This document shows, in pieces, positions 1-64,000 of a stretch of 64,000 bases of DNA. The stretch is from Scenedesmus sp. ARA3. Lineage: Eukaryota > Chlorophyta > Chlorophyceae > Sphaeropleales > Scenedesmaceae. The notes beneath the pieces are model-generated. The model worked only from the letters and a program-made list of their open reading frames with translations, made no database searches and had not been told where the DNA came from. Positions within the stretch are counted from its first letter, which is position 1. Each line of letters starts with the position of its first letter. The DNA is taken from contig RWJK01001839.1 in NCBI GenBank assembly GCA_004335835.1, positions 1 through 64,000 of the forward strand, given 5' to 3'. A program made the translations under genes and the position numbers.

Positions 1-2826
1 TTACATGATTTGTTTGTCTGCTTGTGACGGCGGCGCAGCGCTACTTTCAGGGCGGCAGCTCTGTGGCGCGGTGCCGGAGCAAACATTGAGTGGGCCTGAA
101 GTCAGCAGCAGCAGCAGCAGGCTGAGCCAGCAGGGGCGGGTTTCACAGGCTGCTCCCTCTCTGTCAACAGGCTGCATCAGTGTCATGTGTCTCTGGGACG
201 TTGTTTGTGGGTAGGGTCAGTGCTAGGCTTTCTCACGGCAGCGAACGCGTACACTGTGCAAGGCAGTCGTCTCTTGCTGCAGCTGTCAAACGCACGTGCT
301 GCATTTGCCTTGAGTGTGCCGTTGGGTTGCGCTTCACCGCTGCTGATGCATGGATTGCGCAGTCCGCATGACTTGGGGGCCGTGGGGACTCCTTGCATGC
401 ATTGACTTTGTGCTGCGCCCTCTCACAAATGGCTAATGCTGTTGTGGCACGTTGGCTTTGAAGCATCAGCTAGGATGCCCGAGTGCAAGCAAGTGCTGCA
501 ACACATTGCGCCAAAAGCTTACAAGTGCGATGCAGTATCGCAGTCGAGGCATGTGTGCTGCGAGAAGTATAGAGGTTTTCAGCAGTAGAGGCAACTCTCT
601 GCGCAGCAGGGTGCACCACTCGTGCCCCTGCTTGCAGGCATCATGGTTGGTGCAGACCAAGCTAACGCTGCAATGGACAGCTGACAGTGGCGCTGCGCAT
701 GTTGGCGGGGTTGGGTTGCTGCTCGCGTCTGCTCAGCACCAGCACTGCAGGCGTGGCTAACGTTTTCAGGTGGACAGCACTGCACATATGCCAACGGCAC
801 ACGGCTCACTGACAATCAACATGCATGTGTATCCGTCATTCTCCGTCCTTTTGTTTGCGTTCACATCGTAGGAACCAGCGTGTACATGGGTATGTAGCAG
901 CTGCGGCGTGGGTTTGGCAGGAGTGGCTGTTCTCCGCCCACCATATGCGCGCAGCTGTCTGTTGTTGGTGTTGCTTGTATCAGCAGCGGCACGGCCTACC
1001 ATGTGCGTTGCGTGCTGCCTTTCCCTTTTTCATTTTCATCGGAAGTATGAATGTTATGCATTGTGCGTGAAGCAGCGTGAAGTTGTATCTTGCAGATCGT
1101 CTGCACTGGTGCATGCTGTGCGACATACTGCCGGAGGCGTTGCAGTTACGTGCGACAGGCCATGGGGGCTACTGATGTTGGGATAGGTCCTATTTACGCT
1201 TGAAAGCAGCTGGCACCTGCCCAGCATCGTGCCGGACTTTGGTGTCCTGCTAGGACTTGAGCAGTGCTCGAAGTGTTGCTGCTTATGCTTGTGCTTGTAA
1301 TGAATGCAACCGGCAACTTTCTTTGTACTGCTTGCTCGCCTGTGTGGTTGCCATCATGGCACGGATGATCCGTCTGCACCTTTTCTGTGTCATGTCTAGC
1401 GTCTAGCTGGATATGTACAACGTGTTCGGTTCTGATGCATGCTGTTGTTGCACAGCAGGCACGTTGTCGTCTTCTCACGTTGTGCTGGTGCACCCTTGAG
1501 CAAGGCGCATTTGGAGTGCAGCGACTTGCTGGGAGCTTGGTCAGGGATGCACAGCAGCAGACTTGCGGCAACTCTTAGTGCATGCAGGCAAGTTGTGTGC
1601 GAAGTCCCGTCAAGGACGGTACATTGAGCAGAAGTAGAACGTGTAATAGGCTGCAGGACGATTCTGGAGAGTTTGTTGTGAGGGTGACCGGCACTGCCGG
1701 TGTGAGCTGTCGGCCAGCACAGCACCGTCAAAGTTCGTGCCGCGGGGTAATCAACCTCACTTGAACATATATGTGTTGGTTTGACGTGCAGAGCTTCTGC
1801 AGCAGTGTACTAGCTGCCGAAAGCCAACCGCGTTCTGAACGTCAACGTGACCACTAGTTCGCATGACTGATGCTATTGGGTGACACCACCCCCCGGGTTG
1901 CAGGACTGCCAGTAAAGCAGATACGTTTTCGAAAGTTGCAACACCGTGTTTTGACGTCTCATCACTCTGTGCAACATCCGCCTAGTCGACTAGTGACTGA
2001 GTCACCCGGAGGACCAACAGGGTGGGACCAAGGATGATGGGGCTCATACCCTGATAGCAAGCTTTTAAAAAGTAGATTGCAGCGTATGAGATATTGTTGA
2101 CCTAGCAGCAGCCGCAGCACGCATGCGTGGAATTGGACCAGGCTTACGTCCTTGCAGGCAGTGAGGGGGTACTTCCTTTGCGAGTACTTCACGCTTACCT
2201 TTTCACTATGCATGAACATCGCTTTAAAAGCCGTTGCTCACTGCGAAAGGATCCCGTGGCTCATCTGCCCGGGGCCTTCAGGCATGTTCCAGGCACAAGA
2301 AACCGCAGAAGAGGAGGGTTCTGGGAAGAGAAGGCCCTTGTCAGGCAAGCCAGCTTGCAGTAGATTGCATCTGGGTCGACCGATTGAAAGTGTTTGTGTC
2401 TAATAGAATACCTCTAGCGTTGTACTTCTCACGTTGGGGAGCACACTTCAGGAGCGTCATCACAAGTCTGCTCAAGGACCGTCAAGGACCACGAACATAG
2501 CTCAATAGGGCTACATCTAACAGACGTGAACAAGCGCAGACGATCGTTTGGGTGAGGGCCGTCATCTTGGTGACCGACTGGCAGTGTGGTCAGGGCAGCC
2601 CCCTTGCATGCGTGCACATTGTTCCGTAATTCAGCACATACTGCTTGTTGTGATTTGGGAAACTGCTAGATGTGCTTTTGCAGCGTAAGCGCGTGGAAGG
2701 CACACCCGTGAGCCCCAACGCAGGCGTGTGCAGTGTTCCAAGAACGTCTAAGCCTGCGCCAGTGCAGCCTGAAACTCAAGTATATTACCTGAATTTATGA
2801 TGTGACCGATTGCTTTCTTGCTGGCG
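1..2826. other. No supportable gene; 5' flank of the Q-rich gene
   Basis: Short open frames exist on both strands but none gives a recognisable or balanced protein and none connects by convincing splice sites. The last few hundred bases are probably promoter and 5' UTR of the gene starting near 2827. A possible 3' splice site (cttctgcag) at about 2871-2879 leaves open an upstream non-coding exon. Confidence 0.4.
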
Positions 2827-5139
2827 ATGCCCTGCGTGCCTGACCACGCTCACAACTACTGGTGCCCTGCTTCTGCAGTGGCGCGACAGCCCGCTCGATC
2901 GCAGCAGCGATACTTCATAGTGTCGACTGCATCTATGTACAGTTCGTATGGTCCTCAGCAGCCTTCGGCACACTCGGACTGGTTGATCAGCGCCCAACAG
3001 CAGCAGCACTCATCAGGCAGCATCCAGCACGGTATCACCGCAAACATGCAGCCTATCAGTGCTGACGTCTGCCACCAGCAGCGCCACCACATACCAGCTG
3101 CAGGCGGCTGCAGCAAGGCCCCGCCAGCGGGCTACATCCAGCAGCAGCACCAGCAGCAGCGGCAGTGCACTGCCAGCCCTGGCGCCAACAGCACCGGGCA
3201 GGCACAGCACTCTCCATCCCCGTGTGCCACACTTCCCAGCGGCTTCTGCAGCGGCCAGCAGCAGCAGCAGCAGCAGCCGCTGCAGTTCAGTGCAGCGGGC
3301 AAGCTGCTGGGTGCTGTGATGAGCACAATTGAGCAGGAGCTGCAGAGAGAGATCCACCAATTTGCAGGAGCAGTCGTGCAGCGCCACAAGCAGCAGCTGC
3401 TGCAGGAGATCCAGTCGCTGAGCCTGGCAGCAGCAGCAGCAGGCATCGACACCCAGGCACTGGCAGCTGCTGCTGCTCCTGCCGCAGCTGATGTGCCCAG
3501 CAGGCCCAGCAGCGGCATGGCGGCAGCTGAAGTGGCGTCCACAGGGTGCTGCAGCTGCAGCTGCAACTGCCACAGGCATGCTAAGCCAGCACCTGCCGGC
3601 TATGTTGCAGCAGCAACTGCAGTATGCCAGCAGCAGCAGCAGCAGCAGGTGCCTGCTGGTCATGCCACCCTGCCCCTCGGCAGTGTTGGCAGCAACGAGG
3701 CTGCTCTCATTTCTTTCATGTCAGCAGGAGCTGGCGTGACAGCAGCAGCGCCTCTCAGCAGCGCACAGAGTGGCCTCAGCCACGACTCCAGCAATCTGGC
3801 ATTGCCCTGCACTGCAGGCTCCCGGCACCACCACCAGCAGCAGCAGCAGCAGCAGCAGCGTGTGTCATCGCCAGGCAGCACTGCCGAGCACTGCAGCGGC
3901 ATCACCAACTGGACCCGGCAGTACACCAGCCTGGCTGCATCACCTGCAGCAGCAGCACCGGCACCTGCAAGCCTGCAGCAGCAGCAGACAAGCTCTGTTG
4001 GCGCAGCGAACCAGATGCACCAGCTGTCCGCATTCGCAGCAGCTCGAGGCGCCAGCAGCAGCAGCAGCCCCAGCCTCTGCGGCTGCGTGCCGCAGCAGCA
4101 GCACCAGCTGCTGCACAACACAGAGCACCAGCACCAGCAGCAGCAGCAGTGCTCGGCTGCACCAGCGCAGCAGCAGCAGCAGCCCTGTGCAGGCCACCAG
4201 TCAAGCTACAGCGGCCAGAGCATGCAGTCCTCTCAGTTGCTGGGCCTGCCTAGCCTGCAGGAGTGTGGCCCTTTCAAGCAGCAGCAGCAGCAGCTGGTGC
4301 ACTCGCCGGCAGATGTCAGCCAGACTGGCGGTGGCCCAATCGACGCGTGGCAGCAGCAGCAGCAGTTCAGCAGTGCAGATGAGCTCTTTGCCAGCATGGA
4401 GGCAGCCTGTGGAGGTGACAGCACTGGGCCGATTGCTGAGAACATCTTTGAGGAGATTGATGCTCTGCTGGGAGATGACCCGTTGAATGATGTGCTGGAT
4501 CCAGTCATGGGCCTAGAGGAGCAGCCGCTGCTGCTGCAGGCTAGCCTGCAGCAGGTGCAGCAGCAGCTGCAGCAGCTCGAGCAGCTGCAGCACCTGCAGC
4601 AGCAGCAGAAGCAGCAGCCGGCGCCGTACGCGCAGCTGCAGCTGGATGTGAGCTCAGCCACTTGCTCTGGCGCCGCTGGCTGCAGCGGGCAGCAGCAGCA
4701 GCAGCTGACGCCGTGCTCCGCTCCGCTGCCATCAGCAGCAGGGGCTGTCTTTGCCAAGCCCCGCCCGCTGCACCGCAGCTTCAGCACTTGCTCCAGCAAG
4801 TCTGGCAGGGCTGCAGCAGCAGCAGCAGTAGATGCGGCTGCAGCGGGCTTGATGCGCTGCGGCAGCCAGACCCCGGATGAGAACAAGAAGCGCAGCAGGG
4901 GTGACCTGGCAGCAGCAGCAGCAGCAGCAGCAGCGTTTGAGCTGCCTGCGCTGAAGCGCCAGGGCAGCAACAAGAGCAGCAGCTCAGGTGACGGCTGGTG
5001 CGGCGGCTGGCAGCAGCAGCAGCACTGGCAGCAGCAGCAGCAGCAGCAGGCTGTTGGGGTTGATCTGATGGCACAGCTGCCTCCTTGGCTCACTAGGCAG
5101 GTGTCCATTACAGCCTCACTTGTCAGCCAGTCCCAGTGA
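2827..5139 (+). CDS. Glutamine-rich protein with acidic activation-like region
   Basis: Single open frame of about 770 residues from the first ATG (2827). A second ATG at 2935, starting MYSSYGPQQPS, is an equally good start and would remove 36 residues. The protein is dominated by CAG-encoded glutamine runs with alanine and serine tracts. Two parts are not low-complexity. One is a helical stretch near residues 160-205 (ELQREIHQF then QRHKQQLLQEIQSL). The other is an acidic/hydrophobic segment around residues 515-565 (ADELFASMEAA, IFEEIDALLGDDPLNDVL). Q-rich tracts plus an acidic segment with bulky hydrophobics is the known composition of transcriptional activation or co-activator proteins. 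A basic Ser-rich C-terminal part (KKRSRGD, LKRQGSNKSSSS) could hold a nuclear localisation signal. No DNA-binding domain is visible, so a regulator role is inference. The repeats also create long spurious frames on the other strand. Confidence 0.7.
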   Translation: MPCVPDHAHNYWCPASAVARQPARSQQRYFIVSTASMYSSYGPQQPSAHSDWLISAQQQQHSSGSIQHGITANMQPISADVCHQQRHHIPAAGGCSKAPPAGYIQQQHQQQRQCTASPGANSTGQAQHSPSPCATLPSGFCSGQQQQQQQPLQFSAAGKLLGAVMSTIEQELQREIHQFAGAVVQRHKQQLLQEIQSLSLAAAAAGIDTQALAAAAAPAAADVPSRPSSGMAAAEVASTGCCSCSCNCHRHAKPAPAGYVAAATAVCQQQQQQQVPAGHATLPLGSVGSNEAALISFMSAGAGVTAAAPLSSAQSGLSHDSSNLALPCTAGSRHHHQQQQQQQQRVSSPGSTAEHCSGITNWTRQYTSLAASPAAAAPAPASLQQQQTSSVGAANQMHQLSAFAAARGASSSSSPSLCGCVPQQQHQLLHNTEHQHQQQQQCSAAPAQQQQQPCAGHQSSYSGQSMQSSQLLGLPSLQECGPFKQQQQQLVHSPADVSQTGGGPIDAWQQQQQFSSADELFASMEAACGGDSTGPIAENIFEEIDALLGDDPLNDVLDPVMGLEEQPLLLQASLQQVQQQLQQLEQLQHLQQQQKQQPAPYAQLQLDVSSATCSGAAGCSGQQQQQLTPCSAPLPSAAGAVFAKPRPLHRSFSTCSSKSGRAAAAAAVDAAAAGLMRCGSQTPDENKKRSRGDLAAAAAAAAAFELPALKRQGSNKSSSSGDGWCGGWQQQQHWQQQQQQQAVGVDLMAQLPPWLTRQVSITASLVSQSQ

Positions 5140-8100
5140 GCAGCAGCAGCAGCAGCAGCAGCAAATGACCCCGAGACCAACATACTTGTCTGACAGATGA
5201 TGCAGCGTTGTGTGAATGATCAGCGCATGGACTGGTATGCTGCCCACTTGCAGTACGCATGCAGTGCACATTCGTACACCATGGCATCGGGCGCACCATA
5301 CAGCATTGTGGTTTGCTTTGATTTGGTTGTTGCGCCCCTTGGGTTGCAGCAGGCAGCAGGTGGTGAGTTTGTTGGCTTGTTGTGTGGCGTTGGGTGCAGT
5401 TGTTGTGCACATGTTGGGTAGAGCAGTGACTTGCTAATGCTGGCCCGCCTCTGCCCGGGCTTGAGCTGTCCTGGGCTGACCGAGGCGGGCCTTGACGCAG
5501 AGAGGGAGAGGGAGAGCAGGAGGCTTGAGGGCAGACCGCAGCAGCAGCAACAACGCACTGACAGGTCGGCACATCTGCTGCGCATCTGCAGGGAGTGGAT
5601 GGGTGGACGATTCTCGGCATCTAGATTGCATCTTGCAGCTAGACAGGTTGATGCGGTGGAGGCGTGCTCTTGCGCCATGCACAGTGTGGGTGTGTGTCAG
5701 GAGTCTCGTAACGACCCCTGCTGAATGCCGCCCAGCAGCCGCTAGCTGTTGCTGCTGCTGTTGCTACTGCTGCTTATTCTGCCACATACTTGCGGCAAGG
5801 CAGGCGGCGGTAGCAGCAGCTGCTGCAGATGGTGACTGTCGGGCTGCGACGTTGTGTAAGGCCTTTTGATTGAGCAGCTTGCATGCATGATTCCCTGTCA
5901 GCATGTCACGGCATTCCAGGACTGCGCATCCATGCGCATTGTTTGTTGCTGTTCCGTTCGTAGCATCCGTATCCATGCATCACATTCTTCCCTCTCTGTG
6001 CAACTGCCAAGCTGCACACTCCGCACAAACACTTCACACTTCTTTTCGGGCATTGCTTGAACACACTCCATCCTCACATCAACGCCGCTGCTGGTAGTAG
6101 GGTGCTTGGCAGCTGTCTGGCTGCTGCTTGGTGTTGCAGCAGGAAGCATGCTGCTGCAGATAGGCTCTACGGGATATGGGCTGCGGGGAGTAGCATGAGG
6201 TGCTGCTTTTGGGCGATGAAGGACGGTGCTAGCTGGCTTGGTTGCAAGTGCTGCGTCTGATGTTTAGTGTGGCGTGTGTGCGCACGGCTGCAGGCTACGG
6301 TTTCAACACCGGGAAAGCCCTTCTAGGCTGCCTGCCAGTTGCACGGTCAGCACACACTGCACAGACTTGTACATCTGAAATTTTGCACCGCACACGCACT
6401 CAACAGCACGTGACACAGAATGTGGATAGTACAGCGGCGGTGGATGCGCGAGCGCAACACATAACATGCACACAGGGCTGCAGCTATACTTGTGGGTGCA
6501 CATGAGGCGCCAGCAGGCTACTGGAGGGCAGCCACAGGCATGGCATGTATCTGTGCCGGGGGCTGCGCCAGGGCGTGCTGACACAAGGTGGTGACGGCAT
6601 CAGCGGGTGCATACATTGCTGCACAAACAATGCAGCCAGTTGCCGCTGGAGCAGCGAGCAGATGAATGCATTATGCATCACTGACAATGCACGCAGAAGG
6701 TGCTGCTGGAAAGAGCATGTGGCGGCGGCTGCTGTGTGCGCAGCTGCCAAGGCAAGGCTGTGCTGTGCTGTGCCCGCACTTGCGCAGCGCATATCTGTCG
6801 TTGTGGCAAGTCTGCGCGGCTGGTGACCTGCTGGATCTGCTGAAGCTGGCTGTGCAGATTTATTAGGCACTGTGCGGTGTCTCAGGCTGTGATGGTTGCA
6901 TGTGCGCTGGCTGCGCAATGAAGTGTGTTGCCGGCCTGTGCTGCATGCATTGCCAATGCGCTGCAGCTGAGACGCATGCGTACATGCTGGGAGCAGCAGT
7001 GCTTGTGCTTGCGCGCTGCTGGTGTTGGTGTCTTGCAGCAAGCGATCGCATGGTGGGTGATGGGGGCTGTTGCGCTGGCATCGTTTGCATGCCTGCTGAT
7101 GCGTAGGCGTCTGCGTTGGGGTGCTGCTGTGCTGGCGCCCCTGTTGAATACTGACTGTATGTATGCATGGCGTTGATGTGGGGAGTAAACGTGGGCGATC
7201 TCGTCTTGTCCGTGGTGACCATTGGTGTGTGCGCACGGAGTGTTGTGTGGTGGCAGGGCACGAAAGCTGCTGTATCTGCAGTGCTCTGAGGTACAAACCT
7301 GACGCTGCTTTCATTTGCATGTTGCTTACACTACCCTTGCTTTCATTGTATAAAACTGATGTCTGCATGCGCTATCAATAAAGGCAGTGTGCGATACCGC
7401 CACCTTGCACGGGTGCATTTGCCGTCGCAGGACTCCAGCTCCTTTGGTGCAATGTGGGTGTCTCTTGCTCCATGCTTATGCAGCAGCCAGTGGCAACGTT
7501 GGTTCTGTCATGCACCAGCCCTCTTCTGCTGGTGCTACACGTGCCCCTGGCTTGCTGTGTTTGCGTGGCTGCAAGAGGCGCTTGCAGCGCTTCATAGCTC
7601 CCACCAGAGCGAGCTGTACTGCATGGCGAGTGTCACCGGGATTGGCGTTGGAACATACGCGCAAGCCCTGCCTTTGTTGCCTGGCAGCGTGCGGCGCCGG
7701 CTGCACGCAAACCTGCAGCAGGGATGTCGGTTTTACAAACACCTGCTGTGACAAGCACGGTGCTATACCATCTCTGCTGCGGGCGCGGCCGGCCGCCCCA
7801 GTACTGTATTCTCTCACCTGACGCGCAGCGTGTGTCTGCTTGGTGTCATGTTGGCCCCCGCGCCACGCGGCCATGTAGCACACGCTGCTGTAGCTACACC
7901 ACCTACAACACAACATTGTGGCTTGAGTATTCGGTTGCCTGTGTGGGTTTGCTGGTCTGTTTGACGTGCTTGCTGTTTCTCACACCACTTGCTATGTGTG
8001 GCATCGCTTGGTTGCTGCTTCGCCTGATCACAGCTGGTGTGCTGACTAGTGGCATCTTGTTGTGGTAGGAGCGGCTTGGTGCTGATGCAGCAGCTCGCAC

Positions 8101-10065
8101 TGACCCTGGATTTGGCGGAGGGGTTCACACCCGCAACAACCCCACCTAACTAACGCCTGCGTGCGCAGCGCACCCGCTGCTGTGCATGCCTCGACAAAAC
8201 GAGTTGCCGGTGGTTATGTCCACCTGGCGCAAATGATATCACACATGTGTCCTGAGCTTGGGCTTAAGCTTGAGGATGGTTGTGCTGCCATTGCTCTGAG
8301 ATTGCCAGTGTTGATGTGGCGGGCCATATTTGGCAGCGCGTGTGGGACTTGCACGGCAGCAACAGATGTGCAGCTTGTGCATCGCATGCACTGCCAGGCG
8401 CGCTCACTTCTTGCAGCTGCTCAAGCCATTGCGTAGATCTTAGGGATTGTGCGGCAGAGTATAGGCCAGCCGTTTGCTGCTGCGTGTTTGTGGTGTTGCT
8501 GAGGGCATGCCAGCGCCGCTGCGGCCGGGGTTGCATGCTGCCACGCACTCGGTGCTCGCTTCAGCCCCTGCCCAGCGCCTGCCCCTCGTTTGCTCTGCTT
8601 GCTGCATCGTCTGTGCACCGCGCTGATGAGCCAGCACGCCGCACAGTAGCGCCAGCTGCTGTTGCAGGGGTGTTTGGCGCGTGTATGCCGCTGTGGATGG
8701 GTGAGCAGTAGGTGGCCTGATCCTTGAGGTTGCCATAGCTGATCAGAAGAGTGCGGGATACTGGCATAGCTGTTGATGTACAGGCTGGAGCACACGTTGA
8801 AGCCAGGGTACAGCCCCACTAGGGTTCATCGATTGCTTGTGGTGATCGATGTGAGGATGTGCGCTGATGCGGCGCTCTTCTGTTTTGCCCTCAGGCGACT
8901 GCTGTATGTGGGTGGCTTCGTGATATAGTGTTCACGGAATGCAACGTAGTATGCAGGGGACCTGTGCCTGCTGCTGTGTGCTGCTGCCTACGACTGCGCA
9001 GCGCGCACAGGCAGCTAACAGCTAGGATGCATGTACATGCATACATGCCAAGCACAAGTTAGTTGCGTGTTGCGGGTGTGTGTGATCGTGGGTCACTCGC
9101 CTGCCCTGCCGGGCTGGGTAGCAGAGTCTACTCCTTACATCTGTTGCCGAACACGTCTCTGGTATCAACAGCGCCAGCTTGTTACAGCCAGGGTTGTGCG
9201 TTGCTTGGCAGCTCCTTCACACTTGCTAGGTGCGTGATGCAGCACTGACTAGCTGAGGAGCTGCTTGCGCCGATCCTGCGCTGCGATTTGCAAGCTGTGT
9301 GGCTGCTACAGGACAAGACTCGCTGCAGTAGGTTGAACTGCACTGCTCATGACTCCGCCAGTCAACTTGTGTGTGCTTGGGGTATGTGACTTCATCAAGA
9401 TGTTTCGCCAGGCATGCAGTTGTGCATGTACCATGCCTAAAGCTGCCTTTGCGCATGCGTGCAGTGTTGTGGCCTTGGTGGTAACAGCACCTGTGCAATC
9501 TGTGCACCCCTTTCCATGCACTCAGCATCAGCTGCCAGCTATTGCCGGGCAATCCAGCAACGCTGCAGTTACCTCATAGCAGCTGCAGACAGTCTGCATT
9601 GCGAATGCAGCCTTCCGAATGAACCGCAACGGTATACAAAGCACTGAATCTGAGGGCGTAACGTCCGGTAGTGGGGCACTGAAAGCACAGTCACTTTTGA
9701 CTGCACAGTGTGAAGTTCTCAGGGCCTGTTCAAACTGGCAGCAGGCAAGCTCTTTGTCCGGCAGGAGGCCTGGCAATGCTGGACTGAGTATACAGCGACG
9801 GGCCTGGTGGTGGCTCCGCTTCCGTAGCGGCAGGTCATGGTGAGCAGATGCAGCAGGTGCGTGTCTTGAGCGATCCTAACACGACCTGTGCCCTAGGTCT
9901 TGTGTCACCGGCTGAGCTCCTGCTAATCACGGCTGGGCGCAACATGGATGAAAGGGAAGACACTTTGCTAAATGATTGATGCAATACCGGGATGTTAAAG
10001 GGCAAGATATCTGTCACCAGCCAAGAGCCTGTACATCCGTGCTTCTTGTGTAATCCGCCGCAAAC
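5140..10065. other. Long intergenic stretch, no gene seen
   Basis: About 4.9 kb between the Q-rich gene and the P450. It begins with a (CAG)n run at 5140-5162. The remaining DNA is T/G/C-rich with many short frames on both strands but no recognisable domain, no consistent splice-linked frame and no RNA gene. It presumably holds the 3' UTR upstream and the P450 promoter downstream. Confidence 0.45.
5855..5859 (+). terminator. Candidate TGTAA poly(A) signal
   Basis: TGTAA, the usual chlorophyte polyadenylation motif, about 715 nt after the stop of the Q-rich gene. The pentamer is short and could be chance. Confidence 0.25.
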
Positions 10066-10925
10066 ATGCAGCTCCGGCCGCTAGAAGCTCGCCAAGCAAC
10101 CGCAGGCAACAAGCGTAAACAGATTAGCGCAGCTCCTGCTGTCAGGGCAGGGCTGCACCGTGTCAGGCCCCAGCCCCACACCAACACCCGCCACAAACAA
10201 CCTACATCCACCTGCAACGCTGCAGCCACCTCCTCAACTCTCGAAGACACAGAAATCACATCAAATCCCTCAGCATGCCCCTTTGCAGCAGCAGTAGGCA
10301 GCAGCAAACGCAGTCAGCCTGGCGCGCAGCTGTCAGCAGCAGAGGTTGCTGCCCTGCAGGGCCCTGGCTGGGCAGCTCTGCCAAATGGCAACACAGCAAA
10401 CCTGCCGCAGCCTGAAGGCAAGCACAGCTGGAACCCGCTGCAGCTGCTGCTGGGCGACTTCCCTGAGCTGCAGCAGGGGGAGGTGCCATTCCTGCTGGAG
10501 CGCCTGAGGTGAGCAGCGGCAGCAGCTCGTCCTGCAAGCTTGTCCTGCAAGCTGCTCCGGGTTCAGTTTCGCCTACTGCAGCATGTGTGTGTGCCGCCAG
10601 TGCGGCGTGCTGTCAACTGGATCAGTAGCAGCATGTGTGGGTGTTGCAGCAGGGCTGGCAAAATGCATTGAACAAGGTACATGCATGAGCGCCCTAGCTC
10701 CCGAGCTCCATCTGCACATAGTGGCGTTGTGAAAGCTGCATGTCCTTGCGCAAAGTCTATCTGTCCTCTGATCGGCCGCCTTGTGTGCATGCACTTGCTG
10801 CTGCTGCAGGCTGTTTGGGCCTGTGTTCAAGTGGAAGTTTGCCACAGACACAGTGGTGGCTGTGCTGGAGTATGACACCATCAAGAGCCTGCTGCAGCAT
10901 GACGGCACGGTGAGTTTGCAGCAGT

Positions 10926-10956
<31 letters not shown>

Positions 10957-13255
10957 GCGGCTTCAGCAGCAGCAGCAGCATGTTGGTGGTGGCTGTGCTT
11001 GGTATGACACCAGCAAGAGCCTGCTGCGGCATGACGGCACAGTAAGCTTGCAGCAGCGGCGGCGGCGGCAGCAGCAGCAGCGGCGGCAGCGGCAGCAGCA
11101 TGTTGATGGCAGCGCAGATGTCTCCCTGCTGATGCTGAAACACAGGCAAGCGCGGCTGCCGCCATCTTCGCTTGTAGCCGCCTTCCTGCAGCAATTGCAG
11201 CAATGTCACCCAACCTCACTGCATATCTTCCGCAGGCCATGGCCTTCTGGGCTGCCCCAGGGCTGCAGGCAACCGGCTGCTCTCTCACTCCCCCTGCTTC
11301 CCTCCTCCAACACACCCTCCCTTCTCTCATGAGGCCTCGCTGCTTATGTGCCGCACATAATGGCCTTCTGGGCTGCCCCAGGGCTGCAGGCCATCGGCAG
11401 CAACAGGGCCCGTGATCACTCTTGCCTAGCTCAACTTCTGCACACGCAATGTCACTGAAACTCACTGCTTATCTGCCGCAGGTTATGGCGTTCTGGGCCC
11501 CCCCAGGGCAAGCCATCGGCAGCAGAAGGGCCCGTGATCACTCTTGTCTAGCTCTCTGCACACGCAATGTCACCCAACCTCACTGCCCACTTGCCGCAGG
11601 TCATGGCCTTCTTGACTCCTCCAGGGCTGCAGGCCATTGGCAGCAAAAGGGCTCGTGATGTCTCTTGTCTAGCTCGATCTCTGCACACGCAATGTCACCT
11701 AAACTCACTGCTTATCTGCCGCAGATTATGGCCTTCTGGGTCCCCCCAGGGCTGCAGGCCATCGGCAGCACAAGGGCCCGTGAACACTCTTGTCTAGCTC
11801 AGTTTCTGCACACGCAATGGCACCCAGCCTTACTGCTTATCTGCTGCAGGTCATGTCCTTCTGGGCGCCCCCAGGGCTGCAGGCCATCGGCAGCGAGGCA
11901 GGCAATAAGGCCATGGCTGACCCTTCGGCACGCATGGTGCAGCGCAAGACCCTAGCACCCGGCTTCTCGCGGCAGGCGCTGCGGCAGGTGGGTTTGGCTG
12001 TTTTGGCTGTTTTGGCGCCAAGCAGGAGCAACAAAGCTTCTTGATGTGTGCATCAGCGCAGCCAATTGAGGACACTGGAGGGTAATGCAGCGGCGCTGGG
12101 CAGCAGCTGAGGCATGTCCCAGCGCCTGCCATCGCAACTGCATGTATAAGAAACATGGAACCAACTCATCACCATCATCATGCGCATACTCATCATGTAG
12201 GTGCAGCGGCAAGGTTGATGCCATCGCTGCGTCCACCTGGCACATCACGCAAGTTGACGATGGATTGACTTTATCACCTGCCAATGTGCTGCTTTGCATC
12301 GCAACATTTGCAGTGAGCTTGACGCTGAAGCGAATCACTATACTGTGCTGCTGCAGGTGTTGGGCAAGGTGGAGGCCACCACTGCCGCCCACCTGGACTG
12401 TTGCAATCATGCTTCTTTCCACTATTGGCCCTGACCCAGCTTTCACATTGAGCTGCTGCAGGTGTTGGGCAAGGTCGAGGCCATTGCTGCCAGTCACCTG
12501 GCGCAGTGGGCTGCTGCTGAGGACCCCATCGACCTGGCTGTGGAGGGGCGGCAGCTGGCCTTTGACTTCTCCACGCAGCTGCTGGTAGGTTTAGGGTTTA
12601 GAGTTTAGAGTTCAACTTTATGCATTTTCTGGGTTCAGGGTCTAGGTGCGTGATGTTGTGGACCTAGCTGTGGAGGGGCGGCAGCTGGCCTTTGACTTCT
12701 TCACGCAGCTGCTGGTGGGTTGCACAGCTATATCATCTGTTATCACATGAGCATCATTTGATTTGAATCATCAAGATTGCCATGCCGTCGCTTACATGCT
12801 GTCACACGTGCATATGCTGCTGGCATGCACCCAACCTGCTGTCACAAAGCCCTCAAGTGCCTGCGCAGCAGCCATTTGTTGACATCCCTTGCTTCTGCTT
12901 CTGCTGCTGCTGCCGCCGCCGCCGCCGCCAGGTCAACTTTGATGTGCCGGAGCAGCAGCGTGCGGCGGTCAAGGCCAAGCTTGACGCCATGTTCAAGGCC
13001 ATGATGGCACCGCCGCTCAACCTGCCCGGCACCACGTGAGCACGCTGCAGCTGCCCCCGCATAGCTAGCTGCAACCAGCTGTGCCGAAGTGCTGCTATGC
13101 TTGTCTGATGGAGCCTGCTCATTGCCTTGATTTTTCACCAGGCTATTGCTGTGCCAGTGCTGCTGCAACCGCCTTCATGTATCACAGCCAGGCACCGCCC
13201 AGGTCCCCTGTGCACAGATGATAACTCAATACAGCTAATATCTGTGCCTGTTACC

Positions 13256-13296
<41 letters not shown>

Positions 13297-14194
13297 AGCT
13301 TCCGCAAGGGCATTGAGGCCAAGGCGGCGCTGCTGGCAGACATCAAGGAGGTCATACGGCAGGCCGACGCCAGCAGCGGCGACGGCGCGAGCGCATTTGA
13401 GCTATCCCTCAAGTCGCACCGCGCCAACCAGGTGCGGCGAGGCTGCTGGCACTGCTCTGGTGTCGCTGCGAGGACTTGGCAGATGCTGCGTGTCATTACA
13501 GTGGTAACAGTGCGTCAACTCTCACCGCAGATGCTGCGTGCGTAGGGATGTCCGCTGTCATAACATTGGATGTGCTGCAGGGCGAGTCCTATCAAAGCGG
13601 GGCTTGTGACTTGTCCTTCAGCGTCAGTATCGTGCAGTTGCTGACACTTGTACACTCACGATTGTGAATGGGTTTGATTGTTCGCAGGGCGGTGCGGAAC
13701 TGAGCGAGGACACCATTGCAGAGAGTGGCATCAGCCTGCTGCTGGCCGGCACCGACACCAGCGGTGGTGGTGCCACGGCAGCGCTGGCCATGCTGGCACA
13801 AGCCCCTGAAGTGATGCAGAGGCTGCGACAGGAGCAGCAGCAGGTGAGGCTGCACAGGCTCTTTTATCATTGGCGTCCTCACCTTGCAGTCTGTTGGCTA
13901 TGCTGGCGCAAGTGCGTGGCTTTATGCAGAATTGGCGGCAGGAGCAGCAGCAGGTGTGGCTGGTATGCAGCGCTGCGCAGGCTCTCTGTTTGTCCCTTTT
14001 TTGCATTGCTGCCTTGCACTGTGTTGGCGATGGTTGCCCAGGCGCCCTGGGTCATGCACCGCTTGGGGCGGAGCAGCGCCCAGTGCGCACGTGCGACCTG
14101 TGCAGCAGCTGCTTTGTATCCTTCACTCTGTTGTGTGCAGCATCAGGCGCAACACCAAGGCTGCTGCACTCTGGCAAACTGACCCTCTTCATGC

Positions 14195-14232
<38 letters not shown>

Positions 14233-15798
14233 ACTGCTGCTGCTGCAGGTGATTGCGCAGCACGGCCCCGGTCTGAGCCTTGCTGCTGTCGACTCCATGA
14301 CGTATGCGGAGGCGGTGGTGAAGGAGGCGCTGCGCCTGGCGCCACCCGCTGGGGCAATGATGCGGCGGACACTGCTAGACCTGCAGGTGCGGCAGCACAT
14401 ATATCATGCTGCTGCACGAATAGATTAGTAATATTGTGTTTTTCAAAAGGTTATCATACGTAGTCCTGAGCACAACCGTTCGCAATGGAGGAGGCGGTTG
14501 TGCGCCTGGCGCCAGCTGCAGGGGCCATGATGCGGCGGACACTGCTCGACCTGCAGGTGCGGCAGCACACACTCTGCGACTGTGTGTCGCCGTCTGTTTG
14601 CTTCTTTCTTTGCTGATATTCTCGCCAACGCAACAGACTATATGTGGCTGCGCTGGCAGTGCCGGCGCTAGTGGTTGCTTGCTGGGTCCTGCTGTGCACC
14701 ACCCTATCCCCTCCTGCGGTGCGGGGGCGTGCATCAAACATCCCTGCCACACGATGTTCTCGCCACACATCATGCTCACACGCACTGCAACCTGCCCCTC
14801 CGTCGCACATGTAGATTGGTGGCAAGTTCATCCCTGCAGGCTCGCTGCTGTTCCTGTCCACCTTTGTGGGCTCACACCACATGCCTGCCTATTCCTGCCC
14901 CTTATTGTCTGCATGCAGATTGGCGGCAAGTTCATACCTGCAGGCTCGCTGCTGTACCTGTCCACCTCATGCTTGCTGTCGCTTATTGTTCCGTGCCTGC
15001 TGCCCCTTGCTACATATGCAGATTGGCGGCAACTTCATCCCTGCAGGCACGCTGCTGTATCTCTCCACCTCATGCTTGCTGTCACTTATTGTTCTTTGCC
15101 TGCTGCCCCGTGCTACACATGCAGATTGGCGGCAAGTTCATCCCTGCAGGCTCGCTGCTGTACCTGTCCACCTTTGTGGGCTCCAACTTTGCAGACAATC
15201 TACTAAACCCCTCAGGCCTGGATGGCCTCACGCAGCACCCTGCTGCTGCTGCTGCTGTCCATTCTCGCCGTAACATCCCTGCTGCTGAACCCTTCAAGCC
15301 GTCAACCACTACGCTTGCCTGTCCCTGTCCCTCCATTCCGCATGCATGCAGATCGGCGGCAAGTTCATCCCTGCAGGCTCGCTGCTGTACCTCTCTACCT
15401 TTGTGGGCTCCAACTTTGCCGACACGCAGCTCAGCCCCTCAGGCCTGGCAGGCCTCACGCAGCGCCCTGCTGACCTGGCAGCAGCAGCATCAGCCTGGAG
15501 CCACGTGGACCACAGCCTGCTGCAGCAGCAGTTCAAGCCTGAGCGCTGGCTGAAAAAAAGTGAGGGAGATGGCGCCAGTAATGTGTGGGGGTCGTCCGGC
15601 CTGCTGACGTTTGGCTCTGGGCCGCACGTGTGCCTGGGCATGAGCCTGTTCATGGTGGAAGCAAAGGTGCTGCTGGCGCTGCTGGCAAGGGAGTATGACA
15701 TTGCGGCGGTGGCGCCTGAGGAGCTGCGCTTTGAGCAGCTGGTGGCAGCGCAGCTGGTGGGCAATGCTGGCTCGGTGGTGCGGGTGGCCAAGCTGTGA
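10066..15798 (+). CDS. Cytochrome P450 (nine exons, probable plastid targeting)
   Basis: Haem-thiolate monooxygenase; substrate unknown. Exons: 10066-10508, 10810-10909, 11850-11987, 12462-12584, 12932-13035, 13299-13431, 13688-13843, 14249-14386, 15352-15798. All junctions are GT-AG, phases agree and the product is 593 residues. The first ~110 residues are Arg/Ser/Ala-rich before the P450 fold begins (HSWNPLQLLLGDFPELQQGE), consistent with a transit peptide. Visible P450 signatures: I-helix LLLAGTDTSGGG (exon 7), K-helix ExxR as KEALRL (exon 8), FKPERW, and the haem loop FGSGPHVCLG with the cysteine ligand (exon 9). The haem loop has His where most eukaryotic P450s have Arg, a variant common in bacterial P450s. 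I cannot assign a CYP family. Nearly every intron carries degenerate copies of the adjacent exon edge (see repeats). The chosen exons are the copies that keep frame and motif integrity. Confidence 0.85.
10979..11046 (+). repeat. Echo of P450 exon 2 end
   Basis: A degenerate copy of the last part of exon 2 (Val-Val-Ala-Val to His-Asp-Gly-Thr codons plus the GT donor) lies in intron 2, separated from the exon by (CAG)n runs. One base of the coding pattern is missing near its start, so the copy is not in frame throughout. Confidence 0.75.
11205..11849 (+). repeat. Tandem array of P450 exon-3 acceptor copies
   Basis: Six units including the used exon share the polypyrimidine/acceptor region and the first ~50 nt of exon 3. 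The marker ttctgg (or variant) falls at 11245, 11366, 11491, 11609, 11734 and 11859, giving periods of 121, 125, 118, 125 and 125 bp. The copies carry both synonymous and amino-acid-changing differences. Only the last continues into the full exon (Glu-Ala-Gly-Asn-Lys...). Confidence 0.9.
12200..12461 (+). repeat. Echoes of P450 exon-4 acceptor edge
   Basis: The exon-4 start (caggtgttgggcaaggt) at 12459 is preceded by a close copy about 104 bp upstream near 12355 and by a weaker one near 12200. Both carry their own AG acceptor. Confidence 0.7.
12589..12612 (+). repeat. Short telomere-like repeat in P450 intron 4
   Basis: Just inside the intron-4 donor the sequence reads TTTAGGG, TTTAGAG, TTTAGAG. 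This is about three degenerate units of the plant/green-algal TTTAGGG telomere motif, sitting between two copies of the exon-4 end. Confidence 0.5.
12671..12718 (+). repeat. Echo of P450 exon-4 donor edge
   Basis: Nearly exact copy of the last ~45 nt of exon 4 plus its GT donor, about 130 bp downstream in intron 4. One codon differs (Ser to Phe, tcc/ttc). The DNA between the original and the copy includes a telomere-like TTTAGGG stretch. Confidence 0.8.
13895..14095 (+). repeat. Echoes of P450 I-helix exon end
   Basis: Two degraded copies of the exon-7 3' edge (Met-Leu-Ala-Gln...Gln-Glu-Gln-Gln-Gln and donor) lie in intron 7. The marker gagcagcagcaggtg falls at 13832 (used exon) and 13943 (111 bp later), with a poorer copy about 125 bp further on. 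Confidence 0.7.
14490..14575 (+). repeat. Echo of P450 exon-8 end
   Basis: Copy of the exon-8 3' end (Leu-Ala-Pro...Ala-Met-Met-Arg-Arg-Thr-Leu-Leu-Asp-Leu-Gln plus donor) displaced by 170 bp into intron 8. It is highly similar, with mostly silent differences. Confidence 0.8.
14812..15235 (+). repeat. Tandem echoes of P450 exon-9 start
   Basis: Four copies of the exon-9 beginning (Ile-Gly-Gly-Lys-Phe-Ile-Pro-Ala-Gly-Ser-Leu-Leu) start near 14814, 14918, 15021 and 15124, i.e. every ~103 bp, before the used exon at 15352. Each has an AG immediately upstream. The 15124 copy extends to ~35 codons. In its first ~24 codons it differs from the used exon only at silent sites. Confidence 0.85.
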
Positions 15799-15835
15799 CC
15801 GGCTGACATTTGGCGACGCTTTGACCAGCTCATGG

Positions 15836-16170
15836 CGGCGATGCAGCCGCAGATTTGCGTTATGACCAGGTGGGTTTGGCTCTGGGCCGCATGTGTGTCT
15901 GTTCATAAAGGAGGCAAAGGTGCTGCTGGCGCTGCTGGCACGCGAGTATGACATTGTGGCAGTGACGCCTGAAGAGCTGCGCTTTGAGCAGCTGGTGGCT
16001 GCGCAGTTGACGGCAATTGCTGGGTCAGTGGTGAGGGTGACCAAGCTGTGACCGGCTCATGGCCGTTGTATAGCGGATGGTTGCGCAGGAGCTGCGCTTT
16101 GAGCAGCTCGTGGCGGCGCAGCTGGTGGCAATGCTGGCTCGGTGGTGAGGGTGACTAAGCTGTGAGCAGC
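15836..16170 (+). pseudogene. Two partial copies of the P450 3' end
   Basis: Downstream of the stop, the last part of exon 9 recurs twice. The marker gagctgcgctttgag is at 15721, 15974 and 16089. The first copy keeps a damaged haem-loop region (ttgggctctgggccgcatgt-like stretch near 15880) with a deletion after the cysteine. Both copies end in a stop-codon equivalent. They lack upstream exons and splice sites, so they are broken duplicates, not a second gene. Confidence 0.8.
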
Positions 16171-18528
16171 GGGTGGCGTGTTGACAAGCGAATGGGTTGT
16201 GCAGCTGATGGCGCGTCCTGCATCTTGTGTGCTGCTGGCAGCTGGGGTCACATGACTGTATTGGAGCTGTGCCTGGATGTGGTGGGGTTGTGGGCTTGAG
16301 CGCGCTTTTGGCGGACTGGTTTGTTTGGGTATGCAGGGCTGGTTGAGTGTCTGGTTTTGAAAGCTATGGCAGCTGGCAGTGCCTGCCCGCTGTGCCGCGG
16401 TGGGGTGGCTGTGTTGCTACATAGAGCGTTGTTTACTTATGCGGGTGCTGTTGCTTGACATGAGGCATGCTTGTTTTTTGGTTTGTCAATGGGGGATGAT
16501 CTGTTGCAGCGTGCTGTGAGTAGCATGATCTGATGTGCCAGGTTGACAGGGTCGTGGTGAAACATGCAGTGCTGGCACTGACAACAGCATGAGGTGCAGC
16601 TTGCGCACTGCTGGCTTGCAGAGACGCACTGCGTCAAAGGGGCTTTATCCGTCATGCGATGTGTTGGTGACGGCGATCTGATCATGGCAAAAGGCATGGC
16701 TTATGTCGCAGCTGTGTTGACGTGAGGATTGGAAAGGAGGTGCTCGATTGTCTATCATGACATTGTTCATGCCACATTGTTCAACCACTGTCATGCATAT
16801 GTACGCTTACAGCCAGCCACGGAGTGCGCCGCTCGAGGCTGCTGGTTATGTAGGTGGCTTATCTGCCGTCTGTGCAATCACCTTTGTTGCTCAAAGTACT
16901 GCGTCTCACGTATTGGTCGTCAGCCAAGTCGGAGTATACCTTCACCAGGATTTGCAAAGTGGCGCCGGTGGCAGTGGGACTGGCCGGTGACAGTTACACT
17001 TGGGCAACCTCGCCCGTTTGGGGAGCCAGTGACAGGCTCATTGGGCAGTCTATTACTGTTATGCGTAGAAATCGATTGCAGGCTGGAAGTTTACGCAGTT
17101 CCCACTTGTGGTGCCTGTTGTTCTCCTGTTATATTGCACCACAGGTACGCAGAGTATGAAGCATAGTATGCTACTGTCAACCGGGTTGAAGTTGCAAAGG
17201 CCGCTGCTCTGTGTTATTATCTGGCGTATTGCACACACAGATGTGTTGCTTTGTACGAGTGGTGCAAGTATCGGCTCGGCGGTTGGTGGTTGATGCTTCT
17301 CCTTCCATCAACCGTTTGATATCAGTATGGGACATGTCAAGTCTGCCATGCTGACCAACACTATGGATTATTTCACACTACATCACACAGCTGCTTGGTG
17401 TGGCTGCTGCTGTTTGATCTGTGTGGAAGTGCGTTTGTCCTTCGGTAGTCTGTTATCACCAGCACTGCAGCCTTGCTGCCGCACCGGCACTGGCTGGCTG
17501 TGCTGCTGCTGCAGGCATGCATGCAAGGCACCAACAGTCTTCAGCACTGCAAATTGCTTGCGTATCAAACAGGAGCCGTTTTATCTTATATTACCGCTGT
17601 CTCTGCGGCGTTCCCATGCCGGTACTGCGACGCTCTGTGCTTTGCGTTGAGCTGTTGGGAGGGTTTAATAGAGTTCTGCACAAGCTTGTGCTTAAGCAGC
17701 CCTGGGCCAGTTCTATCTGTGTTTAGTGCTGGCGGGCAGATTATCCAGCATCTGTACACATCCCTTCAAGGCATGGCAAAGTTTGCTGCAATGCTTCATG
17801 CACTGCATTGGCAATGCCCATGCCGTTGTAGTACAACCTGTGTGTGTTGTTACAGGCCGTGCCCTATGTGTGGCAGTGCAATTGGTTGCAGGCGCCGCAA
17901 TGCGCTCGCCAAGCCTTGTGGACTAAAGCAGCTGCTGCTCGTCTCCAGGACGTCTTCTCGGTGTAAGCAACACATTCTGAGAGTCTTATACATACCATGC
18001 AGACGACTAGCAATCTTTGTAGCAGGCACCCGACACACACGCAAGGCTACCGCGAGCATGACTGCGCAGGCAACATTATCTGCCACCTAGAACTCTCACA
18101 CAGCACACGTACGATCCCAGACGGAGCAAGGTGGTTACATCACGAGTCCGCTAAGCGCGCCACAGCAGTCCACCACAGAACAGTATGTGTGAAAAACTAC
18201 GCACTGGTGCAAGCATACACACACCAAGCGCAGCAGCAGTCCCTAGCTACACGTGAGCACACAGTGACGCACCCAGCCGGCTATGTGTAATGCTCCACGC
18301 TTGCTCATGGGCATGCATTAGTGTATTGAATGGCCTGCGCCAAATCACAGTGTGAACACCAGCAGCGGCAGATTCTGCCGCGCAGGCCCCAAGCAGAACG
18401 CTACCTACAGGCCAACCCCTGCTGTCAAGCCCTGCCTGCCTCGCAGCAAACACGCTGCTTTGTGACACGTCACGTAACACGTCAAAAAAGAACATGTCAC
18501 ATATTTGACATAACTTATTATAACATGC
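16171..18528. other. Intergenic, no gene seen
   Basis: Between the P450 and the convergent OEP24-like gene. Open frames at 16.7-18.1 kb do not splice together or show a recognisable domain. It presumably contains both 3' UTRs. Confidence 0.4.
18135..18139 (-). terminator. Candidate TGTAA poly(A) signal (OEP24-like gene)
   Basis: TTACA on the + strand, i.e. TGTAA on the minus strand, ~390 nt after the stop of the OEP24-like gene. Confidence 0.3.
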
Positions 18529-20465
18529 TTAGAACTCCAGGTCGTGCTCGAAGGACGCGGCCACGCGGGGCACGGGCTGGTTGGGTGACTTAAATGCCAC
18601 AAACTTGAGTGCCTTGTAACCGTACTCGAGCGAGAGGTCGTCGGTCTTGAGGTTCCAGCCGAACTTGTACTTGCCTCCGTGCATGGGCCGGCTGATGGCG
18701 AGGCTGGGCGCCTTCTTGACCAGGTTGTAGCTGGGCTCGTAGGTCCACTTGTCGTCGGTGAGCGCGATCTTCACGTTGGTGACCTGGCGCAGCGGACACA
18801 GAGGGAGACAAGGGGGTGTTGATTGAGTGAAGATATGATTCAGTGAATCAGTGAGTGCACTTGCCATCAGTTGGCGCGATCTTCACCCTGGTGACCTGGC
18901 GCAGCAGAGAGAAAACACAGAGAGAAACGACAGCACAGTCATTCGGTGGGTGAGTGCGCTTGTCGTCCGTGAGCGTGCTTGTCACGCCGATGACCTGGAG
19001 CAGCAATGACATGACTTTAACCAGCAACTGCGGTCTGCAGAGCAACTGGGCCGCTGCAGGGACCATCAACGACACAGACAACACACAGACAACAAAGAGA
19101 CAAAAGGGTCCCTAAAACATGACGACGCCAAACCCACCTGCTTCTCAGTGAAGGCCACTGTGGCCTTCTTGTTGGCTGCCAGTGCGCTGATGACCTCGCC
19201 GGCCACGTTCTTGGTCTTGGTCAGGTAGTTGAGCTGCAGGGCAGACAGACAGCATAGCGGCAGGGGCGCAGCACAGTGGGTGACAAGGTGGGTGCATACA
19301 TTGTTTTGCTGGCAGAGAAATGTTGGAGCTGCGGCAGCCAACCAGGCAACAGCCACACGGCTTGCAACTGCCAGCAACGCAGTGTGAATAGTTGCAGGAA
19401 GCACGCTTTGCTGGAACACCACGCAGGTCCGCCCAGCGCGCCGCACCTTGATGGTGGTCTTCTTGCCGTTGAGCTTGCGGTCGTGCGTGAAGCCCAGCTT
19501 GCTGGCCTTGCTGGCAAGGTTGTGGCTGACGCTCAGCTTGAGGTCGTTGCGCGCCTGCAGGAAGCAAGGACGGAAAAGTGAAGGGTTTTTGGTAAAGGGT
19601 TTGTTGAAATGTGCACAAGCAATTACGATGCGAGGAGACAGCCAAGCCTGATCTAAGGCCGCTGGTGTTGAAAGCCTCACACGTGTACGGCCTGGTGATG
19701 AGTCAACTGCTGTGCATGTACTGCAGAGTGCACAGGTGCTCTACTGCTCATAGGTCTAACTTGCTGCTGATATGCTGGTGTGCATCACAGCCTGCAGCAG
19801 TGCAGCTGCTGCGTTGCCATGTAACAGATGCAAGCTGCACCTTGCGCCGCATGGTTGCCGAACAGGGCACAGCAACCAGCGCCCTTTGTGGTCCCCGCAA
19901 AACAGCACTGCGGCTGCTGACTGTAAACATAGCTGGGCTGCAGAAACTGCCAGAACGCGGGGGCTGTGCAGCTATGATCCCCGCAAAATGCTAATCTTTC
20001 GATGACGCCCTTTGCTGTGCCCTGCTGTGATTGCTGCCTGGTGCCAGAATTGTACCTGCAGGTCAGCTGACAGCACCAGCCCTGGGATGGACTTGATCTT
20101 CCGCACAGTGTTGTCCTGCAACCGCAGCAAGCACGTTCAACGCTGAGTAATAGAAGCAAAGATGAATTTGCATATGCATAGGGTGATACAGGCCCCCGTG
20201 GCGTCGATCACACAGCCACGCAGCCACACGCAGTCCAGATCAGCATGTATATTGCCGTAGCGAGCTCAAGCAATCGCGGTCGAACAATTCATATCAAATT
20301 ATAAAGGTTGCTTACGGTGAAGCCCACGCCCATGGTCAGCTTCTTGCCCAGCTTGTGCTTCAGGCTGAAGTCGCCTGCTGCACTGGGAGAGCGGGCAAAC
20401 TTCCACCCATCGTCTGCCTTCTCCAGCACAGTAATTGAAGCCTTGGGTGTAGCCTTGTTGCCCAT
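18529..20465 (-). CDS. OEP24: OEP24-like plastid outer-envelope beta-barrel
   Basis: Five exons on the minus strand: 20465-20316, 20115-20056, 19554-19447, 19233-19138, 18783-18529. All junctions are phase 0 GT-AG, giving 222 residues, close to the ~213 of plant OEP24. The sequence alternates polar and hydrophobic residues in short beta-strand-like blocks and has no signal or helix. The strongest family match is the C-terminal half: WTYEPSYNLVKKAPSLAISR aligns with the plant OEP24 FEPCYDLAKN...FAISRR block, followed by a strand-rich tail ending in Phe. OEP24 forms a solute channel in the chloroplast outer envelope; that role is inferred from family membership. A VDAC/porin-3 assignment was considered but the motifs fit less well. 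Intron 4 carries two degraded copies of the exon-5 start. Confidence 0.6.
18865..19008 (-). repeat. Echoes of OEP24-like exon-5 acceptor edge
   Basis: The exon-5 start (acceptor plus Val-Thr-Asn-Val-Lys...Asp-Asp-Lys) is repeated twice in intron 4. The marker gacctgg on the + strand falls at 18781, 18892 and 18992 (periods 111 and 100 bp). The copies are moderately degraded. Confidence 0.75.
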
Positions 20466-22269
20466 CCTTGCAGCTGGTTTCTGCTGTGCTGCTGCTGCTG
20501 CTGTGTTGTAGACTTGCGCCGCTGGCTCGTGCAGCAGGCGATTACAGCAAAAAGGATATGCGGAATAGAAGCTTAAACGACATCACAATCCAATTGGCGC
20601 ATGGCCCTGTCCCCTGGGGCTGTGTCACATGGTGGTAGGTTAGGGTACAGTCAATGACTGTTACAGCAGCAGGACATTCAAGCAGCAGGAGTGTGCTGCT
20701 CTGCAAGTCCAGGGAAGGCACCTGTGTCGAGGCAGGCCTAATAATCCTGCTCACCAACGTCCAACACGCTCCTCAACAGGGACAGGTTGCCAGCCATATC
20801 CAGCAGATCCAAGCTCGCAAGGAATGCCATGTTGCAATGCCACCTTGACAACGCACTGGCAGTGCTGACCCTGCACTGATGATCACGGCGCACAAGCCAG
20901 CCTATGCTCTCAACTGATTGACAAAGTCACACTCCAACTACACACAAGATATGCCTCAACAACAACAGAAAGTAATGCTCAATGACTCCAGCCACGAGTG
21001 TGTACAGCGGCCGAACAGGTGGTGGTTGAACAGCCGTTCACTTTCACCTCAGCTGCTGCCAGTTGAATGGCGGCTGTGCAATGCACTCGAGCATTGACAG
21101 CATGTTTTTACCGCACCAATGTGCGCGCTACACAGCACAATGGTGCAACACCCGACAATCGTACAAATCAGCAGCAGCTGTTGCAGGGAGCCCCCCGTGC
21201 TATGCGGATGCTGCGCAGCACGCTGCGCTGTGCTGATGCTGATGCAGATTGCTGCTGTTCTGCTGCCGGTGCTCCCAGCACTCGGCCTCTGCCCGGCAGC
21301 TGTGCATGGGCATTACTGTGATCGCACCAGCGCTCCAAGCTGGGGACTGCCGTTGCTGTTGCACAGCGCCCCAACTGCTGTGGCTGCGCCATCAAGCTCT
21401 GAGCTTCAAGCTGAGGCAGCAGCTGCTACAAGCATCTGCACTTAACAGCTGGCGCTACGGCACCTACCGTACGCCACAGCAGCCAACCATGCAAGGCACA
21501 AAAAGCCAGCAGCTGGGTCCTCGGAACAGCACAGCTGTCCAGCGGAATTGGTGGTGCTGCAATGCTTGCCAACAAACACAACTTTCCTGCAAGCTGCCCT
21601 GCAGGATCTCCTGCAAGCTGCCCTGCAGAATCTCCTGCAGGCAGCTGCTGCCATTGCTTGCAGCAACTGGGGCGGTTGTCGAAGCAAGCTGTCTCTGTAC
21701 TGTCCAGGACTACTGCTGATTCAGGCCGCCTGTGATGTTTTCTGTGGCCTTCTTTGCTGCTGCTCGCTTGCGGCGCTCATAGTCCAGCACAATGGGTGCG
21801 TACGCGCGCTTCCCTGCACAGTTCAAGCAGCCAACACGCGCCAGGGTACATGCCAGATGTGAGTGCTTCGCTTTGAAGCACGCACCACGCAGAGCAAAGG
21901 ATGGCGCGCCATAAGCGCAGCATCAAGTGCAACACAGCTGAAAGTGATCAGAATGCTTACATGCAACATGCAAACTCTCTGTCAACAGCTGAGAGGTGGT
22001 CAGCAGTACCACATTTCAACGTGGCGACATGGCGGTGCTGTCGGTTTCGTGCTGCTTGGCTAGCAGACGAAACATCGCCCTTGTTCTGCTTTCATCCCAC
22101 CACACGCTGCCTTGACCATCTAGCTGATGAGTGGCAGCCATGCAGCAATCATCAGTGCTGCATGGCTGCAGCTCATCCGACACCACCCAGAACAACAATG
22201 CACAGCGTACACACACACTTGTCGCATCTGCTTGCAACACAACTAAGTGCACCTCCTTGCAACATGTGT
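20466..22269. other. Intergenic, no gene seen
   Basis: Lies between two minus-strand genes. It contains a small tandem duplication near 21585-21645 (two copies of a ~27-bp unit built on ctgcaagctgccctgca). Otherwise there is nothing I can support. Confidence 0.4.
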
Positions 22270-23503
22270 TCAGCTGCCGACCGACAATGTGCATGACTCA
22301 CACAGTGCCCCGACATCCCTCGTGCGCCAGCGCCGGCCGTCATGGTAGTATAGGATGTTTACTGTGAAGAAGTAAGCTATGGTCATGAACTGCAGCGTGA
22401 AGTTGGGCAGTGCAGTGGTACAGTGGGTCATAGTGCAGACATAGATGATCACAAACTACAGCGTGAAATTCAGCAGTGTAGTAAGAGCAGCAATCAGGAG
22501 TGTGCTGGCACTGCGGAGGTTGCTGCTGAGCACGGCACACCCGCCACAAAACGTTTGCCATTGCAGCAGGCCCAGCAGGCGCTTCATTGGCTTGATGATC
22601 AAGATACATGCAGGCAGGCGCAGCTGCTGGGTGCTGCATGCTTGCTGCTGCTGCTGCATGCTTGCTGATGCGTGTTTCCTGCTGCTGCAGCTGCTGCTGC
22701 TGCTGCTGATGCTGCTGCTGCTGCTGCTGCTGCTGCGTGCTGCTGCGCACCTGTGCTCCCACTCGCCGCTGCAGCCATCTGAACGACAGGTTGGGACTCC
22801 TCTGCAGAACAGAGCGCAGGCAGGCAAGCAAGCAAATGAGCACGCACAGCCGTAAAGCAAAGAGAGTTGCATGTGCGTCTGCCCCAAAGCCAAGCCAGAT
22901 GATGCTGATCATTGCCAAGGTTGTGTGCTGATTCAGCAGTTGTGTGCTGGTTGGCCCAGGCAACGAGCATGTATGGTGCAATGGGCAGCACGCAGGTGCT
23001 GCTCCAAGGTGCTGTGCTGCTGTGCTGCTATGCTTCCAGCCAAGCGGTGTTGCAGGTGATGCTGCATGTCAGCAGTGCTGCCGCTGTTCAGCTATTGGGT
23101 TGGTGTGGGCCTCATGTCCAGCAATTTGCTGCCGCTTCAACCGCTGCAATGCAGGCTGCGATTCCTTTGCACCTCTAGCAGAGGCTAGCTGTCGGGTCTG
23201 CTGCATGTGCACGCTCAGTATGTGCACGCTGAGTAGCAGCCCAGACCGGGCACACCACCCATCCAAACCGCTAACATACCGCCATTACAGCCCTGCAGCA
23301 GCTGTTTAGGCTCACAGCGGTGGCTGCATGGCTGCGCAGCCAGTTATGCACCCACAGGCACCGCACACCTTTGTGATTGATGCCATACCAAAGCTGCCTA
23401 GGATTGCGGAGAAGCCCGCAGCCAGGAAAGGCCCCGTGTAAACTTTGCTGGTTGCTATGCCTCCTCCAAAGGTGTCCTCTGCATAGTACTCGTCCGTGGA
23501 CAT
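22270..23503 (-). CDS. HIG1-domain small mitochondrial protein (HIGD/Rcf1-like)
   Basis: Three small exons, 23503-23369, 22801-22751 and 22389-22270, join in phase 0 to about 101 residues. Family-like features are an acidic N-terminus (MSTDEYYAEDTFGG), a first hydrophobic helix (GPFLAAGFSAILGSFGMAS), a basic loop ending LQRRVGAQ, and a second helix (FMTIAYFFTVNILYY) followed by charged residues. This helix, Arg-x-x-x-Gln loop, helix layout and the length match HIG1-domain proteins. In yeast and animals these assist respiratory supercomplexes in the inner mitochondrial membrane. The (R/H)xRx3Q motif is imperfect (QRRVGAQ). The last 15-20 residues look less conserved and the true 3' end may be spliced differently. 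Intron 2 holds long CAG/CTG runs and an acceptor echo near 22461. The gene is divergent from the aminotransferase, 0.83 kb away. Confidence 0.6.
22663..22742. repeat. CTG/CAG microsatellite in HIG1-gene intron
   Basis: Nearly continuous ctg triplets with a few interruptions, lying inside intron 2 of the HIG1-domain gene. On the minus strand it reads as CAG and creates spurious polyglutamine frames. Confidence 0.85.
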
Positions 23504-24330
23504 GGCTGACGCCTGCTGTGCTACTGCTGCCTCCTGCTGCTACTGTTGATGACTCTGTCAACAAGACGGTGAACCTCGCTAGTGCTGCAACCTACGAAGG
23601 CACTAGTTGTTTCTGGGTGGTGGTGAATAGGTATCGTCGATGGAGCCTGCTAATATCAGATGATAAGGAGGTCAGAGCCTGGATTACTAGGGGTGACGAC
23701 ACTGGCTGCAGCAGGAGGCCATGCAGCGATCTACGCCGAACCAGAAGACAACGTGCAGCCGTTTCCAGCTAGCAGTAGGCTTCACGCCCCTGCCGCTTGC
23801 CACGAAATGAAGTCGGGATGAAGTCCCGGGCGTGTTATAACTGACATGTGCTTGCTGACCCTCACTTGTAAATGTGCAATTGCTTTAACAAGCCGTGGCT
23901 TCTGCCCTTCACAACGTGCTGACTCCTGCTGCTCGCACACGCCCGCCATCTTCATCAAGTTTTTGAACAGGCAGAGCGCGGACAAACAGGTGTTTGCATT
24001 ACGTCGATTGCAGCAGGAGTAAACGCCTGCAGTGAGTGATCAAGTGCATGCGACTGCTGTGGCATGTTGCCAGTCCTGTTCTACTGCTTCTGCTACTGCA
24101 GCAGCAACCCAGTCTCATGAGCACAATTCACACACATTGCCTTTGTCAACGTAGCAAGCATTTGTTTCTGTTTTTGAAGCTCGCACTGCACCAATGGCAT
24201 CTAACTGAGCTCGTGCTGCGTATCAGCTGTGCATGCATGCTGCCTGTAACCGATAGTCCAGTCTGCGCTTCTGCTGACTGCTATACAGAAACGCCACATC
24301 ACAAGCAGCAGCAGCAGCAGCCAAGCAGCC
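23504..24330. promoter_or_regulatory. Divergent intergenic region (HIG1 gene / aminotransferase)
   Basis: 827 bp between two divergent start codons, so it should contain both promoters and 5' UTRs. I see no clear TATA box or known element. Confidence 0.35.
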
Positions 24331-29203
<4,873 letters not shown>

Positions 29204-30389
29204 ACTGCTGCCGCTGTGACTTGTCTACAATTTGTGTGAGAGTGTGTGAGAGTGTCATGCAGAAGAAGCTCACAATTGTCGTACACAGTATGCATTTTAA
29301 TTCGTTGCTGATGTGTGTGGGACTTGCGCCTTGCTGTGGCTGCAAGGGGCTTGTGTTATGTGGACCTCGAAACAGCTTGGACAGCACAGGTTTGTTGAAG
29401 CCATGTCTTTTAGAAAGCTGCGTGATTATTCATGTGAGAGGGGGCATGGAAAATAGGATGTTGCGAAGAAGCTGTCTGGAATGCTGTTGGCATTGATTCT
29501 CACGCCTGACATGCCCGACGGTCGGGCGTAGTGCACTGCTGCGTGTTTCGAGTTGATGTGCTTTGACCTGGAATGGCAGGCGAGGACTGGCTGCTAACAG
29601 TGATAAGCATGCTGATATGTTTGAGTTTTGGCCTTTTTTTGATGTGAAGCCGCAGTGAACTGCAATTCTTTGTATTGTAGGCTTGCATGGATCAGGGACT
29701 GCAGCCTGATGTGTCCAGGGGTGCGGGCCTGCGGGATCCCAAGCCAGGCAAGCATGTTCTGCGTGCTGTAATCAAGTCGATTCGTGCTGAGTGATTTGCC
29801 GCACAGATCCTCAGCTAGATGGTATCGGGTAATCAAGTGTACTGTGCAGTCCTGGCTTCGTTGCACACGAAGGTCGGCCAAGGATGAGAAGGCACCCACG
29901 CTCTTGCATAGCATTTGCGGAGTGACGTATACATAGTTGTATGATGTGATTGGTTAGGTTACTCACACACGTCGTGTGCAACCTCGAGATGCTGTTGAGG
30001 CGCGAAACGTCAGCATGCGGTACATCAGACATCAAGACGAAGCCATTGAGACGTCTGGGCATGGTCAAACAGCTTGAAAAGCCGTGTGTATTGATATTCA
30101 ACATATACGGGAAGTTCTGGTGCCTTGCACCGAAAGGCGCGAGTGGCGGGCGCGTTCTTGGAACTCGAGACACTCTTGACTAGCAGGTTGAAGTTGTTTA
30201 ATAACCTTTATTGCGCACAAGTGTATTTAAGGAGCAGCTTGTGCAGGGTGACGAAGTGATGACCCCTACAGCAGTTCTGTGCATCATGCCTTCCCTCCTC
30301 GCAGCAGCCGGGTGCTAGCATAGCAGCCAAGTCACGACTGGTCAAAGGCATCGCATCTCAAGCCGAGTGAAAGCGCAGAGCTTGCAGCG
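29204..30389. other. Intergenic between PAT and the Q-rich coiled-coil gene
   Basis: Holds the PAT 3' UTR and the promoter of the next gene. A TATTTAAGG element at about 30224-30232 lies ~160 bp upstream of that gene's ATG and could be a TATA box. A 77-residue plus-strand frame at 29950-30183 looks less repetitive than the surroundings, but I cannot support it as a gene. Confidence 0.35.
29767..29771 (+). terminator. Candidate TGTAA poly(A) signal (PAT)
   Basis: TGTAA about 565 nt after the PAT stop codon, in the 1.2-kb stretch before the next gene on the same strand. Confidence 0.3.
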
Positions 30390-32312
30390 ATGGAGGGCTC
30401 CAGCTCAGCAGCTGCAGCAGTCAACTATGTGAAGTGCCGCGTGGGCTGCTTGCCCCAAGTTGCCCCCAAATGGCGCTCCACAGGCAGCAACAAAAGCAGC
30501 AGGAAGCAGCAGCAGCTAATAGACGGCATGCACCAGCAGCTGGAGCTGGACCGGCAGCAGCTCGCTGCTGCGCTGCAGCAGGCGCAGCTGGAGAAGCAGC
30601 AGCTGGCAGCAGAGAACGCAGGGATGCACCAGAAGCTGCAGGAGCAGCAACAGCAGCAGCAGCTGCGCATGCGCATGCAGCTGGAGATGGCACACGCTGA
30701 AGGAGAGGACGCCAATGATGACTCAGCAGCAGAGAAGGCCCAGCGGCAGTCAAACGAGCAGCGCGCTGTCCTGCAAGAGTCCCCTCTGCACAGGTACAGC
30801 GGCAGCAGCAGGGGCAGCACCCCCTGCCCTTCCATCTCCAGGCGCAGTGTTGAGGCCATCTCCAAGTTCAACATCAAGATTCTCGCCTCACACAACAACA
30901 GCAACTGCAACAGCAGCCCAGGCAGCAGCCCTGAGCAGCAGCACACACACCAGCAGCAGGCATCACCACCGCCGCTGCCACAGCAACCGCAGCCGCAGCA
31001 GCATATGCAGACTGTACTGCCTTTAGCAGAGCTTGAGGCTGCTGCTGCAGCAGCTCAGGAGGCTGTACATCAGGCAATCTATGATGCTGCAGCAGCGGCT
31101 GCAGCCGCGGCAGCGGCGGCAGCAGCGGCACAGCAGTACCACTACCAGATGCAGCAGCAGGCAGAGCAGCAGGGCGTGTCAGGTGGTAGGGAGGAAAGGG
31201 TCAGCTCACCCCAAGCACACAGCAGCAGCAGCAATGCAGTGGCCAGCAGCAGCAGCAACGCCACACACAACCCAGCTGCACATGACAGCCCGGCAGCATC
31301 TTCTGCAGCAGCAGCACCTGCTGCCCAGCCAACTGTGCTGGTGCAGCAGCAGCAGCAGCCACAAGCACAGCCGCCAGCAGAGCACCAGGTGCCGCTACCA
31401 CAGCAGACGGCTGTGCCACAAACAGTGCCAGTGGCACAGCAGCAGGCATCAACACCTGCCACAGAGCCTGCTGCAGCACCCTCCGTCCAGCAGCAGCAGG
31501 AGGAGGCTCAGGCCAGCCTGCACCAGGCAGCTGCGCCCGCTCCAGCACAAGCTGCTGTTGCTGCTGCTGCCCCTGCAGCTGCACAGCCGGAACCCACTGC
31601 CCCAGCTGCTACTAGCCAGCCGCCCACACCAGCCTGCCCTCCGCTGCACAGGCCAGCGCCGTCCCACCCGCAGCGCACACACAAGCAGTACTCCCAGCAG
31701 CAGGGCCAGCAGCAGCAGCAGCAGCTGTTGATAGCTAGCCAGAGCCGCAGCTCCCGCAGCAGCCACGAGGAGTCCTTGAAGTGCACAGTCAGCGCAGCAG
31801 CAGCCAAGCTGCAGTGCCACCTGGCGCGGCACGACGTGCTGCTGGCCAAAACCCCAAACCACACGCCGTCTTCGTCACTAGACGGCGCCTTCTCAACTGC
31901 TGCGCCGCTGTTTGTCAGGTCTGGGGCTAACTGGACTGCCGGCTCATCAGTAAATGGTGCAGCAGCTGGAGTACCCTCAGCGAATGGTGCGGTGGATGTG
32001 ACGCAGCTGCAGGTGCGGCTAGAACAGCAGCAGGCTGCGCTGGCGGCTGCGCAGCAGCAGCTGGAGGCGCAGCGGGCGCTGCTGGAGGCTGAGAAGCAGC
32101 AGGTCGAGGAGGAGCGGCAGCACCAGATTGCCCAGCAGCAGCAGCTGGAGGCGCAGCGCGCTGCGCTGACGAGTCAGGCCGATGAGATGTGGGAGTGGGG
32201 GCAGATGCTGCGCAGCACGCAGCGGCGGCTGAGGCAGCGGGAGCAGCAGCTGCAGCAGCGTGAGGCGGCGGCAGCAGCAGCAGCAATGGTTGGGTGCAGC
32301 AGGGAGGCATGA
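30390..32312 (+). CDS. Glutamine/alanine-rich coiled-coil protein
   Basis: Uninterrupted frame of 640 residues starting at ATG 30390. Residues ~45-125 form a Gln/Leu-rich coiled coil (LELDRQQLAAALQQAQLEKQ). The middle (~125-540) is low-complexity Gln/Ala/Pro/Ser with two conserved-looking blocks: SISRRSVEAISKFNIKILAS near residue 150, and LKCTVSAAAAKLQCHLARHD near 460-480. The C-terminal ~100 residues are a second heptad-like coiled coil (VTQLQVRLEQQQAALAAAQ through STQRRLRQREQQLQQRE). I do not recognise a family. A scaffold or regulatory role would be a guess. The CAG codon runs generate large shadow frames in other phases. Confidence 0.75.
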   Translation: MEGSSSAAAAVNYVKCRVGCLPQVAPKWRSTGSNKSSRKQQQLIDGMHQQLELDRQQLAAALQQAQLEKQQLAAENAGMHQKLQEQQQQQQLRMRMQLEMAHAEGEDANDDSAAEKAQRQSNEQRAVLQESPLHRYSGSSRGSTPCPSISRRSVEAISKFNIKILASHNNSNCNSSPGSSPEQQHTHQQQASPPPLPQQPQPQQHMQTVLPLAELEAAAAAAQEAVHQAIYDAAAAAAAAAAAAAAAQQYHYQMQQQAEQQGVSGGREERVSSPQAHSSSSNAVASSSSNATHNPAAHDSPAASSAAAAPAAQPTVLVQQQQQPQAQPPAEHQVPLPQQTAVPQTVPVAQQQASTPATEPAAAPSVQQQQEEAQASLHQAAAPAPAQAAVAAAAPAAAQPEPTAPAATSQPPTPACPPLHRPAPSHPQRTHKQYSQQQGQQQQQQLLIASQSRSSRSSHEESLKCTVSAAAAKLQCHLARHDVLLAKTPNHTPSSSLDGAFSTAAPLFVRSGANWTAGSSVNGAAAGVPSANGAVDVTQLQVRLEQQQAALAAAQQQLEAQRALLEAEKQQVEEERQHQIAQQQQLEAQRAALTSQADEMWEWGQMLRSTQRRLRQREQQLQQREAAAAAAAMVGCSREA

Positions 32313-35300
32313 AGCAGTGAGGAGTCAGGCGAGGCGGGCGGTGGGTGGTAGCTGCAGCAGCAAGAGGCAGTTTGCAGTCTAGCAGGTTGTGTGAAGGTTG
32401 CCTGAAGCTCTGCCGATGAAGCAATTGTGGTTTTGCTAGCCGTGTGTGTGTGTGTTTAGCGCGCATTGCAGTCTTGACAAGGGGCCTGGCATTGGCAGCA
32501 GCTGGGATTAAGGCCTGTATGCCACCTCTGAAGAGCAATAGGAAGAAGGCAAACTGCGTGGTGGCTGAAGGGCTGCAGCTGTGCAACTGGCTGGCAGGCA
32601 GGCGACGGTTGAGCATGGAATGTTGTCAGCTGCTGTCAGCAGGTTGCCGCTGGCGGCCTGACTTTTGGTTTCTATGGCAACAGTGCACCCTGTGGCGCAT
32701 CTGCTTGTGTTTCTTTCTGGTCTCTGCAGCTTGCATCGGCTGAAGGGCAGACTTGCATGCGTTGCTGTTGAGCTGGGTGGGCACCTGACTGCTGGATTGC
32801 TGTCAGCTACACTGGCTGGTGCCAACAGCCTAGTGGTTCTTTGCCATGCAAGTCATATGATAGTGGTGTGGCGTTTTTTTCCTGGTGCTGCTTACCTATT
32901 TGAGTCAGATGGTAGGTAGCACAAAGAAAGGATTAGATGGAAACTCAACTCGAGGCTTTTTGGCAGTTGCACTCGCCGGCCCAGTTGCCGCCTGCACTGC
33001 AACTGAGCAGCCGCCTCACAGCATGTGACTGCCAAAAGGAGTGTGCTGTTTGCATCGCCAGTTGTGATGTGCCACAGGATCAGGTCACACAGCAGCAGCT
33101 GCAGACAGCCCCTACAGTTGCATGCTTGGCAGTGCACTTGCAGTTGTGTTGTGCTGCAGCATCATGCATTGCAGGCGTCACTTGAGATGCGGCAGCAGCA
33201 GGATCAGGCTGCATTTTACACTTGTGGTTCTTTTGGCTGACATTTTCTTCAACCTCTGGCAGTGGACTGTTGGAGCAAACTCAGACTGTCAGGCAGGCAG
33301 GCGGTCAGTCAGGCAGGCGGTCAGGCTGGCAGCCTGGTTTGCTGGCTGTCAGACATGCTGTTGGTGGTGTTGCTCAATGTTGGTCACACTGTGAGACATG
33401 CCGACAGCGACTGACGAAACATATTGGCTGCGAGACACGGTCTCTGCTGGTTGTAGCTGCGTGAAGTGTGGCGGATGGGCTCGCCTGTTTGTGTGCAGGC
33501 CGACACGTAGGCAGGTGAGCAGGCAAGTCCGCCTGCTTGTTGTTTTTGGGTGTTGTGCTAGCTGTTGTTGCAGGGTGGTGCAGAGGAATTGCAAAACAGC
33601 AGGTGTAGTTGCCTTGAAAGGGGTGGCCAGGTGGGCAGGTGTGTCAAGATTAACCAAGCGGGAAGGGTGTGTGCTCTCTGTCCCAGCAGTGGCCATTAGA
33701 GGCAGTTGCGAGGTGCAGCAGGGGCAAAAGCTGTTATCCATGCTGTTTCACTTACAGCACCCCCAGCCAGTGAGGGGCGCTGCAGGCTAGGGCGTCCTCA
33801 CATGCTCTGTGGACTGTGGACTGTCAAAGCTGCAGAGTGCATGGCCGCTTTTATTTGTATGTGTCACGGGTTTGTTTTGGGTGCCATGAGCAGTGTTATG
33901 TGCGTCAGCATGGCATGTGCGCTCACTCACTGCATCATGGCTTGCCAGAAGGTGCTGGTTTGAGTGCCGCATGTGCAGCCCGGTGTGTGGCAGGTGGCAA
34001 TCATGCTGTGTGTGTGGGCCGGCTACAGCCGGGTGTGTGGCAGATGGCAGGATTTGTGTGTGTGGGCCGACTTCAGCCAAGTGTGTGGCAGGTGGCGAGG
34101 TGTATTTGTGTGCCGGCTGCAGCCGCGTGTGTGGCAGGCAGCAGGGTTGAAGGAGTGCTGTGTCTTTACCGTGAGCATGCAGGTCACAACAACCGCTTTG
34201 TTTTCTTTGAAGGCTGCAGTGGCATGTTTTGGCTCGAGGTGCACGCAAATTGGTGTGCTGCTGTGACACGTGACCAGAAATCCGCGGCCAACAGAAGACA
34301 CTCACGGCATTGCTGCCCTCTCAGCTACTCAGCAGACCGCTTGTTATATACCATCTACAATTGGTGCAATGTGTTGTGTTCTTCTTTCAGGCAGCATGAC
34401 TTGGATTTTCTGCATTGTTGTGCTTGCTCATGCCTCCATTCCCATGTTTGCGTTGCACGCCAAATAAGGCACCATCACTGCCAGCAGATCTTAGCAGCAG
34501 CAGTTTCTAGACGTTGCATGACAGCGCGCACAGCAGCCCTCCACCTAGAATACGTTGACTCTCTGCAGTGTCAGGGCTGCTGTGTTGTGCTTGTTTTTGA
34601 GTAGGGTAGACCAGAAGTAGCGTAGATCAGGCTTGTGTGCAGTTGCAGGATTTGTCGCCTGCCCCGCACATTGCTGGGGCGGCGTGCCGTTCACTATCAT
34701 GAGTGCCCTGCTTTTTGAGGCATGTTTCAGTACTCTGTACTTGTTAGTAACAGGCAGCACTGTCAGGCCAGAGCACCTGCCAGCTGTGCACTTCACAAAG
34801 CAGGCGAGTCTCTTGCACTGCTGCTGGCCCCTCCTGCCATGTGGCAACAACACTTTGTGTCTTTCCTGCATACAATCTCTTGCTCTCTTGTCATGTTGTT
34901 CGGTCATGCAGTCAGTCGTGGGTGACATTGTCGCAAGGCATGGCCTGCAAAGACTAGCTATCAATGCATACCAGCCTGTTGCTGGCTGTGGCTGGCTGTA
35001 GGTGGGCTGTTGGCTGACCCTGGCAACAGCTGCAGCTGGTTGGTGCACACAGCTGCTGACAGCTGCTGGCTGGTGCCCTCCATACAGCTGCTGACTGCTG
35101 CATACGCGTGCCGTGTGTCGGCAGGGCAGCAAGCCAGGCAGCTGCATGCACACCATACCAGCTACTGTGCAAGTTGCGGGTGACCGCAGGTACTGCCGCT
35201 GCTGCAGCCTGGTAGGTCAGGTACGGCTGGGCAGTTTGTGCCGAGGTGGTGAGCAGGCTCTACTGCCCAACGACAAATTTGTTGAAACATAGAGCAGTCC

Positions 35301-36546
35301 TGCGTGTGAGTGAGGAGAGCGTGTGCATTTTCCGCTTTGGTGAGACACCATACATCAATAACGTGTAGGTAGGCTGGAAGTTGGCGAGATGCCATCTTTG
35401 TATTTAGTAGGTAGGCTGGGGTTTGCTTTGTGTGAGGGGCATTTGAGTGTGGGGGTTTGTGCGTGAGGTGGGCTGAGCAATCCTTAGTTCGGAAAGTGTT
35501 TGCAAAAGGCACAAGGCCGTAAAAGCAACGGCTGCTGCAGCAGGGGAAGCATGTTCACAGCATCTGCCAGCTGCCAGCAGTGTAGCCTGGCTGTGCGCTC
35601 CTCAGCTGCTGTGCATCGCTCCTACCAATTGCAGTTGCGTATGTAGCTAGCTGTGTCCTGCTGCCATTGAGGCTGCAGGGGTTTCCTGCAAGCAGATGGC
35701 AGCGTCTGCACTCAGTCATCTTGCCTCGTAAGGCTGGGCGAGGTCAGACATCTCACATGCATATGCCTGAAGCAAGGTGTAGAACGGGTGGTTCTGTTGG
35801 TGGCAAGAATGATTGGCCTGTGTCGGAGTTTGCTTGGTGTTGAGCATCTGGAGGAGTTGCTGCTTGTTTGCGGCCTTCTGTGCTTCAAGAAAGGACGTTC
35901 CCAGGGGTTTCCAGGCCAGCATGAGTCTGCCAGCAAACGACCAAGCCGCCTGGACGGTGTTGACTGGCTTAATCGATTTATGTGGGCTGGACTCTCGCAT
36001 TGAGGAGTGTCTTCTGATTCAGCAACACCACAGAGTGCACTCGCTGCCTGATGGGCCGCCTGGCAGGGACCATGATCACGGTTCAGTCAGTGAACACCAT
36101 GCCGGCGATTGGCGGTAACAGATGGGAGGCACAAGCAGTATCAGCAATCTCGCGTCAAAACAAAGAAACGTGGATTGAGCAAGAACACATGAGCCAGCTG
36201 CCATCAAGCTGCACAGCAAGATGGGGTGTGTAGGCAAGACTTGCATTGGTACCAATTGACCAACAGTGGCACCTGTGAATTTGAAAGGCTAACATGTCAC
36301 TGACGTTTGGTGGTTACGTGAAGCACTACCAAAGACTTGCACAAAGTTAAGTGAAAACGCTTGGGTACATTCTTCTGCCTGTGCATGACCGCTGAGCTCT
36401 GTTTTGCTAAGAAAACGCCTGCACGGTCACCGGTACCCTCTCGAAGCCCTTTGGAAAGGCACAATCCCAGCAAATGGATCATAGATCGTCGTTTGTACAC
36501 CGTTTGAAGCAAAACATGTGCGTGTGAGCTTCTGCCTATCATCAGG
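32313..36546. other. Long intergenic stretch with simple tandem repeats
   Basis: 4.2 kb without a supportable gene. It holds minisatellite-like repeats at 33.29-33.35 kb (caggcaggcggtcagt type) and 33.96-34.15 kb, and a ctggctg-rich patch at 34.97-35.10 kb. The last part should include the promoter of the CRT-like transporter. Confidence 0.4.
33963..34145 (+). repeat. ~48-bp minisatellite, four copies
   Basis: The element gtgtgtggcag recurs at 33983, 34033, 34081 and 34127 (periods 50, 48, 46 bp). Each is embedded in a unit with a gccggctacagcc-like segment. Not linked to any exon. Confidence 0.85.
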
Positions 36547-39500
36547 ATGTTGCACCAGGGTTGTTTCGCGTCTGGTGGACTGCGTTGCCAGTCGCTTCCA
36601 GATCAGCGTCTAACGTGGAGCAGCTACAACACCGTGCTTACTAGACGTATTACTACACTCTGGAAGAGCGAAGGGACACATACAACCAGAGTGCTGGGAC
36701 CTGCTGCAGCAGCAGCTCGTGCAGCAGTTTCAACAGCAGTACCAACAGCAGCAGCACCAGCAGCCCTGCAGCGTCAGCCAAGGCATGCCTGCAAGCACAA
36801 GCCAACCAACAGCAGTCGAATCGTCGCAGCGTATGCGGCTAAAGAGGCAACTGGGGGCCTGGCAACTGCAGTGAGTTCCACCAACGTGCACACATCACCT
36901 GACCTGTTGCGCATTTCGTGCTTTCTGCATGCCAAGTGTGTGTGTGGAGCTGCGAGTATGTATCAGACGGCTTCTTACCAGCTCAGCTGGTCGCTTGCCT
37001 GCCAATAGCAGCACAGGCAGCCCTTGCAGGACAGCTGCCTGGGGCAGCACACCCCTCAATATGCAGCCCCGCTGATGCCCACCACCCCTTCCGGCTGCTT
37101 TGTAACAACGACCCTCCTCCTGCTGCTGCTACTACTGCTGCTGCTGCAACATGCGCGTGCCGAACTGCTGCATTGCACCCCGCAGGGCCTTGTGGCAGCA
37201 GTGCTGGGTCTGGGCACGCTAAACCGCGTGTTGTACCGCCTGGCGCTTGTACCGCTGCGGGACTATGTGTTCTTCCTGGCACAAGCCCAGAACATCGGGT
37301 ACCTGGTCATCTACTACTCGCTGCTGGCGCTGCGCTTCAGGTGTGGTTTATCGCCAATAACATATAACAGCAGCAGCAGCAGCAGCAGCAGCCTTCAGGT
37401 AAGTTGCAGCCAGTGCTGCAGCTGCGCAGGTGCCAGCAATCTTGGTTGCGTGCTGGGTTGCCGCAGCTACACTGACATGCTTGGACATGTACAGCACAGC
37501 CACCTGGGCTGAGCTGTTCCCGCTCACTTTGTGCCGCATGGTGATGTGATGTCGGCTGCCTGTGCCGTGCTCAACCATCGTGTTTTTTACAAACCGCTCA
37601 GGCAGGGCAAGGTGAAGCCGGCAAAGTTGGCTGCACTAATCATGCCGCGCTGCATCTCATGCCGCTCCGCCTGTGGCTGCCCCTGCTGCTGTCGCTATGG
37701 CTGTTCCACCAGGCAGGGCAAGGTGACGCAGGCCATGCTGGCGACCCCCAAGCCGCTGTTTGTGCTGACGGGCATGTGTGAGGCAGCCGCGCAGCTGCTG
37801 ATGATGAGCGGCGCAGCACACCTGCCCGGGGCGCTGCTGCCGCTGCTGATGCAGGTGGGGCGGGCTGTTGTGTTTGGTTGATCGAGTTATCATTACAGGG
37901 CGCCTGTTTAGCCGCCTCAGTACGCACCTGCCTGGGGCGCTGCTGATGCAGGTGGGTACCTAGGGCTGCATGTCTGCTGTTTTGACGATGAGATGGAAGC
38001 CAGACACAAGCTGGCTGGTTTGACTGCTGGATTGCACACCTGCCCGGGGCGCTGCTGCCGCTGCTGATGCAGGTGGGCTGCATGGCGGGCTGCATGGCGC
38101 CTGCCGTTGTGTTGTAATGTAGTCGTAATGTAGTTGATTGATTGGGCCGGTCTGCCACAGCATTGGGGCCCCATAGGTGTAGCTGCTGGCTGGTTTGTTG
38201 GTCAAAAGAGTGGGTACAAATGGAAGTGGAGCTGTTGCAATGCACACACACTCAGCGGAACAGCTCATGTGTTGCCTCAACAGCCAACACGCAGCAAGCA
38301 GCTGATGATCCTCTTGCATGCTGCGTTGCCAGGCTGTGTGTGCGCCGCCATCCTGTGTTGCGCTCCCGCTATTGCTGTTCACCGTGCTCATCTGTCTTAC
38401 GCCTATTGGAGCTGCTGCTGCCATGCCTTGCAGACGGTGCTGCTGTGGAACCTGCTGTTCTCCCAGCTGGTGTTTGGCACGCGGTGAGGCAGCACCGGCT
38501 GGGTGGGGGAGCCCAACAGCAGCAGCAGCAGCAGCAACAGCGCTTTAGCTGTGTGTGGCTGTTGTAACCAGCCTACCTACAGAGGACCCCAACCGCTTAG
38601 TGTGTTGCTGTGCATGCACTCGTGACACCCTCTCAGGTCATCGTACTGCTGCAATGCCTGCCTGCTTGCTGCACTGCTGTTCTTGTACTTGTTGTGTGCC
38701 TAGCCTGCTTGATTGAAGCCTGCTTGCTTGCTGCACTGTTGGTGTTCCTATCTTCAATGTCTCTTGCAACCCCAAATTGCAGGCCCAGCCTGCCACAATT
38801 CTAGGTGTGTTGGCGGTGCTGGCTGGCGTAGCAGTGGCGTAGCTGGCCAAGCAGCTACATCATTCTTCAACAAAGTGTGTGTTTCTGCTCTGCTCTGCCG
38901 CAGGCCCAGCCTTCCGCAGATTCTAGGTGTGCTTGCAGTGTTGGCTGGCGTAGCAGTGGCCAGCTGGCCCAGTGGCAGCAGCGCGGCAGCAGCAGCAGCA
39001 GCGGCGGAGATCCAGCCGCTGCACCTGCTGCTGTGCGTGGTGTCGTTTGCCTTCCCTGCGCTGGCCACCATCATCAAGGAGCGCATCTTCAAGGTGCGGC
39101 TGCAAGTTGTTATAACATACAACATGACAAAGTAGCGCATGTCGTTTTCATGAATTATCTCAGATGCTTGCTCTATACTTGCTGAGCAGCGCTGGCCCGC
39201 ATCATCCAAGGTTAATCTTCAGTGTGCAATTCCTTTATCTTTGTTGTTTCTTGATAGCCGCTGTTTAGTGTCTCACCTTGTGTTGCCCGTTTGACTGCAG
39301 ACCCAAAGCTGCTGCTACTGCTGCTGCTGCTGCTGCTGCTGCAGGACGCTGCGCGGCGGCTGGGCAGCGGCCAGCAGCTGGACGTGCTGGTCGTCAACTC
39401 CTACTGCTCCACAGCACAGGCAGGTTTCCTGCTGCTGCTGCTGCCACTCACATGCCACCTGAAGGGCTTGTCCCTACCAGAGCTGCCTGCCTACCTGCAA

Positions 39501-39857
39501 TCCGGCACAGCCTGCTTACTCGGCGGCAGCCCGGCCTGCGGCGCTGACTGTACCGGCGCCCCGCTGCTGCCGCTGCTATACATCACCGTGAATGTGGCTT
39601 TCAATGTAGCTGCAATGTACCTGGTGAGGTCAGCCGGCGCTGTGGCAACAGCGTTGAGTATGAGCTGCCTAGTGCCGATCACAGTGGTGGCATTTACGCT
39701 GCCGCTGCCGCTGCTGCCGCAAGCGCAGCTGGGAGGCGGGTTTGTGGCGGGAACGCTGCTGCTGGTGGCGGGACTGCTGACGTACAATGCGGCGCTGTGG
39801 CTGCCTGCCGCGATGCGGCTGGGGCGCAAATGGCAGGCAGGGCTTGCACGGGGCTGA
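36547..39857 (+). CDS. CLT: CRT-like plastid transporter (CLT family)
   Basis: Polytopic membrane protein of the chloroquine-resistance-transporter-like family (drug/metabolite transporter superfamily). Plant CLTs sit in the plastid envelope and carry glutathione/gamma-glutamylcysteine. Six exons: 36547-36870, 37186-37340, 37713-37854, 38434-38483, 38904-39093, 39345-39857. Phases agree, giving 457 residues. The N-terminal ~105 residues are a Ser/Thr/Arg/Ala transit-like leader. Family blocks then follow in order: LNRVLYRLALVPLRDYVFFL, KPLFVLTGMCEAAAQLLMMS, TVLLWNLLFSQLVFGTR, PQILGVLAVLAGVAVASW, ATIIKERIF, LDVLVVNSYCSTAQ, then CGADCTGAPLLPLLY with the paired cysteines seen in CRT/CLT loops, NVAFNVAAMYLVRSAGAV, and a last helix ending in a basic tail. 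About ten hydrophobic helices are visible. Substrate is inferred from the family. Confidence 0.88.
37600..37628 (+). repeat. Echo of CLT exon-3 start
   Basis: A short copy of the exon-3 acceptor (caggcagggcaaggtga) lies about 112 bp upstream of the used exon at 37713. Confidence 0.75.
37915..38085 (+). repeat. Two echoes of CLT exon-3 end
   Basis: Copies of the exon-3 3' end (His-Leu-Pro-Gly-Ala-Leu-Leu...Leu-Met-Gln plus donor) begin near 37924 and 38036, versus 37818 in the exon (periods ~106 and ~112 bp). The first has lost nine bases, an in-frame loss. Confidence 0.85.
38781..38850 (+). repeat. Echo of CLT exon-5 start
   Basis: Copy of the first ~60 nt of exon 5, about 122 bp upstream of the used exon, with its own gcag acceptor. 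Across Pro-Ser-Leu-Pro-Gln-Ile-Leu-Gly-Val-Leu-Ala-Val-Leu-Ala-Gly-Val-Ala-Val all six substitutions are synonymous, including a two-base Leu change ctt/ttg. A one-base deletion in the Gln codon breaks the frame. Confidence 0.9.
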
Positions 39858-40004
39858 GCTGGCACAGCTGCTGAGTTGTGTGAGCAATGGGTTGAGCTGC
39901 AGCTTGCTTCGCGTGGCGTTACGTGCAACAGCTGCCAATAAAAGCATAGTTGCAGAGCATTCTTTCGGATGTACCAGTATGCTTTTTGGTTGTCGTGGTT
40001 TGTT

Positions 40005-40225
40005 GCGGTACGCTGCTGCTGGTGGTGGGGCTGCTGGCGTACAATGCGGCGCTGTGGACGGCGGCAGCCGCGTGGCTGGGGCGCAAATGGCAGGCAGGGC
40101 TTGCACGGGGCTGAGCTGGCACAGGGGGTGAGGTTGCTGACATGCGTGATTTTATAGTTGCAGCTTAGCTTAGTTGAGGCTGTAATTCGTGCGACAGCGA
40201 AAGTGAAGCACGCAGTTCCGAGCAT
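40005..40225 (+). pseudogene. Duplicate of the CLT 3' end
   Basis: Copy of the last ~110 nt of the CLT coding region, including the stop, and of ~100 nt of 3' UTR (with gcattctttc/ggg...ggat), displaced 258 bp downstream. There is no upstream exon, so it is a 3' echo and not a gene. A TGTAA at 40181-40185 within it may be the poly(A) signal. Confidence 0.85.
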
Positions 40226-41229
40226 TCTTTGGGGGATGTTGGTATGGTGTTGTATGGTGTTGGATGTTGGTATGGTGTTGGGCCGCCTCTGTTTAGGTTT
40301 GTAGTCAGCCAGGAGTTAGGCAGATGAGGCGGAAGATGCGCAGAGTTGCTGATGAGGCACATGCCAACCAGCGTTGTACATCACAGTATCAGCTGCAGTA
40401 GCAATTGCTCAGGTGGCTGCAGCTACTGGTAGCACCACGGCCAAGTTGGCATATTATTGGCTTGATCGTTCAGAGCCAGCAATGCATGCTTAGGTGCATC
40501 CTCGACTGTAGGTGATCATCAGTGCTATTTCATGATTTGGCGCTATTGTTGGCATGTCGCGCTGCTGCTGGAGATGATCGCAGCCAGGTGTGACTCATCT
40601 GCTATGCTTCAGGCTTAGGCCTGCATCGCCCAATTGGGTTTGCAGTTGCTTGTTTGGTTGATGGCAGCGACATGCATCGTTGAGCTATATATACGTGAAC
40701 ACAGCAGGGTACGTTGGATGATGAGCACGTCACGCCGCTCACAGCGATGCGCGGCCACCATGGACTGTTTGACGCTGACAATTGGAAAAGAGATGACCAG
40801 CACGAGTGCTCCACTTGTTGTGTACGATAGGGCTATACTCCTATGTGGAAATGCACTTCGTTGTGAAAAGGTGTAACCTGGTTTACTTACCAGCACACAC
40901 GTGGATCACCAATCCATGATGGGCACTAGACTCGTGCAGATCTCACGTTGCTGCACACAGCTTTGCACGCTGCTGCAGCTCCCAGCACCTCAGGCCAGCT
41001 GCCAGCACCTCAACATCAACAACCGCTGCAAGCCAGCCCGGCTTTGCTGAGCAAAGGAGTGCAGTACTATTGCGCCGCCACTGCACGCCCTCTGAAGCCA
41101 CGTCACAAGTTGTGTTACACCAAGGGAACACAGCCTTGAATTCAAGCCAACGACAGGCTGCTTGGGCAACCACGAAATCCAACAACACAAGGAATCGGCC
41201 AGTTGTCACAAGGACTCTTCGGGTACTTG
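40226..41229. other. Intergenic between convergent genes
   Basis: Begins with a short gttggtatggtgtt-type repeat (40236-40280). No gene seen. A minus-strand TGTAA (TTACA at 41114-41118) lies ~112 nt after the stop of the next gene and is a good poly(A) candidate. Confidence 0.4.
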
Positions 41230-41949
41230 TCAGTCATTGCGCTTGCCGCCGCCGCCGCTGCTGCGGCTCACAGCCGCCGCAATGTCAGCGCCCCGCGCAT
41301 CATCAGCCGCCAGCGCAGCCGCCAGCTGCTGCTGCTGCGCCAGCTCCAGCCCTGCCGCCAGCAGCTCCTTGAGCTGGCTGCGGGGCAGCAGCACGCGCAG
41401 CTGGGGAGCCTTGGGGGGCTGCAGGTCTACAGACACCTTTTTGACGCCTGCAGGCAGAGGCGGCCAGGCACCATCATCAGCATCGCCAGCATGTTGTATC
41501 TTACCAGTAGCAAACAATATAAATAACAACAGCCAAAGGAGGCGTGTACGAGGCGGCCAGCAGCAGCGTTCAAGTACAAACAGTGCACTTCTTCGACCTT
41601 GCGTTCACCCTGTTGTGGCTCCAAAGATGATGTCCAGATCCACGTGTAACTTACACGATTGGATCCGCCTCACTCTTGCTCGCTCCCATCTGCTCACTCT
41701 CGGCCAGCAGTCTGATCCACATCTTGCAGTGCAGCTGATCAAGCAACACATTTCTGCAGACGGGCAAGTTCCCTCCTGCCGCCCTGCACAGGCTCTGCAA
41801 GGCCGCACCTGCCTCCCGCAGTGCTGCCGCCTTGCGCGTCTCCAGTGCCAGCCGCCGCTCGTAGTGCAGCAGCGCCGCGCCATGCGCCTCCCTGTCAGCC
41901 AGCAGCTGCCGCCGTGCACCGGCTAGATGGCTGCGTACCACCTGTGACA

Positions 41950-41996
<47 letters not shown>

Positions 41997-44900
41997 CAAG
42001 ATGCATGTGTGTATGTGTGTGTAGGATATATACAGGGGTGACATGCCTAATTGGACACATGTCTGTGTCCGTGCGCAGCTGCTTGCCTCACACATAGACT
42101 TATGCCGCTGGGTAGCAGCACGGTCAGCGGTAGGCGTGCGATCACCAGGCAAGGTCAGGGCACCAGTGCTGACGCCATCTGTGTGCAGCCCGCGTCACCT
42201 GCAGCCGAATGTTGCTGGGCTGCAGCTAAAGATCAAGAAACCCATCCTCTAACGCGGGCGAGGATCTATCTGCAGCAGCAGCCCACCTGCAGCCGTATGT
42301 CTCTCGGTAGCAGCTCAGTCAGCCCCTTCAGCCGCGCCTCAAGCTCCAAGTCGATCACACCATCAGCCTGCCAGCCGACAACAGCACCACCACCACTACC
42401 ACCACCAGTAGCACCAGCAGCAGCAGAGGAGCCAGAAGCACCAACAGCACCAGCAGCAGCAGCACTGGCGCCCGCTCTGCTGCCCTGCCGAGTGAAGCTC
42501 CTTGGCCGGGCGCTGCTGCTGCTGCTGCTGCCGTTTGCACACTCTACAGCAGCAGCAGCTGCAGTTGCAGCACCGCTGCCATTGCTGCTGAAGTCGGCAG
42601 CTGAGCGGCTCTGCTGCCGCAGCACGCTGCCGCTGCTGCCGCTGCTGCTGCCAAGCCTTGCAGCGCTGCCTGGCCGCCTAGCAGCAGTAAGCTGCCCAGT
42701 CATCTGCACTCCCCGGGCAGGCATGGGGCCTGCAGGCAGTGCTGCTGCCTCTGCAGAGATGGCAGCTCCGGCTGCCTTGCTGCTGCTGCTGCTGCTGCTG
42801 CTGTCATATGCTGGTGCAGGCTCGTCTAGGAAGAAGTCGTGAGGCCTTACTAGCGGGCCTCCGCTGAGCAGCACAGGCGTACTGCTGACGCCTCGTGCTG
42901 GCCTGCTGCTGCTGCTGCTACTGCTGGTGACACCACCACTTGCTGCTGCTGCTGCTGCTGTGCTGCCTGCAATGCTCCTGCTGCCATGGCTGCTGGCCGC
43001 GCTGGCCGTGTTGTTCAGCGCCCGGTGACCCGCAGATGCCGGCCTAGCGCCGCCGCCGCTGCTACTGCTTGCTGCCGCTGCTGCTGCCGCTGCCGCTGCT
43101 GCTGCCGCCTTGTTTCGCGCCACGATCTGCTGCTCCAGCCGCTTCATTGAGCGCAGCAGCAGCACCTCCTGAGCCGCCCTGACCAGCCGTATGCGCCGCC
43201 AAAACCTGCAGCATGATGCGAAGCGCCAAATCATGTTCGCAGTGCTGCATACATGCTGTGTACATGCTGTGTGGGTCTGCGTACATGCAAGGCATGCCAG
43301 ATCACTGGCTTGCAGCAGGGCTACAGCAGCTGAACAAAAGCCCAAATAACCCTGGTGTGCTAGCAAGCCAAAGTTGCCAGCTGCAGTGCCGGTTGCTCAG
43401 ACAGGGCTGCGGCTCACCGCTGAATCACAAACACCCATTTGAGTATGTTGTGAGGCCAATTGGTCATTTGACAGGGCCAATTTTCACACAGACACTGGGC
43501 TCACCGCTGTATGTACTTGACGTCGCGCAGCAGCCGCTGCGCAGCCACGCCGATCATGCCGCTGCTGCTGCTGGCGGCTTGCAGGAAGCCCAGCAGGCGG
43601 CACGCAGCAGCAGCATGCGCTGCAGCACGCAAGCCATCCACATGCGGCTCCAGCAGTCGGCGCAACTGCAGCAGCAGAGGTGCAGTGCAGCACATAAAAG
43701 GAAGAGGTACCAGCTGACTCAGATACAGCAGCTTTGCCATTAGTGCCGGCAGCCAGTTGCTGCCGTTTAGAGTACGTGCTGTGGCAGCTCTGGGTAAGCG
43801 CTCTTGGTAAGCGCTCTTGGTAAGCGCTGGCGATGTAAACTTCCAGCACACATAGCAGCAGTTGCAACAATCGCATGCAATGTCTCACGCGCCGCACTTT
43901 TTCCACCAGCTGCTGCTGCCGCCGCCGCAGCAGGCAGCGCTTGTAGCACGCAGCAATTAGCCGCGCCGCCGCGCCGCGCTGCTGCTGCTGCCGCAGCTCT
44001 TGTGCAAGCCTGCCTGTCAGCAGCGTGGCAGCAACCAGCCCGCCCCAGGCTTGCTGCCTGCAGGCACGCAAGCAGTCCAGCAGGCAGGCAAGCAGGCAAG
44101 CAGACGGCAGGCAGCCAGGCAGGATTGAGACGTGCTGAGAGGTCGGTACTGTGTGGCCTGGACACAGTCTAGGCTCCATCTGACACATACTTGCACTGTG
44201 TTGGCAGCCAAACAGCGAGAGGCTGCGCAAGGCTGCAGGGTAACTCACACAGTGACTGGCTGCCATGGGCAATTGCACAGTATGAACACCCACCCCACCC
44301 CACACTCCACATGCAGCACCCACCTGTCTGCAAGCTCCACTGCTTCCTGCTGTTGCTGCTGCTCCTGCTGCGCCGCCTGCCTGGCCTGCCCCTTGGCTGC
44401 CAGCTGCTGCTGCTGCTGCCGGTGCTGCTGCTCGGCTGCCAGCTGCTGCCGCCGCTCCGCTGCGCCTGCCGCGCGAAGCGCTGCAGCCTCCTTTTTGAAA
44501 GCCATTTGGGCAGCCCTGCAAGCGCATCATATACAGCAGCAGGGAGAAGCATGAGGTGTGTAACAGTGTGAACAGGTGGCAGTGTGGTTGAAACAGATTA
44601 GACTGCTGTGCACAACAACTGATGCCGCTGCTGCAGTTGACCTGCAGCTGATGCTGTTGGCGTGCGCTGCGTTGTGTAGCAAGGAACACCAGGGAGCTGC
44701 ATGCCTCATCATGGACTGCGATGCTGCACTCAAGGATAGGCTGCATCAATACTGGGCCAATGCAGCTGTGCGTGCAGCCCCACTGCTGTAGCCACAGGTC
44801 ATGCCTCCACGAGTTGCCCAGAAGCTACCTGCAAGCTGCCTGCACGCTACCTGCAAGCCAACTGCAAGCTACCTACGCGCCAACGCCAATGCAGGCAGGG

Positions 44901-45471
44901 GGAAAGCACTGCAGTATTGTATCATGAACTCACAGCAGCTCCGCGCAGTTGCCTGTGGGTGTGCAGGCCTCCTCGCACCACGCCCAAGGCGGCACTGTTG
45001 CACCGCCTGGCGTCCTGCAGCTGCTGAGGCAGCTGCTGCTGTTGCTGCTGCTGCTGCCCCCTGCCAGGCCTGCAGGCAGCTCTGCAGCCCTTGCAGGAGA
45101 CCTTGCGGCATGCAGCGATGAAGGAGTCGAAGCAGCAGAAGCACTGCATAGATGTGGCTGGCATAAGGACCTGCTGCTTCTGCTGCTCGTTACAATCCTA
45201 GCCAAATCTAGTGTCAAGCCAGGCTGCCGTTTGCAGGGGGAGTCCTCAGAGGTAACAGCTGCGGTTGCTGCTGGTGGTGCGGCTGCACCAGCTGCTGCTG
45301 CGGCGCCAGCCATCAGTGTGGTAGATGCAGTAGCTGCGCTGATACCTCGAGAGGCACCAGCAGGCGCAGAGCCTGGCCGCTGCATGTGCTTGCTGCTTGC
45401 TCCACGGCTCAGCCTCGCTGCAGCAGCTGCTGCGCCAGCACTGTCTCCGCCGTCAGCTGCTGACAACGGCC

Positions 45472-45503
<32 letters not shown>

Positions 45504-45883
45504 GCTGCTGCTGCCAAGGCCTTGGATGAGAGCGCGCCTGTGCAAGGCCACGGGCTCACCACCGCTGCATTCTCTTCAATGAAGTTCCTGGGCAACCGCG
45601 CTGCTGCTGTTTTGGAGCCGCCAGCTGGTGCTGTGCTTGGCCTGCTGGCACTACTCCCTGCTCCTGCTCCTGCTGCACCTGCTGCTGCTGCTGTAGGCGT
45701 TGGCGAGGCTGCGCTGCGTGGTGAAGGGCCCGGCGAGTTTCCTGCAAGGGGTGAGTCAGCAGCGCTGCGGTGCTGCCTCACGCGCTTGTGCAGCTCGGCG
45801 CGCGCTGCAGGGTCCTCCCTGTAGTGCTGCAGCTTGTCATTCAGCGCTGGCGAGGCAGCCTTGTAGCGGGGGCTGGGAGCCAT
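41230..45883 (-). CDS. Coiled-coil protein with IQ-like segment (seven exons, model approximate)
   Basis: Proposed exons: 45883-45102, 44515-44324, 44057-43841, 43665-43505, 43205-42287, 41941-41657, 41418-41230. Together they keep one frame of ~914 residues. The donors of exon 1 (GTCTCC) and exon 3 (GTTTAC) are weak, so those ends are uncertain. The N-terminus (MAPSPRYKAASPALNDKLQH) is followed by Ser/Ala/Gln-rich sequence with a PRNFIEEN motif. Exon 2 is a charged coiled coil (MAFKKEAAALRAAGAAERRQ). Exon 3 has a basic amphipathic segment, ARLIAACYKRCLLRRRQQQ, resembling a calmodulin-binding IQ motif without the Gln. Exon 5 begins RFWRRIRLVRAAQEVLLLRS, then a long Ala/Ser/Gln linker. Exon 6 is another coiled coil. 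Such architecture is seen in cytoskeletal, centriolar or ciliary proteins, but I cannot name a family. The frame is open upstream of 45883, so an additional 5' exon is possible. Confidence 0.55.
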
Positions 45884-47160
45884 TGTCACATTGCTGATGC
45901 TGCTGCTGCTGCTGATGCTGTTGATGCTGTTTTGTGGGTTTGTAATGGGGGTGCTGAGTGCTGTGCTGCAGGAGGTTCTGCCCTGCTTATGCTGTTGCTG
46001 TTCTGGCAACTCCTGTGCAGGTGCTGATGCTTGCTGGCTTGACTTCGTGGTATGCTATATGTAACAAATAGTAGTTCTCACTCAGCGTTTATGCAGCTGT
46101 GCATGTTTTCAGTTCGTGCAGCCAGACAGCAGCACGCCTCAGCTCCCAGCATGCCGGCAGCGCAGCCTGTCCGCGCAGTCGGTGCGGTCATAGCTGCAGG
46201 AAGACGCGCAACAACTGCAGCGCAACAGTATACAGTGCAATTTGAAGTCAAGACGTGACCCTGCCGGTGCGTAGCAGCAGTGTTGCAATACTGGTTCGTG
46301 CGGAGCAACACATGCAGTATGCTGACGCAGGGTAAACATTGGAACCTGATGTTGCTGGCACGCTACAAGACTATGCTCAATGGTGCCAGGTACTGGGCAG
46401 CTGCTATCACAGTTCAAGCACATGTCGAGTTTCCAATATGCTACTGTCTGTCTCACCTTGAGCCTGTTGTGTCATAGCCTGGTAAAGAAAGTGGGCTGGC
46501 CAAACTGCAGTCGACACGTGACTGCTGTTTGCCCAGGCCCTAGCAACCTGTCAGCGACAGCTACAGCAAATGATATGCATACTTGAAGCTGTACTTGGTG
46601 ACTATATGAGAAGAGAGGCCAAATGTGGCTTATGTTCTGCCATTCTGTCATAGAAACACAGTGCTGCAGAGTTGGTCGTGCTGCGCCTGCTGGTATATAC
46701 TTGCAAGCAGCAAACAGCGGGTGTCTCTCAACAATACATGACTGCTGCTCCAGGTACACACTCTTGAAAACACAGCTGGCAAACAGTTGTCATTTTCTTG
46801 AATTGTGACAGCCCTGAAGTCGCCTGGTCGTCTGCACTGCCATTTATGCTATCTGTCGTAAGAACGGCTGTCTGAAACGGGTCCGTCTTGGCCTGATAGG
46901 TGCTGGAGCCAGCATTCGCACCAGCCTTCTTCCCTCTTAGGTCCGGAAAGCCGGGGCGTTCAGGTTTACGGAGAAACATCGATCAGAGTATAATACATTC
47001 TACAGTAGATCGCTGACCAGGCGACAACAGCTTTGTCTAGCAGCAGCAGCAGCTACAGGGGGTCCCTGCACTGCCATCCTTGTTTGGATGCAACAGGTGC
47101 CCCCTGGCCTTGGTAGCGCCGTTCAAACGACACATCTAGCACACTATCTGACCGTTCAGC
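45884..47160. promoter_or_regulatory. Divergent intergenic region upstream of EAF6
   Basis: 1.3 kb between the coiled-coil gene and EAF6, including the possible exon at 46728-46979. The ~180 bp next to EAF6 is the likely bidirectional promoter and holds a (cag)n run at 47040-47053. Confidence 0.35.
46728..46979 (-). CDS. Possible 5' exon or small gene, divergent from EAF6
   Basis: An 83-codon minus-strand frame from ATG 46979 (MFLRKPERPGFPDLRGKKAG...) has a balanced amino-acid composition unlike the surrounding low-complexity frames, and lies 181 bp from the divergent EAF6 ATG. A TATTATACTC-like stretch is immediately upstream. It could be the true first exon of the coiled-coil gene. That gene's frame is open above its Met, with a cacag acceptor near 46013, and a GTACCT donor is available near 46752. 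It could also be a separate short gene, or chance. Confidence 0.3.
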   Translation of the reverse strand: MFLRKPERPGFPDLRGKKAGANAGSSTYQAKTDPFQTAVLTTDSINGSADDQATSGLSQFKKMTTVCQLCFQECVPGAAVMYC

Positions 47161-49074
47161 ATGCAGCCGAAGCAGCTGGGCCCCTATGAGCAGCTGGTGC
47201 AGTACAGGGAGCAGCTTGCAGCAGACCTGGCGCGTGTGGAGAACCAGGTGAGACCATGCAGCTGCCAGCCGTGGAAGGTGCAGCAGGAAACACGCATGAA
47301 GCAGCAAGAATGTAACATCGTATGTCTCCTTGCATGCACCAGGCGTGTGCGGCAACTGCACAACCCTGACTTGCTGTGTTGATCACAGCATCAGTTGTCT
47401 CCAGGTGCTTGCTCACCTGCTCCTGCTTTCCCTCTGTATAAGAACGAATATAGACACCCACCGAGTCCCCAGGACTACGGTGAATGCGTAGCTGCACATT
47501 GCAAGCAAGGCTTCTGTGCTTCACAGTTCAATCCACGCTCACGCGGCACTCGTAGAAGCCTGGCATGGTCTGACATGATTGGCCGTTGCTGCTGCTGCTG
47601 CAGATAGCAGACCAGGAGTACACATACTTCAACGCTGAGTACTCCCAGGCTGGCAGTGTGCTCAAGGTACGGCGGCAGCAGCAGCAGCAGCAGCAGCGCG
47701 CTGCACACAGCATTCAGGAGCAGTGTCGTACACAGCATTCAGGAGCAGCTTGCTGCATGCCCGGCTGCGCTTACCGCAATGCAGCGCCAGCATCTCGAGC
47801 CCGGCTGCGCTGGCCTGCTGTGGCTAGCCAGATGTCAACTCCGCCCGCTGATCGCCTGCTGATCGTCTGCTGCTCGTACTTTTTGACTTTTCCGCAACAT
47901 CCTAACCCCGCACCCTGCAGGGCTTTGAGGGCTTCCTGTCCACCAAGGAGGCGCTGCGCAAGCGCCAGCAGCGCGCCTTCAAGCCCGAGGACAGGCTCTT
48001 CAGCCTGAGCAGCCACACCTCGCCCGTGGTGAGTGCCTGAGAGTGCTGATTCATTTGCACAGCCGCGCAGCACTAGCTGCCGTCTAGCTTCACAGCGCCT
48101 TCAAGCCCGAGGACAGGCTCTTCTCCCTCAGCTCCCACACCTCGCCCGTGGTGAGTGGGCGATAGTAGTACTACATGTGCGCAGCTGCATGGCTCTAGCT
48201 GTTGGATACTCTATAGCGCGTGCAAGCCTAGGGAGCAGCTTCTTCACCTGAGCTCCCACACCCCGCCGGTGGTGCGCAGCGGCACGGCAGTGGGGTACTC
48301 AGCGATGCTGCATAGCGCCAGCGGCTGCGTATCTGCGCACTACCAGCTGCTCGTCAGCAAGCAGCCATTGCAGGCCAGTGAGCTGCAGGGTAGCAGCATC
48401 AGCACACGTTGCTGCTGCCAATGCTGCAGCCAGCACCTTGAACAACAAGCTGTCCCTGGAGTTAAACACCACCTGTTCTACTGCTGCTGCTGCTGCTGCT
48501 GCTTCAGGCCAAGGAGCTGCAGGGGCCTGAGGCAGTGGACGGCCTTGCAGGAGGGGGCTTCGGCAAAAAGGTGGGCACTGCCTGCAGCATTCATGCTGCT
48601 GCTGTGATGGTCGTGCGTGTTGTCTCTGTGGGTTTTTTCATGTAGCAGGAGGGGGCTGTGGCAAAAGGTGGGCAGTGCCTGCAGCATTCATGCTGCTGCT
48701 GTGATGTTTGTGTATCATTTCCTGTGTAGTTTTTAGGCGGTAGCAGGAGGAGGCTACGTCAAGAAGGTGCGGCGGGGTCCGGTGCACTGTGTGTAACATG
48801 TCACGTGTCACATGTCACTTGCTCAAACGGAAGTAAGGCGCTCCTATGAGGCATATGCCTCTGCAGTTCTGGGTACTGCTGTAGGCTTCCGCCCGCAGGC
48901 GGCACGCTCGCATGCTGACCTTGATCTCAAAGACACAAGTGGAGTATGATTGTGCTGTGCCGTGCTGTGCCGTGTTGTTGACGGAGAATTTGCTGTCCTG
49001 CTGCTTGCTGCTGCCAGGGCTACGCCTCCAAGGGTTATGCGCAGAAGGGCTATGCACAGAAGGGCAAGCGCTGA
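47161..49074 (+). CDS. EAF6: NuA4 histone acetyltransferase subunit EAF6
   Basis: Small non-catalytic subunit of MYST acetyltransferase complexes (NuA4, and in animals HBO1/MOZ), acting in the nucleus. Five exons, all phase 0: 47161-47247, 47604-47666, 47921-48028, 48508-48570, 49018-49074; 125 residues. Residues 5-50 are the EAF6 coiled coil (LGPYEQLVQYREQLAADLAR, then IADQEYTYFNAEYSQAGSV). The diagnostic core follows: LKGFEGFLST and FKPEDRLFSLSSHTSPV, matching the GNxxKGFEGFL and FKxEDRLFSxSSxTSP pattern of the family. The C-terminus is a basic triplicate, GYASK/GYAQK/GYAQK, which I do not know from other EAF6 proteins. Exons 3 and 4 are each followed by two intronic echoes. Confidence 0.88.
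48096..48272 (+). repeat. Two echoes of EAF6 exon-3 end
   Basis: Copies of the Phe-Lys-Pro-Glu-Asp-Arg-Leu-Phe-Ser-Leu-Ser-Ser-His-Thr-Ser-Pro-Val segment begin at about 48097 and 48218, versus 47975 in the exon (periods 122 and ~121 bp). The first has an AG before and GTGAGT after. Over 17 codons it differs at five bases, all synonymous, including two agc-to-tcc serine changes that need two substitutions each. The second copy is degraded. Confidence 0.92.
48645..48770 (+). repeat. Two echoes of EAF6 exon-4 end
   Basis: The exon-4 end and following intron (gcaggagggggctt... and cattcatgctgctgctgtga) recur at 48645 and, degraded, at 48743, versus 48547 (both periods 98 bp). Confidence 0.85.
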
Positions 49075-50967
49075 GCAGCGGCAGCACAGAACAGGTGCTG
49101 CTGTGGCCGTTGTTCTGGTTATCAAGGAGGCCGGGTGCACAAGGTGCCATCGACTCCGCAGGATCCTGGCGCGCCCCACAATTGGCTGGCGCAGCCGGCT
49201 CACGCTGCGTACAAGCCTGTGCAGCAGTATCAGGAGGATGCGCTGACTGTGTTGCAGCTGTTAACAGAGAGCCTGCATTGTGCATGTAAGCAGTGGACCA
49301 AAGCTGTGTCTGCTCCTCCTGCAGTGCATTAAGGTTGTCAGAAGATGTCGTAGTGCATGTTTGAGCCTCAATGCGGGCGTACTGCACTGCGCAGTGTGCT
49401 GCACAGCAGTACAGCAGATGTGATAACTGTGATAATTGATATTGCAGGCCAGCCACTGTGGTGACAACAGCACACGTTTGTGTTCATGTAGGCGCGGCTT
49501 ATGAGCCACTTTTGCACAAGTTTCCGTACCTGTGGACATGCTAGATTGGCACTAAGCATTAGAGGGCTTTGCTTGTGGTACCTAAGTGTGAGAGTGCTGC
49601 TGCATCTCCAGCTCCAGCTGTGACTCACCCGTGTAACTGTTTAAAGAGTTGCTATGTGATACTGAGCTCCGGCAGATCTGAAGGCAGAGCCTCATTGCTG
49701 CTGCTGCATCCACGTGACTTGTCAGATGTTCAAGTTTCAACATTGACTCTGGCTTGATTCCAGTGAAGACACTTCGACAGTGGAAGGTATCAAAGCTTTA
49801 CATTCCCCGCCAACAGTGAGGCAGTCATGCATTCAAATCGCCGTGTTGCCGGCAGCGCCCAACACTGCTCAGCACGCTGAGCAGAGTGCAGTAAATGGTT
49901 GTGAGTCTCAAAAAACCAGCATGCTGAGCGCACACAGGTTATGTGTGCGGGTGCAGCAAGCTGCTTCATTGAAACAGCTGTTCCTGCACTGCAGCAAGCA
50001 GGCACTGAAAACACCCAGCCATGGCACATGCTGTGGATCCACAGCACTGTGAACACGCCTCGCAAACAAGCAGCGCCAAGCAGCAGCACCAGACGCCTCC
50101 ACTGGGCACCACACCTGACCAGACAATTTCGGCAGACGGCCACAGTGCGGTACAACACATACAACACAAACGACCAAAGTACACTGTAGCATAGTAGAAC
50201 ACTTGCTGTTGCAGGGGCGCGACAGGTAACCCTGCCCAAAGGACTACTGCAGCAGCTGCACAAGTCAAACTGCCTCAATGCAGTGCAGCAGCAGGCCAAC
50301 GCCCCATACGCAGCACAAAAAACTTACAGCCGTGACTGGTACATCCATGCTCCACCACAACACGCAGACACATGCTTCTGCAGGTGCAGCGTGCTTTCCG
50401 TGTTTCCGACAACATGCAGACAAGTTTTGTACAGTACATACACCCAGCCGCCAACACCTTGCACGCTGTGCCGCAGCAGCGCACGCGCTGGTGCACGCAC
50501 AAGCTGCAAACACACAGCAGACCAGCTCCACAGCAGCAGACGCATTCGCCCTTTCAGCCACAAGAGATGTCCGCAGCCGATGGCAGCAACCGCCTGTTCT
50601 TTCCTGTCCATTTTGAAGAAGAGCTGCACAGCAGCCCGCAAGTGAAGGAGCTCGGCACCCCAACAGTGCACACCGCACACAGCGCGGCTCACAACAGCAG
50701 CCACCGCTTACACCAACCGCTGTCGCTGTCCTGAACAACAGCAGCAGCCGCGTCACATCAGCAGCTGCCGGACCTGCTCACAGCCGCAGCCAGCCTGTTA
50801 CCAGCCGCTACACCAACATCAGCCGCAGTGGCAGCAGCTTGCAACATCAGCCGCCTTGCATTGTTCTTTCCAATGTTGAAATGCTACACAGCACTTCACA
50901 AAAAGATGCTGCACCCAGCAACCACAGCCGCTGACCCAAATGAGCGGCCGCTCACGCGTTATCCGCC
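49075..50967. other. Intergenic between convergent EAF6 and glutamine synthetase
   Basis: Holds both 3' UTRs. Candidate TGTAA signals are at 49285-49289 (+) for EAF6 and TTACA at 50708-50712 (minus-strand TGTAA) for glutamine synthetase. No other gene seen. Confidence 0.4.
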
Positions 50968-53900
50968 TCACATCAGCAGCGTGGTCTCCACCAGCAGCTT
51001 GCAGACCACGTATGGGTCCAGGTTGGATGCGGGCCGCCTGTCCTCGTAGTAGCCGCACTTGTCCACGGGCACGGTGCGGCCCACGCGCACGCTGCAGCCG
51101 CGGTTGGCCACGCCCCAGGAGAAGTCTTGCATGGAGGAGGTCTCGTGCTTGCCGGTCAGCCGACGCTCGTTGCCCTGCGGGCAATTGGCAGCAGCAGGAG
51201 CTGAGATGAGGGTCAAGCACATAAGAACGCGAGTTGACCATGAGGGGTTGCATGCACAGTTTTGCCATTGCCCCACCTGGTGGACTTCAAGACTTGAGAC
51301 AGGGATTTTTGATGTGGCTATTTGTGATTGCAGACACAAGAAAGCTCCTCACCTCGCTGTAATGCGCTGCGCGATATGCCAGGCATCGACACTGAGAGAC
51401 CCAACACCAAGTTCACATGCACCGGAAAAAGCTTTACGAACGACCGGCGCGCACCTCGCCGTACTGCGCAATGTGGAAGGCGTGGCGCTTCTCCAGCTTG
51501 GCGATCTGCGCCTGGATGGCGTCCCAGCCCGTGCCCGCGGCGCGCGTGGCGTTGTTGGAGTAGTTGACGTGGCCGCCCGCGCCGTTCCAGTCGCCTGCAG
51601 CAGCGGCGGCAGAACACAGCATGTTATATATGTAGCGAGCCAGCTGTTGCCTGTCAAATGTCGTTTGGCATTGATCTCTTTGTAACAGCAAAAGCCTGAA
51701 GCCCCACCTGGGTTGCGCTTGACTTGACTCGGCAGGCATATCAAAATGAGACGCACACTCGTTAGCTGTCAAACCTCAAACCCTTTCAAAGCCTTGACCC
51801 CCACCTGGGATGGGCTTGGGGTCGAAGACGGCCTCCACGTTGTAGCTCTCAGCAGGCACACATCTGAAGAGAACCCTAAACACTCTAGCTTCAGAAGTCA
51901 CAAAACCTAGCAGCCTCAAACCCCACCTGGGATGGGCTTGGGGTCGAAGGTGACCTCCACGTTGTAGCTCTCAGCCAGGCGGTACAGGATGTAGCGGGAC
52001 ATCCACATGTGGTCGCCGCCGTCCATGCACAGGCAGGGGCCCACCTGGCGCAACAGCAGACGCAGCACAACAGGGGGTCAGCGCGAGGCGAAGTCAGACT
52101 TAATGCACTGTTTCTCTCATTTCCCCTGGCGCAGATGCACTCGCAAGATTCACCTTGCCCAAGCCTCAGCGCTGCAGAGCAGACGGCATGTATCTGATTG
52201 CACATAGAGGGCACACAGCAGACGGCACATATCCCTGCAGCCTTCCTGCAGTTTCCACACGACGCTCAACACAGCATGAAAGATACAAACTGCAGGAACC
52301 GCAGCCCCATCAGAACTCACTTCGCGTCACAATTCAGCAGAAGCAGGCTAGATACAAGCAGCAGCATGCCTTACCTGGTACTCCCACTGCGAGGGCATGA
52401 CCTCCGCGTTCACGCCGCTGATGTTGATGCCCGCGTACAGGCACATCTTGTAGTGCACGTCAGCCAGGTCGCGCCCGATGGCGCAGCCGGCGCCAGCGGA
52501 GCAGTAGTAGGGGCCCTGCGGATAACACACGACAATCAGCAGCCACAACCTTAGGTATTGTGAAAGGGGTGCAACCAACAACCAGCTAAGAGTGGGCGAA
52601 TGGCTTTGAATGAACAGCCGGCCGTACTGAGCAATTCTTATGGGCAATCCACCTCCACCAACCCCGGCTGCTACCGGATGAGAAATGGCCTTGAGAGCCG
52701 AGCAGCAAAACAAAGCACAGCAAAGCGAAGCAAGCACAGCAAGGAAAGAGCAAAGAGCAAGCAGCAAAACGCAGCACAAAGCCACACCTGGGGCGCGGGG
52801 TAACCGTTGTCAGGCCAGCCCAGGGGCCACTTGGTGAGTGCGTTGAGCAGCGTGTACTCCTGCTCGATGCCAAACCTGCGGCAGCAGTGAAGATGGCACG
52901 ATGCAGAGGATGCAGCAGTCATTTGGTGCAGTTTGCCTGGAGCAGCGTGTACTCCTGCTCAATGCCAAACCTGCAGCACAATGAAGATGCAGCAGCCGGT
53001 TTAAAAGTGCAGTTGCGCGATGCGCGGCAACAGCCTGCAACGCAGCACACCTGTCACACACATGCAGCTATCAAAACACCAGCACCAGCACCAGGAAAGC
53101 ACGGTCGACAAAGCGGCAACAGTATGCGACTACCAGACACGGAAGCAACACAGTCAACCGTTACGCAGACATACACCCACCAGGGTTCCTCGTCCTTGGC
53201 CTTCCCCATGACAGCCGTACAACATTAGCACGCATCCCACCCACAACATGCGGCTACAGGCAGCAGCAGAAACGGCAGCAGCAGCAGCCACCCACCAGGG
53301 CTCCTCGTCCTTGGTTTTCTCCATCACTGCCGCGAGCAAGCAATTCACCCACCACACGCAGTTTAGCACACGCGCCATCCACAGCAGCAGCACCACCACC
53401 ATCCAACCACACCCACCAGGGCTCCTCGTCCTTGGCCTTCTCCATCACTGCTGCAAACCAACAGCAAGCAAGGCAGTACACGCACAGCAACCAGTATGAT
53501 ACACGTGCCCCCCACAGCAGCAGCAGCCACCCACCAGGGCTCCTCGTCCTTGGCCTTCTCCATCACTGCCGCGCAGGCGTAGCGCGAGTTGGTGGGGATG
53601 GGCTTGGGCGCCTCGATGGTGCCGTCAGGCCCGGCACGAGGCGGCTCGTAGGTGTCGCACAGCACGAGGATGTTGTCACCCATGCGGAAGGGGTCCCTGC
53701 GGCAGCGGGGTTGAAGCAGCAGGTGCAGAGGGTTTACGCAATATATTTTGGGTTCAAACGAAGTTCAGGGGCGTCGCACAGCATGAAAATGTTGTAGCCC
53801 ATGCAATGCAGAAGAGTGGCTGTTGTCGCAGCAGGTGCAAAGGGTGGTAGGGTTGTGAACTTTAGGGTTTTGAGCCTTGCTGGTGTCGCACAGCACCAAT

Positions 53901-54189
53901 GATGGATGATCAATGCACACCAGCACATAAGAAAATACTACTAGATAGGGGGGTATTGGTTGGCGGCTTGCGTGGCTGCTTGCTGCTGCTAACGAGCGCA
54001 AGTGGTGTGGCGCAGTTGACACTGGTGGGTCAACTGCGAGTTGGTTGCTGATCAATTGCTGCAATGACTGCCCCTACATATGCTGTTGCTGCTGGTTTAC
54101 GCTGCTTGTCAATTGCTTGCTGCAATCCAGCACATTTACTGCACGTCGCTATCTGGGCTTCATGTCCTGCACCTGTTGTTGCAGCATGT

Positions 54190-54225
<36 letters not shown>

Positions 54226-54616
54226 CCAGCGCCAGCAGCAGCGCACCTGAAGATAGCCCTTGGGATGATGTACACCTCGGAGTCGGTGCCCGGAGCCTGG
54301 CCCGTGGAGGAGCCATCGTAGTTCCAATGGGGCAAGTCCTCGGGCTTCTCTGGCATCTTGCTCAGCGTGCGGCTCTTGGAGCGAAGGTCCTGGCCCGTGC
54401 CACCAATCCAAACGTACTCGGCGATGATCTTGCCCTGCTGGTCGGGGATGGTGGACAGGTAGTGCCTGGTGATGCCATGGTCAAGGAAGGGCTCGACCTT
54501 GCCTGCGCAGCAGAACACCCCGACACCGATCAGCTGCTGCGGGGATGAGCTGCGCTGCGCTTGCTGCGAAGGAAGGGGAGCTTACCTGTTGGGCCGTATA
54601 CCTTAGGTCCAGACAT
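50968..54616 (-). CDS. GLN: Glutamine synthetase, eukaryotic type (GSII)
   Basis: ATP-dependent condensation of glutamate and ammonium to glutamine. Eight exons on the minus strand: 54616-54586, 54502-54247, 53696-53535, 52875-52788, 52515-52375, 52044-51927, 51594-51455, 51174-50968. All are GT-AG with agreeing phases; 380 residues. The first exon encodes only [10 protein letters not shown] plus one base, with no transit-like leader, so a cytosolic isoform is likely. Catalytic and binding blocks are all present: [127 protein letters not shown]. One local oddity: the block after VGPC reads [11 protein letters not shown], where this family usually has a GI.. stretch before GD. The length is unchanged. 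Several introns carry exon-edge echoes. Confidence 0.95.
51700..51860 (-). repeat. Echoes of GS exon-6 end
   Basis: The exon-6 3' end (Glu-Ser-Tyr-Asn-Val-Glu...Phe-Asp-Pro-Lys-Pro-Ile-Pro plus donor) is copied 122 bp into intron 6 (51801 versus 51923 for the ccacctggga marker). The copy has a Val-Thr to Ala-Val change. A degraded third unit lies near 51704. Confidence 0.85.
52935..52980 (-). repeat. Echo of GS exon-4 start
   Basis: Copy of the exon-4 acceptor and first 37 nt ([10 protein letters not shown]), 95 bp upstream in gene sense. One silent difference (atc/att) over this block. Confidence 0.85.
53170..53460 (-). repeat. Three echoes of GS exon-3 end
   Basis: The exon-3 3' edge ([11 protein letters not shown] and donor) recurs downstream in gene sense. 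The + strand marker ccaccaggg is at 53531 (used), 53413, 53292 and 53177 (periods 118, 121, 115 bp). The nearest copy differs only silently. The others carry Ala-Thr and Glu-Gly changes. Confidence 0.9.
53765..53910 (-). repeat. Two echoes of GS exon-3 start region
   Basis: The early exon-3 segment ([10 protein letters not shown]) recurs in intron 2. The marker gtcgcaca is at 53654 (exon), 53772 and 53884 (periods 118 and 112 bp). The copies are degraded. Confidence 0.8.
54187..54240 (-). repeat. CAG/CTG microsatellite at the start of GS intron 2
   Basis: (cag)n on the + strand (CTG in gene sense), beginning a few bases after the exon-2 donor. Confidence 0.85.
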
Positions 54617-57600
54617 CTTGCAGCTGGCTGTTGCCTGTAGCGGAGACACAAGCAAACAGCGTGCAGCTCAGCGAGTGCAAAACAGCCCTAGCTGTCGGAA
54701 CAGAGGAAGCGCGACCACGGTATCGATTTGCGTAAACAGGACAAGAACAGAGCACAGAGAGATCATGTGCGGCTCGAGCACGAGGTGACATGACTAGCAT
54801 GTGGGCCATGTGGTTTGCTAACAGGGAGTGATCTGGCTGGCATGCGCGATGCAAGCACATAAGACTCAGGAAAGCCAAATATGCGTGTGCAATGCCATTT
54901 GCAGGTGAAGGCACCAGAAGCCCTAGCATACGTGAACTTTGTTGGTGGCATGTCTGATGGCTTCTGGCAGCTACGCATATAGCTCATGTTAATTCAACGT
55001 TGATCTTGTTCTATAGCCGCATATATTCTCACCTGAGCTGTCGAAGGTGAATTGAACAAGAGGGGTTGCAGCTGCTGCTGGAAGGATACGAGCTGTAGCG
55101 GTGCTGTTCTCAATGGAAAAGTACAAGACTCTAATACAAGTGGCAATGAAGGCAAGCTCCGCACCCCATGCAGCCCTTGTAGAGGATACAAGCCACGTGA
55201 GGACTAGGGCTTTGTGACACTCGACCAAGCACGTTGTTGCGCGCTGTCGTGCTGGGCTGATTCGGTGGATGTCGTTATGACTTGCTCAGTACTAATTTTC
55301 CGCAGCTGCAGCCGCGTTGGTGTTGCGTTGTGGTGCGTCAACCGTAGGAGCTCGACAGTCATCACACCAAGGACTATCTGCACCAGTAGTTGCTTCGATC
55401 CTCAATCAGTCAGCATCCAGATGCTGATGTACGACACGGGCCGCCGTTGAACGATTCGGTGTTCTTGAGGCAGGTGGCTTGGGGCGGTGGGTGGCATCAC
55501 CATCAGCCAGCAGCACCACGCCAGCACTGAGCAGCATGCAGCTCAAGGTAGGTTACAGTGCACACAACGCGCACAGGCTGGGCCTCATGCCCTCACGTAT
55601 ATACAGCATGTGATCTTCATCCCATGTACAAAACAACGGCATCCGCTGTAACCACCACAGTCACCATGGCAGGGCCCCTGCCGCACGGGACACCCGTGGC
55701 TGTGTCACACAGCCACGTCAACGTATTTGCATCTCTAATGTTTGACTGCAAAGATGCCAAGCATGTAAAAGCATCCCGTAAGCAGCAGCGTCTACGTCAG
55801 TGGCAATACACATGGTCCTACATGCCACAACCGAGTCCTCCACTTAGAGGACTTCTTTGAAAGAAGAGCACAATATTGTTGATTAGTCTGTGTGCATATG
55901 TATTGAACTTGCAGGAACAGCCTGTGGTCCCAGCAGTGCCAGCGCCGCATGACCTATTGACCTGGAATATGCCATGCAAGTCTGAGCAAACCCCTTCGGC
56001 TCCAGCAACTATGGATGCATCACATGTAAACAAATGCTGCATGCGCAGAGACTCTTCGCATGTTGCAAACCTTCGTACATGATAGATATCCTGCACCGAA
56101 CCTGGCACATCAGCATCCAAAAGCATGCAAGCAGACAAGGGTGTGCAAGCGAATCATAGTGTGCACCAATGGCAGCGACACATCCAGGTCCACATGCCCA
56201 CCTGATTGCTATGTGCTGCCTGCTGTCAGCAGGTGGCAGGGGCTGGACACGACCCATTCTTGCAATGCACATACAGGCAAAGGTGTGCAAAGGCCGCTGG
56301 GCCACGGCCCAGACAATGATAGGCAATGCCACACATGATCAGCCAGGGCCGCGCTGGCGTACTGCAACTTGCTTGTTGTCGAGCAAGCACGCTGCACCCC
56401 ATTGGCACAGCTGCGCCTCTGCAGAGGCAAACAAACCAGCATGTGCATGCGCCTTGAGATGCAACCGCAAAGGCCATGTCCTGCGCAAACGAAGCTCAGC
56501 CACTGCAGGGGCGCAGTGCATCCTAAGGCAGTGCTGATCTGCATTCATAATTGCTAATTCAATTACGACAACACACCCAGGCTCCGTCCTGAGGATTCTC
56601 CACCCGCCACCCCACTCATCGCCCACATGCCAGCTGCACTGCTCTAACCAACCCAACTACATGATTATCAGGTTCACATCATGATGAACCGCGAGCACAG
56701 GACTTCGCTGCACCGCTCACACCAACCCAACCGCATAGTAATGCACGTTCATGATGTACCGACAGTACCCGACAGTACATGGCGCTGGACTCCACTGTGC
56801 GGCACAATAAGGCGGGAGTCAAGCCTTGACATGCAGCACGTGCTGGGCCGGGGGTCAACACAACGAGCTGTAGTGCTGGCTAGGAACGGGAATCAACCAA
56901 AATTGAGACTCACAAGCCTATCATTGCGCCTTACCCCACCCCCAACCCCACCCAACCCACCAAATGCGCAAGCTCTCAATGTGACGGTACTCCTTTCCTT
57001 TCCTTGCCTGCCTGTGCTCTTTGCGCAATCCAGTCAATGCCCGCACAGCATGCAGTTGCTGCGTCATCATCACCAGCATGCGGGTTCCTCACTTCACATG
57101 CATGGCCCGCAGCATATCACAGTGCTCCTCAAATAACTATCCGCAATCACCAAATTAAAGTGGGGCCTTTTTCTGAACGCGCCATGCCAGTACTGTGCAT
57201 GATGTCAACCACAGAGCAGGCAGTCCTTGAGATATGAATTGATGACTGACAAAACATGCAGTGAGCGTACGTTGCAAGTCCACCGCAGCCAGCTAGCCCA
57301 CCATGCCTGACAACGTGCAATGTGTTTCACACAAAAACAACAACAACAACAAAATGTGGTTCACACCATACCAGTTCAGGTGGAACCAGGCAACTCAAGA
57401 CCAGTAACAGAATGCAAAACATGCACACGGCAACTTCACATAACCAGGCACAGAGAACACCCATTTTGCGCGTAATGCAGCGTTTGTAAAAGTTTGAGAG
57501 GGCACCGTCGACACACAGCACCCTCCCCGCCCGCCTGGTCACCACCAAGTTGTCAAACATGACATCTGCGACATGACAACTCAGCGATGAACATAGCAAT

Positions 57601-57887
57601 GTTATTTCAGTCAATTACTGCTGCTTTTCTGGTGCTGGCTATCGTCTCCAGCTGCAGCACTTCATCTTGAACAAACAAGAGCACAGCAGCCAGGGCCACC
57701 TGTTTGAAGTAGCCACGCTGCTGCTGCTGCTGCTGCTGCTGCTGCAGCTGCTGCTGCTGCTGCACCTGCAGGCTTGCAGCACCGGGTCGATGCACAACCC
57801 GTGGGTAGTAGGGTCTAGCCATGTGGCAATCATATGCCCGCCAGAGTTTGTGTGTGCTAGCCAAGGGTTCAGCCAGAAATCAAGGAG
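54617..57887. other. Intergenic upstream of GS; no gene seen
   Basis: 3.3 kb containing the GS promoter and 5' UTR. Frames on both strands lack recognisable domains and convincing splice sites. A short (aac)n-like run lies at 57332-57350. I saw no tRNA that folds convincingly. Confidence 0.4.
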
Positions 57888-57912
57888 CTAGACAGCCTGC
57901 TGCTGCTGCTGG

Positions 57913-57951
<39 letters not shown>

Positions 57952-58785
57952 AGGCCTGACAGCACCAGGTCGATGCGCGGGCACCAGGGGTAGGACAGCG
58001 ACTGCAGCAGCGCCATCTGGCGCACGCTCAGCGTGTTGATAGCCAGGATGCCCATCTGCATGCAGCATCATGTTTAAGTTAAATATATAGTATAAACAGG
58101 CACATCTCAATGGTTTTTAGTAATGTTCAAAGTGCAATGCACCGCTGAGCGTGTTGATGGCCAGGATGCCCATCTGCAGGAAGAGCGGCACGCATACCCT
58201 GTCATATTCAGCCATTGGTAGATACATATGAGTGCACGCTGAGCGCATTGATGGCCAGGATGCCCATCTGCATGGGGCACATGAAAAAACAGTTCCTCAT
58301 CTCGATCTACCAATTAAGCCATATCAATAACAGCAGTGGCCCCGCGCTCAAAACCAGCAAATAACACAGTTGTGAAACCAAAGAACATGTGAATGCATGT
58401 CGACAGAGTACTGCACCACGCGCAGTGCGTACAGGGTCGTTTTGTGTGGTCACAGCCATTATCACAACACAAATGCAATCGCTCTGTCACCAACAGCACC
58501 CCACCCACCTGCAGCCCGATGACCTGAATCTGCAGCAGTGCCAGGCTCTGCTGCCGCACCAGCATCGACTCGGCATGCATGCGTGCCTGCTGCTGCTGCG
58601 GCAGCACCTGCTGCTGCTGCTGCTGTGCTGCCACCAGCAGGCCGTCCCTGGCAGCCTGCTCAATGGCTGCATACATTGGCTCCATGCTTGCGGCCATGCT
58701 GCTGCTGAGGGTTGTCAGCGTGGCCAGCTGCTGCTGGGAGAGCTCCAGGTGGCCTGCGATGGCGGACCAGGCCCTGCAGCAGCAG

Positions 58786-58816
<31 letters not shown>

Positions 58817-60780
58817 GTGTGAGAGCTTGGGCACGCTTGCTGGCAGCTGGAATGATGCAGGCGCGTTCTAATGCAGAAGAGGCAATGCGTTGCACAGCTT
58901 GCTGTCACATTGCGTTGTGAAATGCATCGGTCCATCAAAACTGTCTATCACAGCGCAAGTGTGGCTCACTGCGGGCAGCCCAGGTAGCTCAATGCTCCAC
59001 ATTCACTCCTGTGGCGGCAGCGCCTCCTGGGTGTCCAGGTTGCGGTTGTGATTGGCGATCAAACACCATTAGGGAACACAGAGCACACACAGCGAGAACA
59101 GAGAAGGCATGCAAGAAACACGCAACTCACTCCTGCGGCGGCAGCGACGTCTCGCCCGTCTCCAGGTTGCGGTTGTGGATGGCAGTGAACCGCGGCTCCG
59201 CCCACAGCATCAGCGTCATCAGCAGCGCCACAAAGTGCAGCGGTGCAGGCAGCTCCTCCATGTGCGCTGCTGCTGCCGCTGCTGCTGCAAGGCTGCCCTC
59301 GTCTGCCTGCCAGCTGCAGTCACCCGGCCAGCCGGCGGCAACAGCAGCAGCACGTGTCGCTGCCACTTGACCAACTAACCCTGCCTGCTGCTGCTGCTGC
59401 TGCTGCTGCTGCGTGGCGAGTGCCTGGCAGCAGCTGCCGCATGTGGCAGGCGTGTCAGCAGACGAGCCGCCTGCTGTGACAACAGCTGTGTCGCTTGCTT
59501 TGGCCGCCTGCTGCGTGTCGCTGGCTTGCTGGGAGGGTGGCATGCCGCTGCTGCTGCCGCCGCTGCGCATGAGCAGTATGGCACTGCGGCCCACCAACTC
59601 CTTGAGGCGGGCCACGATTACTTCATCGGGCATGGCGAGAACCTGTGCAGCAGCAGAAGCAGCAGCACGTGCTGAGCTCAAAGCGTTACTTTTTCCGTGA
59701 CCTGCATGCCGTTGGGGAGCAAACGATGCCCATGAAACAGCATACTACAGCAGCGTACTGCGTTGTTGCTGTGCCTGGGACTGCGCTGCGCAAGAGCAGC
59801 TGCTGCAGTCGCACTGCACCTGAACATGTGACACTAATCAGCAGGATGGTTGTCTGACAGTCTGACAGTCTGACTCAGGCAATGACTGATCTATATATAT
59901 GGACATATATCGGCCGCACCTTGTCGATCCAGCTGGAGTCCAGCAAGCGCCTGAGCAGGGCCGTGCTGTAGTGCTCCGTAGCGCCCTGCCCTGCACAACC
60001 GCTGCGTGCCGCTGCAGCAGCAATTCGCTGCGTGCTGCTGTGGCAGTTGGGGGCCGTATGCTGCAGCCCTGGCTGTGACTCGTCAAGCTGCTGCAGCGCC
60101 TGCTGAATCTGCAGCTCCAGGTGCTGCATGTGCTGCAGAGGTGAGGCTGGGTGGTGCTGCTGCAGCAGGGCCATGTACTCAACCACCACACCTAGGCTGC
60201 AAGACAAATGAGGCGCGTGCAGTGAGTGATAGAAATGTTGTCCTGCAAGGGTCAAGCGTGCTGATGCCGCGGCACGTGGGCATGTACTGCTTTGAAGTGT
60301 TCGCACATGGCGCTGTGCACACGCTGCCTAAAGGCAATTTGGTGCTCTGTCGGCAATCTCAATGCAATGAAGCGAAGTTTAGGCTGCATGACAAGTCTTC
60401 CCAGTTCCTGCATGATGCCAGATACATTGCTGGGTGCTGCTGCTGCTGTTGCCGCTGCTGCTGGACTTGCTGCTGTGGCTGCCCCACTGGGCCAGGTCCT
60501 TACCCTTCAGTGACCACTGACAGCATCTCCGCCTTGTGCTTTAGTCGATCCTGCAAGTATGCACGTGATAGAATGTGAATGCCCTGCAGCTGGCCGCTGC
60601 CACGGGTAGCCCTGCCGTGAGGCCTGAAAGCCCTACTGTGCAACTCACCCTGTCCCGCTCTAACGCTTCCACTATCGCCGCGACCTTGCTAGCCTCCTTC
60701 TCATTCCTGATTAACGTCGCTTTCAGCTTACATTTCGAACTGGCCTGTGACATCGCTTTGCTCTTGCTCTGGCTCCCCAT
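57888..60780 (-). CDS. Unrecognised Q-rich helical protein (six exons)
   Basis: Exons 60780-60649, 60550-60504, 60196-59920, 59642-59131, 58773-58509, 58055-57888 join with agreeing phases to 466 residues. The N-terminus is basic and helical (SKCKLKATLIRNEKEASKVA, then ERDRLKHKAEMLSVVTEG). Then follow a Gln/His-rich coiled coil (VVVEYMALLQQHHPASPLQH) and LRRLLDSSWIDKV. Exon 4 has MPDEVIVARLKELVG, a low-complexity stretch, then a hydrophobic block, LHFVALLMTLMLWAEPRF. Exon 5 has MEPMYAAIEQAARDGLLVAA, and the last exon MGILAINTLSVRQMALLQSL before a polyglutamine tail. The basic/heptad start followed by a helical C-terminal part is reminiscent of some algal bZIP-type regulators, but a basic region with the bZIP Asn/Arg signature is not visible, so I do not assign it. 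Confidence 0.7.
57897..57954 (-). repeat. (CTG)n encoding the polyglutamine tail
   Basis: Nearly uninterrupted ctg run on the + strand; in gene sense CAG, encoding ~18 glutamines just before the stop. A second long ctg run at 57717-57765 lies in the 3' flank. Confidence 0.9.
58140..58275 (-). repeat. Two echoes of the last-exon start (58-kb gene)
   Basis: Copies of Met-Gly-Ile-Leu-Ala-Ile-Asn-Thr-Leu-Ser with acceptor. The + strand marker cccatctgca is at 58051 (used), 58169 and 58263 (periods 118 and 94 bp). The first copy differs at two silent positions. The second has three silent changes and one Thr-Ala change. Confidence 0.88.
59000..59060 (-). repeat. Echo of exon-4 end (58-kb gene)
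   Basis: Degraded copy of the exon-4 3' edge (Asn-Arg-Asn-Leu-Glu...Pro-Pro-Gln-Glu and donor), about 121 bp further into the intron. Confidence 0.8.
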
Positions 60781-62062
60781 GGCCGCAGCAAGTTCAGGAC
60801 TTCATCATGTGTTTGATGTGAACCAGTCGTCAAATCGAGATTGCAACAAGTGTACGCTACAGACTGCGTGCTGTGTACAGCACCACTGCCCTGATCAAGG
60901 CATCACTCATGTCATGTCAGGGCTGGTTCCCAGGTTGTTCTTGAGCTGCTCACCTGCCCCAGCAGCCCGTGCTCAGCTCCTACAGCAATGCTAGGGTTTC
61001 ATGCAAGTATCAAACTCTGTCATGGAATAGGCCTCACTGCTGCCCTCTTACGCCTCTCTGCAGTGCAGAAGGCTGTTGCACCTGCCAGTCTCATTTTTCC
61101 AGTGCCCGATAGGGCTGAGGTATGTCCTTGGCCTGCCAGTCTTACAGTGCCACAAACGAATTCAGAGAATGTGAAAGTAAAACCAAACTATAAGTCTGTG
61201 CTCTGTAGAGTCTGAACCAGACACCAGGAACAACCGGGAGAACAAAATCAGAGTCAGCCTGGATCGCTGAGTCCGCGCACCCACCTGCTGCGTGACTCTG
61301 TGTGCTGACCGCACGCACTGCTGCAGCAATTTTGCAGCCCTTAACTGCCTAGCGAACTGTCATGACGCACGAAAAGGCCAACTAGAGCACACACTGTCCC
61401 TCAAGCTGTCCCTCAACAAGCTACCACCAGGGTGACCCTGCTGAGCCAGCCTGGCATGGCCAGCATGATGAGCCACAACAGCATGCAGACCTCAAAACCT
61501 CAGGGTCTAGCGCGCATGCTGGCAGGATGAGGTGCCAAAGAGCCCGTGTGCGCATAGTCATGGTCCTGGAAAAGAGTGCATGTGGTAGATGTTGATGCTG
61601 AGATTCTTGGATCGGATGTGCTGCTGCACCATTTCACTGCTTCAAGCAGCACAAGGACCAGTTGCTTGCTCCCCACCCGGCTGGACTCCTGTACTACAGG
61701 AGAATGTGACATTCTGTGCAGCGATGTGCATCTGTGGTAGATAAGGCAGCCTGAACAATCACTGAGATCATCTCCTCAAGCATCACCCGCCGTGTCAGGC
61801 AAGCACAGCTGCAACACACGCGGCCAACGCAAGCCCGTGCATGATCACGCCGCACCATGTTGACCTGCACCATGTGGAGCAGCAGGTTGCACATAGAGCT
61901 TCACCCGTAGCATCCGGTGTGTGCATGGCAAAGTGCTGGGATCAGCCCAGGTCACACTGGCTGGCAACATACCCACACACAATAGTTGACAGTCACTGTC
62001 AGACGGTCTGAAACCCGAACATTCACACTGAATGCGACTGCGCCATAGCATAGTTGCTACTG
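60781..62062. other. Intergenic between two minus-strand genes
   Basis: Should contain the promoter of the 58-60 kb gene and the 3' UTR of the RJL gene. No coding frame is supported. In particular, nothing encoding a DnaJ domain is visible after the GTPase stop. Confidence 0.4.
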
Positions 62063-63878
62063 TCATCCCGCTATTCCTTCTGCCTGGCGTGCGGCCAGCG
62101 CGTCCCTGCCAGCTGTCGCCACCAGCTCGCAGTCAGCGCCCGGCAGCGTGGCCAGCACCGCAGCAAACAGGCTGCTGAACAGAGCCCGCACGCCGCGCCC
62201 GCTGGCAGCAGATACCTGCAGCCACCACGCACGCGCCGCGTTGTTTATGGACTCCATCCAATGTTGATGTGAGGCTGCTGTGCAATGCTGCTGTAGTAAG
62301 CTAGTGGAGCCGGTTGCTTTGCAGTTGTGATGCTATAAGCTGGAGACTCTCCAGCTTTGCAGTTGGGGTGATCTCACGCAGCGCAGCATGTGATGTGCAG
62401 CACAGCTGCAGCTGCGAGGTGCAGGCAGATTCCTGCAAGCTATGCACCTGACATAAGCAACATGTATATTCATGCCCTCAGGCAGGTATTGCCATACAGT
62501 AAGTCGCCGCGTGCTGCTGCTGGCGTTGCAGGTCGCCAACATGCGATGACACGCGACATGGCAAGCATAGTAGCATGGGCCCGCTCCCGTACACGCCCCT
62601 GCTGCAGCGCTGCTTGCACTTGAACATGCTGCCCCCATGGCCCCACCGCATAGTACGGCATGTTACTGCTGCTGCAGTGCTGCTGTTCCCCGAGCCCAAT
62701 TTGAAGTACGGCTGCCGCGGCTCACGCATGCATGCATGTTACTGCTGCTGCGATGCTACTGCCTGCCGTGCCCACCTCGTAGTATGGCATATTGTGTGCC
62801 AGCGCCCAGGCCCTGCCCTCTGCCTCTGGCACCTTGCGGCCGGGCAGGTCCACCTTGGTAGCAGCCACAAACACCACCTGGACGCAGCACAGATAGACAC
62901 GCAGGAGGCGCAGCTGCTGTCGACCTATGCAGCTCACTGGGAGCAATAGTGCAAAACACATCAACTGCACAACTAGAATTCATCCACGATGTTTGGTGGT
63001 GCACCGATACTGCTGGGCCTCCTGCAGCCAGCCGCGCTCGTGCTAGCTGAACACACCTCAGCTTGCTGTGACAGCACAAACAGAGCCCACCCACCATGTT
63101 GGGCGGTGCGCCATACTGCTGGGCCTCCTGCAGCCAGCTGCCCAGCGCCTCAAAGCTGGTGACGTCATACACCAGCAGCGCGCCCGCTTCATACAACATG
63201 CAATCTCGTTGTCAACAACAGCACAAGCGCATTCAACCCACCATGTTGGGCGGTGCGCCGTACTGCTGGGCCTCCTGCAGCCAGCCGCCCAGCGCCTCAA
63301 AGCTGGCTCGGCTGGTGGCGTCGTACACCAGCAGCGCGCCCTGGCCCTCCTTGTAGAACTCGTTGCGCACCTCCAGGTAGGCTGGGGGCCCCGCCAGGTC
63401 CCACAGGTTAACGCGCACCTTGCAGGAACGGCACAATGGTCAAGGTGAGGCAGGAGCGGGACAGATGGCCATGTGGGAGGCAGAACACGGGCGGCCTATT
63501 TGACTGGTAATGCCCACTGAACGCGTATCAGATTGGAGCTGTAGCATGACTGTAAGCTGGGGTAGGTGCTTGGGCGCCTTGAGCTGCTGCAAGGGTGCCT
63601 CACTGAGCCACACCTGCTCTGCCACCTCCGAAGTGATGAGCCAGGGAGGCGGCTGCATGGACCTGCACTGCCACACTGCTAGCAGTCGCTAGCTGACTGA
63701 CGCAACAACACTGGCCCATACTTGCTACCGGTGTGCTCTGCAGCACCACACGCTGCTGCTGCGCTGTGGCTTTGCGTAGGTGTGTCCCACCTCGTGCTCT
63801 GCAAACTGCACCGGCTTCACGCCATAGTCGACTCCTATGGTGGGGATGTACTTGCTGATGAACTTCTCCTCACAATAC
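62063..63878 (-). CDS. RJL: RJL/RBJ-family small GTPase, 3' part (5' exons off window)
   Basis: Ras-superfamily G protein related to animal DNAJC27/RBJ. Exons seen: 63878-63791, 63418-63242, 62877-62776, 62215-62063 with agreeing phases, ~173 residues. The exon(s) carrying the P-loop (G1) must lie beyond the right edge. Visible features: switch-I/G2 region YCEEKFISKYIPTIGVDYGV, G3 as LWDLAG (followed by PP, not the usual catalytic Gln), VRNEFYKEGQGALLVYDATS typical of RJL, G4 as ATKVD (Thr in place of Asn), and G5 as VSAASG. The frame stops ~50 residues after G5 with no DnaJ domain, unlike the animal protein. The family is thought to be linked to flagella, which is inference here. An intronic echo follows exon 63418-63242. 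Confidence 0.85.
62980..63165 (-). repeat. Two echoes of RJL switch-II exon end
   Basis: Copies of the exon 3' part (Leu-Val-Tyr-Asp...Phe-Glu-Ala-Leu-Gly...Trp-Leu-Gln-Glu-Ala-Gln-Gln-Tyr-Gly-Ala-Pro-Pro-Asn-Met plus donor) lie 146 and ~253 bp downstream in gene sense. The first keeps the reading frame. It has silent Tyr changes, Gly to Ser, Ala to Val and a nine-base in-frame deletion relative to the used exon. The second is degraded. Confidence 0.88.
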
Positions 63879-64000
63879 CTGGTCAATTATCAGATGCAGG
63901 AGCAACACATGCAGCAGCTCGCTGGCAGTGCAACTGTGGCAAGTGCCTGGCATCCCTCATGATATGAGACAGGGCGTGACCACTGCTTGATGATTGCATA
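63879..64000. other. Window edge inside the RJL gene
   Basis: Intron sequence upstream of the first visible RJL exon. No P-loop-encoding sequence is seen in it. Confidence 0.5.

Follow-up and report, generated by a model that had tools for sequence, protein, structure and literature searches.

The window, by which we mean the whole 64,000-nucleotide stretch of Scenedesmus sp. ARA3 DNA analysed here (contig RWJK01001839.1), holds P450, PAT, CRT-like and EAF6 genes on the forward strand and OEP24-like, glutamine synthetase, 58-kb and RJL (Ras-like) genes on the reverse strand, and their introns contain same-strand copies of the adjacent exon edge, which we call echoes (Table 1). Self-BLAST of the window returned 60 same-strand repeat pairs within 3 kb, and TRF located arrays with periods of 97-125 bp at positions 11336, 14806, 25482, 26612, 47973 and 48547; together with a dedicated echo scan, these analyses reproduced the echoes that a preliminary description had reported in the window's multi-exon genes. 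The alga is Tetradesmus obliquus or stands very close to it. The PAT and P450 models are supported by 99% identical T. obliquus proteins (for the P450, over 81%), and a Pfam search with the OEP24-like gene, whose name comes from that description, gave no match.

Table 1. Echoes and echo arrays in the window. Edge positions are in brackets; steps and spacings are in bp.
Gene	Edge and echoes	Positions	Strand	Detected by
P450	exon 2 (10810-10909) end; one echo, step 132, GT retained	10985..11041	+	self-BLAST, echo scan
P450	exon 3 start (11850); five-echo array, steps 125, 125, 118, 125, 121; inner spacers alike	11200..11894	+
P450	exon 4 start (12462); echo, step 105	12344..12396	+
P450	exon 4 end (12584); echo, step 130; uncounted	12646..12721	+
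P450	exon 7 end (13843); echo, step 110	13895..13962	+
P450	exon 8 end (14386); echo, step 170 (167 by self-BLAST)	14486..14569	+
P450	exon 9 start (15352); four echoes at 227, 330, 433, 537	14791..15245	+
P450	coding end (TGA 15796-15798); two echoes in 3' flank, without splice site	15874..16165	+
OEP24-like	edge 18783; echoes, steps 112 and about 211	18855..19004	-
PAT	first intron; weak array, spacings 111 and 239	24571..24997	+
PAT	exon 2 end (25346); array, steps 177, then about 122, 123, 122, 118	25470..26021	+
PAT	exon 4 start (27100); four echoes, steps 124, 124, 129, 128	26609..27052	+
PAT	exon 5 start (27625); echo, 97% over 35 bp, step 110	27511..27545	+
PAT	exon 6 start (28162); echo, step 138	28019..28073	+
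PAT	exon 8 start (28943); echo, spacing 241	28727..28789	+
CRT-like	exon end (37854); two echoes at about 106 and 218, outer copy identical over 44 bases	37924..38077	+
CRT-like	exon start (38904); echo, step 121	38779..38851	+
CRT-like	coding end (stop ends 39857); 3'-flank echo, spacing 257	39997..40132	+
EAF6	exon 3 end (48028); array, steps 122, 121	48095..48274	+
EAF6	exon 4 end (48570); array, step 98; short exon part, outside the 107 counted echoes	48645..48769	+
Glutamine synthetase	donor-side edge (51927); echo, step 122	51790..51857	-
Glutamine synthetase	acceptor-side edge (52875); echo, step 95	52920..52989	-
Glutamine synthetase	donor-side edge (53535); array, steps 118, 121, 115	53174..53454	-
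58-kb gene region	array, spacings 118 and 95	58022..58283	-	self-BLAST
58-kb gene	donor-side edge (59131); echo, step 124	59003..59056	-
RJL (Ras-like)	donor-side edge (63242); echoes, steps 147 and 107	62959..63185	-

Our sample comprised 297,128 bp in 25 sequences, window included, or ~0.34% of the 87.27-Mb genome, and the scan covered 243 introns, 48 in the window and 195 in 24 further genome stretches, 16 of 259 predicted introns having been left out for length. Gene models came from our own HMM gene finder, trained on the same DNA; neighbouring genes were fused in places, and the models are at their least reliable in the predicted starts and stops. The exon segment was limited to 80 bp, simple repeats were masked before counting, and matches that were short or mostly simple repeat were discarded. 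The scan counted 107 echoes, termed flush where the border lies at most 3 bp from the copied splice junction.

Echoes occurred in 57 of the 243 introns (21 of 48 in the window, 36 of 195 elsewhere), with at least one in 13 of the 24 intron-containing sequences. Exon copies are therefore not limited to the window's genes, although their reported presence in nearly every multi-exon gene describes the window, which is richer in them than the other stretches. Adjacent exon ends were echoed in 36 of 237 comparisons and adjacent exon starts in 27 of 238, against 4 of 237 and 2 of 238, respectively, for the far edges, 1 of 212 for exon middles and 1 of 1162 for the antisense strand. When exon segments were compared with introns of other stretches, no score reached threshold (control fraction 0.0), which, with the masking of simple repeats, rules out chance or low complexity as the source. 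Coding ends were echoed in 4 of 24 stop edges tested (21 distinct, three having been entered twice) and coding starts in none of 33. Median intron length was 461 bp with echoes and 270.5 bp without; longer introns offer more room for echoes, so that length may be cause as well as effect.

Each echo bears one splice site only, of the same type as the adjoining site of the existing intron, and usually keeps its dinucleotide (GT in 48 of 57, AG in 41 of 50). Echoes with less than 10 bp of intron homology have splice scores near those of real sites (median 6.3 versus 7.2 for donors, 5.7 versus 7.2 for acceptors), as might be expected of decoy or alternative splice sites under selection. We consider such a function highly improbable, however, as dinucleotide retention is about that given by 10% divergence, the single site is accompanied by no evident AG or GT habit at the far end in 31 cases judged by eye, only 25 of 107 echoes are spaced by a multiple of three, and most indels (17 of 27) are single-base. 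The lack of an evident far-end site in those 31 cases and the single-base indels likewise separate echoes from duplicated alternative exons, which carry both splice sites and keep the frame.

The steps are strongly concentrated. In 87 of the 107 echoes they were below 200 bp, with a mean of 120.0 bp (sd 18.4), and a second mode lay near 240 bp; 44 of 65 nearest echoes fell at 90-150 bp, against 16% under uniform placement, and self-BLAST spacings in the window clustered at 92-138 bp and again at ~210-260 bp. Our values for P450 exon 3, PAT exons 4 and 5, EAF6 exon 3 and the glutamine synthetase donor-side edges (Table 1) closely match those measured earlier, and the shared period of ~120 bp stands as a preferred step, but it is not special to exon edges: five intergenic or long-gap arrays had best periods of 95-153 bp and 11 intron-interior arrays of 63-191 bp. 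Arrays in contact with an exon made up 59 of 76, against 44% expected (sd 6%), whereas among arrays of at least 94% identity 4 of 9 overlapped an exon (5 of 9 with 15 bp slack), as by chance (44%), a test of random birth that rests on these nine arrays. The edge preference is thus strong in the whole array set and absent among near-identical arrays. What had been proposed as a genome-wide mechanism is borne out as a process acting across the sampled genome, on both strands, with a step of ~120 bp; growth of introns specifically from exon edges is unsupported, because non-edge arrays have similar periods and arrays of at least 94% identity touch exons at the chance rate.

Borders are sharp, 90 of the 107 copies being flush. 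At the P450 coding end the homology of the outer echo stops exactly at the stop codon and that of the inner extends a few bases beyond, and at the CRT-like coding end it extends ~18 bp beyond the stop. Less than 10 bp of intron homology accompanied 36 of the 90 flush echoes. We compared 43 of these 90, those at 70-180 bp, with simulated whole-unit duplication followed by neutral decay, which yielded so little intron homology in 1% of cases at identity 0.96 and above (n=207) and in 3% at 0.92-0.96 (n=195); the observed fractions were 5/10 and 4/9, together 9/19 at identity of at least 92%. Plain whole-unit tandem duplication with neutral decay alone is rejected by this comparison, although simulation and data are nearer at lower identity (12% versus 3/8 at 0.82-0.88; 27% versus 1/3 at 0.70-0.82).

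It is possible, if on balance doubtful, that a single event writes ~30-80 bp from the exon edge, joined to unrelated spacer, into the adjacent intron, ~120 bp off, through template switching or patch repair, and that slippage later builds the arrays. Such edge-only copying would account for the flush echoes with little intron homology, even at exon identity of at least 96%, and for the lack of residual spacer homology in that class (mean z 0.31, se 0.27, n=35). The spacer of the PAT exon 5 echo has no detectable homology. Edge-only copying would also suit the (E s)n E Z pattern of the spacers, which are alike in 12 of 30 inner comparisons and in 5 of 42 last ones. Yet it leaves the stop at the splice junction or stop codon unexplained, and whole-unit arrays exist too, 17 of 72 comparisons of successive copies showing spacer homology above z 3.5 and spacers being alike in all three comparisons made in the PAT exon 4 array. 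Three spacers searched against the genome, a search in which diverged relatives could be missed, matched only themselves, which counts against such copying and also rejects a mobile element for those three spacers; the PAT exon 4 region returned only its own array.

Exon-echo differences look coding-like. Over the 90 flush pairs the nonsynonymous/synonymous rate ratio was 0.22, where ~0.5 is expected for neutral echoes, and echo-echo pairs differ mostly at third positions (0.096, 0.068 and 0.208); CpG or base-composition context alone is insufficient to produce the third-position excess (0.058 at position-2 CpG versus 0.31 at position-3 CpG). Both patterns would fit echoes that are pieces of a divergent allele or haplotype brought in by unequal exchange, whose borders would lie at coding ends because exons match and introns do not. 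One P450 echo carries the residues of the OEZ86 protein at sites 359, 360, 362 and 372, another does so at 470, 471 and 480, and the echo at 12646-12717 has V138 and V139 in common with it. The DOE0152z assembly is almost double the UTEX 393 assembly in size (PMC5552973), which, by our own reasoning, would fit two haplotypes. We nevertheless regard an inter-allele origin as unlikely: OEZ86 residues are absent from the echo at 455 and 465, so that shared ancestry suffices for these; the fourfold-site difference of 0.228 appears too small to make introns unalignable; at columns that do not vary among seven aligned proteins, PAT echoes show W-to-R and Y-to-N changes; some edges have as many as five echoes, more than two haplotypes would supply; and the best-scored candidates of our genome searches included no second close copy of the tested P450 and PAT exons. 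An in-assembly paralogue is also rejected as donor of the P450 echoes, since the best other P450 is only 49% identical in protein, the longest P450 DNA matches elsewhere in the assembly being 85% over 72 bp and 81% over 73 bp.

Given the observed step, direction, adjacency, edge enrichment, sharp borders and failure of plain decay, we tentatively prefer, while holding it somewhat short of probable, a genome-wide process of short-range duplication combined with long survival and re-copying of the coding half, one copy being pinned by selection. Short tandem duplications with a step near 120 bp would arise in introns, in gene flanks and across exon borders alike, at random places, and most duplicates would drift away. 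Where a duplicate lies over a border between constrained and free sequence, at a splice junction or stop codon, selection on the protein would pin one copy; the coding half of the unpinned copies would stay alike longer because they are re-copied from the pinned copy or from alleles, the repeat itself providing the route through conversion, slippage or unequal exchange. The free halves would meanwhile diverge past recognition, and re-expansion of the repeats would give arrays. The echoed coding ends, the spacers that are alike more often in inner than in last comparisons, and the closer resemblance of the exon to its nearest than to its farthest echo in 16 of 19 arrays also speak for this reading. 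Several points weigh against it: simple conversion does not predict the ratio of 0.22 or the third-position bias, so that alleles must enter; re-copying should also erode echoes at the junction, yet most reach it; near-identical pairs that touch exons are edge-only and not whole-unit, and may therefore be refreshed rather than young; and the absence of residual spacer homology suits edge-only copying equally. Random siting of births, re-copying and the involvement of alleles are inferred, and no conversion event came to light directly.

The precedent we found concerns single genes and not this scale. In the potato RdRp gene, a tandem genomic duplication across an intron-exon boundary made a new intron and passed the parent's splice signals on to the copy (PMC4974935); that case is one gene with a new intron, whereas here copies lie inside existing introns, at both exon ends and in nearly a quarter of the introns scanned, with a preferred step and often without intron homology. 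In the AGGT model, the GT of one tandem copy and the AG of the other form a new intron (PMC3443670). Tandem duplication provides splice-site copies in both, but the alga's echoes sit in existing introns. The AGGT idea, named earlier as a partial precedent, does not fit, as an echo copies a single splice site within an intron that already exists, and echoes also occur at coding ends that close with a stop codon. Introner elements are set aside on the genome searches, which could miss diverged relatives and in which the three spacers and PAT exon 4 found only themselves or their own array. Minisatellite-like intron arrays consist of head-to-tail diverged copies whose inner units expand. The alga's arrays are alike in both respects; unlike minisatellites, they have a gene-specific unit that contains an exon edge, often its coding half only, and a period common to genes. 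Paired nicks and patch repair, in work on Arabidopsis and rice, reportedly would yield tandem duplications of tens to hundreds of bases; to our knowledge these are neither set to a 120-bp step nor tied to the borders of coding sequence. A literature search, mainly of open-access papers, did not find the pattern reported.

With considerable reserve, one may picture exons as repeatedly shedding their own edges into the neighbouring intron, in ~120-bp steps that end at the coding border, so that introns would store dated past states. If so, the P450 coding end would be an example, its two 3' echoes appearing to carry successive ancestral states of the exon (T470/A471/T480 in one echo, V470/G471/T480 in the other, V470/G471/A480 in the exon); the older residues lie in the copy nearer the exon, contrary to outward growth. 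These patterns bear on how introns lengthen and on what sets the size of short tandem duplications. As about a quarter of sampled introns have recognisable narrow-step copies, strain comparison could measure the mutational process, and the sharp borders and coding-like differences could serve to test whether a constrained exon undergoes conversion with its free copies.

Misplacement of read-length pieces of related sequence into introns during assembly would be in keeping with a step close to a common short-read length, with gaps in the assembly (4,802 N in L019) and with an echo divergence resembling that of homologous exons. We think an artefact of this kind quite improbable, because indels and several percent of divergence separate the copies from the exon, and up to five copies lie in a row, in one direction, beside intact gene models; moreover, one part of the query has two matches, 228 bp apart, in a P450-like gene on contig C1542. 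Another T. obliquus assembly argues weakly the same way: 22 of the first 24 residues of its protein OEZ86_004193 match the frame of the 12646-12717 echo, but this start also matches the window's exon at 20 of 22. The echo frame reads RDVV, as does the start of OEZ86_004193, where the exon has EDPI, and V stands at 139 in the relative P0124 as well; the strain behind OEZ86_004193 may simply have RDVV in its exon, or the protein model may begin inside an echo. Echoes can thus mislead gene predictors, and our own gene finder labelled the P450 echo at 12646..12721 an exon, which is why it stands outside the 107 counted.

Introns in this genome contain same-strand copies of the exon edges that they adjoin (echoes), as the preliminary description had claimed for the window, and the same pattern is present in other stretches of the genome. 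Self-BLAST of the window returned 60 near repeats, many spaced around 120 bp, and near repeats of similar spacing were also found elsewhere. The genome comprises 87.27 Mb in 1567 contigs, with the window at 1-64000 in contig C1426; gene models came from a small HMM-based finder that had this same sequence as its training set and was later extended. It predicted 259 introns, the 243 of 60-1500 bp entering the echo analysis. A table in PMC5966456, if its columns are assigned as they appear, puts the average T. obliquus intron at 462 bp. Pfam backs the P450, glutamine synthetase, aminotransferase (PAT), CRT-like transporter, NuA4/EAF6 and Ras genes of the window (the OEP24-like label, from the preliminary description, stands outside this set), and the predicted spliced PAT protein is 99% identical to a Tetradesmus obliquus record across all 465 residues, which places the source in that species (Scenedesmaceae) or very near it. 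Window PAT has A in YSADE, where 6/6 aligned relatives have P, and C in DMCGR, where five have W and one F; these are either strain variants or base errors.

The end of the upstream exon was copied in the adjoining intron in 36/237 comparisons and the start of the downstream exon in 27/238, in the same orientation, against 4/237 and 2/238 for far exon edges, 1/104 and 0/108 for exon middles, and a single match among all 1162 antisense comparisons; control introns scanned for exon-edge copies yielded none. The total is 107 copies at 65 edges (22 bearing two to five copies) in 57 of 243 introns. The single duplication length proposed for both strands also held: 87 of 107 successive spacings fall below 200 bp (mean 120.0, sd 18.4), 18 of the remaining 20 lie at 203-272 bp, about twice the step, and median nearest-echo spacings are 122 and 118 bp by strand and, below 180 bp, 122 bp at donor-side and 118.5 bp at acceptor-side edges. 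One PAT-region array is a dimer-type higher-order repeat, with units 245 bp apart 80% alike over 322 bp and neighbours at 122 bp 67% alike.

Of the original proposal, the genome-wide step finds support, but growth of introns specifically from exon edges does not as stated. Merging near-tandem pairs gave 86 arrays. Exon edges account for 60 of them (one merely comes to 15 bp or less from an edge), another 11 are intron-interior, 10 are exonic and 5 belong to intergenic or long-gap stretches; 59 of the 76 outside exons overlap an exon, where random placement predicts 44% (sd 6%). This edge preference is clear in the full array set only: among nine arrays of at least 94% identity there are four that overlap an exon, and one more comes to 15 bp or less from it. 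Arrays away from exons have much the same periods (95-153 bp for the intergenic or long-gap set, 63-191 bp for the intron-interior set), and the step therefore looks general rather than edge-specific.

Most echoes (90/107) extend up to the splice junction that they copy, to 3 bp or less, and the exon part of most such flush copies is 30-80 bp (80 bp being the analysis cap). GT is retained in 48/57 and AG in 41/50, and 25/107 spacings are divisible by three; that the echoes are functional is very improbable. Intron homology past the junction is shorter than 10 bp in 36 of the 90 flush echoes. Simulated whole-unit duplication with neutral decay gave such short homology in 1% of cases (n=207) at exon identity of at least 0.96 and 3% (n=195) at 0.92-0.96, where 5/10 and 4/9 were observed (17/43 among all echoes compared), and spacer similarity in this class does not rise above the shifted-register level (z 0.31, se 0.27, n=35). 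Copying of the edge alone would fit such short homology; we consider it unlikely, if the strongest competitor. Elsewhere, clear spacer similarity occurs mainly in comparisons of inner copies (12/30) and rarely at the last copy (5/42), the array form being edge and spacer repeated, then edge and unrelated intron. For echo-echo pairs (n=32), mean identity is 0.867 over exon parts and 0.703 over spacers (random 0.603); the gap narrows to 0.861 and 0.798 among the 12 pairs whose spacers are clearly similar.

Exon-echo differences by codon position are 0.070, 0.052 and 0.181 (echo-echo 0.096, 0.068 and 0.208), with a nonsynonymous/synonymous ratio of 0.22, the expectation being about 0.5 when a constrained exon is copied and the copy evolves neutrally; third positions hold 19 of 23 exon-only changes, and fourfold sites differ by 0.228, alignable spacers by 0.156. 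Given this coding-like pattern, some of the divergence seems to have accrued while the sequence coded, as would be the case if the exon, or alleles of it, had been copied at various times. In one gene, the P450, coding-end residues form an ordered series (T470/A471/T480 in one echo, V470/G471/T480 in the other, V470/G471/A480 in the exon); T470, A471 and T480 each occur in two of three related proteins, and the older residues sit in the echo nearer the exon. As an account of its own, derivation of the copies from alleles is less probable than edge-only copying.

Simple assembly duplication would not account for the divergence of the copies or their number per edge, and an assembly artefact of any kind is improbable. 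L019, a further sampled stretch, has N at 4,802 of 10,000 bases, so the assembly either bridges gaps by scaffolding or has had stretches withheld. A protein from another T. obliquus assembly, OEZ86_004193, starts MRDVVDLAVEG; 22/24 residues fit the frame of one tabulated echo, and 20/22 agree with the window exon, which reads EDPIDLAVEG. Judging from these sequences, either the OEZ86 assembly would carry this echo too, or RDVV would be the exon reading in that strain and the window echo would resemble it; OEZ85 and OEZ86 may, at a guess, be two haplotypes. A P450-like gene on contig C1542 has one exon part matched twice, 228 bp apart, an apparent case of an echo in a different gene.

Coding ends were echoed in the 3' flank in 4 of 24 tested (21 distinct), including the Pfam-backed P450 and CRT-like genes, and coding starts in 0 of 33. 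In three (P450 outer copy, L019 and sampled stretch L020) homology breaks off 2 bp or less from the stop codon; in the CRT-like gene it extends 18 bp beyond. Because stop-codon ends are echoed too, a mechanism tied to splicing is disfavoured, on few cases, two of the four being predictions only. The best account, which we favour tentatively and at somewhat below even chances, is that duplication over short distances, in steps of 120 bp, would generate copies whose coding half may persist long and be re-copied. What the data show is the step, the direction, the adjacency and the borders; the re-copying we infer. As far as PMC4974935 describes it, a tandem duplication across an intron-exon boundary in potato offers a single-gene precedent.

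Coordinates of features in the window and in sampled stretches L012 and L013
Feature	Sequence	Position
Echo compared with OEZ86_004193	window	12646-12717
Higher-order repeat array	window	25470-26021
PAT segments with variant residues	window	26314-26384 / 27625-27806
CAG/CTG-type triplet runs (examples)	window	10918-10980, 14192-14246, 28515-28560
In-exon tandem repeat	L013	2918-3330
In-exon tandem repeats	L012	1-213, 8509-9985

Triplet runs are common in the window and often intronic. The tandem repeats inside exons, whose periods are in many cases multiples of three (84, 72, 78, 156), are apparently protein repeats distinct from echoes.
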